Shown: piece by piece, positions 1 through 48,606 of the stretch
How positions within the stretch are numbered: the first letter of the stretch is position 1
Layout: each line of letters begins with the position of its first letter
From: a virus
Length of the DNA: 48,606 nt
IMG/VR virus record: IMGVR_UViG_3300008107_001187
Span: 1 to 48,606 of that record
Strand: one strand, 5' to 3'
Notes under the pieces: model-generated
Databases searched by the model: none
Seen by the model: the letters and a program-made list of their open reading frames with translations, nothing else
Told to the model about the DNA's origin: nothing
Program-made: the position numbers and the translations under genes

Positions 1-993
1 GGTTCCTTGATTGTTCTTGAGCACAATAAGATCATCGAATTGATGATGCCAGATGGGATAAAAAACAGTGGCACTTGCATTTCGAATACCTCCTTGTGAA
101 CATGACCGTAAATCACCAAACCATTTTTTCAGGAATGGTATCATGCCTGTGTGCATGATCTCACCACCACGAATGGGTGAGCCCAATGGACGTAGACGTC
201 CTATCTCCAGGCCAATACCAGCACGTTTGCTGGCATACTTGGCCATCATTTCTCCTGAAGCAAAGATGCTATCAAGATCATCATCTGAACGAATAAGCAC
301 ACAACTACTAAATTGCTTAGTTGGAGTACCAAGGCCGGCCAGAACAGGAGTTGCAAGAGTAAAGAGCCCATCGCTAGCCGCGTTGTAGTATTCTTTAATA
401 TAACGCATCCTAGCTGTGTTAGGTTCTTCTTTGTGAAACACTGTGGCAGCGGCCACCATGTATCTAACTTGCGGAGTTTCATAAATTTCCTTTGTGGAGC
501 GATTGCGTACCAAATATTTTTCAATCAATTGCTCAATGGCTGCATATGAATATTGTTCATCCTTAGCATGATCAATTATGTCGTTCATGCGGTTCCAGTC
601 ATCCTCTGAGTACCATTCCAACAGTTCAGGAGTGTACAAGCCGGTGGCTACATTGCGTTTCACAATCTCATACAAGTGTGGAGGCTGATAAGAACCATAG
701 ACATCTTTGCGCAACATAGAGAGCCGTTGTTTGCCTGCCACATGTTGATAGTTGGTATGGCCCACATCAGGGTTTTGCTCTACATCAATGAGATCTACTA
801 TGGCTCGCAGTGTAATGCCATCAATTTCTTTGGTAGTAATACCATCATAAAAGTGTAGCTGTGTGCGTATCTCTATCATGCTTTGACTTACGTCTGCTAT
901 GCCTGCGCATACTTTGGCAATTTGCGTTTGCCACTTTTCCAAAGCCAATGGCTCTCGGGTGCCATCTCTTTTAAGAACTGTAATTATTTTCAT
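1..993 (-). CDS. nrdA: Ribonucleoside-diphosphate reductase class Ia alpha subunit, N-terminal part (runs off left edge)
   Basis: The open frame starts with ATG at 993 and runs through position 1 without a stop, giving 331 residues of a protein that is about 750 residues in T4. Residues 1-100 form an ATP-cone regulatory domain (MKIITVLKRDGTREPL start). Later come a Cys231 in FSSCVLI, the position of the redox Cys225 of E. coli NrdA, then SKRAGIGLEIGRLRPLGSPI and NASATVFYPIWHH, both hallmark NrdA stretches. The enzyme reduces ribonucleotides to deoxyribonucleotides in the cytoplasm and supplies dNTPs for phage replication. Its start overlaps the stop of the upstream 115-residue gene (ATGA). 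The catalytic C-terminal half and any nrdB lie outside the window. Confidence 0.95.
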   Translation of the reverse strand, partial: MKIITVLKRDGTREPLALEKWQTQIAKVCAGIADVSQSMIEIRTQLHFYDGITTKEIDGITLRAIVDLIDVEQNPDVGHTNYQHVAGKQRLSMLRKDVYGSYQPPHLYEIVKRNVATGLYTPELLEWYSEDDWNRMNDIIDHAKDEQYSYAAIEQLIEKYLVRNRSTKEIYETPQVRYMVAAATVFHKEEPNTARMRYIKEYYNAASDGLFTLATPVLAGLGTPTKQFSSCVLIRSDDDLDSIFASGEMMAKYASKRAGIGLEIGRLRPLGSPIRGGEIMHTGMIPFLKKWFGDLRSCSQGGIRNASATVFYPIWHHQFDDLIVLKNNQGT

Positions 994-1337
994 TTTTTAA
1001 CCAATTTTTTGTTGTATTTGTTGCGCGCATGGACTAAATTGTCACTACCATGATCGGCTAACCAGCATTTTTGCAAGTCTTCACGATCAATTATTGTTAT
1101 AGTATACAGGATTCCTAGCCCACGAGCAAGCCCACAGAACAAATTGTCATCTAATAGTTGCCAGGGATCAGGCCAATTGTCACGATCGTCCCAGTGTAAA
1201 TGATAAGGAATCCAAGGAGTAGAAAACCACCATTGATTAATGGTGGTCAAGGCTGATTCAACATCAGCAGTGGCAGCTTGATTTCTCAGTGCGTTCCAAG
1301 ACTCAAGCCTATCAGCAAAAGTTCTAGGCCACATCAA
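990..1337 (-). CDS. Conserved hypothetical phage protein, Trp-rich, 115 aa
   Basis: I recognise no named domain. The protein is small and rich in tryptophan (WWFSTPWIPYHLHWDD, then DNWPDPWQLLDDNLFCGLARGLG), with a basic Asn/Lys tail. It looks like the conserved small proteins of unknown function found in aquatic T4-like phages. It is translationally coupled on both sides: its start overlaps the tail-spike stop (1334-1337) and its stop overlaps the nrdA start (990-993). It sits between a virion gene and a nucleotide-metabolism gene, so context does not fix its role. Confidence 0.8.
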   Translation of the reverse strand: MMWPRTFADRLESWNALRNQAATADVESALTTINQWWFSTPWIPYHLHWDDRDNWPDPWQLLDDNLFCGLARGLGILYTITIIDREDLQKCWLADHGSDNLVHARNKYNKKLVKK

Positions 1338-3106
1338 ATGCCAAAGTTTGCTACAGAATACCTAATTGAAGCATTTGCACCAGTACTGGTACAAGTGTAA
1401 CCCACTGAAAGTTCGGTGCCGCTGTCTGCTGGTGTAAGTGTTACACCAGTTGAGCCATTTTCTGTAAAGTTGTCAACATAACTGAAACCAGTGGTGGTAG
1501 CAGCTTGACCACCTGTTACTGTGATTGTGCCTCTGCGTCTGGTGTCAGATCTAGTGATCACATAATCAAAACTAAATGAAGTGATAGCAGTTTTATCAAT
1601 CACCACAAGATTGCCGCTGCCATTGTCTACCAGTGTGTCTGATATTCCTGCTGATCGTTTCAGCGTTCCAAGATCCAGGCTCATTCCAACGTTAGTGGTG
1701 GTTGCTTGCGATTGATAAAACACCATGTCTCGAGTGTTCTGACTCATTGCAATGGAGTTTGTGGTAGCAAGACTGATTCTAGGATAGGTGCCGCTTTGAC
1801 TGTCATTGCGCTGAAACAAGTCGCCAACAGAAATATTGTTGTTGGCATCAATGCTGATGATAGGCGCTGCTGGTAGTGAAGCGCCATTGAAGTGATTGGC
1901 CACATCATAAAACACATTGTAACCAGTAGCATTCAAACTGCATTCTTGAATGATGATACCTTCGCCGTAGATATTATCAAACACATTATGCAACACCTTG
2001 AATCCGCTTGGCCCACCATCTACTGGTGTGGCACTGCCCAACACCACACCCTGATATAGCACATCAAACCATCCGTTGCTGACAGTTACTCCGGCAGTTT
2101 GATGGTCAGTGTTAATACCATAAGTCATGCCAGTGAATTTACATTTGTCCATGGTAATTTCTGTGCAAGGCAATGCAGTAGTTGAACTGAACAAAACACC
2201 GCTTACGTCTTCCACAGCATCTTGCAACTGCACTGTGGTAAGATTGCTGGCAAAGGTCACATTGTCCATACTGACTTTTTGAGCCTTTTCAATCAAACAC
2301 ACATTATGACTGCCTGACTCGGTGGTCTGGAATGACATGCTGGACACTTCAATGTTTTGTGGAGGGCTTGCGCCACCCACTCCAATGTTGACTCCAGTTT
2401 GTTGTTGACTATCGGCAGTTCTAACAACCAGTTCTGGCAGTGTGGTAGATTCCCAGTAACTTGCGTTGGATAACAAAATACCAGTGGCAGGCACTGCGGC
2501 AATACTACGGTAGTAACTGCCTGAACTTTTGACCAACACACCATCGGCATAGGCAGTGTTGGCAGCCCAAGTTTGCACAGTAAAATAAATAATACTGGAA
2601 TCAGCGCCTTCGCCGTACAGTTTGGCCCAGGGCGGAATCAGTATGGTGTCTGTGACAATGTACGTGCCAGCTGGGAAAAACAAACTTCGGCGTATTTGTG
2701 TGTTGTTTTGCACACAGAACAATTGGAACAGTGCTCGGTTGATAGCATCAGTGTCATCAGTGCTGCCGTCGCCTGTGGCGCCAAAGTCCGTGACAACAGC
2801 GTAACTGTCCAGTCTGCTTTGTATGCTTTGGCTGACAGGATCGCCAGACGTAGCGCCTGTTTGCACTGTATAGCCAGCGGCTGCGCCTTGATAGGTATAC
2901 GCAGTGGTAAAACTGAGAATGTCTGAGAACTCTGTAAGAACTTCGGTATTTCCCACTATTGGAGCACCGTCAGCAATTGAGCCGTTACCAATGTAGAGTT
3001 TGCGCTGATCAATTGCCCAGCCAAATTCGGCTCCAGCTAAGGGTTGAGGCAGGTCTGTCTCGAGTCCGGTTCGTTGGGTTATTCTAGATACTTGTACTAT
3101 TGCCAC
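1334..3106 (-). CDS. Tail fibre/spike protein with Mtd-like N-terminal domain and pectate-lyase-type beta-helix
   Basis: Residues 1-55 (RITQRTGLETDLPQPLAGAE then FGWAIDQRKLYIGNG) match the short virion-attachment domain found at the N-terminus of Mtd-like phage tail proteins. Residues about 100-170 (VVTDFGATGDGSTDDTDAIN, LFFPAGTYIVTDTILIP) are the signature of the pectate-lyase-3 right-handed beta-helix of tail spikes, and the rest is the low-complexity beta-rich sequence expected of a trimeric helix. The probable role is host-surface glycan recognition or cleavage. The start is GTG at 3106 with AAGGA eight bases upstream. A late-promoter-like GCTAAATA lies 25 bases before the start. No lyase catalytic residues can be assigned by eye. 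Confidence 0.85.
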   Translation of the reverse strand: MAIVQVSRITQRTGLETDLPQPLAGAEFGWAIDQRKLYIGNGSIADGAPIVGNTEVLTEFSDILSFTTAYTYQGAAAGYTVQTGATSGDPVSQSIQSRLDSYAVVTDFGATGDGSTDDTDAINRALFQLFCVQNNTQIRRSLFFPAGTYIVTDTILIPPWAKLYGEGADSSIIYFTVQTWAANTAYADGVLVKSSGSYYRSIAAVPATGILLSNASYWESTTLPELVVRTADSQQQTGVNIGVGGASPPQNIEVSSMSFQTTESGSHNVCLIEKAQKVSMDNVTFASNLTTVQLQDAVEDVSGVLFSSTTALPCTEITMDKCKFTGMTYGINTDHQTAGVTVSNGWFDVLYQGVVLGSATPVDGGPSGFKVLHNVFDNIYGEGIIIQECSLNATGYNVFYDVANHFNGASLPAAPIISIDANNNISVGDLFQRNDSQSGTYPRISLATTNSIAMSQNTRDMVFYQSQATTTNVGMSLDLGTLKRSAGISDTLVDNGSGNLVVIDKTAITSFSFDYVITRSDTRRRGTITVTGGQAATTTGFSYVDNFTENGSTGVTLTPADSGTELSVGYTCTSTGANASIRYSVANFGI

Positions 3107-3125
3107 AGTGTGATTCCTTGAGGTA

Positions 3126-3842
3126 TCACATATTTAGCATGTAGTACTGTTCGACCTTTTTCCACCAGATGGTGCGATATTTTTCAAATTCCGCACCTTC
3201 CAGCACAAATTCCTGATATTTGGGCTGTCCTACAATATTGTGTTGCTCATCTAGATCAGGCTTAACACACATCAAAACTACGCCTTTTCGGATACGTGTG
3301 CCATGTATTTCGTTATGAGCTTCTGCGTATGCGCACAACTGAACAAAGTAATCGTCAATCCATTCACGCTTTTTGGGCTTGTTAGTTTGCTTGTAGTCTA
3401 GGATGGATTCTTCATTTAAATGAATACCTGCACCGTCTGTTGTGCCTGCATACACGCCGGGAAAGTACAAGGGTACTTCAATACCCCAAAATTCCGTAAC
3501 ATTGACCAGGCCTTTATTGACAACTTCTTCTGCCATAATATGGCTAGGCCAACTGAATGGATTTGATCCACGAGCAGGTATAGCACCTTCTCGAATGTAC
3601 TTTTCAAGATAGGTATGCATTCTAGTGCCGCGATTGGCAGCTTCAGTAGTAATAGCTTGTGCTCGTTCTGCGCCTACTGCACGCCGCCAGTTGTGCAAGG
3701 CAGCCTTGCTTTCTTCACTTTTGGTTCGGTCTAATATGGTAGTTACGCTAGGTAATTTGTTGCCATCTGGCGTGGCGTAAAATCGTTTGCCGTCTACAGT
3801 AACTCTGGGTATAGGTTGATAGTTAAATTTTGGATTGTACAT
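3126..3842 (-). CDS. PD-(D/E)XK exonuclease, MGME1-like
   Basis: I chose the ATG at 3842 (MYNPKFNYQP, 238 residues) because it overlaps the upstream stop as TAATG; a longer frame back to 3887 would run into that gene. The motifs are those of the mitochondrial-genome-maintenance exonuclease family: His76 in GTRMHTYLE, the pair IEVPLYF and GTTDGAG (Asp136), then ILDYKQ (Asp149, Lys151) and the helix VQLCAYAEAH (Gln168). These form the metal site of a RecB-type single-strand exonuclease. In aquatic T4-like phages this family probably processes DNA ends in recombination or replication. Its neighbours are a tail spike and an Fe2OG-like gene. Confidence 0.85.
   Translation of the reverse strand: MYNPKFNYQPIPRVTVDGKRFYATPDGNKLPSVTTILDRTKSEESKAALHNWRRAVGAERAQAITTEAANRGTRMHTYLEKYIREGAIPARGSNPFSWPSHIMAEEVVNKGLVNVTEFWGIEVPLYFPGVYAGTTDGAGIHLNEESILDYKQTNKPKKREWIDDYFVQLCAYAEAHNEIHGTRIRKGVVLMCVKPDLDEQHNIVGQPKYQEFVLEGAEFEKYRTIWWKKVEQYYMLNM
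3131..3138 (-). promoter_or_regulatory. Late-promoter-like element GCTAAATA
   Basis: On the minus strand the octamer GCTAAATA lies 25 bases upstream of the GTG start of the tail-spike gene, leaving room for a short leader with a Shine-Dalgarno. The TAAATA core matches the T4 late promoter TATAAATA, and the same octamer occurs before other structural genes here (6831, 11476). Confidence 0.6.
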
Positions 3843-4666
3843 TATGATAAACAACTTGCAATGTGTTGATACAGTGATGTTGGCCACTTTGCAAACAATG
3901 ACACTCGCGGATTGTGTTCAGTAAGGCTGTTTTCAGCGTATCCTACACCATGTAATTTGTTTATGTTCAACAAAGTTGGATGTGGATAGATTTCAACTTG
4001 ATCAACATAAGAAAATGTATCTGGCGGTGGCGTGGCATTAACACCTTTTTTAAATCTATCAGCATGTGCTGGCTGTATTCTAGTTATTGAAAAAAAATTC
4101 ACCGTGCTGTGACTGGCTGCTAATTCTGCCTGACAATATTCAGGTAGATTCACAATACTTGCCGGAGTCTCGCATGGTGGCCAAGATGGATCTTTGATAT
4201 TGGCATAGTGTTCTTGCCAAAGTTTTATGTCTTCTGAAAATTCGTAGAACTGAGTAAAACAGTTCTTGTGATTGTCTACTGGAAAAATCAAACTGGTTGT
4301 TTTTGTTATATCCACATGCACAGGAATCATACTACCGCCACAAACAATCTGAAGCCTAATTATCGGTTGATCGTCAAACTCTGTTAAAAATGTCCATTGA
4401 GATCGAATTTCTTGTTCAATCTCAGCAGGTAACTCAAAGTTAAACATAGTTCCTATTAACTCATTTTTAGGTCCATAAAACGATTGATACTGGGATCGTA
4501 AATCTTCTGGAACTCCCATACTTGTATTATACTCTAAATCATGCCAATTTAAATTTTCATAAATGTCTTTTTTAGCCATGCGTTGCCAAGGAAGGTTTTT
4601 TACCGCGGCCACAATGTCATTTGACAAACTGATGTTTGGCAATGTTTGATAGTAAAAAGATCTCAT
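3842..4666 (-). CDS. Putative Fe(II)/2-oxoglutarate-type oxygenase-like phage protein
   Basis: The 274-residue protein has an HxD motif, His117-Val-Asp119, within IPVHVDITKTTSLIFPV, resembling the aspartyl beta-hydroxylase arrangement (HxD followed by a hydrophobic strand ending FPV). A downstream His239 (NKLHGVGYAEN) and Arg254 (NPRVSLF) are placed as the second iron-binding His and the 2-oxoglutarate-binding Arg would be. This supports a jelly-roll dioxygenase fold, but the substrate is unknown and the family was read from spacing alone. It is preceded by iscA (overlap of four bases) and followed by the exonuclease, in one transcription unit. Confidence 0.55.
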   Translation of the reverse strand: MRSFYYQTLPNISLSNDIVAAVKNLPWQRMAKKDIYENLNWHDLEYNTSMGVPEDLRSQYQSFYGPKNELIGTMFNFELPAEIEQEIRSQWTFLTEFDDQPIIRLQIVCGGSMIPVHVDITKTTSLIFPVDNHKNCFTQFYEFSEDIKLWQEHYANIKDPSWPPCETPASIVNLPEYCQAELAASHSTVNFFSITRIQPAHADRFKKGVNATPPPDTFSYVDQVEIYPHPTLLNINKLHGVGYAENSLTEHNPRVSLFAKWPTSLYQHIASCLS

Positions 4667-4986
4667 ACTCTAAAACTTTCTCCGCAGCCGCAGCGATCGC
4701 GTTCATTGGGATTGAGGAATTCAAAACCTTCATTAAGGCCCTGTCGCACATAGTCTACAGTGACGCCTCTAAGATACACTTCATTTTTCTTATCAACCAA
4801 TACCACAAAATCTGCTTGGGCATAGTTGATGTCTGATTCTGAAGGCGTATACTCTTGCACGTATTCTAACACATACGCTAGGCCTGAGCAACCTGTAGTT
4901 TTTACCCCAAGACGAATGCCAGCATAGTTTTTGGCTTGCAGTAGTCTCTTTACTTTGGTATAGGCCTGATCAGTTATGGAGATCAT
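4663..4986 (-). CDS. iscA: A-type iron-sulfur cluster carrier (IscA/ErpA/HesB family)
   Basis: The 107-residue protein has the family's full length and its three invariant cysteines: Cys33 in KTTGCSGLAY, and Cys99 and Cys101 in the C-terminal DRCGCGESFRV. It would bind and deliver Fe-S clusters to apoproteins in the infected cell. The start ATG at 4986 lies inside the 3' end of the IscU-chimera gene (17-base overlap), so the two are coupled in the iscU-iscA order of the bacterial isc operon. HesB/IscA proteins are known auxiliary genes of aquatic T4-like phages. Possible clients in this genome are the two radical SAM enzymes. Confidence 0.93.
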   Translation of the reverse strand: MISITDQAYTKVKRLLQAKNYAGIRLGVKTTGCSGLAYVLEYVQEYTPSESDINYAQADFVVLVDKKNEVYLRGVTVDYVRQGLNEGFEFLNPNERDRCGCGESFRV

Positions 4987-5479
4987 GCTTTTTGCGATAA
5001 TCTTCTACAGCAGCCTTTATAGCATCTTCAGCAAGAATAGAACAATGAATCTTGACTGGTGGCAGCGCGAGTTCTTCAGCAATCTCTGAATTTTTAAGAG
5101 CTGCCGCTTGGTCAAGCGTTCGTCCTTTAACCCACTCGGTAACAAGAGAGGATGAGGCAATCGCACTGCCGCATCCGTATGTTTTAAACCTTGCGTCTGT
5201 GATGATGCCATCTTGCAACACCAACTGCTTGCGATAAGGCACGCCGTCGATATAAACAACATCACTAGGGCTCTGAGACATCACTGGTGGTTGTTGCACT
5301 ACCAGGGGTCTGGTGATAGCATAAACCACAACGCCTCCAACCACAGCAGGGGCCACCCATCCCCAACCTCCGCCATGATGGCGATGATGTGGTGTGTGTA
5401 ATGCAGATCCGTGATATCCGTTAGGTCCAGCAAATGCGCTGGAGGTAACAAAAGTTAAAATGGTTAGAAGTCGTTTCAT
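4970..5479 (-). CDS. Chimera: signal-peptide/membrane protein N-terminus fused to the C-terminal half of IscU
   Basis: Residues 1-17 (MKRLLTILTFVTSSAFA) are a signal peptide with a signal-peptidase-I-like AFA site. A His/Gly-rich stretch (HTPHHRHHGGGWGW), a hydrophobic segment at about 41-60 and VVYIDGVPYRKQLVLQ follow. From residue 90 (DGIITDARFKTYGCGSAIAS) to 164 the sequence is nearly identical in style to proteobacterial IscU, keeping the Cys63 equivalent (Cys103) and KIHCS (His145, Cys146). The first ~55 IscU residues, with Cys37 and Asp39, are absent. AAGGAGG lies seven bases before the ATG, under a sigma70-type promoter. As written, the scaffold could not build clusters normally. It may be a deletion fusion of two genes or an assembly join. 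Confidence 0.85.
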   Translation of the reverse strand: MKRLLTILTFVTSSAFAGPNGYHGSALHTPHHRHHGGGWGWVAPAVVGGVVVYAITRPLVVQQPPVMSQSPSDVVYIDGVPYRKQLVLQDGIITDARFKTYGCGSAIASSSLVTEWVKGRTLDQAAALKNSEIAEELALPPVKIHCSILAEDAIKAAVEDYRKKHDLHN

Positions 5480-5499
5480 AGCAGCCTCCTTATGTAAGC

Positions 5500-5528
5500 A
5501 GTATACTGTATTTAACGCCTTGTGTCAA
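5500..5528 (-). promoter_or_regulatory. Sigma70-type promoter of the IscU-chimera/iscA unit
   Basis: On the minus strand, TTGACA (5523-5528), a 17-base spacer, then TATACT (5500-5505), 21 bases before the ATG at 5479. The -35 box is the consensus and the -10 differs at one base. The spacer also contains GTTAAATA, so a late-type core is nested inside the early-type promoter. Confidence 0.75.
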
Positions 5529-5540
5529 CCAATGGTTGAC
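5524..5540. promoter_or_regulatory. Operator-like inverted repeat over the -35 box
   Basis: GTCAACC-AAT-GGTTGAC is a perfect 7-base inverted repeat with a 3-base centre. It overlaps the -35 box of the promoter driving the IscU chimera. Its position is that of a repressor site, but no cognate regulator can be named and it does not match the known IscR sites. Confidence 0.35.
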
Positions 5541-5542
5541 TG

Positions 5543-5902
5543 TTACATTGGACGTTTCATGGCCGATTTGGCCATTTTGTCTACCACTTGTTGTGCTTGA
5601 GGAACTGACATTTTGGGTTGTACCGTTTGTTCAGCACCGCCTTTGAACACAATGGGATCAGTTGAGCCGGGTTGGATGGGTTCTAACACATTGCTCAGTG
5701 GAGGCTGTCCAACTAGATCCATAATGTTTCTTTGATTGACAGGTACGTCAAGACTTTGTGCAATAGAGATAAAAGCATCTTGACTGATTTGTTTTTGACT
5801 GTTGGTGTCGTCTGCACGACCATTAAGAAAATCTACTAGGCCCAGAAGTTTGTCTGGGTCAGGTGTTGCACCAGCAAAGGTATCAACTTCAAAGATTTTC
5901 AT
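5543..5902 (-). CDS. Conserved phage protein of unknown function, 119 aa
   Basis: The protein begins MKIFEVDTFAGATPDPDKLL and has a central helical segment (SQDAFISIAQSLDVPVNQRN) and a Pro/Gln-rich C-terminus ending KSAMKRPM. I recognise no domain. Its start overlaps the stop of the 301-residue upstream gene as TAATG, so the two are coupled and probably belong to the late structural unit that starts at the 6831 promoter. Short proteins beginning MKIFE/MQIYE recur here (10387-11220 begins MQIYEITNG), which suggests a related late virion or assembly role; this is inference. Confidence 0.75.
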   Translation of the reverse strand: MKIFEVDTFAGATPDPDKLLGLVDFLNGRADDTNSQKQISQDAFISIAQSLDVPVNQRNIMDLVGQPPLSNVLEPIQPGSTDPIVFKGGAEQTVQPKMSVPQAQQVVDKMAKSAMKRPM

Positions 5903-6807
5903 TATCTACGGCCACGACCCAGTGCGCCTGCTGTGCCCACCGGCTCTTCAGCAGGAGCGGCCATGTCAGCACCTGCATCGGTAGCAGCAGCATCAAGATC
6001 AGCACCTACATCGGCACCCATGTCAGCGCCAGCGGCCATGTCAGCACCCATGTCAGCGCCAAGTTCGGCACCTAAGTCTGCACCAGCTGTGCTGGGTGCG
6101 GCTTGGCCAGTTACCACGCCAAGTGCTTGATCAAGTTGTTGTTTGGCACCTTGTAGATTTTGCACTAGGCCAGTGAGTGCGGCTGTGGCGTCTGCGTTGA
6201 ATTGCGAAGCTTGGTCAATGCCTACTTGATTCTTGATTGAATCAACTAGAGCAGGCAGTTCTTTAAATTGCATTTCGCTGGCATCTTCCAACATTGATTG
6301 CATTTTGTCAACCATGTCTTGTGCAGCCAACACCACTTGAGCTTGTTGCACTTCAGATTCTTTCAACATGCGATAAGCATTGCGCAAGCGGCTTTCGGCT
6401 TTCATCAATGCTGCACCTGCAACAAGTTTTTGTTCATCGGGATTCAATGTTTGACCTGCGGCACTCTTTTTAAGAGCAGCAGCCAACTTAGGATCTTTTA
6501 CTTGTGCGGCTGGTTGAACAGCGCCAGCAGTTGGTTGAGCACCAGGCACTGGAACATCCATCTCTTTAAGACGTGTGGCCAAGGCCTGTTCCATCATCAT
6601 GAGTTTGAGATAAGTTGGATTGCGTTCGCTGGTGTGGCGTGCCATTGAGCCTTTGTGCTCACCAAGCAGGCCTTGCACCTTGCGAAGCATTTGACGAGTT
6701 TGACCAGCGTTGAGACGTTCAACGCTGATGCGTGAGCCAAAATAACTTTCAAACGTCTTGGTAATCAGACGAGTTTTTTTAGGTGTGGCTAGTTCTTGCA
6801 GTTTCAT
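5902..6807 (-). CDS. Conserved phage protein, helical, with Ala/Gly/Asp/Met repeat tail (likely virion-associated)
   Basis: I placed the start at ATG 6807 (MKLQELATPKKTRLI, 301 residues): AGAGGA lies just upstream and a GCTAAATA element lies 24 bases before it. A longer frame to 6858 would include that promoter. Residues 10-80 (FESYFGSRISVERLNAGQTR then QMLRKVQGLLGEHKG) resemble a helical domain seen repeatedly in structural proteins of aquatic T4-like phages. The middle is predicted helical, and residues 250-300 are low-complexity repeats of G-A-D-M/L/V. The position in a late operon supports a virion or assembly role, but no specific function can be named. Confidence 0.75.
   Translation of the reverse strand: MKLQELATPKKTRLITKTFESYFGSRISVERLNAGQTRQMLRKVQGLLGEHKGSMARHTSERNPTYLKLMMMEQALATRLKEMDVPVPGAQPTAGAVQPAAQVKDPKLAAALKKSAAGQTLNPDEQKLVAGAALMKAESRLRNAYRMLKESEVQQAQVVLAAQDMVDKMQSMLEDASEMQFKELPALVDSIKNQVGIDQASQFNADATAALTGLVQNLQGAKQQLDQALGVVTGQAAPSTAGADLGAELGADMGADMAAGADMGADVGADLDAAATDAGADMAAPAEEPVGTAGALGRGRR
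5960..6085 (-). repeat. Degenerate 12-base tandem repeats coding GAD(M/L/V) units
   Basis: On the plus strand, blocks such as catgtcagcacc, catgtcagcgcc and aagttcggcacc follow one another. They encode repeating Gly-Ala-Asp-Met/Leu-like units in the C-terminal tail of the 301-residue protein. The repeats are imperfect and keep the reading frame. Confidence 0.7.
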
Positions 6808-7255
6808 TTGAGAATCCTCTAAGTTGTATATATTTAGCCGAAGATATACATTTTTCAAGTTCGGCTGTGACAGCAGAATTTAGAGAAACTTTGGGTTCAA
6901 GTTTGGTTTTCACCATTTCTCTAAATTCTGCAGATCTACTGAGTTTGCCTAGACCACTGCGACAAGCAATGTCATTGTCTAAGAATTGTTTTTTAAAGTC
7001 CAACACTTTGATCTGTTGCGATAATGAAGCTTGGTTGTTTTTATCGGCAATGCACCAAGAAATTGCTGATCGTTTGCTGCCAAAGGATCCCACAAAGTTT
7101 GCATAATGCCAAACATTAAACACTTGCTGCTCTGGTGTGATGTGATATTTTCCAAACACCACCCATCCACCTGAGTTGTCATCCAAAATCATTTTGTCAA
7201 TGCTGTGGCGCAGTTCACGCTCGGCCCAGCGTTCAAGTTTTTGTTCTCGAGTCAT
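6779..7255 (-). CDS. Conserved phage protein of unknown function, 158 aa
   Basis: The protein starts MTREQKLERWAERELRHSID and includes WVVFGKYHITPEQQVFNVWH and an Ala-Ile-Ser-Trp-Cys segment. The C-terminal half is helical and charged. I recognise no catalytic motif. It is coupled to the small membrane protein upstream (four-base overlap at 7252-7255) and overlaps the next gene's start, with that gene's late-type promoter embedded in its 3' end. A function in virion assembly is plausible only from position. Confidence 0.75.
   Translation of the reverse strand: MTREQKLERWAERELRHSIDKMILDDNSGGWVVFGKYHITPEQQVFNVWHYANFVGSFGSKRSAISWCIADKNNQASLSQQIKVLDFKKQFLDNDIACRSGLGKLSRSAEFREMVKTKLEPKVSLNSAVTAELEKCISSAKYIQLRGFSNETARTSHT
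6831..6838 (-). promoter_or_regulatory. Late-promoter-like element GCTAAATA
   Basis: GCTAAATA on the minus strand, followed by TATAC, lies 24 bases before the ATG at 6807, with AGAGGA in between. It sits inside the 3' end of the 158-residue upstream gene, which would give the downstream structural genes their own start. Confidence 0.6.
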
Positions 7256-7515
7256 TTGAGTACGTAGTGCGAGACCAGCCAGCCAACTGTGCCGGCTAAA
7301 AATGTTATGATTCCCACGCCCCAGGAAATCAATTGATTGTTGCGTTTTTCAGACATGGCATGCACAATTTCATGCACTTCTTTGACCACTGCCTTGACAT
7401 CGTCGATGTCTTTTTGCACTGAACTGATTTGCAGTTCCAGTGCTTTGTATCGCTCGGCACACAGTTCAACGTGGGCTTCGAGACTTTTCTTTTCAATATC
7501 AGTGGTGTCTGCCAT
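7252..7515 (-). CDS. Small coiled-coil protein with C-terminal membrane anchor (holin/XhlA-like possibility)
   Basis: The 87-residue protein has a predicted coiled coil at residues 15-58 (YKALELQISSVQKDIDDVKA) and a single hydrophobic segment at about 63-84 (SWGVGIITFLAGTVGWLVSH). This layout recalls XhlA-type haemolysin/holin-accessory proteins. An equally good reading is a membrane-tethered structural or superinfection factor. It starts at ATG 7515, two bases after the preceding stop. No lysin gene lies adjacent, so a lysis role is not supported by context. Confidence 0.7.
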   Translation of the reverse strand: MADTTDIEKKSLEAHVELCAERYKALELQISSVQKDIDDVKAVVKEVHEIVHAMSEKRNNQLISWGVGIITFLAGTVGWLVSHYVLK

Positions 7516-7517
7516 AA

Positions 7518-7931
7518 TCAGTTATTTACCGTTTCAAACCAAATGTTCTGGTCAGGGCGCAGTACTGTTTCTACAACTTCCTGCTCGTCTAGCCCAGTTA
7601 GCATGGGCACTCCATTGCAGTCTTGGTGCAGTGCCGCAAAAGGATCATGATTTCCCGAAATACCAAATGTGCTTTCTGCTTCAACTTCAAAGCTAAAACT
7701 CCACACACCTTTGTCACAGCGCGGGGCCTGAATGCGCTCTGGTTGGCTGCGCAGACTGATTATTTGAATCAATGTTTCAAAGTTTCGCTGTTGATTTCTT
7801 GCTCTGTTCCAGTCATTGATGCTGTTGATTGCTTGACCAACTTGATCTTCAAAGGGAATTTGACCTATGCGAAAATGCCCAGTAATTCCAGTAGGCGAGC
7901 AGTCAAAGAGGGTTTTGCACATATACTTCAT
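7518..7931 (-). CDS. Conserved T4-like phage protein of unknown function, 137 aa
   Basis: The sequence runs MKYMCKTLFDCSPTGITGHF, then DWNRARNQQRNFETLIQIIS, then an acidic C-terminus ending FETVNN. It resembles small conserved proteins seen in aquatic T4-like phages, where they lie among late genes; I know no function. A CGTAAATA motif lies only eight bases before the ATG, too close for a normal leader, so that motif may be fortuitous. A terminator upstream separates this gene from the small structural gene 8003-8392. Confidence 0.75.
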   Translation of the reverse strand: MKYMCKTLFDCSPTGITGHFRIGQIPFEDQVGQAINSINDWNRARNQQRNFETLIQIISLRSQPERIQAPRCDKGVWSFSFEVEAESTFGISGNHDPFAALHQDCNGVPMLTGLDEQEVVETVLRPDQNIWFETVNN

Positions 7932-7948
7932 CGTGTGATATTTACGGC

Positions 7949-7981
7949 AAAAAAATACCCCGGAGTTTTTAATCCCGGGGT
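7949..7981 (-). terminator. Rho-independent terminator after the 129-aa gene
   Basis: On the minus strand the stem ACCCCGG/CCGGGGT with a ten-odd base loop is followed by TATTTTTTTG. It lies about 20 bases past the stop at 8003, where an intrinsic terminator is expected. Confidence 0.85.
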
Positions 7982-8002
7982 GGTTTAGAACAAGTCTAAA
8001 AA

Positions 8003-8392
8003 TTAAGCAGACAGTTTGAAGCCGTTAGCTGTTGCGCTGTCCAACTGATAACCAGTGAAGGTAATGTTGGCAGCAGCCAATGCTGTAGCAGCGTTGGCAA
8101 AAGCGCCAGTTGGGTAGTAAGCAATTGACAAAGCAGTTGTGTCAACTTGATACATAGCTACTGTGCAAGTTTGTTGCAGAGCTTGAATAACGTTAGCAAC
8201 GTATTCTTGCACGCCTGACTGTGTAGCCATGCTGTTGTTGGCAACAAAGCGAACAAAGTCCAGTTTAGGACCAGCTGGTTGAACTGTAGCAGTAGCGCCA
8301 GTAGTGCTTGTAGAAGCAGCGATAGGACCGTTTTGTACGTCTAGTGCAAATACAGGTTGTGCATCACCATTTACGGGGGTAAGATAAGCCAT
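8003..8392 (-). CDS. Small, probably abundant virion protein, 129 aa
   Basis: The protein (MAYLTPVNGDAQPVFALDVQ start) is neutral, rich in Ala/Thr/Ser and free of obvious catalytic motifs. An ATAVQPAG-type linker is followed by a compact beta-rich C-terminus. It has its own expression cassette: a TAAATA-type late element 43 bases upstream, a good ribosome site (TTAAAGGAAATT) and a strong terminator right after the stop. That monocistronic layout is typical of a highly expressed structural protein such as a head-decoration or tail-tube component. No homology to T4 Hoc, Soc or gp19 can be claimed from the sequence. Confidence 0.8.
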   Translation of the reverse strand: MAYLTPVNGDAQPVFALDVQNGPIAASTSTTGATATVQPAGPKLDFVRFVANNSMATQSGVQEYVANVIQALQQTCTVAMYQVDTTALSIAYYPTGAFANAATALAAANITFTGYQLDSATANGFKLSA

Positions 8393-8434
8393 GATAAATT
8401 TCCTTTAAGTTAGTGGTCCTGGTGGACCTGCTTT

Positions 8435-8442
8435 TATTTAGT
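8435..8442 (-). promoter_or_regulatory. Late-promoter-like element ACTAAATA
   Basis: ACTAAATA, part of ACTAAATAAAAG, lies on the minus strand 43 bases before the ATG at 8392. It shares the TAAATA core with the other late candidates and stands in the only intergenic space before this monocistronic gene. Confidence 0.6.
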
Positions 8443-8455
8443 CTTTTGGCAAAAA

Positions 8456-10390
8456 TTATGCCTGTTGCGGATTGTTTTGGGCACGATTTCTAGCAGTAAA
8501 ATCAAAGCGATTGACTGCTTTGGCATAGCCTGCAGGCGTGGCCATTACCCAACCTTCGTGTCCAGGATCTTTCAAATCCAAATTACGTAGTATGTCTAGC
8601 TTTAGATCGTGTAACAGAATAAACAGGGTAAATGCAGCAGCCAGACCTTCTGTGTTTGATGCAGGGCTTTTTAGATATTCAATGATGTTGGCAAATTTTC
8701 TTGGGGTGACTTCGGATTGCAACCATTCACCAAACCCTGCCAACAAGTTGTCAAAGTTGCCTGATCCAATTCTAAAATTAATGTAGTCCACACACAGTTT
8801 GGCCAAGTCTGTGATTTGCATGGCTCGCAGTTCGCCAGGATTAAACAAGGTATCGATGGCAGCACCTTTACTGCGGCGTATTTGTTTGATTTGTTTGATC
8901 AAGGCAGTTTGTCCCTTAGATTGTGCAGCGTCTTGAGGTGTAATACCTTTGCCATAAATTGGCTCAATCAAAAACAATCCTGGTACTTCATTAAATGACA
9001 CTCTGCTGAGTGGCTGCTTGGGTTCACCTTGATCAGCATACATTGTGTGCATGGCAATACCTGTGGTGCTGTTGCGAATTCTTTGTCCCAGGGCGCTCTT
9101 GGCGGGTATGCGATATTGCACTGTGTTGGGCTTGAACACAAGATTACCAGCTTCTTCTGTCCATGGCTGTTCGGGGTAGTACAACAAGTCGCCTTTGACA
9201 TAGCCACGGAAGTTTGTGGGCACAGCCGCTTCTAACTGTGGCCAAAGGTCAGCATACAATTGTATCAACTTCGCACGTTCACCTTTGCGTGTGCTTTGTA
9301 TCTGTGCCATCATTCGGGGACTAGTAGCAAGTCCATCGTAGCCTTTGGCGTCAAACCCTGACCCATCTGTAAGCACAAACTCACCTGTGGCAGGCTTGCG
9401 GCCAAATATCACAGCAGGCTTGCCGTCCCACTTCACACTGGTGGTCTTTTGTGGTGCATCTGCGGCATGCTGGATAATGGCCAGTGCTTCATCCACGCCG
9501 CGTGAACCTTTGCGAAACACAAGATCTTCCAGGTGTTCGATGCCTTTGGCCCGGCCACCCACGCCTGGTTCTTCAGCTTCATAAATTTGATATGGGTTGG
9601 CTGTTTCTGTTTCAATCAATGGTGTCATGCCTTGATTTACAATTCTGTCGCGCAACTTGGCTAGAAAATTCACTTCAGTGTTTTCATTCACAGCACCTGG
9701 CTCTTGTAGGCCTTCACGGCCCAGGTATTCACGGAAGTCTGCCAGCTTGGCATCTCGGTTTTTGTCTCCGGCCAGAGCAGCATAAATGCTTTCCACGTTC
9801 TTGAGATTTGCTCTAGTGGCCTTGGGTCCTAGCAGTGTTTTGGCCACGTAGTCAGGATCCATGCCACCATCTACCAGTTGGTTTGTGGTGCGACTGAACA
9901 TGCCATTAGCACCCACTTTGAGTCCCTGTTGTTTGGCAATTGAACTCATCAACACATTGCGATTCATGCCTTTGTAGGCCGAATCATCTGCACCACCATA
10001 GTAAAACTGTCCCCAGTCCAGATTGGGAAAGAACATGAAGTCTGTTTGCACATAACCATTTTCTGGACGACCATTAATAGGTGTACGTAAGTGTACTTCG
10101 CCGCTTTTCTTTACCCAGGCTTTAGGGTCTTCACCGTGACTGGTTGCCCATTGTGTTAGTTTTGCTGCCAATTGTTCTTTGGATATTTCGCTGGCATCCA
10201 CTGCCATGTCCATGTCGCCTGATGTAGGTTTACGTCCGGTTGATCCCAGCCAACGCTCGCGTGGGAATTCTAATCCTGTGAGTGTTTCTAGCCATTGTAC
10301 TGTGGCTGCTACATCGCTTTGGTTGATACGCCCAGTAAGTGGTTTACCATCAGCATCTTTGAATACATTGCCGCCTTCTAATAGTCTCAT
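8456..10390 (-). CDS. Two-domain protein: pol-beta-type nucleotidyltransferase plus ligase-like KxDG domain (DUF6267-like)
   Basis: Residues 45-120 show a nucleotidyltransferase signature: Gly49-Ser50 in LGSTGRKPTSGDMDMAVD, Asp59 and Asp61, and a third acid Asp117 in VQTDFMFFP. Residues 283-500 (KGIEHLEDLVFRKGSRGVDE) contain Lys320-Trp-Asp322-Gly323 in SVKWDGKPAVIFG, which matches motif I of the ATP-dependent ligase/capping superfamily. FRGYVKGDLLYYP and LVFKPNTVQY follow where motifs III and IV might fall. Proteins with the second half exist in other aquatic T4-like phages, usually as DUF or structural protein. It sits in the late operon, coupled by ATGA to the 277-residue gene. Activity, if any, is unknown. 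Confidence 0.75.
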   Translation of the reverse strand: MRLLEGGNVFKDADGKPLTGRINQSDVAATVQWLETLTGLEFPRERWLGSTGRKPTSGDMDMAVDASEISKEQLAAKLTQWATSHGEDPKAWVKKSGEVHLRTPINGRPENGYVQTDFMFFPNLDWGQFYYGGADDSAYKGMNRNVLMSSIAKQQGLKVGANGMFSRTTNQLVDGGMDPDYVAKTLLGPKATRANLKNVESIYAALAGDKNRDAKLADFREYLGREGLQEPGAVNENTEVNFLAKLRDRIVNQGMTPLIETETANPYQIYEAEEPGVGGRAKGIEHLEDLVFRKGSRGVDEALAIIQHAADAPQKTTSVKWDGKPAVIFGRKPATGEFVLTDGSGFDAKGYDGLATSPRMMAQIQSTRKGERAKLIQLYADLWPQLEAAVPTNFRGYVKGDLLYYPEQPWTEEAGNLVFKPNTVQYRIPAKSALGQRIRNSTTGIAMHTMYADQGEPKQPLSRVSFNEVPGLFLIEPIYGKGITPQDAAQSKGQTALIKQIKQIRRSKGAAIDTLFNPGELRAMQITDLAKLCVDYINFRIGSGNFDNLLAGFGEWLQSEVTPRKFANIIEYLKSPASNTEGLAAAFTLFILLHDLKLDILRNLDLKDPGHEGWVMATPAGYAKAVNRFDFTARNRAQNNPQQA

Positions 10391-11220
10391 TTTTTTGCCT
10401 CGGCCACGGCCATTTGTTGTTGTTGTGGGGCACCTTGCAACAGGCCCATACTGGCCAGCACCTTGTTTAGTGCTGGATCACGTTGCTGTGGAACCTTGGC
10501 AGTAATTCCTAGTTGTTGCGCTGTGAGGCCAGCTCGTTGCGCTGCCTGTGCCAACTGCGGTTCAGCTGCATTTTTATTTGTGCTGGCTGCGCCAGATACT
10601 GGATTGAATTCAACTTCGTTGGCAATGCCATAGCTCATTTTAGCAATGGAATTCCACAAGTCAGCCAATTTTTTTGCATTGACTCTAGTGGGTTCAGTTA
10701 TCAACAGTGCGTCAATGGCTTTGTCAATGGTGGCACTCATGTCTCCGACCATGTTTCGCAACTGACCTTGATTGGCATCTTTGTCCACCAAACTGGCAGC
10801 ATTTTTATAGTCGCTGACTGAACGACCGCTCATTCTTTGAAGATTACCGTTTACCAAACTGATTAATGCTCGTTGCATTTCAATTGGCTGAATGTCCTTG
10901 ATGCTTTGAACTCCAGCTCGACCAGTTATGGGATTTTTGGCCTGTTGCATCATTTGTGTCACTGTGTCTGACCATTGTGCCTGCAGAGTTTTGGCTAGCG
11001 CAGCCACAGCAGGTGCCGAAGCAGCCGCGGCTGCGCCGCTTGCTTGTCCTGGAACAACGCTGGCGCCAGGCGCGGCGTCTGTATTACCACCTGCAGGGAT
11101 CATGGCTTTGGCTAGATTTTGCCCCACGCCTCCCAAGAATGAACCTGCCTGTGAACCGGCGCCGCCAGGAGCAAAAACTTCTTGCATGCGGCGGCCATTG
11201 GTAATTTCATATATCTGCAT
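10387..11220 (-). CDS. Conserved phage protein, Ala/Gln-rich, likely virion-associated, 277 aa
   Basis: It begins MQIYEITNGRRMQEVFAPGG, has an Ala/Gly-rich region (residues 20-75), a helical core (LQAQWSDTVTQMMQQAKNPI) and a Gln/Ala-rich tail with PQQQQMAVAEAKK. The MQIYEI start and helical low-complexity architecture recur in late proteins of aquatic T4-like phages. It overlaps its neighbours on both sides: 14 bases with the 82-residue gene upstream and four with the NTase-ligase-like gene downstream. I cannot name a function. Confidence 0.75.
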   Translation of the reverse strand: MQIYEITNGRRMQEVFAPGGAGSQAGSFLGGVGQNLAKAMIPAGGNTDAAPGASVVPGQASGAAAAASAPAVAALAKTLQAQWSDTVTQMMQQAKNPITGRAGVQSIKDIQPIEMQRALISLVNGNLQRMSGRSVSDYKNAASLVDKDANQGQLRNMVGDMSATIDKAIDALLITEPTRVNAKKLADLWNSIAKMSYGIANEVEFNPVSGAASTNKNAAEPQLAQAAQRAGLTAQQLGITAKVPQQRDPALNKVLASMGLLQGAPQQQQMAVAEAKK

Positions 11221-11455
11221 GAGTTCTCCTTACAGATCTAGCAAACTTTGTGGAATCTTTAAGACGTATGGCATTGAGCAATTTTCTAGTGAGATTTTCA
11301 GCCTGATCAGCAGTGTATTCTGTTTCAATTTGCTCTAGCAAACGAATAGCAGATTCTATCACATTGTTGGCTCTATTTTCAATTATTAGACGACGATCGC
11401 GTTCCACATACATGGAATCCAATTCTTCTAACAAGCTACGAGTTTTCTTTTGCAT
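11207..11455 (-). CDS. Small conserved helical phage protein, 82 aa
   Basis: The protein is highly charged and helical (SLLEELDSMYVERDRRLIIE, then ENLTRKLLNAIRLKDSTKFA). It is the first gene of a late-type unit, with a GCTAAATA element 21 bases before its ATG and a divergent late gene beyond. The next gene starts inside its 3' end. I recognise no domain. Confidence 0.75.
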   Translation of the reverse strand: MQKKTRSLLEELDSMYVERDRRLIIENRANNVIESAIRLLEQIETEYTADQAENLTRKLLNAIRLKDSTKFARSVRRTHADI

Positions 11456-11475
11456 TTGCTCGGGGACCTTTGGAT

Positions 11476-11483
11476 TATTTAGC
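11476..11483 (-). promoter_or_regulatory. Late-promoter-like element GCTAAATA (left arm of divergent pair)
   Basis: GCTAAATA on the minus strand lies 21 bases before the ATG at 11455. Only 14 bases separate it from a plus-strand AATAAATA element, so two late promoters appear back to back in one 73-base intergenic space. Confidence 0.65.
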
Positions 11484-11497
11484 GAAATCTGGTTAGC

Positions 11498-11505
11498 AAT
11501 AAATA
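11498..11505 (+). promoter_or_regulatory. Late-promoter-like element AATAAATA (right arm of divergent pair)
   Basis: AATAAATA on the plus strand differs from T4 TATAAATA at one base and lies 23 bases before the ATG at 11529, with AAGGA in the leader. It is the plus-strand partner of the minus-strand element at 11476-11483. Confidence 0.65.
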
Positions 11506-11528
11506 TCTATAACAATCAAGGATTCGCA

Positions 11529-12458
11529 ATGACCAGTCAAATCAACCCTAACAACATCGACGGAAACTATCCAGTAGCCGGCGTTCCCAACAACACACAA
11601 GGGTTTCGGGACAATTTCACAAACACTAGCACTAATTTTCAATATGCAGCAGACGAAATAACTGCACTGCAAACCAACGCAGTTTTTAAATCTGCACTAA
11701 CTGGTGCTACACTTGACAACAACATGAATGACAATCTCATTTATGCTGTAAAATTGCAAGATGTCAGCTATACCTATGTGCCAATTACCACAACTTCTGG
11801 CTCAGTCAGCGTGGACTATTCTGCAGGACAATATCAATACGTCAGCACAACTGGCAGTATCAGTTTAAACTTTAGCAATTTTCCCACCAGCGGCAGTGCT
11901 GGTATAGTACAGCTGGCCATCAACATCACCAATACAGCTTACACTGTTACATTGCCGGCTGCTGTGACTTTGGGCATTGTAGGCATTCAAGGCATTAGTT
12001 CAAATGTGATCACATTTGCCGCCACAGGAACTTATCAGTTTCAATTTACCACTACAGACGGCGGCACCACCGTAACTGTTTACGATCTAAATCGCCCATT
12101 GCTGGGCAGCGCAGAATCTGCTGTGGGATACAGCACCGGTACTGGCGGCACTGTCACACAGGCCACCAGTAAATCAACTGGTGTAACACTCAACAAACGC
12201 TGTGGACAAATCACCATGAACAATGCTGCGTTGTCGGCAGCGGCTGAAGTGAGTTTTACTTTTACCAACAGCACTATTGCAGCCACTGATGTGGTTGTTA
12301 CTGCTATCAGTTCAGGTGCCACAGCTGGCGCCTACAACACTCACGTTGATGCAATTGCCGCAGGCAGTTGTAGAATTAGTATAACCAATTTTTCAGCTGG
12401 TCCCCTGTCTGAAGCCATAGTACTAAACTTTGTTGTGATCAAAGCGGTAAACGCTTAA
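11529..12458 (+). CDS. Structural (fibre-like) protein of aquatic T4-like phages, 309 aa
   Basis: The start is ATG 11529 (MTSQINPNNIDGNYPVAGVP), supported by AAGGA and the late-type promoter upstream; the frame is open further upstream but covers the promoter region. The N-terminus (NTQGFRDNFTNTSTNFQYAA) is a recurring motif in structural proteins of aquatic T4-like phages. The rest is Thr/Ser/Gly-rich beta sequence, typical of fibres or capsid/tail accessories. It is one of the few plus-strand genes. Its stop shares a TTAA with the stop of the convergent helicase gene, so the two transcripts overlap at their ends. Confidence 0.85.
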   Translation: MTSQINPNNIDGNYPVAGVPNNTQGFRDNFTNTSTNFQYAADEITALQTNAVFKSALTGATLDNNMNDNLIYAVKLQDVSYTYVPITTTSGSVSVDYSAGQYQYVSTTGSISLNFSNFPTSGSAGIVQLAINITNTAYTVTLPAAVTLGIVGIQGISSNVITFAATGTYQFQFTTTDGGTTVTVYDLNRPLLGSAESAVGYSTGTGGTVTQATSKSTGVTLNKRCGQITMNNAALSAAAEVSFTFTNSTIAATDVVVTAISSGATAGAYNTHVDAIAAGSCRISITNFSAGPLSEAIVLNFVVIKAVNA

Positions 12459-13897
12459 TTACTTTTGATCTGTCCCAGCAGTTGTTTTAGTTTTGAACTT
12501 TGAACATCTGCTGTTACTTTAGGCCCCTGCTCCCATGCAGGGGTTCCTGTGGGTCGGTCCCATTTTGATGGCGAGCTTTCTTCTGGGGCGTCAGCAGCCT
12601 TGACCTGGCTGCGGGCCTTGATTGAATCCATAATGGAACTTTGTGGTTTGTTGTATCCTGTTCCCTCGTCTCCACCTTCATCAGTAATGCGCATGGTTTC
12701 AATGTTGTACTCCAAATCAATCTTTTGACCAACGCCGGTCGAGCTTCGAGACTTCATACACTGGATTTGATACTTGCCACGTTCTTTCATTGCACGACTT
12801 GTAAAGATACCAAACACATTATCTGCTGTGTTAATTTTAGAGATACCACCTGATATGTGTGAGTGATCAAATTCAATTTCTTCCACAGCTGATCTATTCA
12901 ACTGCGACGCTGTGACCATCAAGATGCCTAGCTCTTTGGCCAAGTTGCGCAGTTCTTCTGAAACATACTTGTCTTTCACAAACAAGTCATTGGGGCTGAC
13001 CTTTGCACTCACAGGCATCAGCAAGTCTAAATAGTCAATCATCACAAAGTCTACCCGCTTGCCTGTTTGAATTTGATACTCTTTCAAATAAGCACGGATG
13101 TCGTTGATATTGCTTTGTGCTGGCAAGCCTTTCACTTGATAGTTGCCTGACTTCTTGGATACCAGCTTGACCTTAAGTTCAGTGGTGTCTATGTCCTTGC
13201 GGATATCTTTTGTTGACATATTGGTCAACATAGCATCAGTACGCAATGACGTAAGTTCTTCTGAAAGTTCTAGTGTAATATACACACCACTAAGTCCTTG
13301 CTGTAGCCAGTTTAGAGCAATGTTCATCATCACAAGTGATTTGCCTGATCCGGATCCACCTGCAAAGATGTTGAGTTCGCCTCTTGAGAATCCACCATAC
13401 AACAATCTATCCAGTTGTGGCCAACCTGTGCTTACTTGTCCACCCGAGTTGAAGTACTTCTCAATACGACTCTTAGGATCAGCAAAGTAGTCTGTGCCCA
13501 TGTCCTTGGTAAGTGATATCTGTACTGCATCTTTGATGAGTTTTTCAACTGGATCATACTCGCCTTTTTCCAGTAAGTCTGCGGCTTTTAAGATAGCACG
13601 TTCTAGTTCTTGACGTCGAGTAAATGCTTCAAACTCGCCCATGAACCAATCAAAGTGCCCTTCGTTTAAATCCGGCACGGCTGCTAATTTAACGCCAGTG
13701 GTTGCAGAAATCTGTGTACGTTCCGGCAGGGTCTTGTGTTTGTCTGAGTGTTCTTTAATAAACTCAGCCGCAGGTCTCAAACTCTTGTCAAAGTTCTGCG
13801 GGTTGTAGATGTTTTGAACACGCACATAACTCTGTGCGTCCTCCAACATCATTTCTAGAAATAGTCGTTGGACATCAAGTCCGTATTCTTTTAACAA
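12455..13897 (-). CDS. 41: Replicative DNA helicase, DnaB-type (T4 gp41 homologue)
   Basis: The 480-residue length is close to T4 gp41 (475). The RecA-like domain has Walker A GGSGSGKS (residues 180-187), Walker B FVMIDYLDLL (284-293), the H3-like Gln in VTASQLNRSA and the arginine-finger region QIQCMKSRSSTGVG. It forms the hexameric 5'-3' helicase that unwinds the lagging-strand template and works with primase gp61, encoded two genes upstream. The start is TTG at 13897, supported by AAAGGA six bases before it; the first ATG lies 14 codons further in. The gene overlaps the SGNH-like gene upstream by seven bases. Confidence 0.93.
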   Translation of the reverse strand: MLKEYGLDVQRLFLEMMLEDAQSYVRVQNIYNPQNFDKSLRPAAEFIKEHSDKHKTLPERTQISATTGVKLAAVPDLNEGHFDWFMGEFEAFTRRQELERAILKAADLLEKGEYDPVEKLIKDAVQISLTKDMGTDYFADPKSRIEKYFNSGGQVSTGWPQLDRLLYGGFSRGELNIFAGGSGSGKSLVMMNIALNWLQQGLSGVYITLELSEELTSLRTDAMLTNMSTKDIRKDIDTTELKVKLVSKKSGNYQVKGLPAQSNINDIRAYLKEYQIQTGKRVDFVMIDYLDLLMPVSAKVSPNDLFVKDKYVSEELRNLAKELGILMVTASQLNRSAVEEIEFDHSHISGGISKINTADNVFGIFTSRAMKERGKYQIQCMKSRSSTGVGQKIDLEYNIETMRITDEGGDEGTGYNKPQSSIMDSIKARSQVKAADAPEESSPSKWDRPTGTPAWEQGPKVTADVQSSKLKQLLGQIKSN

Positions 13898-14604
13898 AGT
13901 TTGTCCTTTACGCTTGTTTCAAAAAAATGTCGGTTGCCAGCAGGTCCGTGGTGCCCGTGCCAACCAAAATTGTCATAGTCTGCCGGCCGATTGATATTTA
14001 AGTTGACATCATACATGGAGCCATCAAACAATTTACATCTGTTGTGATTTACACAATAATCTAGTATGTATTGGCTTGGTCCCCAGTGATTGTTTGGATC
14101 TAAATTTTTACTGAGATTTACAATAATGTAGTTAGCGTCGCAAGAATCCAACCACTGAGTTATTAAAAATATTTGTCGTAGCACCTGAGTTTCAATCCAA
14201 CTACGATCACTGATCAACACCGACAATCGATCAAGTTCCTTGTACTGCAAATTTACCAATCCATGATGACTTGCAACATTACTGGGTTGTGCCTGCCAGG
14301 TTTTTGTATCAAATACGGAACTTACCAACGCTGTGTCTTTGTAATCGTCAAATATAGTAATTCTTTCTAATGGTGGCAGACCAATGACAAAAAAGTCTTG
14401 CTCAAAGTTGTATCTTTGCTGTTCACCTATTAGCATTTGACACACACTGTCAAAACTTATTTTAGATCTGCTACAGTTAATCACAGTACCAACACCCAAC
14501 TCAGAAGCAGTTAGCCCCCAAAAACTTTCTTGTGGGGAAACACAAACATCTGGTGTGCTATAACTGTCGCCAAACACCCAAAGCCTATTGTATTTTTTTA
14601 ACAA
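13891..14604 (-). CDS. SGNH/GDSL-like phage protein
   Basis: The N-terminus WVFGDSYSTPDVCVSPQESF has the GDS block with the putative nucleophile Ser. The C-terminus (FGWHGHHGPAGNRHFFE) provides His residues where the SGNH catalytic His would lie. This family is common in aquatic phages and may deacylate or modify glycans; enzymatic activity is not proven. It is placed between primase and helicase in one operon, overlapping both, which is odd for a surface-modification enzyme. Four other SGNH-type genes, two of them broken, occur in this window. Confidence 0.65.
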   Translation of the reverse strand: MLKKYNRLWVFGDSYSTPDVCVSPQESFWGLTASELGVGTVINCSRSKISFDSVCQMLIGEQQRYNFEQDFFVIGLPPLERITIFDDYKDTALVSSVFDTKTWQAQPSNVASHHGLVNLQYKELDRLSVLISDRSWIETQVLRQIFLITQWLDSCDANYIIVNLSKNLDPNNHWGPSQYILDYCVNHNRCKLFDGSMYDVNLNINRPADYDNFGWHGHHGPAGNRHFFETSVKDKLC

Positions 14605-15568
14605 GTTGTCGTTTCCTTATCTCTATTTTGATTTTACTAGTTTCTCTGGCTGCCATTATAGTTAGCAAGGTGCCCACACGCCCCATGGCAATCACAGCAT
14701 TATTGACATCTTTGCAGCCTTTGGGCCAGTCGGGTATACTTACCGCCCATCCCAGTTCCACAGCACGATCTACCAGTTCTACACCTGCTAGGTCTTGATC
14801 AGGCACCACAGTTATGTCTCGACCCAGATTGCGTATCAGTCGGGCCTGTGCATCACTCACTGTGTTGTGCATCACAGCCACACCACCAATACTCAATGCA
14901 TCAAATATGCCTTCTGTCACTATCACATTGGTCCAGTCTTTGTGCTGTAAATCTGTGCCAAACACATAACCTGGTTGGCTGTCTGAAATAAACTTGGGTT
15001 GACGGTTGTCTAAAAATCTACAAGTGTATCCTACAATTTTATTTTCGTATGTAAACGGAATCACCACATGTGGGCGTGTCCAATGAATACCATCATTCTC
15101 TATCTGTACCATAGCAGGAAAATCTTCAGGCACATGTCTACCACGCACATAATCCCAATATGGCCCATGTTCGGGCATCAACAACTCAGCATGTGGTGGC
15201 AGGTCTCGTTCTTCAAATGTGAAGCCAGCTAGTTGATTCCAGGCCTGTTGTCTATCTTCTAGTATGCCATGTATGCTACGATGCCGCAGACTTTCCAAAT
15301 TGAGCATTTCAATTTCGTTGTCTGGCACACCCATCCATCCTAGTAGTCTGCGAGCTTTAACACTTAGGGTCCGACCCATAATAAAACTGGCTGTATAGGC
15401 GCAATTGAAACAGTGATAACTCCATCCTGCTTCAATAGCTTTGAGCCCAGCCCGACCTCTTGTGTCTCTGGTGCTGCCATTGTGCTGACAGCAAACCGCA
15501 TTGAAACTCAACCAACCAGATGGTGTGGGTTTTCTTTTTGCAGGTAGATACGCAAGGATGTCAAGCAT
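14585..15568 (-). CDS. 61: DNA primase (T4 gp61 / DnaG-type)
   Basis: The 327-residue protein has an N-terminal zinc-binding module: Cys26/Cys27-Gln-His29 and Cys53-Phe-Asn-Cys56 in WSYHCFNCAYTASF. The TOPRIM core shows Glu219 in VIVTEGIFDALS and Asp257/Asp259 in VVPDQDLAG. It synthesises RNA primers for lagging-strand replication and should act with the gp41 helicase encoded downstream in the same operon. T4 gp61 is 342 residues, so this copy is complete. A sigma70-type promoter with extended -10 lies just upstream. Confidence 0.93.
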   Translation of the reverse strand: MLDILAYLPAKRKPTPSGWLSFNAVCCQHNGSTRDTRGRAGLKAIEAGWSYHCFNCAYTASFIMGRTLSVKARRLLGWMGVPDNEIEMLNLESLRHRSIHGILEDRQQAWNQLAGFTFEERDLPPHAELLMPEHGPYWDYVRGRHVPEDFPAMVQIENDGIHWTRPHVVIPFTYENKIVGYTCRFLDNRQPKFISDSQPGYVFGTDLQHKDWTNVIVTEGIFDALSIGGVAVMHNTVSDAQARLIRNLGRDITVVPDQDLAGVELVDRAVELGWAVSIPDWPKGCKDVNNAVIAMGRVGTLLTIMAARETSKIKIEIRKRQLVKKIQ

Positions 15569-15574
15569 CTATAC

Positions 15575-15603
15575 AGTATAGCAGATCAGCCGGGCTAAAT
15601 CAA
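15575..15603 (-). promoter_or_regulatory. Sigma70-type promoter of the primase-helicase operon
   Basis: TTGATT (15598-15603), 17 bases, then TATACT (15575-15580) preceded by TGC (extended -10), only seven bases from the ATG at 15568. The -35 overlaps the end of the structural gene at 15600. The short leader is unusual. Confidence 0.6.
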
Positions 15604-16673
15604 CGATATTGGAGATTGTCAATATATCCAGTGGTAATCATTACCGTGGCCTGTTGTGTGCCTTGGTATTGAATTGGCAAGTAACCTGAACCGCCATTGG
15701 TCACTACAATGGTTGCAATTTGGCCGTCGGCCCCAATGGTGGCTATAGCTTCTGCGCCAGATCCATTTCCCAAGATTTGAACTTTGGGTGCAGCCACATA
15801 ATTCTTGCCAGCATTGCTCAAGCTGATTCCTGTGACCACACCCTCAGGTGAAACCTGTGCTGTTGCTTGCCCGCCAAATCCTTGACTGTTGTTAAAAGCT
15901 GCTCGAATCAAGGGATAAAATCCTACCACGTTGAAATACTGTGTGGAAGTTTCATCAAAAAAGCTATAACTGTCAGTTACATTGTACCAGATAGATTCGT
16001 AATCTTGTGCGGCCTGAAATTTCACAGTGCCTGTAAAGTGATCCAGATCCATCTTGACTGTTGTCAAACTCTGATGAGATGTGTCAATAAAACTGCTGTA
16101 GAATTCAGTAAGTTGCGTGGTATTTACTGGAGGAGGTGTTAGCGCCCAGTCGGGATAGTTGGTCGGTCCGGGTGTTAGTTGTTGTGCTTTGCCATAAATT
16201 GTGGGAATAGTGAGTTCATGACTGGGCACAAACTGCGGTAGCACAGAATCCACAATGTTACAGTCACCACGTGCTTGGCTGTTGGCGTCCACATACACTG
16301 CTTGTATGTAATCACCAGAAGTGCGCTGTATTGAATAACTAGCTGGTTGTGCAACTAGATTAATGGTGTCTTCGATGTCCAGCACCACTTTTACTCGTCC
16401 TAGTGAATTGCTAAGACTTGTCATGTCTTTTTCCACCAGTACTCTGTCTCCGTTTTGGCTCATCAAACGAAACACAAATGCAGAGCCAGTGATGTTTACC
16501 GGTTTCTGTTCTTGATTGATAAATTCAAAGAGTAGAACATTATCTACACCTTTGTTTACAGTTAATTGTTTTGCATACACTGGGTCGTACCTCGCTGTGA
16601 AATATCCACCACTGGTGTCAACTAACAAGACTTTGGTAATTTGCTGGTATAAGTAAACGGTGGTTGAATACAT
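15600..16673 (-). CDS. Structural/adhesin-like phage protein with Gly-rich beta repeats, 357 aa
   Basis: The N-terminal 150 residues (VDNVLLFEFINQEQKPVNIT, SAFVFRLMSQNGDRVLVEKD) resemble BppU-type N-terminal baseplate/upper-fibre domains. The C-terminus contains two related units, GVVTGISLSNAGKNYVAAPK and GQIATIVVTNGGSGYLPIQY, a repeat type seen in phage adhesins. This supports a virion role. It is not coupled to the primase and is separated from it by the primase promoter. Its start at 16673 is five bases from the divergent small gene at 16679; I see no convincing late promoter for it. Confidence 0.75.
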   Translation of the reverse strand: MYSTTVYLYQQITKVLLVDTSGGYFTARYDPVYAKQLTVNKGVDNVLLFEFINQEQKPVNITGSAFVFRLMSQNGDRVLVEKDMTSLSNSLGRVKVVLDIEDTINLVAQPASYSIQRTSGDYIQAVYVDANSQARGDCNIVDSVLPQFVPSHELTIPTIYGKAQQLTPGPTNYPDWALTPPPVNTTQLTEFYSSFIDTSHQSLTTVKMDLDHFTGTVKFQAAQDYESIWYNVTDSYSFFDETSTQYFNVVGFYPLIRAAFNNSQGFGGQATAQVSPEGVVTGISLSNAGKNYVAAPKVQILGNGSGAEAIATIGADGQIATIVVTNGGSGYLPIQYQGTQQATVMITTGYIDNLQYR

Positions 16674-16678
16674 AATAC

Positions 16679-16978
16679 GTGGGCATTATACAAAACAGAG
16701 ATGACAGCGTGACTACCATCTACGACTTTGGATCTGTAGTTGACCAACAAGACAAAATGTTGTTTTTAGAACTGGCCAATCAGTGGTGGTGGGAAAGCAA
16801 TAGATCCATCCCCATCAACATATTCCTTCGCCAAGATTGGGACAAATTTAGATTTACGTTGCGCACATTTTCCAACAAAGATCTTGAAGTTTTACACGGT
16901 CCAGTGTGCAGTTTGATGGACATTGCTCGCAAGAAAAGCAAGCGAAAATCAATCACACTTGTGCGGCGTCTTGATTGA
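16679..16978 (+). CDS. Small conserved phage protein, plus strand, 99 aa
   Basis: The frame opens with GTG at 16679 and reads MGIIQNRDDSVTTIYDFGSV, then ELANQWWWESNRSIPINIFL, with a basic C-terminus. The mixed, Trp-rich sequence looks like a folded protein and resembles small unknowns of T4-like phages. No Shine-Dalgarno is obvious. It overlaps the 3' end of the convergent DnaE-like gene by 26 bases. No domain is recognised. Confidence 0.65.
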   Translation: MGIIQNRDDSVTTIYDFGSVVDQQDKMLFLELANQWWWESNRSIPINIFLRQDWDKFRFTLRTFSNKDLEVLHGPVCSLMDIARKKSKRKSITLVRRLD

Positions 16979-17531
16979 GTAGATTCATGTGTAGTGCGAC
17001 CAAAGCCGCGTAACTTATACTGTGCGACTTTTTGAATGTGTAACCTTTAGAATCATCTCCGTTCCACACTTCGGCAAACACTTCTGTCCACGGGCGATTT
17101 TGTAAGTGTGCTTTGCCCGGGCGAATAACTGAGATAAACGCTGCCATTCTGGGTATTGAATCTGGCCGCATTGACAGCATCAAGTCTGTGTAATTGCCCA
17201 CATGAACCAACTGACTAGCCCAAGCAGTATCAGTCCACAGTCTCTGCCATGGTGGCACGGCTGCCAACATTTCAGCATAGTGTGCAGGGTCACGAATCAA
17301 CTGATACACACTCATGTTCAACAGATCTATCTTGAAGTATCCACGCTGTTCTGCTGACTCATAGTCTATGGCTGCACAGCCATTGGGTATGTCTCTAGGA
17401 ATGTCTGTGACATAGATGCCTGAATTGTGTTTACGCACTTGACCTTGATGCAGTTGCCGTGCGGCAGTGTGCTGGATTAATTTCAGCACAGCCGTTCTAT
17501 CCGGCACATCAATGTCAATGTCTGCGCTCAT
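16953..17531 (-). CDS. Minimal C-family DNA polymerase (DnaE palm)-like protein, 192 aa
   Basis: Three stretches line up with the palm/finger core of bacterial DnaE. ADIDIDVPDR (Asp6, Asp8) matches the PDxDxDF motif with the first two catalytic aspartates. GYFKIDLLNM (Asp69) matches GxVKFDFLGL with the third. SVIRPGKAHL matches the ALYRPGP motif, and FKKSHSISYAALVAL matches FNKSHAxAYAxVxY. The rest of DnaE (over 1,000 residues, including PHP and most of the fingers) is absent. The role is unknown: a nucleotidyltransferase, a regulator or a relic. It is coupled to endonuclease VII upstream (17-base overlap). The assignment is from motif order only. Confidence 0.65.
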   Translation of the reverse strand: MSADIDIDVPDRTAVLKLIQHTAARQLHQGQVRKHNSGIYVTDIPRDIPNGCAAIDYESAEQRGYFKIDLLNMSVYQLIRDPAHYAEMLAAVPPWQRLWTDTAWASQLVHVGNYTDLMLSMRPDSIPRMAAFISVIRPGKAHLQNRPWTEVFAEVWNGDDSKGYTFKKSHSISYAALVALHMNLLNQDAAQV

Positions 17532-17931
17532 AAGTTTCCAAGTATTGTACAGCAGATTGCAGTCTTTGTAAATTGTCAGCGAAGTTTCCTAGCCCTAAAT
17601 TGCATTTATGACACAACCAATTTCTAAATTCGCCAGTAATATGATCATGGTCTGCACACCATACTGTTTTCTTTTTTACACTGTATCCGTGTGCTTCTTC
17701 TTCATTGCGATTGCATATAGGACATCGATAATTTAATGGCACTGCCGGAGCTGTTTTTTTTAATTTTGCAACCAATTTACTTTGAGCTCTTGCGCATTCT
17801 TTGCATTCATATCTTCTATATTTGGCACCGCCATCAAATCCAAAACATCCAATAGGTTTTTCGTTACGGCACATCCCACAAATTTTTGTTTGTGTGTTAG
17901 CACCTTCAAATAACTTTTGAAAATTATTCAC
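17515..17931 (-). CDS. 49: Recombination endonuclease VII (T4 gp49), with extra N-terminal zinc motif
   Basis: The core HNH/His-Me endonuclease reads WCADHDHITGEFRNWLCHKC followed by NLGLGNF: Asp94, His95 and His97 with Asn111 form the active site. Cys70/Cys73 and Cys107/Cys110 bind the structural zinc as in T4 gp49. The enzyme resolves Holliday and branched junctions before packaging. An additional pair, Cys18-x2-Cys21 and Cys43-x2-Cys46, in the first 50 residues may form a second zinc site. At 138 residues it is shorter than T4 gp49 (157), which has a C-terminal arm that seems missing here. Confidence 0.92.
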   Translation of the reverse strand: MNNFQKLFEGANTQTKICGMCRNEKPIGCFGFDGGAKYRRYECKECARAQSKLVAKLKKTAPAVPLNYRCPICNRNEEEAHGYSVKKKTVWCADHDHITGEFRNWLCHKCNLGLGNFADNLQRLQSAVQYLETYERRH

Positions 17932-18287
17932 TTGCTGTCAGTATCGCAAAGTGCAGTCACCACCTGCAGTTTTTCTTTGGCCAGTTGCACTGCTGCCAAT
18001 GCATCTGCCACTGTGGGATGTTGTGCTGCCAGGTGCGCAATGCGCCATTCTTCATCACGCTTGGCTCGTGCCCAATCTAACAGGGTTTCAGCGTCTGTTG
18101 TGAGAGTGATCATAGGATGTGCCGAGTGAATCTGCTGCCACGAATTGCCATCGTTTACCTCCATACAGTTCATGCCGGAGTTCCATCTCAACATGCCTGC
18201 GCCGCTTGCACCTGGACTGATGTATGGATTGGTGAACGTGCCGCCCGACACTTGAATGTATTTGCTGCCGCTAATAGATCTAATCAT
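17928..18287 (-). CDS. Conserved phage protein of unknown function, 119 aa
   Basis: The N-terminus MIRSISGSKYIQVSGGTFTN, then GAGMLRWNSGMNCMEVNDGN, is beta-rich and typical of a small protein conserved among aquatic T4-like phages. The C-terminal half is helical (LLDWARAKRDEEWRIAHLAA). It starts an early-type unit under its own sigma70-like promoter and overlaps endonuclease VII by four bases. I know no function. Confidence 0.8.
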   Translation of the reverse strand: MIRSISGSKYIQVSGGTFTNPYISPGASGAGMLRWNSGMNCMEVNDGNSWQQIHSAHPMITLTTDAETLLDWARAKRDEEWRIAHLAAQHPTVADALAAVQLAKEKLQVVTALCDTDSK

Positions 18288-18652
18288 AATGCAATTATAG
18301 CCACAAGGCCAATGTAAGTCAACTGATGTGCCATCTGATCCAGGCCCAAGTGTGCCCAGAAGCTGGGATTTTGAAGGTCTCTATTGCCCCAGTTCATTTT
18401 GGCCCAGTCAATGTGATAGTGAACCACAGCATCTATCACGCCCATCATGATGCTGGCGGCCCAGTACACAGGACCTAGCACACATCCAACACACAAGGCT
18501 GTGCCAATGCCGTGTTTGAGACTGTGCCGCATGCCCAACCAATGTCCGTATTGGCCTTTGTGGTTGACTTCCGCCATGCTTTGATCCACAAAGTCAATGT
18601 ACCAGTGTTTGATCTGTAAAAGTATTAGGGTTAAAAATATCACCGTTTCCAT
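18284..18652 (-). CDS. DUF3307-like integral membrane protein, 122 aa
   Basis: The protein has a hydrophobic N-terminus (METVIFLTLILLQIKHWYID), a His-rich middle (HSLKHGIGTALCVGCVLGPV) and a C-terminal segment LDQMAHQLTYIGLVAIIAL. The order of conserved His/Asp residues next to membrane helices (KHWYID, HSLKHG, IDAVVHYHIDWAKMNWG, LDQMAHQL) is that of the DUF3307 family, found in bacteria and in T4-like phages. The function is unknown; it would lie in the host inner membrane. It stops a few bases before the promoter of the next unit. Confidence 0.75.
   Translation of the reverse strand: METVIFLTLILLQIKHWYIDFVDQSMAEVNHKGQYGHWLGMRHSLKHGIGTALCVGCVLGPVYWAASIMMGVIDAVVHYHIDWAKMNWGNRDLQNPSFWAHLGLDQMAHQLTYIGLVAIIAL
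18294..18322 (-). promoter_or_regulatory. Sigma70-type promoter before the endonuclease VII unit
   Basis: TTGACT (18317-18322), a 17-base spacer, then a perfect TATAAT (18294-18299), seven bases before the ATG at 18287. It lies within the 3' end of the DUF3307-like gene. Confidence 0.65.
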
Positions 18653-18653
18653 G

Positions 18654-19352
18654 TCACCAACCTGCCTTGCTTAATATATCTTTTGCGTATTCTTGATCAG
18701 CTGGATAGTTGTGAAACTTTTTTTGCCACACATCTGAGTCAATGTAGGGCCATACCATGCTGATTTGATCAGGAGAGAGTTCACCCAAGAACTGTTGTCC
18801 TGACTCTGAATTGTAAATTACCCAAGGTGATATCCTACCTGTTGTGACTGCATAGCACATGGCCGGTGTGCTGCCATATCGCAAACAGTCCTGTGGCTGT
18901 GCTGAATTTTTCTCTGCCCAGTCCATGCCAAACTCTACAGCTCGTGCTAGAGCATCTGCCACATTCTCTAATGGCAAGTATTGTATGAGATATTCTGTGT
19001 ACAGTTGATCACTTGCCCAACGATCGATCTTTTTGTTGTTTTTCAACAGCCACTCAAGAAACTGTTTGGGATTGATAGTTCTTGTGCTCACACAATAGCG
19101 TCCAAACTTCACAAACGCACGATAGTAAGGCGAGTCAGCAAAGTCGTCAAATGTCTTGAGCCGAGCCGAACCTTGGCTCATTTCATAAAAGCGTATGTAG
19201 GCTTGAAAACCCAGTTCCACACCACGCTCCGCTCGTTCCTGTCTGCGCCGTTTGGGTTCACACACATGCACTGCCAAAGAAGTTTCTTTGATAAAATCTT
19301 TCTTGCAGTACTGACACTGGGTCATTTTAGTAGATTGTTGTTGTTGATCCAT
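18654..19352 (-). CDS. Conserved T4-like phage protein with N-terminal zinc-finger-like motif, 232 aa
   Basis: Residues 13-31 contain Cys-x2-Cys (MTQCQYCKKDF) and a His/Cys pair (SLAVHVCEPKRRR), a C2HC zinc-finger-like motif followed by a basic stretch. The remaining 190 residues (AYIRFYEMSQGSARLKTFDD, YYRAFVKFGRYCVSTRTINP) form a conserved helical domain known in aquatic T4-like phages but without an assigned function. DNA or RNA binding is plausible from the finger and basic patch. It overlaps the broken SGNH-like gene by 31 bases. Confidence 0.8.
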   Translation of the reverse strand: MDQQQQSTKMTQCQYCKKDFIKETSLAVHVCEPKRRRQERAERGVELGFQAYIRFYEMSQGSARLKTFDDFADSPYYRAFVKFGRYCVSTRTINPKQFLEWLLKNNKKIDRWASDQLYTEYLIQYLPLENVADALARAVEFGMDWAEKNSAQPQDCLRYGSTPAMCYAVTTGRISPWVIYNSESGQQFLGELSPDQISMVWPYIDSDVWQKKFHNYPADQEYAKDILSKAGW

Positions 19353-19836
19353 GCAGTCAAAAACATGTTTAGTTCTTGATGAAATCCTGGTTGCCGATGT
19401 GCTATTTCTGGAGGCACATACTGAAGAGCTCCTGGACCATAATCTGTTGCTGGAACTCCTCGTTCATGTTGCCATGGTATGGCACGCCACTTGTATCCTT
19501 CAACTATTTCAGGTTCACTGTGAAACAATTTTAGTCTTGGTGAATCTAAATAAGATTCATATAAATTATCAGCCTGCTGGAAAACTATCACAGCATGGCC
19601 TCTAGATTTTAAACTGTGTATCATAGCAAGTATACGATACATGAGATCTTCTGCACGATCCAGTATGCTATTCAATTCCCATTTGAGTTTGAGTTCAATC
19701 ATTGCATCAGTATCTGCTTGTGTCCAGGGAGCATCCCATCGCGAACTCCAGCTTTGATTTTGAAAATTAGTCCATCGACCTTCGCATAGCTCTCCATGTA
19801 ACTACACCCATTAACCACCAGCTGTTGATATTTCAT
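19322..19836 (-). pseudogene. SGNH-like gene broken by an internal deletion/frameshift
   Basis: From ATG 19836 the frame reads MKYQQLVVNGCSYMESYA, a typical start of this phage SGNH family (GCS nucleophile block), then runs out of frame and stops near 19700. In another frame the downstream sequence reads EGRWTNFQNQSWSSRWDAPW, continues TQADTDAMIELKLKWEL and ends at 19322. An open frame of 126 residues starts at ATG 19702. The two halves belong to one family, but the middle, roughly 60-80 residues of an intact homologue, is missing at about 19778-19788. The break is either a real deletion or an assembly join. The remaining pieces are unlikely to be active. Confidence 0.75.
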
Positions 19837-20285
19837 CATGATCCTTCACCAAATTTTTTGAGATACTCGTTTATTTCTTTTTGTGATGTGATTCCGGCCA
19901 GCACACTAATTTCATCATCTTTGAGATGTGGGTAAATTTCTGCCAGTTGTTTTCGCTTGCCGGTAAGTGTGGCATCTTTTTTCTTGGGAGCAATCCAGTT
20001 GTGTCGTTGAGCACCCAGGCCAGGACTCACAGTAGTGGCCAGTAACCATTGAAGTTTTTTGTGTTTGGTCGTGCTGATGTTAAAAAAATGTTTGTTCAAT
20101 CGTTCGTTGGTGGCAATCACATAAAACTCTTGAAGCTCTCGAGATCCTTCCACCGCAGAACCCCAACGTATCATCAAAAAAGGGCTAAACTTTTTGCGTT
20201 CTTCATCAGACAATTGATCATAGAACGCTCTGTTCTTGCGATCAAATTGTTGCATCTCGTTGCCGATGGACAGGTTATCATTCAT
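19836..20285 (-). CDS. 62: Clamp-loader small subunit (T4 gp62 homologue)
   Basis: The 149-residue protein follows the gp62 pattern of T4-like cyanophages: a start with FYDQLSDEERKKFSPFLMIR, then ELQEFYVIATNERLNKHFF, HKKLQWLL, NWIAPKKKD and KRKQLAEIYPHLKDDEISVL. With gp44 it would load the sliding clamp gp45. Neither gp44 nor gp45 is in the window, although the three usually lie together. It is coupled to the 98-residue gene (four-base overlap) and followed by the broken SGNH-like gene, whose ATG overlaps its stop. Confidence 0.8.
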   Translation of the reverse strand: MNDNLSIGNEMQQFDRKNRAFYDQLSDEERKKFSPFLMIRWGSAVEGSRELQEFYVIATNERLNKHFFNISTTKHKKLQWLLATTVSPGLGAQRHNWIAPKKKDATLTGKRKQLAEIYPHLKDDEISVLAGITSQKEINEYLKKFGEGS

Positions 20286-20578
20286 TCGGTTTTGGTTAGT
20301 TTATAAATCATTATAGCACGTTCTAGTGCGTCTTGTAAAGTGGGATTGGTACGAGCTTCTCGCCGAATTTCGCCCCACATCTTGTCTTCCATTAGGTGAT
20401 CAAACAATGGTCGGCCGTCGCTGGTTCGTTTATCGTAGGATATTTGATGTCCAGTCATAGGATCATATCCATATCCAACCAGCACACGAGTAGAAGGATC
20501 AGCACCTGACTCACGAGCATACACCTCATTACCGTTGCGCTCGTAGATGTATGTGGCACCTGGTTTAAGGGTTCCCAT
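20282..20578 (-). CDS. Conserved phage protein of unknown function, 98 aa
   Basis: The sequence MGTLKPGATYIYERNGNEVY, then YGYDPMTGHQISYDKR and a helical C-terminus (LQDALERAIMIYKLTKTE), is the type of small protein conserved beside replication genes of T4-like phages. I recognise no domain. It overlaps the small gene 20565-20711 upstream by 14 bases and gp62 downstream by four, so all are one unit. Confidence 0.75.
   Translation of the reverse strand: MGTLKPGATYIYERNGNEVYARESGADPSTRVLVGYGYDPMTGHQISYDKRTSDGRPLFDHLMEDKMWGEIRREARTNPTLQDALERAIMIYKLTKTE
20310..20338 (-). promoter_or_regulatory. Possible extended -10 promoter before gp62
   Basis: TGC-TATAAT (the -10 hexamer at 20310-20315) is a perfect extended -10, 25 bases before the gp62 ATG. 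The -35 region (TTACAA, 20333-20338) is poor. It lies inside the 98-residue upstream gene. Confidence 0.4.
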
Positions 20579-20711
20579 ATTGATAACCGTATTGTAAATG
20601 TGCCCAACGCAGGAAACGTTCTAAGCCTTCACGGTCGTCGGGGTAACTTTCCAGATACACTCTGGCCAAGCGATTGATAATTTCAAATATTTCTGGTTCA
20701 GTATAGGGCAT
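20565..20711 (-). CDS. Small conserved-looking protein, 48 aa
   Basis: The frame reads MPYTEPEIFEIINRLARVYL, then ESYPDDREGLERFLRWAHLQ, ending YGYQYGNP. Its ATG overlaps the stop of the 166-residue gene as TAATG, and its 3' end overlaps the start of the 98-residue gene by 14 bases. That fills the gap between the two genes with no spare bases, which supports a real gene. It is helical and mixed-charge; the function is unknown. Confidence 0.7.
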   Translation of the reverse strand: MPYTEPEIFEIINRLARVYLESYPDDREGLERFLRWAHLQYGYQYGNP

Positions 20712-21211
20712 TACCAGGCCTTGTTGTAGTCTACAATTTCACAATTGCGACTGATGTCCTTTACAAAGTACACACAGTCAGGTTCCGGATCATTATTCAA
20801 AGGCACAGCCAACATTTGCCCATTTTTGAGTTTGGGTGCAAACCAGCTGACTTCATGATAGACATCTAGTATTTCAATGTCAGGAAAACTAGGCCTATAA
20901 CTGGTCAGTGGGTTGAATTGAAACACTCTAAAGCCTCGATCATTGATTGATGTCAAGGGCAACACTTCCAAGTCACCAATGTCAGGTTCACCTATTAGGA
21001 TTTGCCAGTCCATGGGCATTTTGAGTGTGATATCACCTATGCGTAAAACCAAAGCAGGAGCGTTAAAACTCTCCAAGAAGATCAATGGAATAAAGTGATA
21101 GTCTGGGTCTGCAGGATTGGAGTTATCTAAAATTGCAAATCTCAAGTCATCAATTTCTTCTGGCAAGTGATCCAAGTCGTAGTAAGTGTTATCTAAAGTT
21201 AGTATTCTCAT
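20711..21211 (-). CDS. Conserved phage protein of unknown function, 166 aa
   Basis: The protein reads MRILTLDNTYYDLDHLPEEI, then IFLESFNAPALVLRIG, MPMDWQILIGEPDIGDLEVL, PLTSINDRGFRVFQFNPLTS and a tail of CVYFVKDISRNCEIVDYNKA-type sequence. It is acidic, beta-rich and well organised, and I recall similar proteins in other aquatic T4-like phages next to replication genes, without a function. A strong sigma70-type promoter lies nine bases upstream, making it the first gene of the gp62 unit. Confidence 0.8.
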   Translation of the reverse strand: MRILTLDNTYYDLDHLPEEIDDLRFAILDNSNPADPDYHFIPLIFLESFNAPALVLRIGDITLKMPMDWQILIGEPDIGDLEVLPLTSINDRGFRVFQFNPLTSYRPSFPDIEILDVYHEVSWFAPKLKNGQMLAVPLNNDPEPDCVYFVKDISRNCEIVDYNKAW

Positions 21212-21219
21212 ATGTTATC

Positions 21220-21248
21220 AGTATACAGAATTTAATTGACGTTGTCAA
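21220..21248 (-). promoter_or_regulatory. Sigma70-type promoter of the gp62 unit
   Basis: TTGACA (21243-21248), 17 bases, TATACT (21220-21225), nine bases before the ATG at 21211. The -35 is consensus. It overlaps the stop region of the methyltransferase gene at 21232. Confidence 0.75.
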
Positions 21249-21822
21249 GTTTTTTCATGATCACACCACAATCTAAAGTTTGGTGTACCACAGTCCATCC
21301 CAGCGACTGCAAATAAACCACTGCTGGACCGCACTTGCCAATCCAACAGTCGTTTACGCAATAGGTATCGTCAAATGCTACCACAGCATCGGGACTCAAC
21401 AAGGGTGTTAATGCAACCATTTGCCGCATGTGCTCAATTTGACAATGTTGATTGCTCATTACAATTCCTTGTCCAGCATAGTCATGCATTTGTTGGCGGA
21501 TGGCTGCACTCACACTATCAATATCCCAGATGTAATCAAAGTTATCCAAATATAACACAGCAATGTCGGTGTGGGTATTAGCAAATTCTCTAGCCCAGAC
21601 AGATCCAGATGCCACAACAAAGTCAGTGTTTGATAACGTGTGAGACAATCTACTCTGCGCTTTGCTGGAAATGTCCACAGTGATCAAACGAGTGTTGTGT
21701 TGTTGAGCCACTTCAGCCAGAGTTTGAGTACTCCCTTCTCCACGGTCGCTGCCAATTTCCACAAACACTCCACGTGGAGTTTGCGGCAGAAAGTTATTGA
21801 TGTCTTTGTATATTTTGCCCAT
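21232..21822 (-). CDS. Class I SAM-dependent methyltransferase-like protein
   Basis: The glycine loop VFVEIGSDRGEGSTQTL followed by TRLITVDISSKAQSRL is the SAM-binding motif I and II pattern, and DIAVLYLDNFDYIWDID resembles the motif after the second strand. Later VVAFDDTYCVNDCWIGKCGP and GVIMKKLD close the Rossmann fold. The family (Methyltransf_24-type) often acts on sugars, but the target is unknown. It overlaps the broken SGNH-like gene upstream by 29 bases, which suggests a common glycan-related pair inserted between uvsW and the gp62 unit. Confidence 0.7.
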   Translation of the reverse strand: MGKIYKDINNFLPQTPRGVFVEIGSDRGEGSTQTLAEVAQQHNTRLITVDISSKAQSRLSHTLSNTDFVVASGSVWAREFANTHTDIAVLYLDNFDYIWDIDSVSAAIRQQMHDYAGQGIVMSNQHCQIEHMRQMVALTPLLSPDAVVAFDDTYCVNDCWIGKCGPAVVYLQSLGWTVVHQTLDCGVIMKKLDNVN

Positions 21823-22267
21823 GTATTATTTGGTGTATGTTGTTGGCAACTGTTTGCTGAGTTGCACGATCCGTGTGAAACGGTGTGTCGACGTTGGGAT
21901 TGTTGCCACTGAAATCATAAGCGACTTTTCCCACATTATCATTGTTGAAAAAAACAGGCAGTACACCTGCATCCAAGATCTTGTTGTGCCAAAATTCAAA
22001 CAACCATCCATCAATGGTGTCTTGAAAATTGTAGTTCATAAAATACTTCATGTACAGGTCAACAGCAACAAGTTGTTCTTTGGTAAAATCAAAAAATGGA
22101 CTGTTTTCTAAATTCTGCCACACAGTGGAAAAAATTGCAGCCTTGCTATCGCCCACATGCGGCGAACCAGTGCTGGGCATGTGCGGATTAGAATAGATAA
22201 AATTCTTTAGGCCGCTCAAGGGCTTTTTGCATTTGAAAAAATATTCCAGCATTGCTAAATCCGCCAT
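21794..22267 (-). CDS. C-terminal fragment of a broken SGNH-like gene
   Basis: The meaningful part begins around 22210 with GLKNFIYSNPHMPSTGSPHV, then STVWQNLENSPFFDFTKEQL, GWLFEFWHNKILDAGVLPVF and DTPFHTDRATQQTVANNIHQ, a conserved C-terminal half of a phage SGNH-like family. The DTPFHTDRATQ block may hold the catalytic Asp-His. The first ~20 codons after the ATG at 22267 overlap the N-terminal fragment in another frame and are probably not used. To join the N-terminal fragment a +1 shift would be needed, and intact relatives would have additional residues between the halves. Confidence 0.6.
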   Translation of the reverse strand: MADLAMLEYFFKCKKPLSGLKNFIYSNPHMPSTGSPHVGDSKAAIFSTVWQNLENSPFFDFTKEQLVAVDLYMKYFMNYNFQDTIDGWLFEFWHNKILDAGVLPVFFNNDNVGKVAYDFSGNNPNVDTPFHTDRATQQTVANNIHQIIHGQNIQRHQ

Positions 22268-22412
22268 GCGCTAGATGGATAACTTGATAGCCATATTGGT
22301 CTTCAAGCATCTGACTAAAATGCGCTCGCAGTCCCACCTCTTTGAGATCAACAGTTGATGCAGTACAAAAACTGTCTCCGCACACTGCAACAGTTATTTT
22401 ATTTTCATCCAT
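22188..22412 (-). CDS. N-terminal fragment of a broken SGNH-like gene
   Basis: The frame reads MDENKITVAVCGDSFCTAST, then RAHFSQMLEDQYGYQVIHLA, then HGGFSNAGIFFQMQKALERP and stops after KEFYLF. It carries the GDS nucleophile block and the Gly/Asn block (AHGGFSN) of SGNH proteins but lacks the C-terminal half, which lies in the next frame. The start overlaps the UvsW C-terminal fragment by 19 bases. At the break the same bases read sensibly in both frames (RPKEF and GLKNFIYSN), as expected if a deletion joined two similar sequences. Confidence 0.6.
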   Translation of the reverse strand: MDENKITVAVCGDSFCTASTVDLKEVGLRAHFSQMLEDQYGYQVIHLAHGGFSNAGIFFQMQKALERPKEFYLF

Positions 22413-22693
22413 TCTAATTTTTCCTGAGTAAAGGGATAGTTAGCTTCTTTATAAAATTGCTTGCGTTTGGTCAAGTGTCGTTTTGCAAATTTGCATGTTG
22501 AAGTTATGTCCCAGATTTGAACATGCTCTTTGTCTTCGGCTTTTCTTATGCCGCGTCCAATGCTTTGGATAACGCGGACAAAACTTTTCCCGGGTTCCAC
22601 AAGAACCAAATTAAAAATCCTAGGGATATTAATACCCACAGCGGCAACACCAGCACTGCGCCAGCACCCCTTGTTGTTGTAGTTCATTGGCAC
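22394..22693 (-). CDS. uvsW: C-terminal fragment of UvsW helicase (broken gene)
   Basis: From about 22660 the frame reads AGVAAVGINIPRIFNLVLVE, then FVRVIQSIGRGIRKAEDKEH and IWDITSTCKFAKRHLTKRKQ. This is the end of the second RecA domain of UvsW, with helicase motif V (GVAAVGINIP) and motif VI (QSIGRGIRKA, arginine finger). The first dozen codons from the ATG at 22693 are out-of-frame sequence of the N-terminal fragment. By comparison with T4 UvsW (503 residues), about 100 residues between the fragments are missing. Confidence 0.8.
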   Translation of the reverse strand: MPMNYNNKGCWRSAGVAAVGINIPRIFNLVLVEPGKSFVRVIQSIGRGIRKAEDKEHVQIWDITSTCKFAKRHLTKRKQFYKEANYPFTQEKLEWMKIK

Positions 22694-23570
22694 TGAGCTT
22701 GCTGATCACTGGACCCAGGCTTACCAATAGGGCTTGGCTTTCAAACTTCTCTTTGGGCACAGTACCGGTCAATCCCCAGCGAATTGGCACTCTAGCCATT
22801 ACGCTGGTCAGCAGAGTTTTGAGTGCGTCTGCCTTGGCCATGTGTACTTCGTCTACCATTACACATACCACATCCTCAATAAAGTCCTGTATGGTCACTT
22901 CACCAACACCTGCCTTGGTATTCTTCAGCAGTACATTTAAACTCTGCCAAGTGCAGATGGTATGTGTGCGTCCGTGTTCTTTTCTGTCGCCAAAGTAAAC
23001 GCCCACGTCCAGGCCAAGATTCACATAGTCTTTTTCAGTTTGTGTGACCAAACTCTTGTTGGGCACAATCACAATTGACCGCCCATATGGTTCTATACTG
23101 GCACTTAATGCCGCTGTCATGATTGTCTTGCCTGCACCTGTGGCCACTTCTTGTATGCATTGGGGATTGGTCAAGAAGTTGTTTACAATTTCTACCTGGT
23201 AGTCACGCAACATGATAGGTTGCCCTTCTGCAGGATGACCCTTGGGCCAAGTCTTGTGTGCAAATGTTTGTTCTGTAACTTGAGCAAACTCAAATGTGGT
23301 AGAGTATTCTCTTTGATCGTCCAGCTCAATGTCGTAGTTGTAACGTTCCAAGATGGGCATGATATCTGGTAACAAGTTGGTGTATGTTGATCCACCCAGT
23401 TGGAAGTAACTGACTTTACCATCCCACCGACCCAGCCTCACTGCTGGTAGATATCTTGCATAAGGTACATCATACTTAAACGCATTGACCAGGGCCTTGC
23501 GCACATCCAGATCGATACCCTCTAGTTTGATGTTTACTTCATCTCGAATTTGTATGGTGCATCGTTTCAT
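22629..23570 (-). CDS. uvsW: N-terminal fragment of UvsW recombination helicase (broken gene)
   Basis: The fragment contains the N-terminal substrate-binding part (LGRWDGKVSYFQLGGSTYTN) and the first RecA domain with Q-like motif MLRDYQVEIVNNF, Walker A VATGAGKTIMTAAL, motif Ia IVPNKSLVTQTEKDY, the DExH-type box VMVDEVHMAKA and motif III WGLTGTV. UvsW is the superfamily 2 helicase that remodels recombination and stalled-fork DNA. After NELQQQGVLAQC the frame becomes CWCCRCGY and stops; the rest of the gene continues in another frame. The direct repeat CCAGCAC at 22650-22656 and 22661-22667 (plus strand) marks the junction. Confidence 0.88.
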   Translation of the reverse strand: MKRCTIQIRDEVNIKLEGIDLDVRKALVNAFKYDVPYARYLPAVRLGRWDGKVSYFQLGGSTYTNLLPDIMPILERYNYDIELDDQREYSTTFEFAQVTEQTFAHKTWPKGHPAEGQPIMLRDYQVEIVNNFLTNPQCIQEVATGAGKTIMTAALSASIEPYGRSIVIVPNKSLVTQTEKDYVNLGLDVGVYFGDRKEHGRTHTICTWQSLNVLLKNTKAGVGEVTIQDFIEDVVCVMVDEVHMAKADALKTLLTSVMARVPIRWGLTGTVPKEKFESQALLVSLGPVISKLSANELQQQGVLAQCWCCRCGY

Positions 23571-24441
23571 CTATATAAACTCGAGTGACGAGTTGTCTTT
23601 GTTGTATGTCTTTGATCAATTGGTCGCGTGGAACAGTTTCAATTATCCTTGCAACAGGAAATTGCAATGGCTGTAGTTTGACATGATCAAACTGCGGGTA
23701 TCCTTGATTGACAAAAAAATCATAGTGTTCTTGATAGTATTGTTGCATATTTTGTAGCATAAGGTCTACAACATTTGAGTCAAGTTCAAATAATCTTACC
23801 ACAAAATCAGGATTGTAATAATTGAACGGGCGAAAAGCTTCGTCGCCGATATATGCATCATTGTCTATCACAAGATCAAGCAATGTTTTTCCAATCTCAA
23901 CATAGTTCAAACACACACTTCCAAATGCCGGATTAATTGTACCATACTGATTCATAATCTCTTCAGGCAAAGCAGTATCTTTAGGCACGCCAAACCAGGT
24001 GCAAACAAGTCTTGGTTTTAATTTTCTTGACGCTGATTCGCAGCGATGCACCGCTATGTTTAAATCTGACAAAGCCTTTTTTATAGATTCCGGGGCTCGA
24101 AGCCACCATAAAGTTTTTTGTTGATTTAGCAAGCCATGATAACGTTCAAAAATGTTGTGCAAATAGTTCAAACAATCCTGGTCATACACTGTAGTAAACT
24201 CTCGCTCAATAATTGGCTGATAACCATTGATTATACTAACACATTGTTGAATCATTTTTTCTGCACGAGCAATTTCTTGCTCTCGAGAATCAAATCCGTA
24301 AAAACGGTCAGGATGATCTATTGGATACGGATCCCGCAGGTGCATGCGCTCAAGCCAAAGGTCGGCTAAGGGCGTGTTGTGTATTTCAAAATCTAAGGTA
24401 TAGTCTGCACCTAAGTCTATGTGCAAATATTGTTGGGGCAT
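23539..24441 (-). CDS. Conserved phage protein of unknown function, 300 aa
   Basis: The protein begins MPQQYLHIDLGADYTLDFEI, then WLERMHLRDPYPIDHPDRFY (a Pro/His/Asp-rich block), a long helical middle, and LVCTWFGVPKDTALPEEIMN, FGSVCLNYVEIGKTLLDLVI and GDEAFRPFNYYNPDFVVRLF. I know similar proteins only as conserved unknowns of aquatic phages. It is the first gene of the uvsW unit, with its own sigma70-type promoter, and overlaps the uvsW start by 32 bases. Confidence 0.8.
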   Translation of the reverse strand: MPQQYLHIDLGADYTLDFEIHNTPLADLWLERMHLRDPYPIDHPDRFYGFDSREQEIARAEKMIQQCVSIINGYQPIIEREFTTVYDQDCLNYLHNIFERYHGLLNQQKTLWWLRAPESIKKALSDLNIAVHRCESASRKLKPRLVCTWFGVPKDTALPEEIMNQYGTINPAFGSVCLNYVEIGKTLLDLVIDNDAYIGDEAFRPFNYYNPDFVVRLFELDSNVVDLMLQNMQQYYQEHYDFFVNQGYPQFDHVKLQPLQFPVARIIETVPRDQLIKDIQQRQLVTRVYIDETMHHTNSR

Positions 24442-24447
24442 GATAAC

Positions 24448-24476
24448 AGTATATACTTATCACAGCAAGAAGTCAA
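24448..24476 (-). promoter_or_regulatory. Sigma70-type promoter of the uvsW unit
   Basis: TTGACT (24471-24476), 17 bases, TATACT (24448-24453), seven bases before the ATG at 24441. Its -35 overlaps the T-tract of the terminator of the preceding transcription unit, so the two are packed together. Confidence 0.7.
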
Positions 24477-24506
24477 AAAGACAGGTACCGTTTTACGGGT
24501 ACCTGC
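24473..24506 (-). terminator. Rho-independent terminator after the AAA+ ATPase unit
   Basis: On the minus strand, CAGGTACC-CGTAAAAC-GGTACCTG is a perfect 8-bp stem with an 8-base loop, followed by TCTTTTTGAC. A second possible hairpin lies at 24513-24541 (GCCCGGGC and GCCCGGGA arms). The interval 24442-24584 otherwise holds no gene. Confidence 0.85.
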
Positions 24507-24584
24507 CACAAAGCCCGGGCCGGAGCCAACCAATGCCCGGGATAACCTTGGAGGGTTAATCTTTTGAGTTGACTAAAGTCTTAA

Positions 24585-24701
24585 TCACGCTCCGTAGTAT
24601 TCCAGGCACTTCACAGTGAAGCCTGCTTCACGCTGTTCATCTGCTTCGTACTCGGTATCCACTGAGTACAAATACAAGTCTCCATCCCATATTTCATACA
24701 T
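24585..24701 (-). CDS. Small acidic protein, 38 aa
   Basis: The frame reads MYEIWDGDLYLYSVDTEYEA, then DEQREAGFTVKCLEYYGA. The ATG lies one base past the stop of the AAA+ ATPase gene, and the gene is followed by the terminator at 24473-24506, so it fits as the last gene of that unit. Many Tyr, Asp and Glu residues make it strongly acidic. The function is unknown; small acidic early proteins in T4-like phages often bind host enzymes, which is inference only. Confidence 0.6.
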   Translation of the reverse strand: MYEIWDGDLYLYSVDTEYEADEQREAGFTVKCLEYYGA

Positions 24702-24702
24702 G

Positions 24703-25731
24703 TTAGGCTCCTGCGGGTTTCATAACAGTGGTCTCTGCCAGGCGCTTCCAGTTCAACACTGACATCTTACGCAAGTCTGCAATCTTGAGAGCCATACGCA
24801 GGCTCATCTCACGCAGACGATTTTTATTCTCGTCCATGAAGGCAATGATCTCGTCTTGCACACACTCGTCAAAGTCGTAGTCTGCAAACAACACACCGTC
24901 CTTGGCAATCTGCTTGATACGCAGGACCTTGTCACGCATGGTGTCCAAGGTCAAGTCCAAGTAGTGGCATCGGCTTTGCAATGCATCCAAGTGGTCCCGC
25001 AATTTCTGCGAACGCATGGTGTCAAACTTCAAGTTGGTAATAAAAATTACCGAACCCTTGAACTCAAAACTGTCTGGAATACCTTCGCTCCGCAGAATGC
25101 GACTGTCTGACAACCAGGAAATCTTACGCTTCTTGCCGGAGTCCAGGGCACCCTTCAGCAAGTTCAGTGCAACGTCATCCAACAAGATAGAGTCGCAGTC
25201 ATCAAACACCAACACACAATTGGGATCTGAATACTTGTACAGGGTTTGGTACAGGCCAATGGGACTGGCTGAGCCTTTCACAACCTCAGCCTTAAGGCGT
25301 TTGCTGGCCAGTTTGTCAAACAAACAGGCCTTGTCAATCTCTTGCTCAACACCATAACTCTTGCCCACGCCAGGAGGACCGCTCACAATCATTGCACGGA
25401 TGTCGCCGCTCACACAAGCCTTGGTCATCTCATGCAGGATGTCAAAACGCTCACGAATACGATCCATGGCTTGCTCGTCTGTCTCTGCCACCACAGTGGG
25501 CTTGAACTTTACAGTGTTTTCTTTCACATGTTCTCCTGAAGTATACTCAATATCTGAAATGCCGTCTACTTTGATGCGGATGGCAGCAGGGCAGTTGGGA
25601 AAGGTACCATCATTTTCTACGGTGACATAGCCACCTTTGGCACCAGTTTGGAATCCACTCACCAAAGTAAACACTTGGTTTTGAATGGCCTTGTTGCGGT
25701 AAACGCCGCGAACGATACGAATTGCACTCAT
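24703..25731 (-). CDS. AAA+ family ATPase
   Basis: I chose the ATG at 25731 (MSAIRIVRGVYRNKAIQNQV, 342 residues) because AAGGAG lies six bases upstream; a longer frame reaches 25794 through the promoter. The ATPase core has Walker A IVSGPPGVGKSYGVE (residues 116-128), Walker B VLVFDDCDSILLDD, sensor 1 GSVIFITNLKFD and an arginine-rich SQKLRDHLDALQSRCHYLDL region. The N-terminal ~85 residues (FTLVSGFQTGAKGGYVTVEN) form a beta-rich domain of unknown role. AAA+ proteins of this type occur in T4-like phages without known substrate. Expression is early-type, from the promoter at 25777. Confidence 0.85.
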   Translation of the reverse strand: MSAIRIVRGVYRNKAIQNQVFTLVSGFQTGAKGGYVTVENDGTFPNCPAAIRIKVDGISDIEYTSGEHVKENTVKFKPTVVAETDEQAMDRIRERFDILHEMTKACVSGDIRAMIVSGPPGVGKSYGVEQEIDKACLFDKLASKRLKAEVVKGSASPIGLYQTLYKYSDPNCVLVFDDCDSILLDDVALNLLKGALDSGKKRKISWLSDSRILRSEGIPDSFEFKGSVIFITNLKFDTMRSQKLRDHLDALQSRCHYLDLTLDTMRDKVLRIKQIAKDGVLFADYDFDECVQDEIIAFMDENKNRLREMSLRMALKIADLRKMSVLNWKRLAETTVMKPAGA

Positions 25732-25776
25732 GGTTGGCTCCTTGGTGTGCGGTTGAACTTTGCTGTCTATGTGTGT

Positions 25777-25805
25777 ATTATAGCAAATTGGCAATTATTG
25801 GTCAA
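25777..25805 (-). promoter_or_regulatory. Sigma70-type promoter of the AAA+ ATPase gene
   Basis: TTGACC (25800-25805), 17 bases, TATAAT (25777-25782) with TGC directly before the -10. It lies 46 bases before the ATG at 25731. It belongs to a set of three very similar promoters in this module (also 26051 and 26520). Confidence 0.85.
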
Positions 25806-26026
25806 CCTTTAGAATTCATTTTATCTAAAATTTCTTGCGACCGCAATCGACCTAGTACTATAGTATACATTAAGTATACCAGTCCCCCAATAGCAATAGT
25901 GGCCAGGGCCGGTGCAATCATCTCTGGAGGTGTATACTTTAGTATTAACTGAACTGCCACTGCTATCAGGGCAACATAACCTAAAATAACTACTGTTTTG
26001 ACTGCGGCTCGAACACGAATATCCAT
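25802..26026 (-). CDS. Small membrane protein with two transmembrane segments, 74 aa
   Basis: I chose the ATG at 26026 (MDIRVRAAVKTVVILGYVAL) preceded by AAAGGT; a longer frame to 26068 would contain promoter sequence. Hydrophobic segments lie at about 9-29 (TVVILGYVALIAVAVQLIL) and 38-57 (IAPALATIAIGGLVYLMYTI), followed by a basic C-terminus. It would sit in the host inner membrane. No family is recognised; a superinfection-exclusion or holin-like role cannot be separated from sequence. It has its own early-type promoter, and the next promoter's -35 overlaps its stop. Confidence 0.7.
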   Translation of the reverse strand: MDIRVRAAVKTVVILGYVALIAVAVQLILKYTPPEMIAPALATIAIGGLVYLMYTIVLGRLRSQEILDKMNSKG

Positions 26027-26050
26027 ATCTACCTTTCTTTGTATGCCACT

Positions 26051-26079
26051 ATTGTAGCAGATAGCCATTTATTGGTCAA
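26051..26079 (-). promoter_or_regulatory. Sigma70-type promoter of the small membrane protein gene
   Basis: TTGACC (26074-26079), 17 bases, TACAAT (26051-26056), with TGC before the -10. It stands 25 bases before the ATG at 26026, in the gap left by the GGCT-like gene. A weak CCCGC/GCGGG hairpin (26083-26099) lies just upstream and may end the previous transcript. Confidence 0.8.
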
Positions 26080-26098
26080 GTCCCGCTAATTTGGCGGG

Positions 26099-26512
26099 TT
26101 ATGTAATACTATCGTATACACAATTAAACACCTGATCTGCGGGCACACCATGTTGCTCGTAGCCCTGTACCACCATGTCAAAATAGCTTTGGTTAGGCAG
26201 ACTGCTATCGTTGCCGGGTTGCATAAAGTAACACTCTGCAACAACCACTCCGTTTCGGTGTTCTACTGCAAATTGCCCACGGTTGTAGTACCAAGGAAAG
26301 CCTTCTAGGGTATCCAGGCTGTTCAAGTGAAACTGATCAATGCGCCACAGCACACCATCTACATAGGAACCTAATACAGGCACCACATCAGCGTGAATGG
26401 CAAAGCGGAAGGCATGGTCAATCAGGCGTGCGTGGCCTAGGCTCAGTGCGCCCGGACAGCGTTGAGCCATGCCCTCACGATTGGTATTCATTCCATAAGC
26501 AAAATATAACAT
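26099..26512 (-). CDS. Gamma-glutamylcyclotransferase-like (AIG2/GGCT fold) protein
   Basis: The start MLYFAYGMNTNREGMAQRCP has the YGxN substrate-loop motif of the GGCT-like fold. VPVLGSYVDGVLWRIDQ matches the conserved beta segment, and LDTLEGFPWYYNRGQFAVEH carries the catalytic Glu70. Members cleave gamma-glutamyl amines or glutathione-derived substrates; in phages the substrate is unknown. At 137 residues it is a full-length domain. Expression comes from a near-perfect sigma70 promoter seven bases upstream, placing it in the early module with the membrane protein and AAA+ ATPase. Confidence 0.85.
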   Translation of the reverse strand: MLYFAYGMNTNREGMAQRCPGALSLGHARLIDHAFRFAIHADVVPVLGSYVDGVLWRIDQFHLNSLDTLEGFPWYYNRGQFAVEHRNGVVVAECYFMQPGNDSSLPNQSYFDMVVQGYEQHGVPADQVFNCVYDSIT

Positions 26513-26519
26513 AGCCTAA

Positions 26520-26548
26520 ATTATAGCAAACTTTGATTAATTTGTCAA
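26520..26548 (-). promoter_or_regulatory. Consensus sigma70 promoter of the GGCT-like gene
   Basis: TTGACA (26543-26548), exactly 17 bases, TATAAT (26520-26525), with TGC before the -10: every hexamer base is consensus. The -10 lies seven bases from the ATG at 26512, so the leader would be almost absent. Confidence 0.85.
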
Positions 26549-26621
26549 CTCATACAAAAGTACTACATAAATGTATGGAAATTAATGGTGGCGCAATCTT
26601 AAAGGCGACCTGCGAAGCTAC

Positions 26622-27149
26622 TTGCCAGAGTCTGGTGATCATGCCAACCACACAGCCAGAATGTGTTTGGGACTGCGTGGTGTTAGTCAGTTGGGGTACA
26701 CTCTACCATTAACTGCTGACATGGATAACTTTTTTCCGGCCAGTGCAACCAAACACTGGAGGTATGGTTGGTTGTTGCAAGAAATGTTGCATGGTAGTTG
26801 TTGGGCTGAAAAAATCAATGATGAATATGTATGGGCCAGGCCTAGAATTGTTGCTTGGCCATGGCGTGCTAAAATGGCGCCAGGGTGGCGCATGATGGTA
26901 AATGATTATCCATTGGCCTGGAGCAGAGACTGGCATAATTTTTCAGGTTATGTCGAAGCCAGTCACTCATCAAGTTTATGGGGGTGGGAAGAAGAAATGG
27001 ATCCCAACTACAATTACTACAACTTAGAGACTGTGTTGATCATGCGTAACTGTGAAATGAAAATTCCTACAGATACTGCGGTGTGTAGTTTTGTTCCGGT
27101 TTACGAGCCTGGATACACTCCCAAACAAAGTCGAGGTTATCCTTTTTAA
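26622..27149 (+). CDS. Conserved phage protein of unknown function, Trp-rich, plus strand
   Basis: The protein contains LGYTLPLTADMDNFFPASAT, EYVWARPRIVAWPWRAKMAP, GWRMMVNDYPLAWSRDWHNF and SGYVEASHSSSLWGWEEEMD, a pattern known to me only from unknown proteins of aquatic phages. The listed start is TTG at 26622. The frame stays open upstream (WWRNLKGDLRSYLPE) back to a TAA at 26583 with no ATG, so it either uses a non-AUG start or has lost its 5' end. It faces the GGCT gene divergently and ends two bases before the stop of the next minus-strand gene. Confidence 0.65.
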   Translation: MPESGDHANHTARMCLGLRGVSQLGYTLPLTADMDNFFPASATKHWRYGWLLQEMLHGSCWAEKINDEYVWARPRIVAWPWRAKMAPGWRMMVNDYPLAWSRDWHNFSGYVEASHSSSLWGWEEEMDPNYNYYNLETVLIMRNCEMKIPTDTAVCSFVPVYEPGYTPKQSRGYPF

Positions 27150-27151
27150 AA

Positions 27152-27604
27152 TTAAGCTGATGTTGGGTCAAAAGGTAAAGAACTCAAATCAGCATCAAAT
27201 GTTACTGTTTGTCCATCCAAGATAGCTAGGCTTCCGGTGCCCATAGTACCGCCACCGCCTACATGACCTGTTATATCATATGGGCCAAGTTCACCGTCCC
27301 ATAATGGATTGCTTACAATCTGAAAATTACCAGGTTCGTACCCGCATATCAGTAGGTCATTATTGGTGACTGCTATGGTAAATTTTAGCAAGGTACCAAA
27401 ATCCTTTGTTGGAAGATCTACAACAACATCTACACTGTCATCAGTGGTGGATCCAGCCACCCAATTCAGTGTTGGAGGCACTGTTTTCTGGTACGTTGAC
27501 ACATGCTCGAACGCTGGGTTTTCTACGGTGATTGTTATTTCAGCTGGTCGTAAATTTGAAATTTTTGAAGTTTTTCGTGCATGACATTTGAACGTTAGTT
27601 CCAT
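27152..27604 (-). CDS. Putative structural/beta-rich protein, 150 aa
   Basis: The sequence MELTFKCHARKTSKISNLRP, then AEITITVENPAFEHVSTYQK, VDVVVDLPTKDFGTLLKFTI and a Gly-rich stretch (GHVGGGGTMGTGSLAILDGQ) is all-beta in appearance, like a small fibre or decoration protein. A late-type AATAAATA and a TAGGAGA ribosome site precede it, consistent with a virion protein. No family is recognised. It is convergent with the plus-strand gene that ends at 27149. Confidence 0.7.
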   Translation of the reverse strand: MELTFKCHARKTSKISNLRPAEITITVENPAFEHVSTYQKTVPPTLNWVAGSTTDDSVDVVVDLPTKDFGTLLKFTIAVTNNDLLICGYEPGNFQIVSNPLWDGELGPYDITGHVGGGGTMGTGSLAILDGQTVTFDADLSSLPFDPTSA

Positions 27605-27614
27605 TTATTTTCTC

Positions 27615-28733
27615 CTACTGTCGTTTATTTATTTTGTTAATCCAATCAACAAGTACCTGTTTGTTGTGTTGGCAGATAACTTGGGAACCTTGATACAATT
27701 TGAGTTTTTGCGCCGTTGACAGTAGGGCCACACTTTTAATTGTGGAAAACATGGCACTAAACCGTTCTGGGCCGCTTAGATTGTCATAACCTTCATCCCA
27801 AAGTGTGTTAAACGTTTGGAATCCAAGATTTTGCATGCCTTTAAGAAATCCTGGGGCAGCATACACAAACTGAGGTTTTTCAGCTACCAGAGTGCGCACA
27901 GTTTTTTCGCTAGGCGTAAAGGTAAATCCTTCAGTCATGGTTTCAAAAGTTATTTCAAACAGATACTGATTTCTAAAACTCAACACACTATCAATCAATG
28001 TTGCATTGCGATTTTCACCAACAACATTTTTAATATACTGATCTCCTACACATACACCATCAACGCTGTTTATTGGCGGGTGTTTCATCCAATCAAGCAC
28101 AGCATCTAGATCTGGCACAATATCTGGTTGTTTCCAACGACCTATGTGATCATAGTATCGTTCAAGTCGCAGCCAGTTTGGACGATGAGCAGGTGCTGTT
28201 TCTTGCATGAGGCTCACTATGCAATCATTTTTTGTTTCAGGCATGTGAGTCAAGTGCCATAGGCCTAACATTCTTACAGTGGTTTTACGACCCACAAATA
28301 ATGCCCAAGTTTTTAAATTCTCAAGATCCAATTCTGCTGATGGCACAAGGTACTCTTGAGCACGATATATTTCATCAGTGATTTCACTGAAACCATTGTA
28401 AAACAAGTTGACCCAAGGATGATCTTGTGTCATGTTGTTTGGAGTAAACACAAATATCTTTGAGTCGTCTCGTCCTTGTTGCGCAATCAATTGTTCAATA
28501 CAGTTTCTTAGTCCGCTGGCAGAAAAACTCAATCCTTCAAATCTAACATGCACTACCACATAGTGATCCAATGGTACTTCTACAAAATTTTTAACAAATT
28601 CATACTGGCTTTCCCAGTAGTCTGAGCCCACATGCACATATACAACTGACAGTGGCAGTTGATTGTTGTCCGGCAACTGCAAGTACCGGTTGATCAATCT
28701 ATTCATTTGAAAGTGGTTGAAATCTTCAGTCAT
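27615..28733 (-). CDS. Glycosyltransferase-like phage protein (SEK/WDE-motif family), 372 aa
   Basis: Near the C-terminus the protein has SEKTVRTLVAEKPQFVYAAP, GFLKGMQNLGFQTFNTLWDE and GYDNLSGPERF. The gene at 45374-46366 carries the equivalent VSEKIFKPMAYYHPFIVFGS, REGFETFGNLWDESYDN. The two are paralogues. The SEK-plus-helix arrangement resembles the C-terminal donor-binding part of some GT-B enzymes, so a role in glycan assembly is inferred. The N-terminal half (YVHVGSDYWESQYEFVKNFV, FVFTPNNMTQDHPW) is unassigned. It overlaps the radical SAM gene upstream by four bases. Confidence 0.65.
   Translation of the reverse strand: MTEDFNHFQMNRLINRYLQLPDNNQLPLSVVYVHVGSDYWESQYEFVKNFVEVPLDHYVVVHVRFEGLSFSASGLRNCIEQLIAQQGRDDSKIFVFTPNNMTQDHPWVNLFYNGFSEITDEIYRAQEYLVPSAELDLENLKTWALFVGRKTTVRMLGLWHLTHMPETKNDCIVSLMQETAPAHRPNWLRLERYYDHIGRWKQPDIVPDLDAVLDWMKHPPINSVDGVCVGDQYIKNVVGENRNATLIDSVLSFRNQYLFEITFETMTEGFTFTPSEKTVRTLVAEKPQFVYAAPGFLKGMQNLGFQTFNTLWDEGYDNLSGPERFSAMFSTIKSVALLSTAQKLKLYQGSQVICQHNKQVLVDWINKINKRQ
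27626..27633 (-). promoter_or_regulatory. Late-promoter-like element AATAAATA
   Basis: AATAAATA on the minus strand, 22 bases before the ATG at 27604, with TAGGAGA in the leader. It is the same octamer as the plus-strand late element at 11498 and lies in the last codons of the gene 27615-28733. Confidence 0.6.
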
Positions 28734-29575
28734 CTAAATTTTACCAATCGTGAATGTGGCACATAGCAATCATCTTGACTGGTAGGGCATTGTCGACAGA
28801 TCATGTGTGGTTGGCCAAAGTTATCAGCAAACTGTTGAATATCTTCTGCACTGCTTTCTAATCCCACACTGCCGTTTGTGTTGTTGTCAAAATATTGATC
28901 CCATTGGTCTTTGTTGGGAGAATCATAGCGAGCCAGCGCATCTGGCAACAGCGCACTGGTACTGCATTTGTATATTCTTCCGTGGTACAGCAAAGGGCAA
29001 GTGGTTTGATGGCAATTGGCAAAAGCTGCTGAGGGATTGGAATTCCAAGGATGTGCAGTTTCGTATGTGCCACGAAATGTTTGTGTGAAAATTTCTGGTC
29101 GGTTGATTTGAAATCGCAAACCTGTTTTGGTACGCCACCGATCTATGCCGTATTCATGCACTGGTTGCCAATCATACGCAGACCACACTCGTTGAATGCT
29201 GGTTTCAAGTTCAGGATGATCTACATGTGCTGTGATTTTTAGTGTGGCATTACCATCTTGATACAACCAATCAACCACATCCCAGTGTTTGTGCAACAAC
29301 AACCCATTGGTAGGAAAACGTATCTTGCTGTTGGGGAACATAGATCTCACGTCCCGAAGCAACTGCATGATGTCAGGATATATCAACGGTTCGCCACCCA
29401 TGGGTCCTATGTCTTCAATATCAAACTTTTGTTGCCATTGTTCCAGCCAGGATCGAATTTCAGACCAAGGTGTGTATCCGCGACTGGGTATGTCACTGTA
29501 TGTACTACACCCTTGGCACACAAGGTTGCAAACTGAACTCAACATGAGTTCTAAAAATGGTAGTTGAGGTTTCAT
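28730..29575 (-). CDS. Radical SAM enzyme
   Basis: I placed the start at ATG 29575 (MKPQLPFLELMLSSVCNLVC) because it overlaps the preceding stop as ATGA. Cys16-x3-Cys20-x2-Cys23 (SVCNLVCQGCST) binds the 4Fe-4S cluster; GPMGGEPLIYPD is the GGE SAM-binding motif. Further Cys residues near the C-terminus (CHQTTCPLLYHGRIYKC; CRQCPTSQDDC) resemble a SPASM/auxiliary-cluster region. Substrate unknown. It is embedded between two glycosyltransferase genes with overlaps on both sides, so modification of a sugar or of a phage surface component is the most natural inference. Confidence 0.85.
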   Translation of the reverse strand: MKPQLPFLELMLSSVCNLVCQGCSTYSDIPSRGYTPWSEIRSWLEQWQQKFDIEDIGPMGGEPLIYPDIMQLLRDVRSMFPNSKIRFPTNGLLLHKHWDVVDWLYQDGNATLKITAHVDHPELETSIQRVWSAYDWQPVHEYGIDRWRTKTGLRFQINRPEIFTQTFRGTYETAHPWNSNPSAAFANCHQTTCPLLYHGRIYKCSTSALLPDALARYDSPNKDQWDQYFDNNTNGSVGLESSAEDIQQFADNFGQPHMICRQCPTSQDDCYVPHSRLVKFR

Positions 29576-30312
29576 TTCCAAAAATTTTCTATTACGGGAT
29601 CTTGAATTTGATGTGGTTTGGGCTGGCCGTGAAACACCAATGCACATGCGTCTGGATCAATGTGTGTGCCAGCCCCTGGAGTGTTTTGTTTTCTCAATTG
29701 AAAATTCATGCCTCCGTCCCAGGCTTGCCAGCGCCAGCTTTGAAAACGTTTTACATCAAAATATCTTTTTTTGTTGTGATCAATAGTGGCATTTATAAAG
29801 TCTTGATCACCCTGCCAGCGCCGAATCACAGCATCATGCCCTTGCCGATTGAACTCGTCCCAAACCCAAGAAAATTTTGAAACATTCCACCACATCACGC
29901 TGCTGTTCATATTGTTCCATGAAGGACGCTGTAGGTATCTAAAGTCTTTGAGAGTCCAGAAGTAATCAGTATGCAGTTGGGTTATCCAGGTTAGGTCTGC
30001 AACAATCACACAGTCCAAATCAAAGTACAAAAAATCATCCAGATGGTGCGCAGGATTAAACATCTGTATCTTGTACCACCAAGACTTTTTGGGCCCAGCA
30101 ATTCCTGGCCAATCTTCCAGTACATGTTTTACCATATGTGGCGGCACTGACCTATCATGCTCTGTGAACACATGTAGCCTTGCGCCGCCAGGCAGCCAAC
30201 GATTTAGCATGTTATGCAATCGTTCAACGTAAATCCAATCGTAGCCCGAGCTGTGTATCACACAGGCGCAATCAGTCACTTGATCAGTGCGGGTTCTATT
30301 CTTTTTAGCCAT
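29572..30312 (-). CDS. Glycosyltransferase, GT-A type with DxD motif
   Basis: The 246-residue protein has FLYFDLDCVIVADL, the DxD metal/nucleotide-sugar motif of GT-A enzymes, after SWWYKIQMFNP. YVERLHNMLNRWLPGGARLH precedes it, and SVMWWNV, GDQDFINATIDHNKKRYFDV and ALVFHGQPKPH follow, as in GT8-like phage glycosyltransferases. It would add a sugar to a host or phage glycan, or to DNA; the acceptor is unknown. It overlaps the GT-B-like gene upstream by 37 bases and the radical SAM gene by four. Confidence 0.8.
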   Translation of the reverse strand: MAKKNRTRTDQVTDCACVIHSSGYDWIYVERLHNMLNRWLPGGARLHVFTEHDRSVPPHMVKHVLEDWPGIAGPKKSWWYKIQMFNPAHHLDDFLYFDLDCVIVADLTWITQLHTDYFWTLKDFRYLQRPSWNNMNSSVMWWNVSKFSWVWDEFNRQGHDAVIRRWQGDQDFINATIDHNKKRYFDVKRFQSWRWQAWDGGMNFQLRKQNTPGAGTHIDPDACALVFHGQPKPHQIQDPVIENFWK

Positions 30313-31124
30313 GTTCCTGTGCGTATTTCAGTTAGTGTGTATTCAGTGTGGCAGATCTCTACCAGCCACTTATCTCGATTGATGTCATAAGACTTTTCTA
30401 TGTTGGCCATGCTCATACCTACCGGGGCCGCCAAACTGCTCTCATGCACAATGGGCCTACAACCTGCAATAGCAGCCTGCACTCCAGGACCTGAATTGTA
30501 ATTGACCACTGCATGATAGTTAAACCGCATGTCAAAGCTGTCGTAGGTGCCAGCAACCGGCCGCGGTTGTTCCACTGCGACGTCAGGCGGCAACTGACTC
30601 AAGTTCAGTCGATTGCGTGGATGCGGGCGTATACTGATGGGCCGATCAGTGTGCTGTCTTACCAATTTAATTTGATCCAATACCCATTGTGTCATGTCCA
30701 TACCAGAGACTTGTAAACTGCGAGCATGTTGAGCAGCAATAACTACATTGGGACTGGAGTTAAAAGTTATGGCCTGGCTGACATTCAATGTGCGTGGTCG
30801 ATCCCAATCTAAATTTTCTTCATGTCCGTAGTATCCATCTCTTGTGATATTGTTTACTGCTACCTTCCAAGTCTGCCCACGATACAGCGCACCAATTTCC
30901 AAAACAATCACTGGTTTGTTTTGACTGCGATAGTGCTCGTACACTGCTTGATTTGGTGCCATGCGTCCTGCCCAAAGCACACTCCAAATCACAGCCGCAT
31001 CAGCAGTCATTGAATTTTCTTGTGTTTGTATGCCGCGCGATTGCAAAAGATCCAAAACCGCCGACATCACAGGCCTACTGTTTTGGGCACATTGAGAAGG
31101 AAAATAGGCTATGTTATTGATCAT
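30276..31124 (-). CDS. GT-B-like glycosyltransferase/capsule-synthesis-type protein (paralogue 1)
   Basis: The 282-residue protein belongs to a paralogue set in this window. Diagnostic segments are VRQHTDRPISIRPHPRNRLN (paralogues: VKQHTDRPIVIRER, LKQHTDREIVVRLK) and the C-terminal donor-binding-like FNYHAVVNYNSGPGVQAAIA, followed by GCRPIVHESSLAAPVG. That arrangement matches CDP-glycerol/capsule polysaccharide transferases. The N-terminal half (AAVIWSVLWAGRMAPNQAVY) differs from the other paralogues. It starts 11 bases from the divergent plus-strand glycan operon. Confidence 0.7.
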   Translation of the reverse strand: MINNIAYFPSQCAQNSRPVMSAVLDLLQSRGIQTQENSMTADAAVIWSVLWAGRMAPNQAVYEHYRSQNKPVIVLEIGALYRGQTWKVAVNNITRDGYYGHEENLDWDRPRTLNVSQAITFNSSPNVVIAAQHARSLQVSGMDMTQWVLDQIKLVRQHTDRPISIRPHPRNRLNLSQLPPDVAVEQPRPVAGTYDSFDMRFNYHAVVNYNSGPGVQAAIAGCRPIVHESSLAAPVGMSMANIEKSYDINRDKWLVEICHTEYTLTEIRTGTWLKRIEPALIK

Positions 31125-31135
31125 AAGTACGTGAG

Positions 31136-31930
31136 ATGAAATACACTGTAATTACCACTTTCAACGCGGATGGTTATGCAAAGTACGGCCAGCGCATGAT
31201 ACAGACATTTTTACAAAATTGGCCAGTTGATCTAGTTGTGTATGCCGAAGGATGCAAAGTAACTGAGTCATCACCTAATCTTGAAGTACGTGATATTGAT
31301 GTAGTTACCGAGCTCTCTGCATTCAAACAACAGTGGCAAGGGGTTCCCCGGGCCAATGGCGATGTCAGTGCTGATCCTGTTAGATCAAAACGCAAAGATT
31401 CAGGTAAAGGATTCAAATGGGACGCTGTGAGATTTGCTCACAAGGTCTACAGCATTTTCCATTGTGCAAAAAATGCACAGACTGATTGGCTGATTTGGAT
31501 GGACGCAGACACTGTGTGCCATAGTGCAATCACTCAATCTGATTTGGCAAGACTATGTCCGGACACCGTGGATCTTTGTTTTTTAGGCCGGCGCGGCAAA
31601 TTCAGCGAGTGCGGATTGTACGCTATGAATCTTCAAAGTCCACGCACAAGAGATTTTTTAACACAGTTTCAGCAATACTATGATAATGCTGAACAGGGTA
31701 TCTTTACTCTGGCCGAATGGCATGACTCATTTGTGTTTGATGCAGTAAGAAGTCACTTGCCACTGATAGAACTTGATTGGTCAAGCCATTTGATCACAGG
31801 CGAAGGCCATCCCTTAATCAATTCAGAGTGGGGTGCCTGGCTAGATCATCTCAAAGGCAAACGCAAGGCCACAGGACGCAGTCCTGCTAGTGACTTAAAA
31901 GTCCAACGAACAGAGGCATATTGGCAATGA
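31136..31930 (+). CDS. Glycosyltransferase, GT-A type with DAD motif
   Basis: The protein begins MKYTVITTFNADGYAKYGQR, continues FLQNWPVDLVVYAEGCKV and has DWLIWMDADTVCHSAITQSD with the DxD metal motif, then ECGLYAMNLQSPRTRDFLTQ and WHDSFVFDAV. I know this as a glycosyltransferase-like family of aquatic phages. It is the first of four plus-strand genes with overlapping ends. No Shine-Dalgarno stands out, and no promoter is clear in the 11-base divergent gap, so control probably comes from within the neighbouring coding sequence. Confidence 0.75.
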   Translation: MKYTVITTFNADGYAKYGQRMIQTFLQNWPVDLVVYAEGCKVTESSPNLEVRDIDVVTELSAFKQQWQGVPRANGDVSADPVRSKRKDSGKGFKWDAVRFAHKVYSIFHCAKNAQTDWLIWMDADTVCHSAITQSDLARLCPDTVDLCFLGRRGKFSECGLYAMNLQSPRTRDFLTQFQQYYDNAEQGIFTLAEWHDSFVFDAVRSHLPLIELDWSSHLITGEGHPLINSEWGAWLDHLKGKRKATGRSPASDLKVQRTEAYWQ

Positions 31931-32727
31931 ACTGGATTTACCTTAACAAAAATAACGAAGACCAATACATAGAGATGTTTGCACAAGGCAGTCAGTGTCA
32001 CACTACTCAGTTGGAAACGTGGAACTATGATGACAGCAATGATCCTATTGTGTTACGTGGCATCATGAAACACAAGATATTCAAACGCTGCTGGCAAGAC
32101 AACAGACCATTTAGGTACATGGACACAGGATACTTTGGCAACAGAGCTAATTTTAGAAATCCACATGGTGTAAAAATGTGGCATCGAATAGTAGACAACA
32201 ATTTGCAACACGGAAAAATTATCTCCAGGCCAGATGATAGATGGAAACAGTTTAATATTGATATCAAAGCACGGCGTCGTGGGTCTGATATTGTGATTGT
32301 GATGCCTGAAGATAAACCTTGTATTGTGTATGGTACCACAGCTCAACAATGGCTAGATGAAACTGTAGCAACAGTTAAACAACACACAGATAGACCCATT
32401 GTGATACGTGAACGAAACAAAAATCGACAGGCGAGAGAAGCTGTACCATTTACCAGTTTGTTACGAGATGCACATGCTGTAATTGTATATAACAGTATTG
32501 CCGCTACAGAGTCGGTGCTGGAAGGAGTACCAGCGTTTGTTTGTGCTCCAAGCAATGCAGCAGATCCAGTTGCCAACAGAGATCTAGCCAAAATTGAAGA
32601 TCCTTGGTTCCCAGATCTGGAGCTGGTGCGTGCATGGGCTTGTCATTTAGCTTATGGTCAATTCCACAACAGAGAACTTAGAGATGGCACGGCCGCAAGG
32701 ATATTAGAGGAAACCAAACATGTATGA
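31921..32727 (+). CDS. GT-B-like glycosyltransferase-type protein (paralogue 2)
   Basis: The 268-residue protein resembles gene 34549-35577 in order: DPIVLRGIMKHKIFKRCWQD, FRYMDTGYFGNRANFRN, IISRPDDRWKQFNIDI, VKQHTDRPIVIRERNKNR, DAHAVIVYNSIAATESVLEG and AWACHLAYGQFHNRELRDGT. The YNSIAATE and GxPAF blocks occupy the donor-binding position of GT-B enzymes. It overlaps the preceding and following genes by 8-10 bases. Its paralogue lies on the opposite strand 2 kb away. Confidence 0.75.
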   Translation: MAMNWIYLNKNNEDQYIEMFAQGSQCHTTQLETWNYDDSNDPIVLRGIMKHKIFKRCWQDNRPFRYMDTGYFGNRANFRNPHGVKMWHRIVDNNLQHGKIISRPDDRWKQFNIDIKARRRGSDIVIVMPEDKPCIVYGTTAQQWLDETVATVKQHTDRPIVIRERNKNRQAREAVPFTSLLRDAHAVIVYNSIAATESVLEGVPAFVCAPSNAADPVANRDLAKIEDPWFPDLELVRAWACHLAYGQFHNRELRDGTAARILEETKHV

Positions 32728-33382
32728 AAGCCACGGGTGGTGGTTCCCAGACACCGAAGATCACTTTCCCAAAATGCTAGCCAAAAGTGTAAGCAAGGGT
32801 GGACCAACTGAATATCAGTACCAAGTTAGACGTCGAAGTTTTGATCATGTAAAACAAAAACGTGTGGCCTTAGACATTGGTGCCAATGTTGGGTTATGGA
32901 GTCGTGACCTTACAAAACATTTTACACAAGTGATTGCATTTGAACCTGTTGCTATGTTTAGAGAATGCTTGGAACGCAATGTGTTTGCCAAGAACTTGCT
33001 TGTTGAGCCAATTGCACTGGGAGACCACGAAGGCATGATCCAAATGATCATTACAGAAGGCAACACAGGACATACTCATGTGGATCCAAACAGCACAGCG
33101 GGCGACACAAAAATCACACGTTTGGACAGTCTAGAATTGCCTGTAGTTGATTACATCAAAATTGACTGCGAAGGATTTGAGTATCGTGTGTTGCAAGGTG
33201 CAGAACAAACTGTCAAACGCTGCCGTCCTATTGTGGTAATAGAACAAAAACCGCATGATGCATACAGCAAAGATTATGGACAGTTTGCCGCTGTTGGGTT
33301 ACTGGAATCTTGGGGCATGATTCGACTGGATCAAGTCAAAGACGATTGGATCATGGGTTGGATAAAAAATGACATTAATTGA
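32720..33382 (+). CDS. FkbM-family methyltransferase
   Basis: The SAM-binding core VALDIGANVGLWSRDLTKHF, VIAFEPVAMFRECLERNV, PIALGDHEGMIQMI, the TKITRLDSL block, then VDYIKIDCEGFEYRVLQGAE and IVVIEQKPHD is the classic FkbM order. Such enzymes O-methylate sugars or other hydroxyls. It is the third gene of the plus-strand glycan operon, overlapping the fourth by 14 bases. Confidence 0.92.
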   Translation: MYESHGWWFPDTEDHFPKMLAKSVSKGGPTEYQYQVRRRSFDHVKQKRVALDIGANVGLWSRDLTKHFTQVIAFEPVAMFRECLERNVFAKNLLVEPIALGDHEGMIQMIITEGNTGHTHVDPNSTAGDTKITRLDSLELPVVDYIKIDCEGFEYRVLQGAEQTVKRCRPIVVIEQKPHDAYSKDYGQFAAVGLLESWGMIRLDQVKDDWIMGWIKNDIN

Positions 33383-33929
33383 CAAAGAATACCAAAAACA
33401 ATTGGCCAGCATGCACAGTGGTGGTAAATTTAATCATGGCGCCAAAGCCTACACTGTGGTCAAAGATTTTATCAATCAATATCAGCCTGCCACACTGCTA
33501 GATTTTGGATGCGGGCATGGCGCATTACTAGACACAATTGGCCAGCATCATCCAAACATTGTGCTATCTGGATATGACCCTGGCAATGCCAGCTTTGCTA
33601 AATTGCCCACCAAGACATTTGATGCAGTTATCAGCACAGACGCTATAGAACACATTGAGCCAGAGTTTCTAATAGAAACATTCAAAACCATAAACCATTT
33701 GATGGAACGTTGTGGTTGTTTTAGAATTGCTTGCTATCCTGCCAAGAAAAATTTACCAGATGGTCGCAATGCTCATTTGATTGTGGAGAGTCCAGACTGG
33801 TGGCGAAACAAATTAACAACAGTGATGGGTGTAAAGGTCGTGAGCGAACAGATTTCAGTAGTTGATAAAACTCACAAATGGCCGCATGTTCTAGGTTACA
33901 ACTACGATGTTATCGTAGAAAAGGCATGA
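33369..33929 (+). CDS. Class I SAM-dependent methyltransferase
   Basis: Motif I LLDFGCGHGALLDTIGQHHP, motif II LSGYDPGN, motif III TFDAVISTDAIEHIEPEFLI and the DAIEH signature are those of Methyltransf_11/23 enzymes. At 186 residues it is a single domain. It ends the plus-strand operon and overlaps the 3' end of the broken glycosyltransferase on the minus strand by 20 bases. The substrate is unknown; the operon suggests a glycan or glycolipid. Confidence 0.88.
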   Translation: MTLIDKEYQKQLASMHSGGKFNHGAKAYTVVKDFINQYQPATLLDFGCGHGALLDTIGQHHPNIVLSGYDPGNASFAKLPTKTFDAVISTDAIEHIEPEFLIETFKTINHLMERCGCFRIACYPAKKNLPDGRNAHLIVESPDWWRNKLTTVMGVKVVSEQISVVDKTHKWPHVLGYNYDVIVEKA

Positions 33930-34200
33930 ACTTTTGATAGATTTGCCCACTGCGGCCATCGGCATCCGACCAGTGTGCAGCCGCTAGGTCGTTGATCCAT
34001 TGCGATCTATCAAAGGTCTGTGGTGACTCTAAATTGGCAATGTTTTTGTTGGCCACTGACCAGCTCACACAACTTTGATCATCAACAAACACCGGAATGT
34101 TGGCGCACACAGCAGCCACACTGGCAGAACTGTTAAAAAACACAGCGGCATGAGCATTTTGCAAATCTTGCAACAATGAACTCTTTGCTGGATCTACCAC
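33910..34200 (-). CDS. C-terminal fragment of a broken GT-B-like gene (paralogue 4)
   Basis: The frame reads VDPAKSSLLQDLQNAHAAVF, FNSSASVAAVCANIPVFVDD, ANKNIANLESPQTFDRSQWI and ends with a Trp/His-rich tail (NDLAAAHWSDADGRSGQIYQ). This is the donor-binding C-terminal end of the same family as the neighbouring paralogues. Upstream in the same frame it continues as IPKVTV before running into the N-terminal fragment in another frame. No Shine-Dalgarno precedes the ATG/GTG region, so it is probably not translated independently. Confidence 0.65.
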   Translation of the reverse strand: MVDPAKSSLLQDLQNAHAAVFFNSSASVAAVCANIPVFVDDQSCVSWSVANKNIANLESPQTFDRSQWINDLAAAHWSDADGRSGQIYQKFMPFLR

Positions 34201-34202
34201 TG

Positions 34203-34559
34203 TTACTTTAGGTATGCACGATCATAAAATGGGCCGCCAATGCTGTATCTCAAATAAGTTCCGTGATCATCAAGATATTTGAAACAACTGGCATCAATGC
34301 ACATTGTTTTCAAACCTTGGCGTTGCTGTTCAGCAATAATTTGTTTACGTAGAGCTATATTTGGTCCACCAGTGTTTGTGGTTGCCCAGCCCAACATCAC
34401 AGCCAGTCTGCTGGGTGTATATTTGTAATCCCACTCTACTACTACATTACCGCCTGAATTTTTGACTCCGTCAGCAAAACTTTCCAAACATTCAATTTTT
34501 CTAGAATGTTTTCGAGGATTGGCAACAGAACTGATGTAAACCACTGCATCAATGGTCAT
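34203..34559 (-). CDS. N-terminal fragment of a broken GT-B-like gene (paralogue 4)
   Basis: The frame reads MTIDAVVYISSVANPRKHSR, VVVEWDYKYTPSRLAVMLGW and LRKQIIAEQQRQGLKTMCID, then YLRYSIGGPFYDRAYLK and stops. The middle third, which should contain the HTDRPI-type segment of the family, is absent, and the C-terminal end lies in another frame. Paralogues are 268-342 residues; the two pieces together make only about 215, so about 100 residues are missing near 34205-34222. Confidence 0.65.
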   Translation of the reverse strand: MTIDAVVYISSVANPRKHSRKIECLESFADGVKNSGGNVVVEWDYKYTPSRLAVMLGWATTNTGGPNIALRKQIIAEQQRQGLKTMCIDASCFKYLDDHGTYLRYSIGGPFYDRAYLK

Positions 34560-35577
34560 TCAGTATTCTCCATGCAGTGCCATCGCGCATTTCTGGCTCA
34601 GTGAACTGGCAATATGCAATGTGCCTGGTCCAAGCTTCTACTTCGTCTAGCGTGGGTATTTTTGGATTTTCAATTTCTGATAATGATTGACTGCATAATG
34701 CGGCAGCGGCATTTGGACCCAAAGTAATAGCTGGTTTGCCGCACAACAGTGCTTCGCCGGCAGCAATGCTTGAGTAAGTGACCAGGCACCAGATATCTTG
34801 TTGCAGAGCCATTTGCATGGTGTCGGTGGTTTGTCGTACTGACCGACCTTGCTTGAGTCTGACCACTATTTCACGGTCAGTGTGCTGTTTTAAAGTAGCA
34901 ATGGTTTGATTCATCCACTGTTCAAGATCGATGTCATACAAGTTTAACAGTTTTTGGCTAGGAGGGGCCAACAAAATTTTGGCGCCGTCTTGTCTAAATT
35001 TTGTAAGTTGAAGATTGCACTTAGCAACTCGGTCGCCTGGTCTGTCAATTATGGGCCCAAAATTTTGCACATCATTTTTGGTGATGCGGTGAAATGTTTT
35101 TTTCTTACCATTACCAAAATAACCAGTGTCAAGATAGTAGAAATCTCTGCCTTGCTGTTTGCACACTGCCATCTCTTTGCGTTTGGTAATACCTCGTAGT
35201 ACCACCGGAGTCATGTTATTTTCTTCTTTTGTCCAATTGCTGATTCTTCCGCCAGCCCCTTGTACAAAACTTTGTAGTATGGGATCGTACATGTGTCCTT
35301 TTTCCTTATACTTGAAATCTCCTGGTTCTGTGGCAATAGCTGCAACTGTATCTTGTTTTAGGCCATGTATGGATTGAATTAAAGTATCTGCTGTGACACC
35401 ATAGTATTCGCCAGCAGCATCAACTCGATACTTTAAGATATCTCTAAACAATTTGTGTATGTCAGGAGGCACCATGTCTAAAACATGCTGAGGTAATGGT
35501 GCTAACAGTTCTTCATCTTCTTCACTCATATATCTCTCTGTTGACAATATTCTGTTAGTAAGCGTTCCTTGTGCCAC
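34549..35577 (-). CDS. GT-B-like glycosyltransferase-type protein (paralogue 3)
   Basis: The 342-residue protein is the longest member of the set. VVLRGITKRKEMAVCKQQGR, FYYLDTGYFGNGKKK, DRPGDRVAKCNLQL, LKQHTDREIVVRLKQGRSVR, CLVTYSSIAAGEALLCGKPA and RHIAYCQFTEPEMRDGTAWR align with gene 31921-32727. An extra N-terminal ~75 residues (LLAPLPQHVLDMVPPDIHKL) distinguishes it. It overlaps the GT8-like gene upstream by 52 bases and the broken paralogue downstream by 11. Confidence 0.75.
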   Translation of the reverse strand: MAQGTLTNRILSTERYMSEEDEELLAPLPQHVLDMVPPDIHKLFRDILKYRVDAAGEYYGVTADTLIQSIHGLKQDTVAAIATEPGDFKYKEKGHMYDPILQSFVQGAGGRISNWTKEENNMTPVVLRGITKRKEMAVCKQQGRDFYYLDTGYFGNGKKKTFHRITKNDVQNFGPIIDRPGDRVAKCNLQLTKFRQDGAKILLAPPSQKLLNLYDIDLEQWMNQTIATLKQHTDREIVVRLKQGRSVRQTTDTMQMALQQDIWCLVTYSSIAAGEALLCGKPAITLGPNAAAALCSQSLSEIENPKIPTLDEVEAWTRHIAYCQFTEPEMRDGTAWRILNDH

Positions 35578-36212
35578 TCGTTACCTTGTGGAGTGTCAGC
35601 AAACTCGTGAAAGCATGGAGTGCCCAAGGTATAGTGCAAGAGCTTGGCGTCGGGGTTTGGCCCGTATTCATCGGGCAACCAATTCCATTCTTTAGGCAGT
35701 TCGCCTATGCGAGCATCATCCAACCATGTGAATCTATGCAACTCAGCACCTGTAGCTTTTTGCACAAACTCAGGAGTAAGTTTTCGGTTAGGATAACTGT
35801 TACAATTCCACAGTATCACACTGGACCAGTTTTTGCGTGGATAGTCTTCGTTCTTGGCCCCTAAATACTTTTCAGTCATCTTGGTTTTATAGTCATGTTT
35901 GACTACCATTACATCTGAATAAGCATCTCGCAAGTTCCAAAGTTCTGCAATGTCTCCACGCACAATCATATCACCGTCAATGAATATTGCCCAACCTATG
36001 TGTTGCATGAGATGTGGCACAAGAAATCGTGTGTAGATAAAGTGATTGCTGCCGTCTGTGTGTGTTTCGCTGTAGTCCTTGAACAAATTAAGTGCAACTG
36101 GAATGATTGCAACAGGTCTGCTTGAATTTCGAATAATAGAATTTACGCAGGTGTGATATGCAATTGCTTCTCTAGGATCGTATCCTACAAATACTGGTAT
36201 AATATCTTTCAT
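35526..36212 (-). CDS. Glycosyltransferase, GT8-like with DGD motif
   Basis: The protein reads MKDIIPVFVGYDPREAIAYH, TRFLVPHLMQHIGWAIFIDG-DMIVRGDIAELW (Asp-Gly-Asp metal motif), KNWSSVILWNCNSYPN, and ends with LLHYTLGTPCFHEFADTPQG, the HxxG-type block of GT8 enzymes that contacts UDP. This gives a complete 228-residue GT-A glycosyltransferase. It is coupled to the cytidylyltransferase-cupin gene upstream (four-base overlap), which may supply an activated sugar. Confidence 0.85.
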   Translation of the reverse strand: MKDIIPVFVGYDPREAIAYHTCVNSIIRNSSRPVAIIPVALNLFKDYSETHTDGSNHFIYTRFLVPHLMQHIGWAIFIDGDMIVRGDIAELWNLRDAYSDVMVVKHDYKTKMTEKYLGAKNEDYPRKNWSSVILWNCNSYPNRKLTPEFVQKATGAELHRFTWLDDARIGELPKEWNWLPDEYGPNPDAKLLHYTLGTPCFHEFADTPQGNEWHKERLLTEYCQQRDI

Positions 36213-36970
36213 CGGCGTTCGATATCTTCTTCTACACAGTTTTCCCCAAACTGTATTTCAATCAGTTTGAGTGGACGGTCTGTTTCGTTGCACAATTGAT
36301 GCCATTCATTGCGATTGATCCAAGTAGCTTCATGCACAGTTAGGTGATCTTTGATGTCTCTATCTGTACTGGAATCTAGTGTGTACACCGTGGCTTCACC
36401 TTCAGCCACAAACCAAAACTCTGATCGTCGGTCATGCCGTTGCATGCTCAAACAAGTTTTGGGTGCCACAGTAAGTTCTTTAAGTTTGGTGTTGGCGCCA
36501 ACTTCGTGTAACACACGATAGTATCCCCAGGCTCGCGAGGTCTTGGGCTTTTTCCATTCTTCAAGAATCCATGAACTGCTATTCTTTTTATCCTCGCCGC
36601 CTACACCAAATGCAAATTCTAAATTGCTATCTATCACATCCATTTCAGGAATGTTTTTGTCAGTGCGATCACCACCATTGGCAAATATCAACGTTGCGTC
36701 AGGGTAGTGTGCTCGAACCTGTCGGATAAACTCTTTAGCTGAACCATCTGCATCGTCAAATGTGTACACTTCGTCAACCATGGCAAGATTGTTTATCACA
36801 CACAATCTTTCCGTCCATGGCATGAATGGCCGACCTTTTTTACGAGTCAGCCATTCGTCTGAATTAAGTCCCACAATCAGCATGTCGCCTAAAGTGCGGG
36901 CGGTTTTGAAATAGGCAATATGCCCAGAGTGTAGCGGATCAAAGCCGCCAGTTACAAGTACAATTTTCAT
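36209..36970 (-). CDS. Cytidylyltransferase-like protein fused to a cupin domain
   Basis: I placed the start at ATG 36970 (MKIVLVTGGFDPLHSGHIAY), where the HSGH motif (residues 14-17) begins an HxGH nucleotidyltransferase domain of the RfaE/TagD type: LIVGLNSDEWLTRKKGRPFM, ERLCVINNLAMVDEVY. From about residue 140 a cupin follows (WGYYRVLHEVGANTKLKELT, SMQRHDRRSEFWFVAEGEAT, WINRNEWHQLCNETDRPLKL), like mannose-6-phosphate isomerase type II C-termini. It probably makes or edits a CDP- or ADP-activated sugar for the glycosyltransferases downstream. A TGTAAATA motif lies only six bases before the ATG. Confidence 0.85.
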   Translation of the reverse strand: MKIVLVTGGFDPLHSGHIAYFKTARTLGDMLIVGLNSDEWLTRKKGRPFMPWTERLCVINNLAMVDEVYTFDDADGSAKEFIRQVRAHYPDATLIFANGGDRTDKNIPEMDVIDSNLEFAFGVGGEDKKNSSSWILEEWKKPKTSRAWGYYRVLHEVGANTKLKELTVAPKTCLSMQRHDRRSEFWFVAEGEATVYTLDSSTDRDIKDHLTVHEATWINRNEWHQLCNETDRPLKLIEIQFGENCVEEDIERR

Positions 36971-36978
36971 GCAGGTAT

Positions 36979-37431
36979 TTACACCTGGATGTCTTCCATG
37001 CCAGCAGTTCTTAGCCGCACAACATGCCCCATTTGCCACTGTTTGGTATCCAGACCCTTCATGATACCCAACCAGCGATTGCGTAGGTATGCCACTTCGT
37101 TGATTATGGTTTCGTAATCAATCACTTCATCTTCGCCATCCACATACTTTTCTGCGTCGCGACTAGTGAGCGCACGGGCATAGCCTTCCAGATACTTTTG
37201 GAAATGCTTTCTGCGGATCTTACGCAGTTGGATATTGAGGAAGTTCAACACAGCTTCAATTTCTTGAAGCTGGTTGTATCTAAACTCAGTAATGCCAGGA
37301 AGTGCTGTTATGTTTTTTTCAACAATTCCAGCAATGCGGCAGTCTTTTTTAGCGTCAGTTATTTCACGCTCGTAGTGTGCTATAAAATCTGGAATAGCAT
37401 CAAGATTAGCAACTACTCGACTATACCACAT
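36979..37431 (-). CDS. uvsY: Recombination mediator UvsY
   Basis: The 150-residue helical, basic protein has IVEKNITALPGITEFRYNQL, LNIQLRKIRRKHFQKYLEGY and DYETIINEVAYLRNRWLGIM followed by KGLDTKQWQMGHVVRLRTAG, which fits UvsY of T4-like phages (T4 UvsY is 137 residues). UvsY loads UvsX on gp32-covered ssDNA. Its place one gene from uvsX supports the call. It overlaps the small acidic gene upstream by one base (TAATG-type). Confidence 0.82.
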   Translation of the reverse strand: MWYSRVVANLDAIPDFIAHYEREITDAKKDCRIAGIVEKNITALPGITEFRYNQLQEIEAVLNFLNIQLRKIRRKHFQKYLEGYARALTSRDAEKYVDGEDEVIDYETIINEVAYLRNRWLGIMKGLDTKQWQMGHVVRLRTAGMEDIQV

Positions 37432-37697
37432 TAATTTTCCCAGTCGTCTTCGTTGGGATCCTCTTCTTCAGGATCCTCTTCTTCGTCGTCTTCTGAGTAA
37501 TCTTTGTCGTTGTCAAGATATACAGTAAGTGCTCGTTTGATGTCTGAATCACCTTTGAATGCGTTACGAATATCTTCAGCGTCACAGTCATTGTCCATTA
37601 GAATTTGAACCACAGTCTCTGCTGCTTCGTTGCGGTCAACTGTGTTTACATAACGCTTGAGCTCTCCCCAAATTTCTGCTGCCACATGTTCACTCAT
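37431..37697 (-). CDS. Small acidic protein between uvsX and uvsY, 88 aa
   Basis: The first 65 residues (VAAEIWGELKRYVNTVDRNE, AAETVVQILMDNDCDAEDIR, FKGDSDIKRALTVYL) are a small helical domain also found beside uvsX/uvsY in T4-like cyanophages. The tail is almost all Asp/Glu (SEDDEEEDPEEEDPNEDDWE), resembling a DNA-mimic or the acidic tail of gp32. A role in recombination is inferred from position. It overlaps uvsX by four bases. Confidence 0.8.
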   Translation of the reverse strand: MSEHVAAEIWGELKRYVNTVDRNEAAETVVQILMDNDCDAEDIRNAFKGDSDIKRALTVYLDNDKDYSEDDEEEDPEEEDPNEDDWEN

Positions 37698-38749
37698 TCT
37701 GCTTCCTCCTCGCCGGTACTTACCTCTTCCTTGATATTTCCAAAGTCTTTCATCACAGTGTCAAGGCAGTTGTCATCGTTGCGTTCCCATCCTTTGCGGA
37801 ACTTCTTGATGATTTCACCATGACTGGTAGTAAACACCAGACTGTTGCCTTCTTTCTTGAGCAGGCCTTTTTTCTCAATCAAGTCAGTTAGTCCTGAGTA
37901 CGGACTCATACCTGTTGTGTAAGGAATCTTAACTTGCACGCCTTCAAACGGTTTGGCATAGCGTGTTTTCATAACCTTGCAACCAGCACGTATGCCCATG
38001 ACATCAGTGATCTTGTTGCCGTCCTCGTCCTCTTTGAGTTTCATCTTCTTCATGGCCACTACAATTGATGAGGCGTAAATGAAACCTTGACCGCCGCTAA
38101 TTTTATCGTCTGGGTCAAACATATCCTGTGAGGCGTATGTGTGGTTGGTACAAACCAAACCCACATTGTATGAACCAAACATGTTCACACAGTTACGCAC
38201 CAAGGCGGTGAGAGCTTTGGGTTTACGTCCTAGATCACCCTTCATTTCGCCTGCATCAAACTGATTCACATCAGTGGGTGTCAACAACATACCCAGTGAG
38301 TCAATTACAAACATGACCTTGGGCCGCTCGCCATCTGGCAGAGCCTTGTAGTCGCTCATGAATGTGGAGATAGTTTTGGCCACGTCATCAATCATGGCCA
38401 TGCTTAGTTTGAGCAATTTGCTGTCACTTGTGTCAACACCAAGTGCCTTGAGCCAATCTTCATCCAGTGCGTTTTCACTGTCAATCAACACCACAAAGAT
38501 ACCTTGCTCTTGTGCGTTCTTCACAATGTTGCCCGAGCAGATATAACTCTTACCTGCGCCAGAATCTCCAGCAAACACAGTTACCTTGCCCAGTGGAATG
38601 CCACGGTTAAAGTCTCCTGAAATCAGGTAGTTCAGTGCATAGTTGCCTGTTGAGATCCAGTCTGTTGGATCATTAAAACCAATCGATAGGCCGTCGATTG
38701 ATTTGGTAATTTCCTTACGAAACTTACTTACGTCAAATGGTTTTCCCAT
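37694..38749 (-). CDS. uvsX: RecA-like recombinase UvsX
   Basis: The 351-residue protein has Walker A GDSGAGKS (residues 61-68), IFVVLIDSENALDEDW (Walker B-like acid strand), VMFVIDSLGMLLTPTDVNQF and LVCTNHTY with the loop region KISGGQGFIYASSIVVAMKK. It pairs homologous DNA in recombination-dependent replication. AGGTGA precedes the ATG. The C-terminus ends in an acidic tail (EEVSTGEEEAE). A terminator just upstream separates it from gp32, so it must have its own promoter in the 38750-38810 gap; none is obvious. Confidence 0.95.
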   Translation of the reverse strand: MGKPFDVSKFRKEITKSIDGLSIGFNDPTDWISTGNYALNYLISGDFNRGIPLGKVTVFAGDSGAGKSYICSGNIVKNAQEQGIFVVLIDSENALDEDWLKALGVDTSDSKLLKLSMAMIDDVAKTISTFMSDYKALPDGERPKVMFVIDSLGMLLTPTDVNQFDAGEMKGDLGRKPKALTALVRNCVNMFGSYNVGLVCTNHTYASQDMFDPDDKISGGQGFIYASSIVVAMKKMKLKEDEDGNKITDVMGIRAGCKVMKTRYAKPFEGVQVKIPYTTGMSPYSGLTDLIEKKGLLKKEGNSLVFTTSHGEIIKKFRKGWERNDDNCLDTVMKDFGNIKEEVSTGEEEAE

Positions 38750-38762
38750 GTATCACCTGTTA

Positions 38763-38800
38763 TAAAAATAGAAGAACACAAGAGGTTGCCCTCTTGTGTT
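38763..38800 (-). terminator. Rho-independent terminator after gp32
   Basis: AACACAAGAGG-TTGC loop-CCTCTTGTGTT is a perfect 11-bp stem with a 4-base loop (38775-38800). On the minus strand it is followed by CTTCTATTTTTATAAC. It lies 11 bases past the gp32 stop. Confidence 0.9.
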
Positions 38801-38810
38801 AGTGCAGAGA

Positions 38811-39707
38811 TTACTGCTTGTTTTGACGAGCGCGGATCATGGCCAAGATGTCTTGAGCATTACCGCTTGGCTTGGCTGCTGTGACTGGCGCAGCAGCTGG
38901 TGCTGGTTCTTCATCGAACGCATCCTCAGCCGCAGGTGCTGCCGGAGCGGCAACCTTCAGTGCTGGTTTGGCAGCAGGTGCCGGAGTATCTTCTGCATCA
39001 CCGGCAGCGGCACCACCAGGTGCTGCCACGCCAGCAGGGCGGAAGTATTGACCCCAACGCTCAGTGTCGTATGGCTGTCCATCTACTGATGCTTCAAACA
39101 TCTCTTTGATGACCTTTAGCTCAACGTCGCCGGGACGCTTGGGCAGGAATGTGCTCAAGTCATACAAGCCGTGAGTTTCAATTGCAGCCTGTTCAGCTTC
39201 TGTGAGTGCCGACTCTTTACGAGCCCACTTGGAACTGTTGTAGTCAGCAAAACCACCCTTTTGTGTCTTGGTGATACGGAAGTCCAATCCACGCATCAAG
39301 TCAGTTGGCAATTCTTCCAGTTCAGGATCCATCAATGCACCCTTGATTAGAGTAAACAACTGAGGCCCAATGATGAACTTGCGGATGGGATTGTCCGGAG
39401 TCTTGTCATCAGCAATGGGATTCTCACGCACAAAACCTTGGAACAAGTATGAACGCTTCTTCCAGTACTTGCGACCCATATCTTCAAGGCTCTTGTCCTT
39501 GAACCAAGTACGAACTTCTGCCAGTACCGGGCAGGCGTCTCCCCACATTTCCACGCAGGGTACTTGTACGAATACTTGTTTTGATTCCATCTCTCCTTTG
39601 ACGCCGTTGAATGGCAATCGGATCATTGCTCGTTCGACCCAGAAAAATGTGTTTTTTGTGTTACCGTCAGGTAGGAAGCGTAGTGTGGCCGATTGACCTT
39701 CTTCCAT
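38811..39707 (-). CDS. 32: Single-stranded DNA-binding protein gp32, 5'-truncated
   Basis: From ATG 39707 the protein reads MEEGQSATLRFLPDGNTKNT, FFWVERAMIRLPFNGVKGEM, CVEMWGDACPVLAEVRTWFK, KKRSYLFQGFV and ends with an Ala/Pro/acidic linker and AQDILAMIRARQNKQ. This is gp32 core plus acidic tail. The same frame stays readable upstream of that ATG as GGGDRAIYPHWN, clearly gp32 sequence, but then hits a TGA without any start. The basic N-terminal B domain (about 50 residues), needed for cooperative binding, is therefore missing and replaced by the end of gene 39623-42220. This looks like a deletion junction or an assembly error. Confidence 0.88.
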   Translation of the reverse strand: MEEGQSATLRFLPDGNTKNTFFWVERAMIRLPFNGVKGEMESKQVFVQVPCVEMWGDACPVLAEVRTWFKDKSLEDMGRKYWKKRSYLFQGFVRENPIADDKTPDNPIRKFIIGPQLFTLIKGALMDPELEELPTDLMRGLDFRITKTQKGGFADYNSSKWARKESALTEAEQAAIETHGLYDLSTFLPKRPGDVELKVIKEMFEASVDGQPYDTERWGQYFRPAGVAAPGGAAAGDAEDTPAPAAKPALKVAAPAAPAAEDAFDEEPAPAAAPVTAAKPSGNAQDILAMIRARQNKQ

Positions 39708-42220
39708 GTTCCAGTGTGGATAAATTGCTCGATCGCCTCCACCTCTGTAACCGCGCCATTGTAGTTGATTGCGTCCTGTGGTGCTTCACCAATTACTGGT
39801 GCCATGCCACCGGCTACTGTGCCCATTTCGTACATGCCGCATTCCATTAAACCATGCTCCGGGCAGTACTCACCTTCCATGGTTGAGTTGCAAGAGCCTT
39901 CTTTGGTCATTTTGCGACCCAGCATGCCGCCACCAGTACTGCCTGCGGCACCACCTACCACGCCACCTATTGCTGCGCCAATTGGTCCGCCTGCAAGAGC
40001 TCCTAATGCAGATCCAGCAACTGTTCCGCCAACACCGCCTAATGTTCCGCCGGCAAGTTCGCCCTTCCAACCTTCGCTTAATCCTAAATCAGCATAAAAT
40101 CGATCAGACACCCACTCATACGGATCACCATCTCTGGCTTTTTTGGTGCCATATGGCATGTCATCAAAGTAATAGTCGTACAGTGCATGATAGAGATCAT
40201 CATCCAAATCGCCGCGTTCTTTAAAGTCTGCAACTTCTTTGGTGAAACGTTTGATGATGTGATCCATGGTGTGACCAGTTGAATCTGTCAACACACTTTC
40301 TTTCATTGGCACACCAGCATATTTCAGCATGGTGTTCAGTTCTGCGTTTTCGGCCACAGCTTGTTGTGTTGGAATACCAATTGTAAATGCACCGCCTACA
40401 GGTTGATCAAATCTCCAACCTTTTTGTCTAAATGTATTATAGTATGGATTGATTGCTTTGGTAATATTTTGCATTGTTGCACCGTCATTACCTGTTGGAA
40501 CTATATATCCACGTGATGGCGGATATGTACGGTCGTTAGGATCTGGGTTTATTACTATTCTAACAGTGCCGTCTTGATTTGGAAAATCTTTTACAGTTGC
40601 ACCGGTTGCTTGTTGCAATGTCTGCACAATTTGTTGAGCATACTGTTGAGTTGCTTTGGGATCTACTCCAGCAGCCGGAATTGCTTCTGCCATGCCTTGC
40701 TCAGGAAGATTTGGGCGGGGGTGTTTGCCGCTAATATCTCTAATACTCTGTTTTAGACTGGTTATTTGATCTCTTGATGGCAGGCCTTTTCTCTTACCAG
40801 CTGTGTTGATACTATGTTCGATGCCTGAACGGCCAATGCCAGCTCCCTTCACTAACGGATCAGTACGATCATAAGCACTACCTACGCCGCCCATTCTACG
40901 TTTTTGTCCAGGATCGTTTTCTGGTCGTTCAGGAAAATCGTAGCCGTACCCAATATCATCATATTCGTCACTGTCACCTGGTTCTTGAGTGTACAAGCGA
41001 TCCTTGTATTTAGGGTCACGCCATTTAGCAGCCTCAGCCATACCTTGTTCAGGTGCGGTGTCTTGTGCAACATCAGCAGGTTCAGCTTCAGAACTCTGTG
41101 GTGTTTGGATCCCTAGTTCAGCCAATCTAGCTTGCACATCTGAGTCATCCCAAATGTTGGCACGAGGATCACGGTCAGCCAAGTTGCCAAGGATATCAAA
41201 CAATTGATCGTCACCTATGACATCGTACAGTAGTTCTGTAGCGTTGGTGGCGTCTGGACCAACAATCAGCTCTCCGGTCATGAGTTGATTGAGTTTTTCC
41301 TGTGCTTCTGGATTGTCTGGCAAGGCCCATGTGCCTTCCATGATACCGTTTACCCAGTTTTCAAAAATTTGTGCTTCTTTCATAGCGTTTCCTCGTTGTT
41401 GTATTTTGGCCAAGGTAGGCAAGGCCTGTTCAATTCTTGTGTCCAATGTTTGTTCAATTTTTAAATTGCTTTGCAGGGCTTCGTAATATACATTGGCGCT
41501 TTCAACCAGTTGCTGTGTAACACCTTCAAACATGCGGCCTTGCTGTGCTCTGCGGAATCTTGACAGCACTGCCATCTCACCAACAGTTTCTGTGATGTGT
41601 TGTCCACGGATATCGTAGGGTCTGCCACCTTGGCGCACATGTTCCAGCATGGCTCGGCCGCCGACCAATTTGACAAATGGCAATTTAAAACGTTCACCAT
41701 CCACAGTTTCAATAAACAAACTTTCTACATAGCGATAGCGTTTGTCGTTTTCGCCAATCATGCGGTTGTGTTTGATTACCAATCTTGCATCAGTTTGCTC
41801 GCCCATGTAGCTGATTTTGCGTGTGCCATAGTAGCCTTCAAACAAACCTTCTTTGATGGCAGCCATGCCAGTCATTGTGTGTTTGAGAGCATTGATATTC
41901 TTTGGGCTAAAAGTATTGAAGTTGTGACGAGTACTAAAATCTTTGAGTTCTTTCATGAATCCAAACCACTCATCTTTGTCTTCAGGCGCCATGCCCTTGC
42001 CAAGATTGTCACCGTAAAACAGCATGAGCTCGTTTTCATCGCCGGCCACAATCACTGCGGTGCCATAGTTGTTGCCGTTAGATGATACCCAATCAAACTT
42101 AAAAACTTTGCCGTCAGCAGGATCAGCTGCTTGCCCACGCTCGTCAGTGATATCCACATCAAAATTACGAGTGTTTAACAGATCATACAGATCATTGCCA
42201 ATTTGGATTTCTTGTGCCAT
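39623..42220 (-). CDS. Large conserved structural-type protein with glycine-zipper segment, 865 aa (3' end replaced)
   Basis: The N-terminal 250 residues (MAQEIQIGNDLYDLLNTRNF, EGYYGTRKISYMGEQTDARL) form one domain, followed by a long multi-part region with linkers (APEQGMAEAAKWRDPKYKDR, AEAIPAAGVDPKATQQYAQQ), a conserved LNTMLKYAGVPMKESVLTDS / YYFDDMPYGTKKARDGDPYE block, a glycine-zipper hydrophobic stretch (GALAGGPIGAAIGGVVGGAA) and EGEYCPEHGLMECGMYEMGT, all seen in large proteins of aquatic T4-like phages. After INYNGAVTE the frame runs into gp32 sequence in the wrong frame, so the last ~40 residues are not native. It starts next to terL; virion role inferred. Confidence 0.8.
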   Translation of the reverse strand: MAQEIQIGNDLYDLLNTRNFDVDITDERGQAADPADGKVFKFDWVSSNGNNYGTAVIVAGDENELMLFYGDNLGKGMAPEDKDEWFGFMKELKDFSTRHNFNTFSPKNINALKHTMTGMAAIKEGLFEGYYGTRKISYMGEQTDARLVIKHNRMIGENDKRYRYVESLFIETVDGERFKLPFVKLVGGRAMLEHVRQGGRPYDIRGQHITETVGEMAVLSRFRRAQQGRMFEGVTQQLVESANVYYEALQSNLKIEQTLDTRIEQALPTLAKIQQRGNAMKEAQIFENWVNGIMEGTWALPDNPEAQEKLNQLMTGELIVGPDATNATELLYDVIGDDQLFDILGNLADRDPRANIWDDSDVQARLAELGIQTPQSSEAEPADVAQDTAPEQGMAEAAKWRDPKYKDRLYTQEPGDSDEYDDIGYGYDFPERPENDPGQKRRMGGVGSAYDRTDPLVKGAGIGRSGIEHSINTAGKRKGLPSRDQITSLKQSIRDISGKHPRPNLPEQGMAEAIPAAGVDPKATQQYAQQIVQTLQQATGATVKDFPNQDGTVRIVINPDPNDRTYPPSRGYIVPTGNDGATMQNITKAINPYYNTFRQKGWRFDQPVGGAFTIGIPTQQAVAENAELNTMLKYAGVPMKESVLTDSTGHTMDHIIKRFTKEVADFKERGDLDDDLYHALYDYYFDDMPYGTKKARDGDPYEWVSDRFYADLGLSEGWKGELAGGTLGGVGGTVAGSALGALAGGPIGAAIGGVVGGAAGSTGGGMLGRKMTKEGSCNSTMEGEYCPEHGLMECGMYEMGTVAGGMAPVIGEAPQDAINYNGAVTEVEAIEQFIHTGTWKKVNRPHYASYLTVTQKTHFSGSNEQ

Positions 42221-42230
42221 AGTAGTGTAT

Positions 42231-43817
42231 TTAGCGCATCATTGATATGAATGGAAACGGCTCAACAATCATGTCTCCGTGGTCTTTAAGGTGCGAATCC
42301 AAGTCTGAGTGGTAAGTTTGTAGCATTAACAGCATGCGTACAACCAGCAAACTGGCCATGACCAAATCGTCTGTTTCGCCGGGTTTGGCAGCATAGCTGG
42401 TGCCCATGGCCACAAACGTTTTGAGTTCTGAAACCAAGGGCCTTGAGTTAATTTTCATACGCCCAGATTCCACTAGAATTTTGAACTTGTTGCAGGCTGT
42501 TATTTTGCTTTTGTTTGTGGTGTTAAAGCCCTTGCGGAATCGTCGACCCGTTGTGCCTGTTACTGAATTGTCGCTTAAAAAATATCCTGGAATATTTTCT
42601 TCACCGTATTCAGCAATACTGATCAAGGCCGCTTCACCAATGGTGTTGTTTTCTACTGAATAGTAAATGCTTTTTTCGTCTTTCACTACCCCATGCAGTT
42701 CTTTTATAATATCTGCAAGAATTCTAATTTGTGTGGGAATGTCAGTTTTGTTGTGGCGCCATTCAGCAATCTGATCTGTAGTTCTAGCATCAAATACTTG
42801 TATGGCAGCAGGATCGCCACCTGTGCCCAAGCTGGGATCCAGTGCTACCACATACATGCCATCTTTAGTGGGAGTCTTGTACCAGCGTACCTGTCCAGTT
42901 CTGTGCATGGGCTCTGTTCCTTCAAGATCCATCAGCTTGATAGGTGCTATTAGTGTTTCGTCATTGATAACAAATTCGCAATCCATTTCTCTGCGAAAAC
43001 GTTCTTCGCCCAGCTGAGCCAGTTGTTCTGCACCCCATTGATCTCCACGATCAGGGTGCTCGCGCCAGAAACTGCGAAAGGCACGGAATCCGTTGATGCC
43101 TAGTTCTGTGGTATTGCCGTGTTCATCTTCTGTCTTATTAGCACCTTTCCACAAGAACGCAAACTGGTCCTCGTCTGAGTTGGGAGTGCTTGTGATAATT
43201 GCTTTACCACCAGTGGCCAAGGTAGGTGAAATTGAAGTCCAAAACTCTTTGGCAATTGTGGGTCGCACAAACGCAAATTCGTCAGCGTACAGCAAGGATA
43301 TTGACATACCCCGTCCGGTTGTTTCTGTTGTGGTTTGACTCACAATACGCGATCCGTTTTCAAACTCCACTGACCCTTTGTTGTAAGAGGTAGCACCTGC
43401 TCGTATGTGATTGGGGCACAACTCATAAGCATATCTTATGCGTTGCATGATCTCTTGTGCGCCTGTGTATTTGTGTGCGGCAATAAGAATTGTGGAATCT
43501 GGCACAAACATTGCATACCACAGCAGGTATCCAGCAGCTGATGTGGACTTGCCTGTTTGTCGAGGCATCAAGGATATTGAATATCTATAGTTGTGATAGG
43601 TATGGATCAGTCGCTTTTGATAGTCAAAAGGATGATACAACATCTTGCCGCGTGTGGGATGCTGGATAAAGAAAAAGTTATCCATGAAATACAGCGGGCC
43701 TGTGACGGGATCAGCACACAGCGCAAACTCCGTGAGTTCTTGTTCAGTGTATGTTTCAACTCTGTGCGGTGCTTTGACCAGCACTGTTTCTAGATTATTT
43801 GATTTCATTCCAATCAT
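42231..43817 (-). CDS. 17: Terminase large subunit (T4 gp17)
   Basis: The 528-residue protein has Walker A-like LMPRQTGKSTSAAG (residues 83-96), Walker B LLYADEFAF with Asp179-Glu180, the C-motif IITSTPNSDEDQ and the nuclease domain VVALDPSLGTGGDPAAIQVF with Asp328, plus VENNTIGEAALISIAEYGEE and ETDDLVMASLLVVRMLL. It is the ATP-driven packaging motor and headful nuclease. T4 gp17 is 610 residues, and copies of about 550 are usual in aquatic relatives, so this is complete. The small terminase subunit is not in the window. Confidence 0.97.
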   Translation of the reverse strand: MIGMKSNNLETVLVKAPHRVETYTEQELTEFALCADPVTGPLYFMDNFFFIQHPTRGKMLYHPFDYQKRLIHTYHNYRYSISLMPRQTGKSTSAAGYLLWYAMFVPDSTILIAAHKYTGAQEIMQRIRYAYELCPNHIRAGATSYNKGSVEFENGSRIVSQTTTETTGRGMSISLLYADEFAFVRPTIAKEFWTSISPTLATGGKAIITSTPNSDEDQFAFLWKGANKTEDEHGNTTELGINGFRAFRSFWREHPDRGDQWGAEQLAQLGEERFRREMDCEFVINDETLIAPIKLMDLEGTEPMHRTGQVRWYKTPTKDGMYVVALDPSLGTGGDPAAIQVFDARTTDQIAEWRHNKTDIPTQIRILADIIKELHGVVKDEKSIYYSVENNTIGEAALISIAEYGEENIPGYFLSDNSVTGTTGRRFRKGFNTTNKSKITACNKFKILVESGRMKINSRPLVSELKTFVAMGTSYAAKPGETDDLVMASLLVVRMLLMLQTYHSDLDSHLKDHGDMIVEPFPFISMMR

Positions 43818-43821
43818 ACAA

Positions 43822-44778
43822 TTACTTATTGCGTTGTTGTTGTATCCATAGATACAATTGGGTTATGCCATGCTCCAAACGATCTTGTGGTTTCCACCCC
43901 AGCACCGACTCAATCAAGGTGTTGTCACTGTTGCGCCCCATTACTCCCAGTGGTCCAGGTATGTTTTGTATTGCAACTGGTTTGTTGACTACATTGGCTA
44001 TCAAGTTTACTAGGTCGTTGATTGATATCATTCGATCACTGCCAATGTTTACAGGTTGAGTATGACTGCTGTCCATCAGTCGGTGTATGCCTTCAATGCA
44101 TTCTTCAATCCATAAAAAACTGCGAGTTTGCGTGCCTGGTCCCCATACTTCAACAATACCATTTTCACTTTCAGCAACTTTGCGACACAATGCCGCTGGT
44201 GCTTTTTCTTTGCCACCTTGCCAGGCGCTGTCAGGACCAAACACATTATGCAGTCTAGCTATTCTAACATCAAATCCATGATTGCGAGCAAAGCTGGAGT
44301 AAAGATGTTCGCTGAACAGTTTTTCCCATCCATATTCACTGTCTGGGTTGGCCGGATAAGCACTGGACTCTTCACAGTTGGGATTGTCAGGATCAACTTG
44401 ATTGTGCGCAGGATAGATACAGGCACTGGAACTGTAGAAAATCTTTTTGCAACGTTTAAAAGTCATCTCATGTAGAATGTTGAGATTGATCAGCGCACTG
44501 TTGTGCAAAATTTCTGCGTCGTTGACCCCAGAAAAAATGTATCCTGCGCCTCCCATGTCTGCTGCCAGTTGATAAATTTCATCTATTTCGTTTGTGATCA
44601 AACTGGTCACTCGCCGTTGGTTTCTTAAATCGTACTGATAAAATTCGTGGCATTCATGCGGCCCAAATTCTGGATGTTTTAGATCAGCACCAATCACATA
44701 GTGACCTTGTGCTCGTAAACTTTTTACCAGGTGTGTGCCAATAAATCCCCCAGCACCACAAACTAAAACTTTTTTCAT
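43822..44778 (-). CDS. GDP-mannose 3,5-epimerase-like NAD-dependent sugar epimerase
   Basis: The Rossmann start KVLVCGAGGFIGTHLVKSLR (GxxGxxG) is followed by YQLAADMGGAGYIFSGVNDA, FYSSSACIYPAHNQVDPDNP and the catalytic Tyr149-x3-Lys153 in SEYGWEKLFSEHLY. LHNVFGPDSAWQGGKEKAPA, VWGPGTQTRSFLWIEECIEG and NIGSDRMISINDL are all typical of plant-type GDP-mannose 3,5-epimerases. At 318 residues it is complete. It would make an activated sugar, perhaps GDP-L-galactose or a related one, for the glycosyltransferases nearby. The four-base overlap with the SGNH-like gene links it to the right-hand glycan block. Confidence 0.88.
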   Translation of the reverse strand: MKKVLVCGAGGFIGTHLVKSLRAQGHYVIGADLKHPEFGPHECHEFYQYDLRNQRRVTSLITNEIDEIYQLAADMGGAGYIFSGVNDAEILHNSALINLNILHEMTFKRCKKIFYSSSACIYPAHNQVDPDNPNCEESSAYPANPDSEYGWEKLFSEHLYSSFARNHGFDVRIARLHNVFGPDSAWQGGKEKAPAALCRKVAESENGIVEVWGPGTQTRSFLWIEECIEGIHRLMDSSHTQPVNIGSDRMISINDLVNLIANVVNKPVAIQNIPGPLGVMGRNSDNTLIESVLGWKPQDRLEHGITQLYLWIQQQRNK

Positions 44779-45377
44779 TGTATTTCCTTGATATAGTAGT
44801 TAGCCACTTGTTGATGTATGGCAGTGTCAGTTATGTGATAGTAGGGTCTGTACAGTGCGGTATTGCCATGGTCCCAGAGATTCACTTGGCTGCGATACTG
44901 ATCAAACTTGCTAAAATACTGTTTGGTACCGCCAAACTTTGGATGTTCAAAGCCGCCTTGGTCAAACAAAAAAGGTATTTTGCTATCAACTAATTTTTGG
45001 AGAGTGTTTTCAATGACGCATTGATTTTGGTATATGGCAAGATCAAGATCAAAAAATTCTGTGTAATAGTGTTTGATCAATTCTAACTTGCGTTGATCAA
45101 ATGGCGTGGTTGCTGTGCTGGCTGTGAGAAAACTGTAAGGAACTATTTGGTCTTGATATCGTGTTTGGCTGCGAGTGCAACTGGTTCCTTGCACAATCAC
45201 AAAGTCAGCTTGATCCTCAATGGCACCATCTACTTGCATGGCTATCATGAGATTGGTAGCACTGACTGTCGCTTGATTTACCGTCTGAAATTCTACGCCC
45301 AATAGGTCTACCCAGCAAGGTCCGTATTCTGGATCTGGCACACAAAAACTATCACCGCAAATGTACACACGTTTCAT
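44775..45377 (-). CDS. SGNH/GDSL-like phage protein, 200 aa
   Basis: The start MKRVYICGDSFCVPDPEYGP has the GDS block. FVIVQGTSCTRSQTRYQDQI provides the next conserved segment, and the end YYHITDTAIHQQVANYYIKE has Asp-x3-His in place of the catalytic pair. This is a short member of the phage SGNH family. It overlaps the GT-like gene upstream and the epimerase downstream by four bases each, so it belongs to the glycan block. Activity is inferred from fold motifs only. Confidence 0.65.
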   Translation of the reverse strand: MKRVYICGDSFCVPDPEYGPCWVDLLGVEFQTVNQATVSATNLMIAMQVDGAIEDQADFVIVQGTSCTRSQTRYQDQIVPYSFLTASTATTPFDQRKLELIKHYYTEFFDLDLAIYQNQCVIENTLQKLVDSKIPFLFDQGGFEHPKFGGTKQYFSKFDQYRSQVNLWDHGNTALYRPYYHITDTAIHQQVANYYIKEIQ

Positions 45378-46366
45378 GAGTTTACAAAATTTTCAATGTC
45401 TCTTATGATTTCATTTGCAAATCGTTGTTGCACCAACTGTTGGTTAAAAAATCTATTGCGATTGTGTTGCAATTTTTGTTCAGTCAATGAGTCAATTGCA
45501 AATTGATGCGGCCAATACTCACGTACAGCGTCAACAACAACTTGTGTAACTTGAGTATGCCGTTGCTCGTCATTAGCAATGTTGTCATAGCTTTCGTCCC
45601 AGAGATTACCAAATGTTTCAAATCCTTCGCGATGCAAGTACTTTAATGTTTCATAAGATCCAAACACAATAAAAGGATGATAGTAGGCCATGGGTTTGAA
45701 TATTTTTTCGCTCACTTCTGTTTTGTAGCAAGGCAAGCATGGGCTGTTGGTCCAGGCGTTGGTGCGCATGTAGCTTTCTACCACCACACTAAAGCAAGTG
45801 GAGTCGTACCAGTCTGGATTCATGTAGTACAACCAGTAAACTGGATTGTTGGGATTGTTGTGATCGCAATCGCCTGGCAACAGGTGTCCACGTGCTACAT
45901 AACTCCACAGAGCTTGATCAAGCACAGGAGACAGTGTTTTCAAAGTGAGGTCTTTGTGTTCTCGTTCTTTGTTCATTGGCATGAAAAAACTGTGTCGATA
46001 GCGTCTGTTAGGGCGGTACTCGTTGTATGCCACAGCAGTGTAGTACAAACTTTCTCTGTACCACAGCCAATTGCCATTTCTCAGTGTTAATCTTCCATCT
46101 TTGGCTATACTGGGCGTGTCTACATCACTGTCCCAAAGATGGTCCACAATCATTTTAAATCCGCTGTTGACAAACGGCTGCCACCATTGTGGAGTTTTTT
46201 CCAGCACACTAACATGATTGGTCAGCACCACACAATCTGCAGGTGAATAGAATACATCATCAGAGTAAGGCACCAGGTCAAAGTATGGATCAACCTGCGG
46301 GCGAACACACCCGTGAGTAAAGTTCACAAACTCATTGGGGTGATATATTAGTTTGATTTTGCTCAT
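45374..46366 (-). CDS. Glycosyltransferase-like phage protein (SEK/WDE-motif family), 330 aa
   Basis: The protein reads MSKIKLIYHPNEFVNFTHGC, MIVDHLWDSDVDTPSIAKDG, RHSFFMPMNKEREHKDLTLK and ends with CFSVVVESYMRTNAWTNSPC, EVSEKIFKPMAYYHPFIVFG and REGFETFGNLWDESYDNI. The C-terminal SEK and GFETFGNLWDESYDN blocks match gene 27615-28733. The TEVSEKIFKPMAYYHPFI arrangement resembles the donor-binding end of fucosyltransferase-like GT-B enzymes (E-K-x-x-P), supporting a glycan role. It overlaps the SGNH-like gene upstream by 35 bases. Confidence 0.7.
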   Translation of the reverse strand: MSKIKLIYHPNEFVNFTHGCVRPQVDPYFDLVPYSDDVFYSPADCVVLTNHVSVLEKTPQWWQPFVNSGFKMIVDHLWDSDVDTPSIAKDGRLTLRNGNWLWYRESLYYTAVAYNEYRPNRRYRHSFFMPMNKEREHKDLTLKTLSPVLDQALWSYVARGHLLPGDCDHNNPNNPVYWLYYMNPDWYDSTCFSVVVESYMRTNAWTNSPCLPCYKTEVSEKIFKPMAYYHPFIVFGSYETLKYLHREGFETFGNLWDESYDNIANDEQRHTQVTQVVVDAVREYWPHQFAIDSLTEQKLQHNRNRFFNQQLVQQRFANEIIRDIENFVNS

Positions 46367-47120
46367 ATTGTAACAACATGGTACTGGCTATTTCACGATG
46401 TATCTTTGGACCACCGTGCATGTGATCTCTTGCATATCCTATGTCTTCTCTCGATCTTGTCATTGTAGTGTCAGTGTCTACAGAACAAAATTTAGCACCT
46501 GCATTGGTAGACATTTGCTGCACAGCAAAAATGTTTTTTTCTTTGTTGATCAAGTGATTTTCTTCTTGCATGAACCATGTGTTGAGATACACATCTGCAG
46601 GGTTGAAATACTTGCTCTGGCTCTGTGGCATAAAAGTATCTGCTTTAAATATATCACTGTCTTGGCATTTTTCTGCAAGAACTAATTCAATTCTAGCTTG
46701 CGGTGGTGCAAGCATGCAAACCACTTTGGCATTGAGTTTTGGTAGCCAATATCTAGCCAATCTAAAACAACTGTCAGCTGAATAGCCGCCCCAAGCCAAA
46801 TTAAACACTTTTAAATTCAATGCTTGTCCTACTAGGCTGGGCCACAAGCATTCTACTGGCAACCCAATGCCCATGGTATAACTGCAACCCAGTGCCACAA
46901 CACACGGCAAGTCATCAAACTCATCGCATCTGAATCCTTCGCTGTTTAGATTGTAAGTGATAGCACCTGGCTTGTCCCAACCCATGTTTTGAAAATATTC
47001 TCGATGTGCAGAATTTTGCATCAAGTTGTCAAAATGTTCTTTGGTGTCAGTTGGCATCCAATCCAAACATTGGTCTGCTATGTGAATGCCAGGATGATAT
47101 GGTTTTTGATGTGTTATCAT
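46332..47120 (-). CDS. SGNH/GDSL hydrolase-like phage protein, 262 aa
   Basis: After TYNLNSEGFRCDEFDDLPCV the protein has VALGCSYTMGIGLPVECLWP (GCS nucleophile block with Ser), NLAWGGYSADSCFRLARYWL (Gly/Asn block), VVCMLAPPQARIE, and Asp-His in YARDHMHGGPKIHREIASTM, which fits the catalytic DxxH. This is the best-preserved SGNH member in the window. It lies between the twitch radical SAM gene and the GT-like gene with overlaps on both sides. A role as glycan O-acyl esterase or acyltransferase is possible but unproven. Confidence 0.72.
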   Translation of the reverse strand: MITHQKPYHPGIHIADQCLDWMPTDTKEHFDNLMQNSAHREYFQNMGWDKPGAITYNLNSEGFRCDEFDDLPCVVALGCSYTMGIGLPVECLWPSLVGQALNLKVFNLAWGGYSADSCFRLARYWLPKLNAKVVCMLAPPQARIELVLAEKCQDSDIFKADTFMPQSQSKYFNPADVYLNTWFMQEENHLINKEKNIFAVQQMSTNAGAKFCSVDTDTTMTRSREDIGYARDHMHGGPKIHREIASTMLLQYEQNQTNISPQ

Positions 47121-48253
47121 AATGAATTAGCAATGGTAGGCCAAAGAGCAGCAAAACTTGTTGATTTTTTAAGCTGTTGCTCAATGTTTTTATGAAATTC
47201 CAAAATGTCAAAGTTGTAATCAGGAGATATCAAATAACTGTTGTCTTGCAAAGTCATGCGATATCGTTTGAGTGTGTCTACTGCACGACCCTTGTGATCT
47301 TGCCAGCGTTGTACAACTTTATCTATTTCTTGTATGGCCAGTTGTCTTAACGCCTCAGGGTATCGTCGAATGTCTAACTCCCAAGGATGAGACAGTTCAC
47401 ACCAAAACAAATCAAGATTGTGACGTTCACAATATTCATAGTATTCCACAAGGTCTAATGCACAATAAATTGAATAGGCCGGATGCGCTATGACTTTTTG
47501 TTGATCTTGTTTCATCACAGCAATGTTTTTTTCAAACTGTTGCCAATTGGCTCGATCCCGCACATATTCAAATTTTTCAGCATTGGCATTGTCAAAGCTG
47601 ATCATCCAGTCCACGCTAGGCCAAGTTTTAAGTGTTTGATAGATTGTGTTGGTAGTGATATCCATGCTGAGATTGGTAGTAACCATTACTCGTACTTTGT
47701 TTGGATTTATAAATTTTAGAAACCTGTCAAGCCCTTTTTGCAACAATGGTTCACCGCCGCCCAACACAAGACCTTGAATGTTTTGTCCTTGTGCTTGTGC
47801 CAATTCGATAAGGTCTTCATGTTCATTTTTAACATGATTGATTGGTATGCGTTTGACACTTTGCCAAGCCGTGGAAGTTTCAGGATTGCAATACACACAG
47901 GTAAGATTGCACAGATTACTCCAGTTAACCACAAGATGTTCTAATTTAAAAAATTCAATGTCTTGATCAATAGCTGACAATGTGTCTGGATCTGCATGTC
48001 GCACTGTTCTACCACTGGAGCCTGTGGTTTCTTCAAGTTGCTTGCACCAAGTGCATGCTGCATGCCACTCGCCTTGTGCCATGGCATTTTTAAGTTCTCT
48101 AGCAGGTGCATTCAACAACACCTGTTGTATGGGTATTTCTTTGATGTTGCCCAGTTCATAACCTGAGTGCATGCAGGGGAACACACGACCAGTTTGATCA
48201 ATATTCAAACTGGTCCAAGGTGCTGAACAAAATGTAGGACTTTGTGTAATCAT
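47117..48253 (-). CDS. Twitch-domain radical SAM protein
   Basis: I placed the start at ATG 48253 (MITQSPTFCSAPWTSLNIDQ), which overlaps the preceding stop as ATGA. The N-terminal twitch-like module has Cys9, Cys27 and Cys67-x2-Cys70 for an auxiliary cluster. The radical SAM core follows with Cys115-x3-Cys119-x2-Cys122 in WSNLCNLTCVYCNPE and GLVLGGGEPLLQKGLDRFLK. Its two-cluster architecture recalls SPASM/twitch enzymes that modify peptides, but phage members have unknown substrates. It is the second radical SAM gene in a glycan block. The IscA carrier encoded in the same phage could support it. Confidence 0.87.
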   Translation of the reverse strand: MITQSPTFCSAPWTSLNIDQTGRVFPCMHSGYELGNIKEIPIQQVLLNAPARELKNAMAQGEWHAACTWCKQLEETTGSSGRTVRHADPDTLSAIDQDIEFFKLEHLVVNWSNLCNLTCVYCNPETSTAWQSVKRIPINHVKNEHEDLIELAQAQGQNIQGLVLGGGEPLLQKGLDRFLKFINPNKVRVMVTTNLSMDITTNTIYQTLKTWPSVDWMISFDNANAEKFEYVRDRANWQQFEKNIAVMKQDQQKVIAHPAYSIYCALDLVEYYEYCERHNLDLFWCELSHPWELDIRRYPEALRQLAIQEIDKVVQRWQDHKGRAVDTLKRYRMTLQDNSYLISPDYNFDILEFHKNIEQQLKKSTSFAALWPTIANSL

Positions 48254-48606
48254 AATTTTTCTGAAAGCCAACTGTAACTGCACAGTCTAAAAGAGTCAGC
48301 AGGAACTGGCGTTAGCATGGCATGCCATTGTAAATGTCTCACACCTTGACTATCTGGTGTGTTGATCATTATATAACCACTGTTGGGTTGCATGGTAAAT
48401 TGATATCGCAATGAGTCAGGATTTTTGTAGTGGTAAAACGAAGTGCCCAACTGTGCGTCAGCACCAATCCAAGTCAGTTGCATGGATCCCGGCATTTCGC
48501 CATCAGTGTGCATGGCACAAGTGAATCCTGGTTCGTCTACCCACCACGCTGTGCCTTGATATCCTTGCAGTTTGCGCCCAAGGCCATGTTCAATTTGATC
48601 AATGTG
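48250..48606 (-). CDS. Fe(II)/2-oxoglutarate-type oxygenase-like protein, C-terminal part (runs off right edge)
   Basis: The frame is open to the window edge and reads HIDQIEHGLGRKLQGYQGTA, then WWVDEPGFTCAMHTDGEMPG, SFYHYKNPDSLRYQFTMQPN, GYIMINTPDSQGVRHLQWHA and MLTPVPADSFRLCSYSWLSE. The HTD (HxD) motif, a distal His in RHLQWHAML and the following Arg in FRLCSYSW are the iron and 2-oxoglutarate ligands expected of this fold. An internal ATG at 48513 exists, but the conserved sequence extends beyond it. The start lies outside the window. It leads into the radical SAM gene by a four-base overlap. Confidence 0.7.
   Translation of the reverse strand, partial: HIDQIEHGLGRKLQGYQGTAWWVDEPGFTCAMHTDGEMPGSMQLTWIGADAQLGTSFYHYKNPDSLRYQFTMQPNSGYIMINTPDSQGVRHLQWHAMLTPVPADSFRLCSYSWLSEKL

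Follow-up and report, generated by a model that had tools for sequence, protein, structure and literature searches.

Broken genes in a 48.6-kb record of a T4-like phage: almost certainly an artefact of assembly, probably from scaffold gaps closed up without Ns

When read pairs bridge two contigs, short-read metagenome assemblers that include a scaffolding step fill the space between them with Ns (PMC7111523). The scaffolding gaps and local assembly errors treated there resemble what we observed in having ordered pieces, an unassembled stretch between them, and broken protein-coding genes. They differ in that such a gap is normally written as a run of Ns, whereas the DNA analysed here, the 48,606-base virus record IMGVR_UViG_3300008107_001187 taken at its full length (hereafter the window), contains no N at all; its origin as a read-pair scaffold is presumed. 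Most long ORFs of the window lie on the minus strand. PHROG profiles recognised UvsW, UvsX, UvsY, gp32 and the large terminase, as expected of a T4-like phage, and it is in carrying these genes that the window resembles the T4-like jumbo phages; judged by the terminase, its nearest matches in the phage collection were jumbo Pseudomonas phages, including PA5oct and Paride, at ~51% identity. In contrast, contigs from IMG/VR were far closer to the window, with best matches at 98–100% identity. The kind of phage implies nothing about the scars with which the rest of this analysis is concerned.

An initial annotation, made from the letters alone, had described internal deletion scars at five sites: in UvsW, in two SGNH-like genes, in a GT-B-like gene, and at the junction between a structural protein gene and gp32. 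When IMG/VR was searched with the N-terminal UvsW ORF, the search matched IMGVR_UViG_3300031784_000004 (220,546 bp), and alignment of this contig with the window revealed a single mismatch (at window position 16458) and ten extra pieces. Two further contigs, IMGVR_UViG_3300031787_007614 (364,404 bp) and IMGVR_UViG_3300031963_008656 (214,935 bp), showed zero mismatches over the 48,606 window bases and carried the same ten extra pieces. Each intact piece, together with 30-base flanks, was matched exactly in 3 to 7 named contigs, and shorter contigs from other datasets contained single pieces exactly. The joins in window order, with the length of the extra piece absent from the window at each, and the two ORFs discussed further below, are as follows.

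Join 1024/1025: 88 bp absent; 142-aa ORF in the intact contig, 115 aa here; intact in 7 named contigs
Join 5215/5216: 181 bp absent; cuts the 128-aa and 100-aa ORFs of the intact contig; intact in 5 named contigs
Join 16674/16675: 93 bp absent; start of a 362-aa ORF, 357 aa here; intact in 5 named contigs
Join 19783/19784 (first SGNH-like scar): 205 bp absent; interrupts a 240-aa ORF; intact in 5 named contigs
Join 22213/22214 (second SGNH-like scar): 83 bp absent; 233-aa ORF reduced to 74 and 157 aa; intact in 5 named contigs
Join 22652/22653 (UvsW helicase): 293 bp absent; 489-aa ORF reduced to 313 and 99 aa; intact in 5 named contigs
Join 26583/26584: 85 bp absent; interrupts a plus-strand ORF that has 233 aa in the intact contig; intact in 5 named contigs
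Join 34216/34217 (GT-B-like scar): 271 bp absent; 306-aa ORF reduced to 118 and 96 aa; intact in 4 named contigs
Join 39744/39745 (structural protein/gp32): 261 bp absent; intact in 3 named contigs
Join 41458/41459: 102 bp (34 codons, length divisible by three) absent within the 878-aa structural protein; intact in 3 named contigs
22394..23570, minus strand: UvsW-like helicase gene, broken in the record; PHROG profile phrog_16
4970..5479, minus strand: artificial fusion ORF of 169 aa, crossing join 5215/5216

All five scars of the initial annotation were thus present in the letters, and alignment to the intact contigs placed each join within the range that had been given for it; five further joins (1024/1025, 5215/5216, 16674/16675, 26583/26584 and 41458/41459) had been overlooked. 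The estimate of roughly 50–100 missing residues per scar did not always hold, as 83 bp corresponds to 28 codons. In the intact contig the five sites all lay within open full-length ORFs (UvsW, 489 aa; gp32, 332 aa; the others 240, 233, 306 and 878 aa). Full-length genes in a sister contig from the same sample had been named beforehand as the result that would show assembly error, and the finding of such genes in sister contigs of IMG/VR comes close to it. The missing lengths were divisible by three in three of ten cases, which is about chance level.

The effect of the joins was clearest in the two genes with profile matches. Compared with phrog_16, the match of the N-terminal UvsW ORF of the window ended at profile position 449 and that of the C-terminal ORF resumed at 551; for the intact protein (489 aa), the best-matching stretch covered positions 267–613. 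In the window gp32 began at position 34 of phrog_1192, whereas the intact copy (332 aa) covered 2 to 324; join 39744/39745 removes 34 N-terminal residues of gp32 and also truncates the 878-aa structural protein at its C terminus. The fusion ORF at 4970–5479 has as its start that of the intact 100-aa ORF and as its end the stop of the intact 128-aa ORF. For the SGNH-like and GT-B-like ORFs, neither Pfam nor PHROG gave a match at E 0.001 with the intact or broken ORFs tested, and these two names are used here as labels only. Around the GT-B-like gene, window positions 27615–36212 hold a run of ORFs that by eye resemble glycosyltransferases, methyltransferases and a radical-SAM-like protein; the ORF at 35526–36212 matched a PHROG of unknown function, and its neighbour at 36209–37039 matched a heptose adenylyltransferase PHROG.

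We concluded from the sister contigs that the broken genes in IMGVR_UViG_3300008107_001187 were almost certainly produced by the assembly and do not reflect biology, since this contig silently omits 83–293 bases at a time that are present in other contigs of the same phage; the "deletion scars" do exist in the record, but the phage itself almost certainly lacks them. The interpretation we favour, with a probability of roughly 0.95, is that the window is a closed-up metagenome scaffold of an ordinary T4-like phage whose internal gaps were lost without Ns. The flanks of the joins were identical to the intact contig and in the same order, the gaps were short, and the joins lacked homology, all as closed-up scaffold gaps should appear. 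We propose that eleven contig pieces, correct in order and orientation, make up the window, and that adjacent pieces abut directly, the sequence between them being absent and no run of Ns marking its place. The record is most likely a scaffold built from paired reads: read pairs would have ordered the pieces, and the gap letters would have been dropped when the scaffold was written or processed. The range of the missing lengths would fit a paired-read library. As Ns normally mark such a gap and none is left here, each gap looks like a deletion.

Alternatively, contig ends might have been joined directly by an assembler or during merging, the N gap never having been written, and this would equally yield abutting pieces without N. 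However, the two sides have no base in common at seven of the ten joins and never more than 2 bp; an exact-end-overlap rule therefore could not have made them. Joining after trimming, or under other rules, belongs to the same explanation, which we consider improbable as a whole.

The initial annotation had offered two causes of its own: microhomology-mediated deletion in the phage population, or the skipping of repeat-bounded pieces by the assembly. Microhomology at the ten joins measured 0, 2, 1, 0, 0, 0, 0, 2, 0 and 0 bp, a sum of 5, compared with 7.0 ± 3.2 when deletions of matching size were drawn at random (20,000 sets; probability of a sum of at least 5, 0.78). Identity of the ends above chance, as microhomology-mediated deletion would leave, was thus not found across the ten joins, and microhomology was rejected as the cause. 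Nor do the short repeats noted at the joins mark the ends of deletions. The motif CCAGCAC lies at 22650 and at 22661 and has 13 occurrences in the window; the copy at 22650 spans the UvsW join and was therefore created by the join. No 20-mer of the missing pieces recurred on either strand within 58 kb of the 220-kb sister contig, and in that 58 kb neither the missing pieces nor their borders were repeated in the way that repeat-collapse misassembly would require. With 0–2 bp shared at the joins and a sum below that expected, the joins agree neither with deletion through microhomology nor with the skipping of pieces bounded by repeats. The skipping itself held, as the identical sister contigs contain the pieces; what failed was the proposal that repeats bound them.

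A real phage lineage could nevertheless have undergone ten short deletions by microhomology-mediated or other illegitimate recombination, and the letters of the window do show ten clean deletions relative to the sister contigs. Against this, the ten deletions stand beside zero substitutions in 48.6 kb when the window is compared with two of those contigs, the microhomology is at chance level, and UvsW, gp32 and the structural protein would all have to be struck together. Several of the affected genes are normally retained by T4-like phages. Ten deletions, several of them in genes normally kept, unaccompanied by any substitution, are not the pattern expected of lineage divergence. The examined junctions also did not recur: the UvsW and gp32 junction strings, two of the ten, had no exact match in any other viral contig of viral_contigs, a search from which the window's own genome records may be excluded, while the intact sequence at the left edge of the UvsW gap was matched exactly in at least 120 stretches of that collection. 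Among the loci that we compared, none of the ten window junctions was present except in the window's own locus. Deletion within the population therefore found no support, and we regard a real lineage of this kind as very unlikely. The same low probability applies to a real defective subpopulation of the phage carrying ten homology-free deletions in 48.6 kb and no base substitution.

We also asked whether more diverged relatives carry the pieces. In a wider set of 197 loci with UvsW, the gene was full in 155, cut by the end of the locus in 40 and broken in 2; these counts are biased to the intact form, as 120 stretches had been obtained by means of the intact edge of the UvsW gap. Because of this bias, we recounted on loci not chosen by the intact edge (L003–L081 and L082–L161, the best 80 matches of each search), and the result was unchanged. 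UvsW was full and in a single frame in 78 of the 79 recount loci, the remaining one being cut by the locus end; gp32 was full in 76 of 80, and the other four were likewise cut. A piece was scored as present if at least 80% of it aligned and both flanks aligned. By this measure, the missing piece was present in 28 of 29 recount loci at join 16674, in 80 of 80 at 22652, in the single locus at each of 26583 and 34216 (1/1), in 3 of 5 at 39744, and in 11 of 11 at 41458. The loci below 80% were L015 at 16674 (45%) and L147 (51%) and L123 (17%) at 39744; in the wider deduplicated set there were six such loci at 16674 and two at 39744. L123 is the clearest apparent absence, but as it keeps ~262 bases between its flanking matches at the gp32 gap, its piece has diverged rather than been lost. 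For the gaps at 1024, 5215, 19783 and 22213 the recount set held no relatives with both flanks, and support comes from same-strain contigs; the pieces at 19783 and 22213 were present in 4 of 4 deduplicated loci each of the wider set, which is biased to the intact form. We found nothing in favour of the reading in which the window is the true form and the sister contigs contain erroneous insertions, and we consider its probability negligible, since UvsW and gp32 are made complete by the extra pieces, which also align in diverged relatives, as in all 80 both-flank recount loci for the UvsW piece and all 11 for that at 41458.

Returning to the closed-up scaffold, there is a weak indication that its contigs broke where co-occurring strains have an identical stretch. 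With five further loci (L208, L218, L236, L259 and L286) left out of the strain-sharing tests on account of same-strain sequence, the longest run found exactly in other strains averaged 118 bases in the gaps versus 72 ± 17 nearby (P 0.0065, in a post hoc comparison that was one of two tests); the second test, of the depth of shared 25-mers in gaps versus nearby sequence, gave P 0.30, and in two gaps the longest strain-shared runs were only 27 and 0. One of the loci left out, L286 (3300008448_002971), is identical to the window strain as far as 123 bases into the 181-bp piece (L286 positions 3675–3797); beyond the branch point it is a diverged relative, with matches at 72–92% identity. It is either a recombinant strain or a chimeric contig, and illustrates in one case how strains can branch within a gap.

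The same defect was seen elsewhere in IMG/VR. Both broken UvsW loci of the 197-locus set showed the same gap signature when compared with the contig of locus L211.

3300008267_006612 (L239): lacks 89 and 82 bp relative to L211, after positions 1862 and 2447
3300008120_002532 (L254 and L302): lacks 78, 160, 91 and 39 bp relative to L211, in L254 after positions 5483, 6177 and 7689 and in L302 after position 2086

Contig 3300042691_008480 spans unbroken both of the L239 pieces and the 160-, 91- and 39-bp pieces of 3300008120_002532; for the 78-bp gap, L211 is the sole comparison. One gap is common to L239 and L254, with one edge identical and the other 2 bp apart, so that where contigs break depends in part on the sequence or on which strains are present. 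No such break was found in 20 further pairs of near-identical contigs (≥98% identity over 148,236 aligned bases, with the window and the pair L045/L116, which is one contig, set aside); a later set of 10 pairs (34,940 bases) contained two, both in L239. We concluded that the collection as a whole does not share the defect. A run of five or more Ns was found in none of 281 loci (2.79 Mb), a result that does not show the step at which Ns would have been lost or that they ever existed; L161 has 19 Ns, of which the five displayed are single Ns.

At least three IMG/VR records are thus affected: the window, 3300008267_006612 and 3300008120_002532. Silent gaps of this kind, left without Ns, create false pseudogenes, a false fusion ORF and false "scars", and a near-identical contig reveals them immediately. 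For the phage itself the breaks have no biological significance; they are of some use as a warning.
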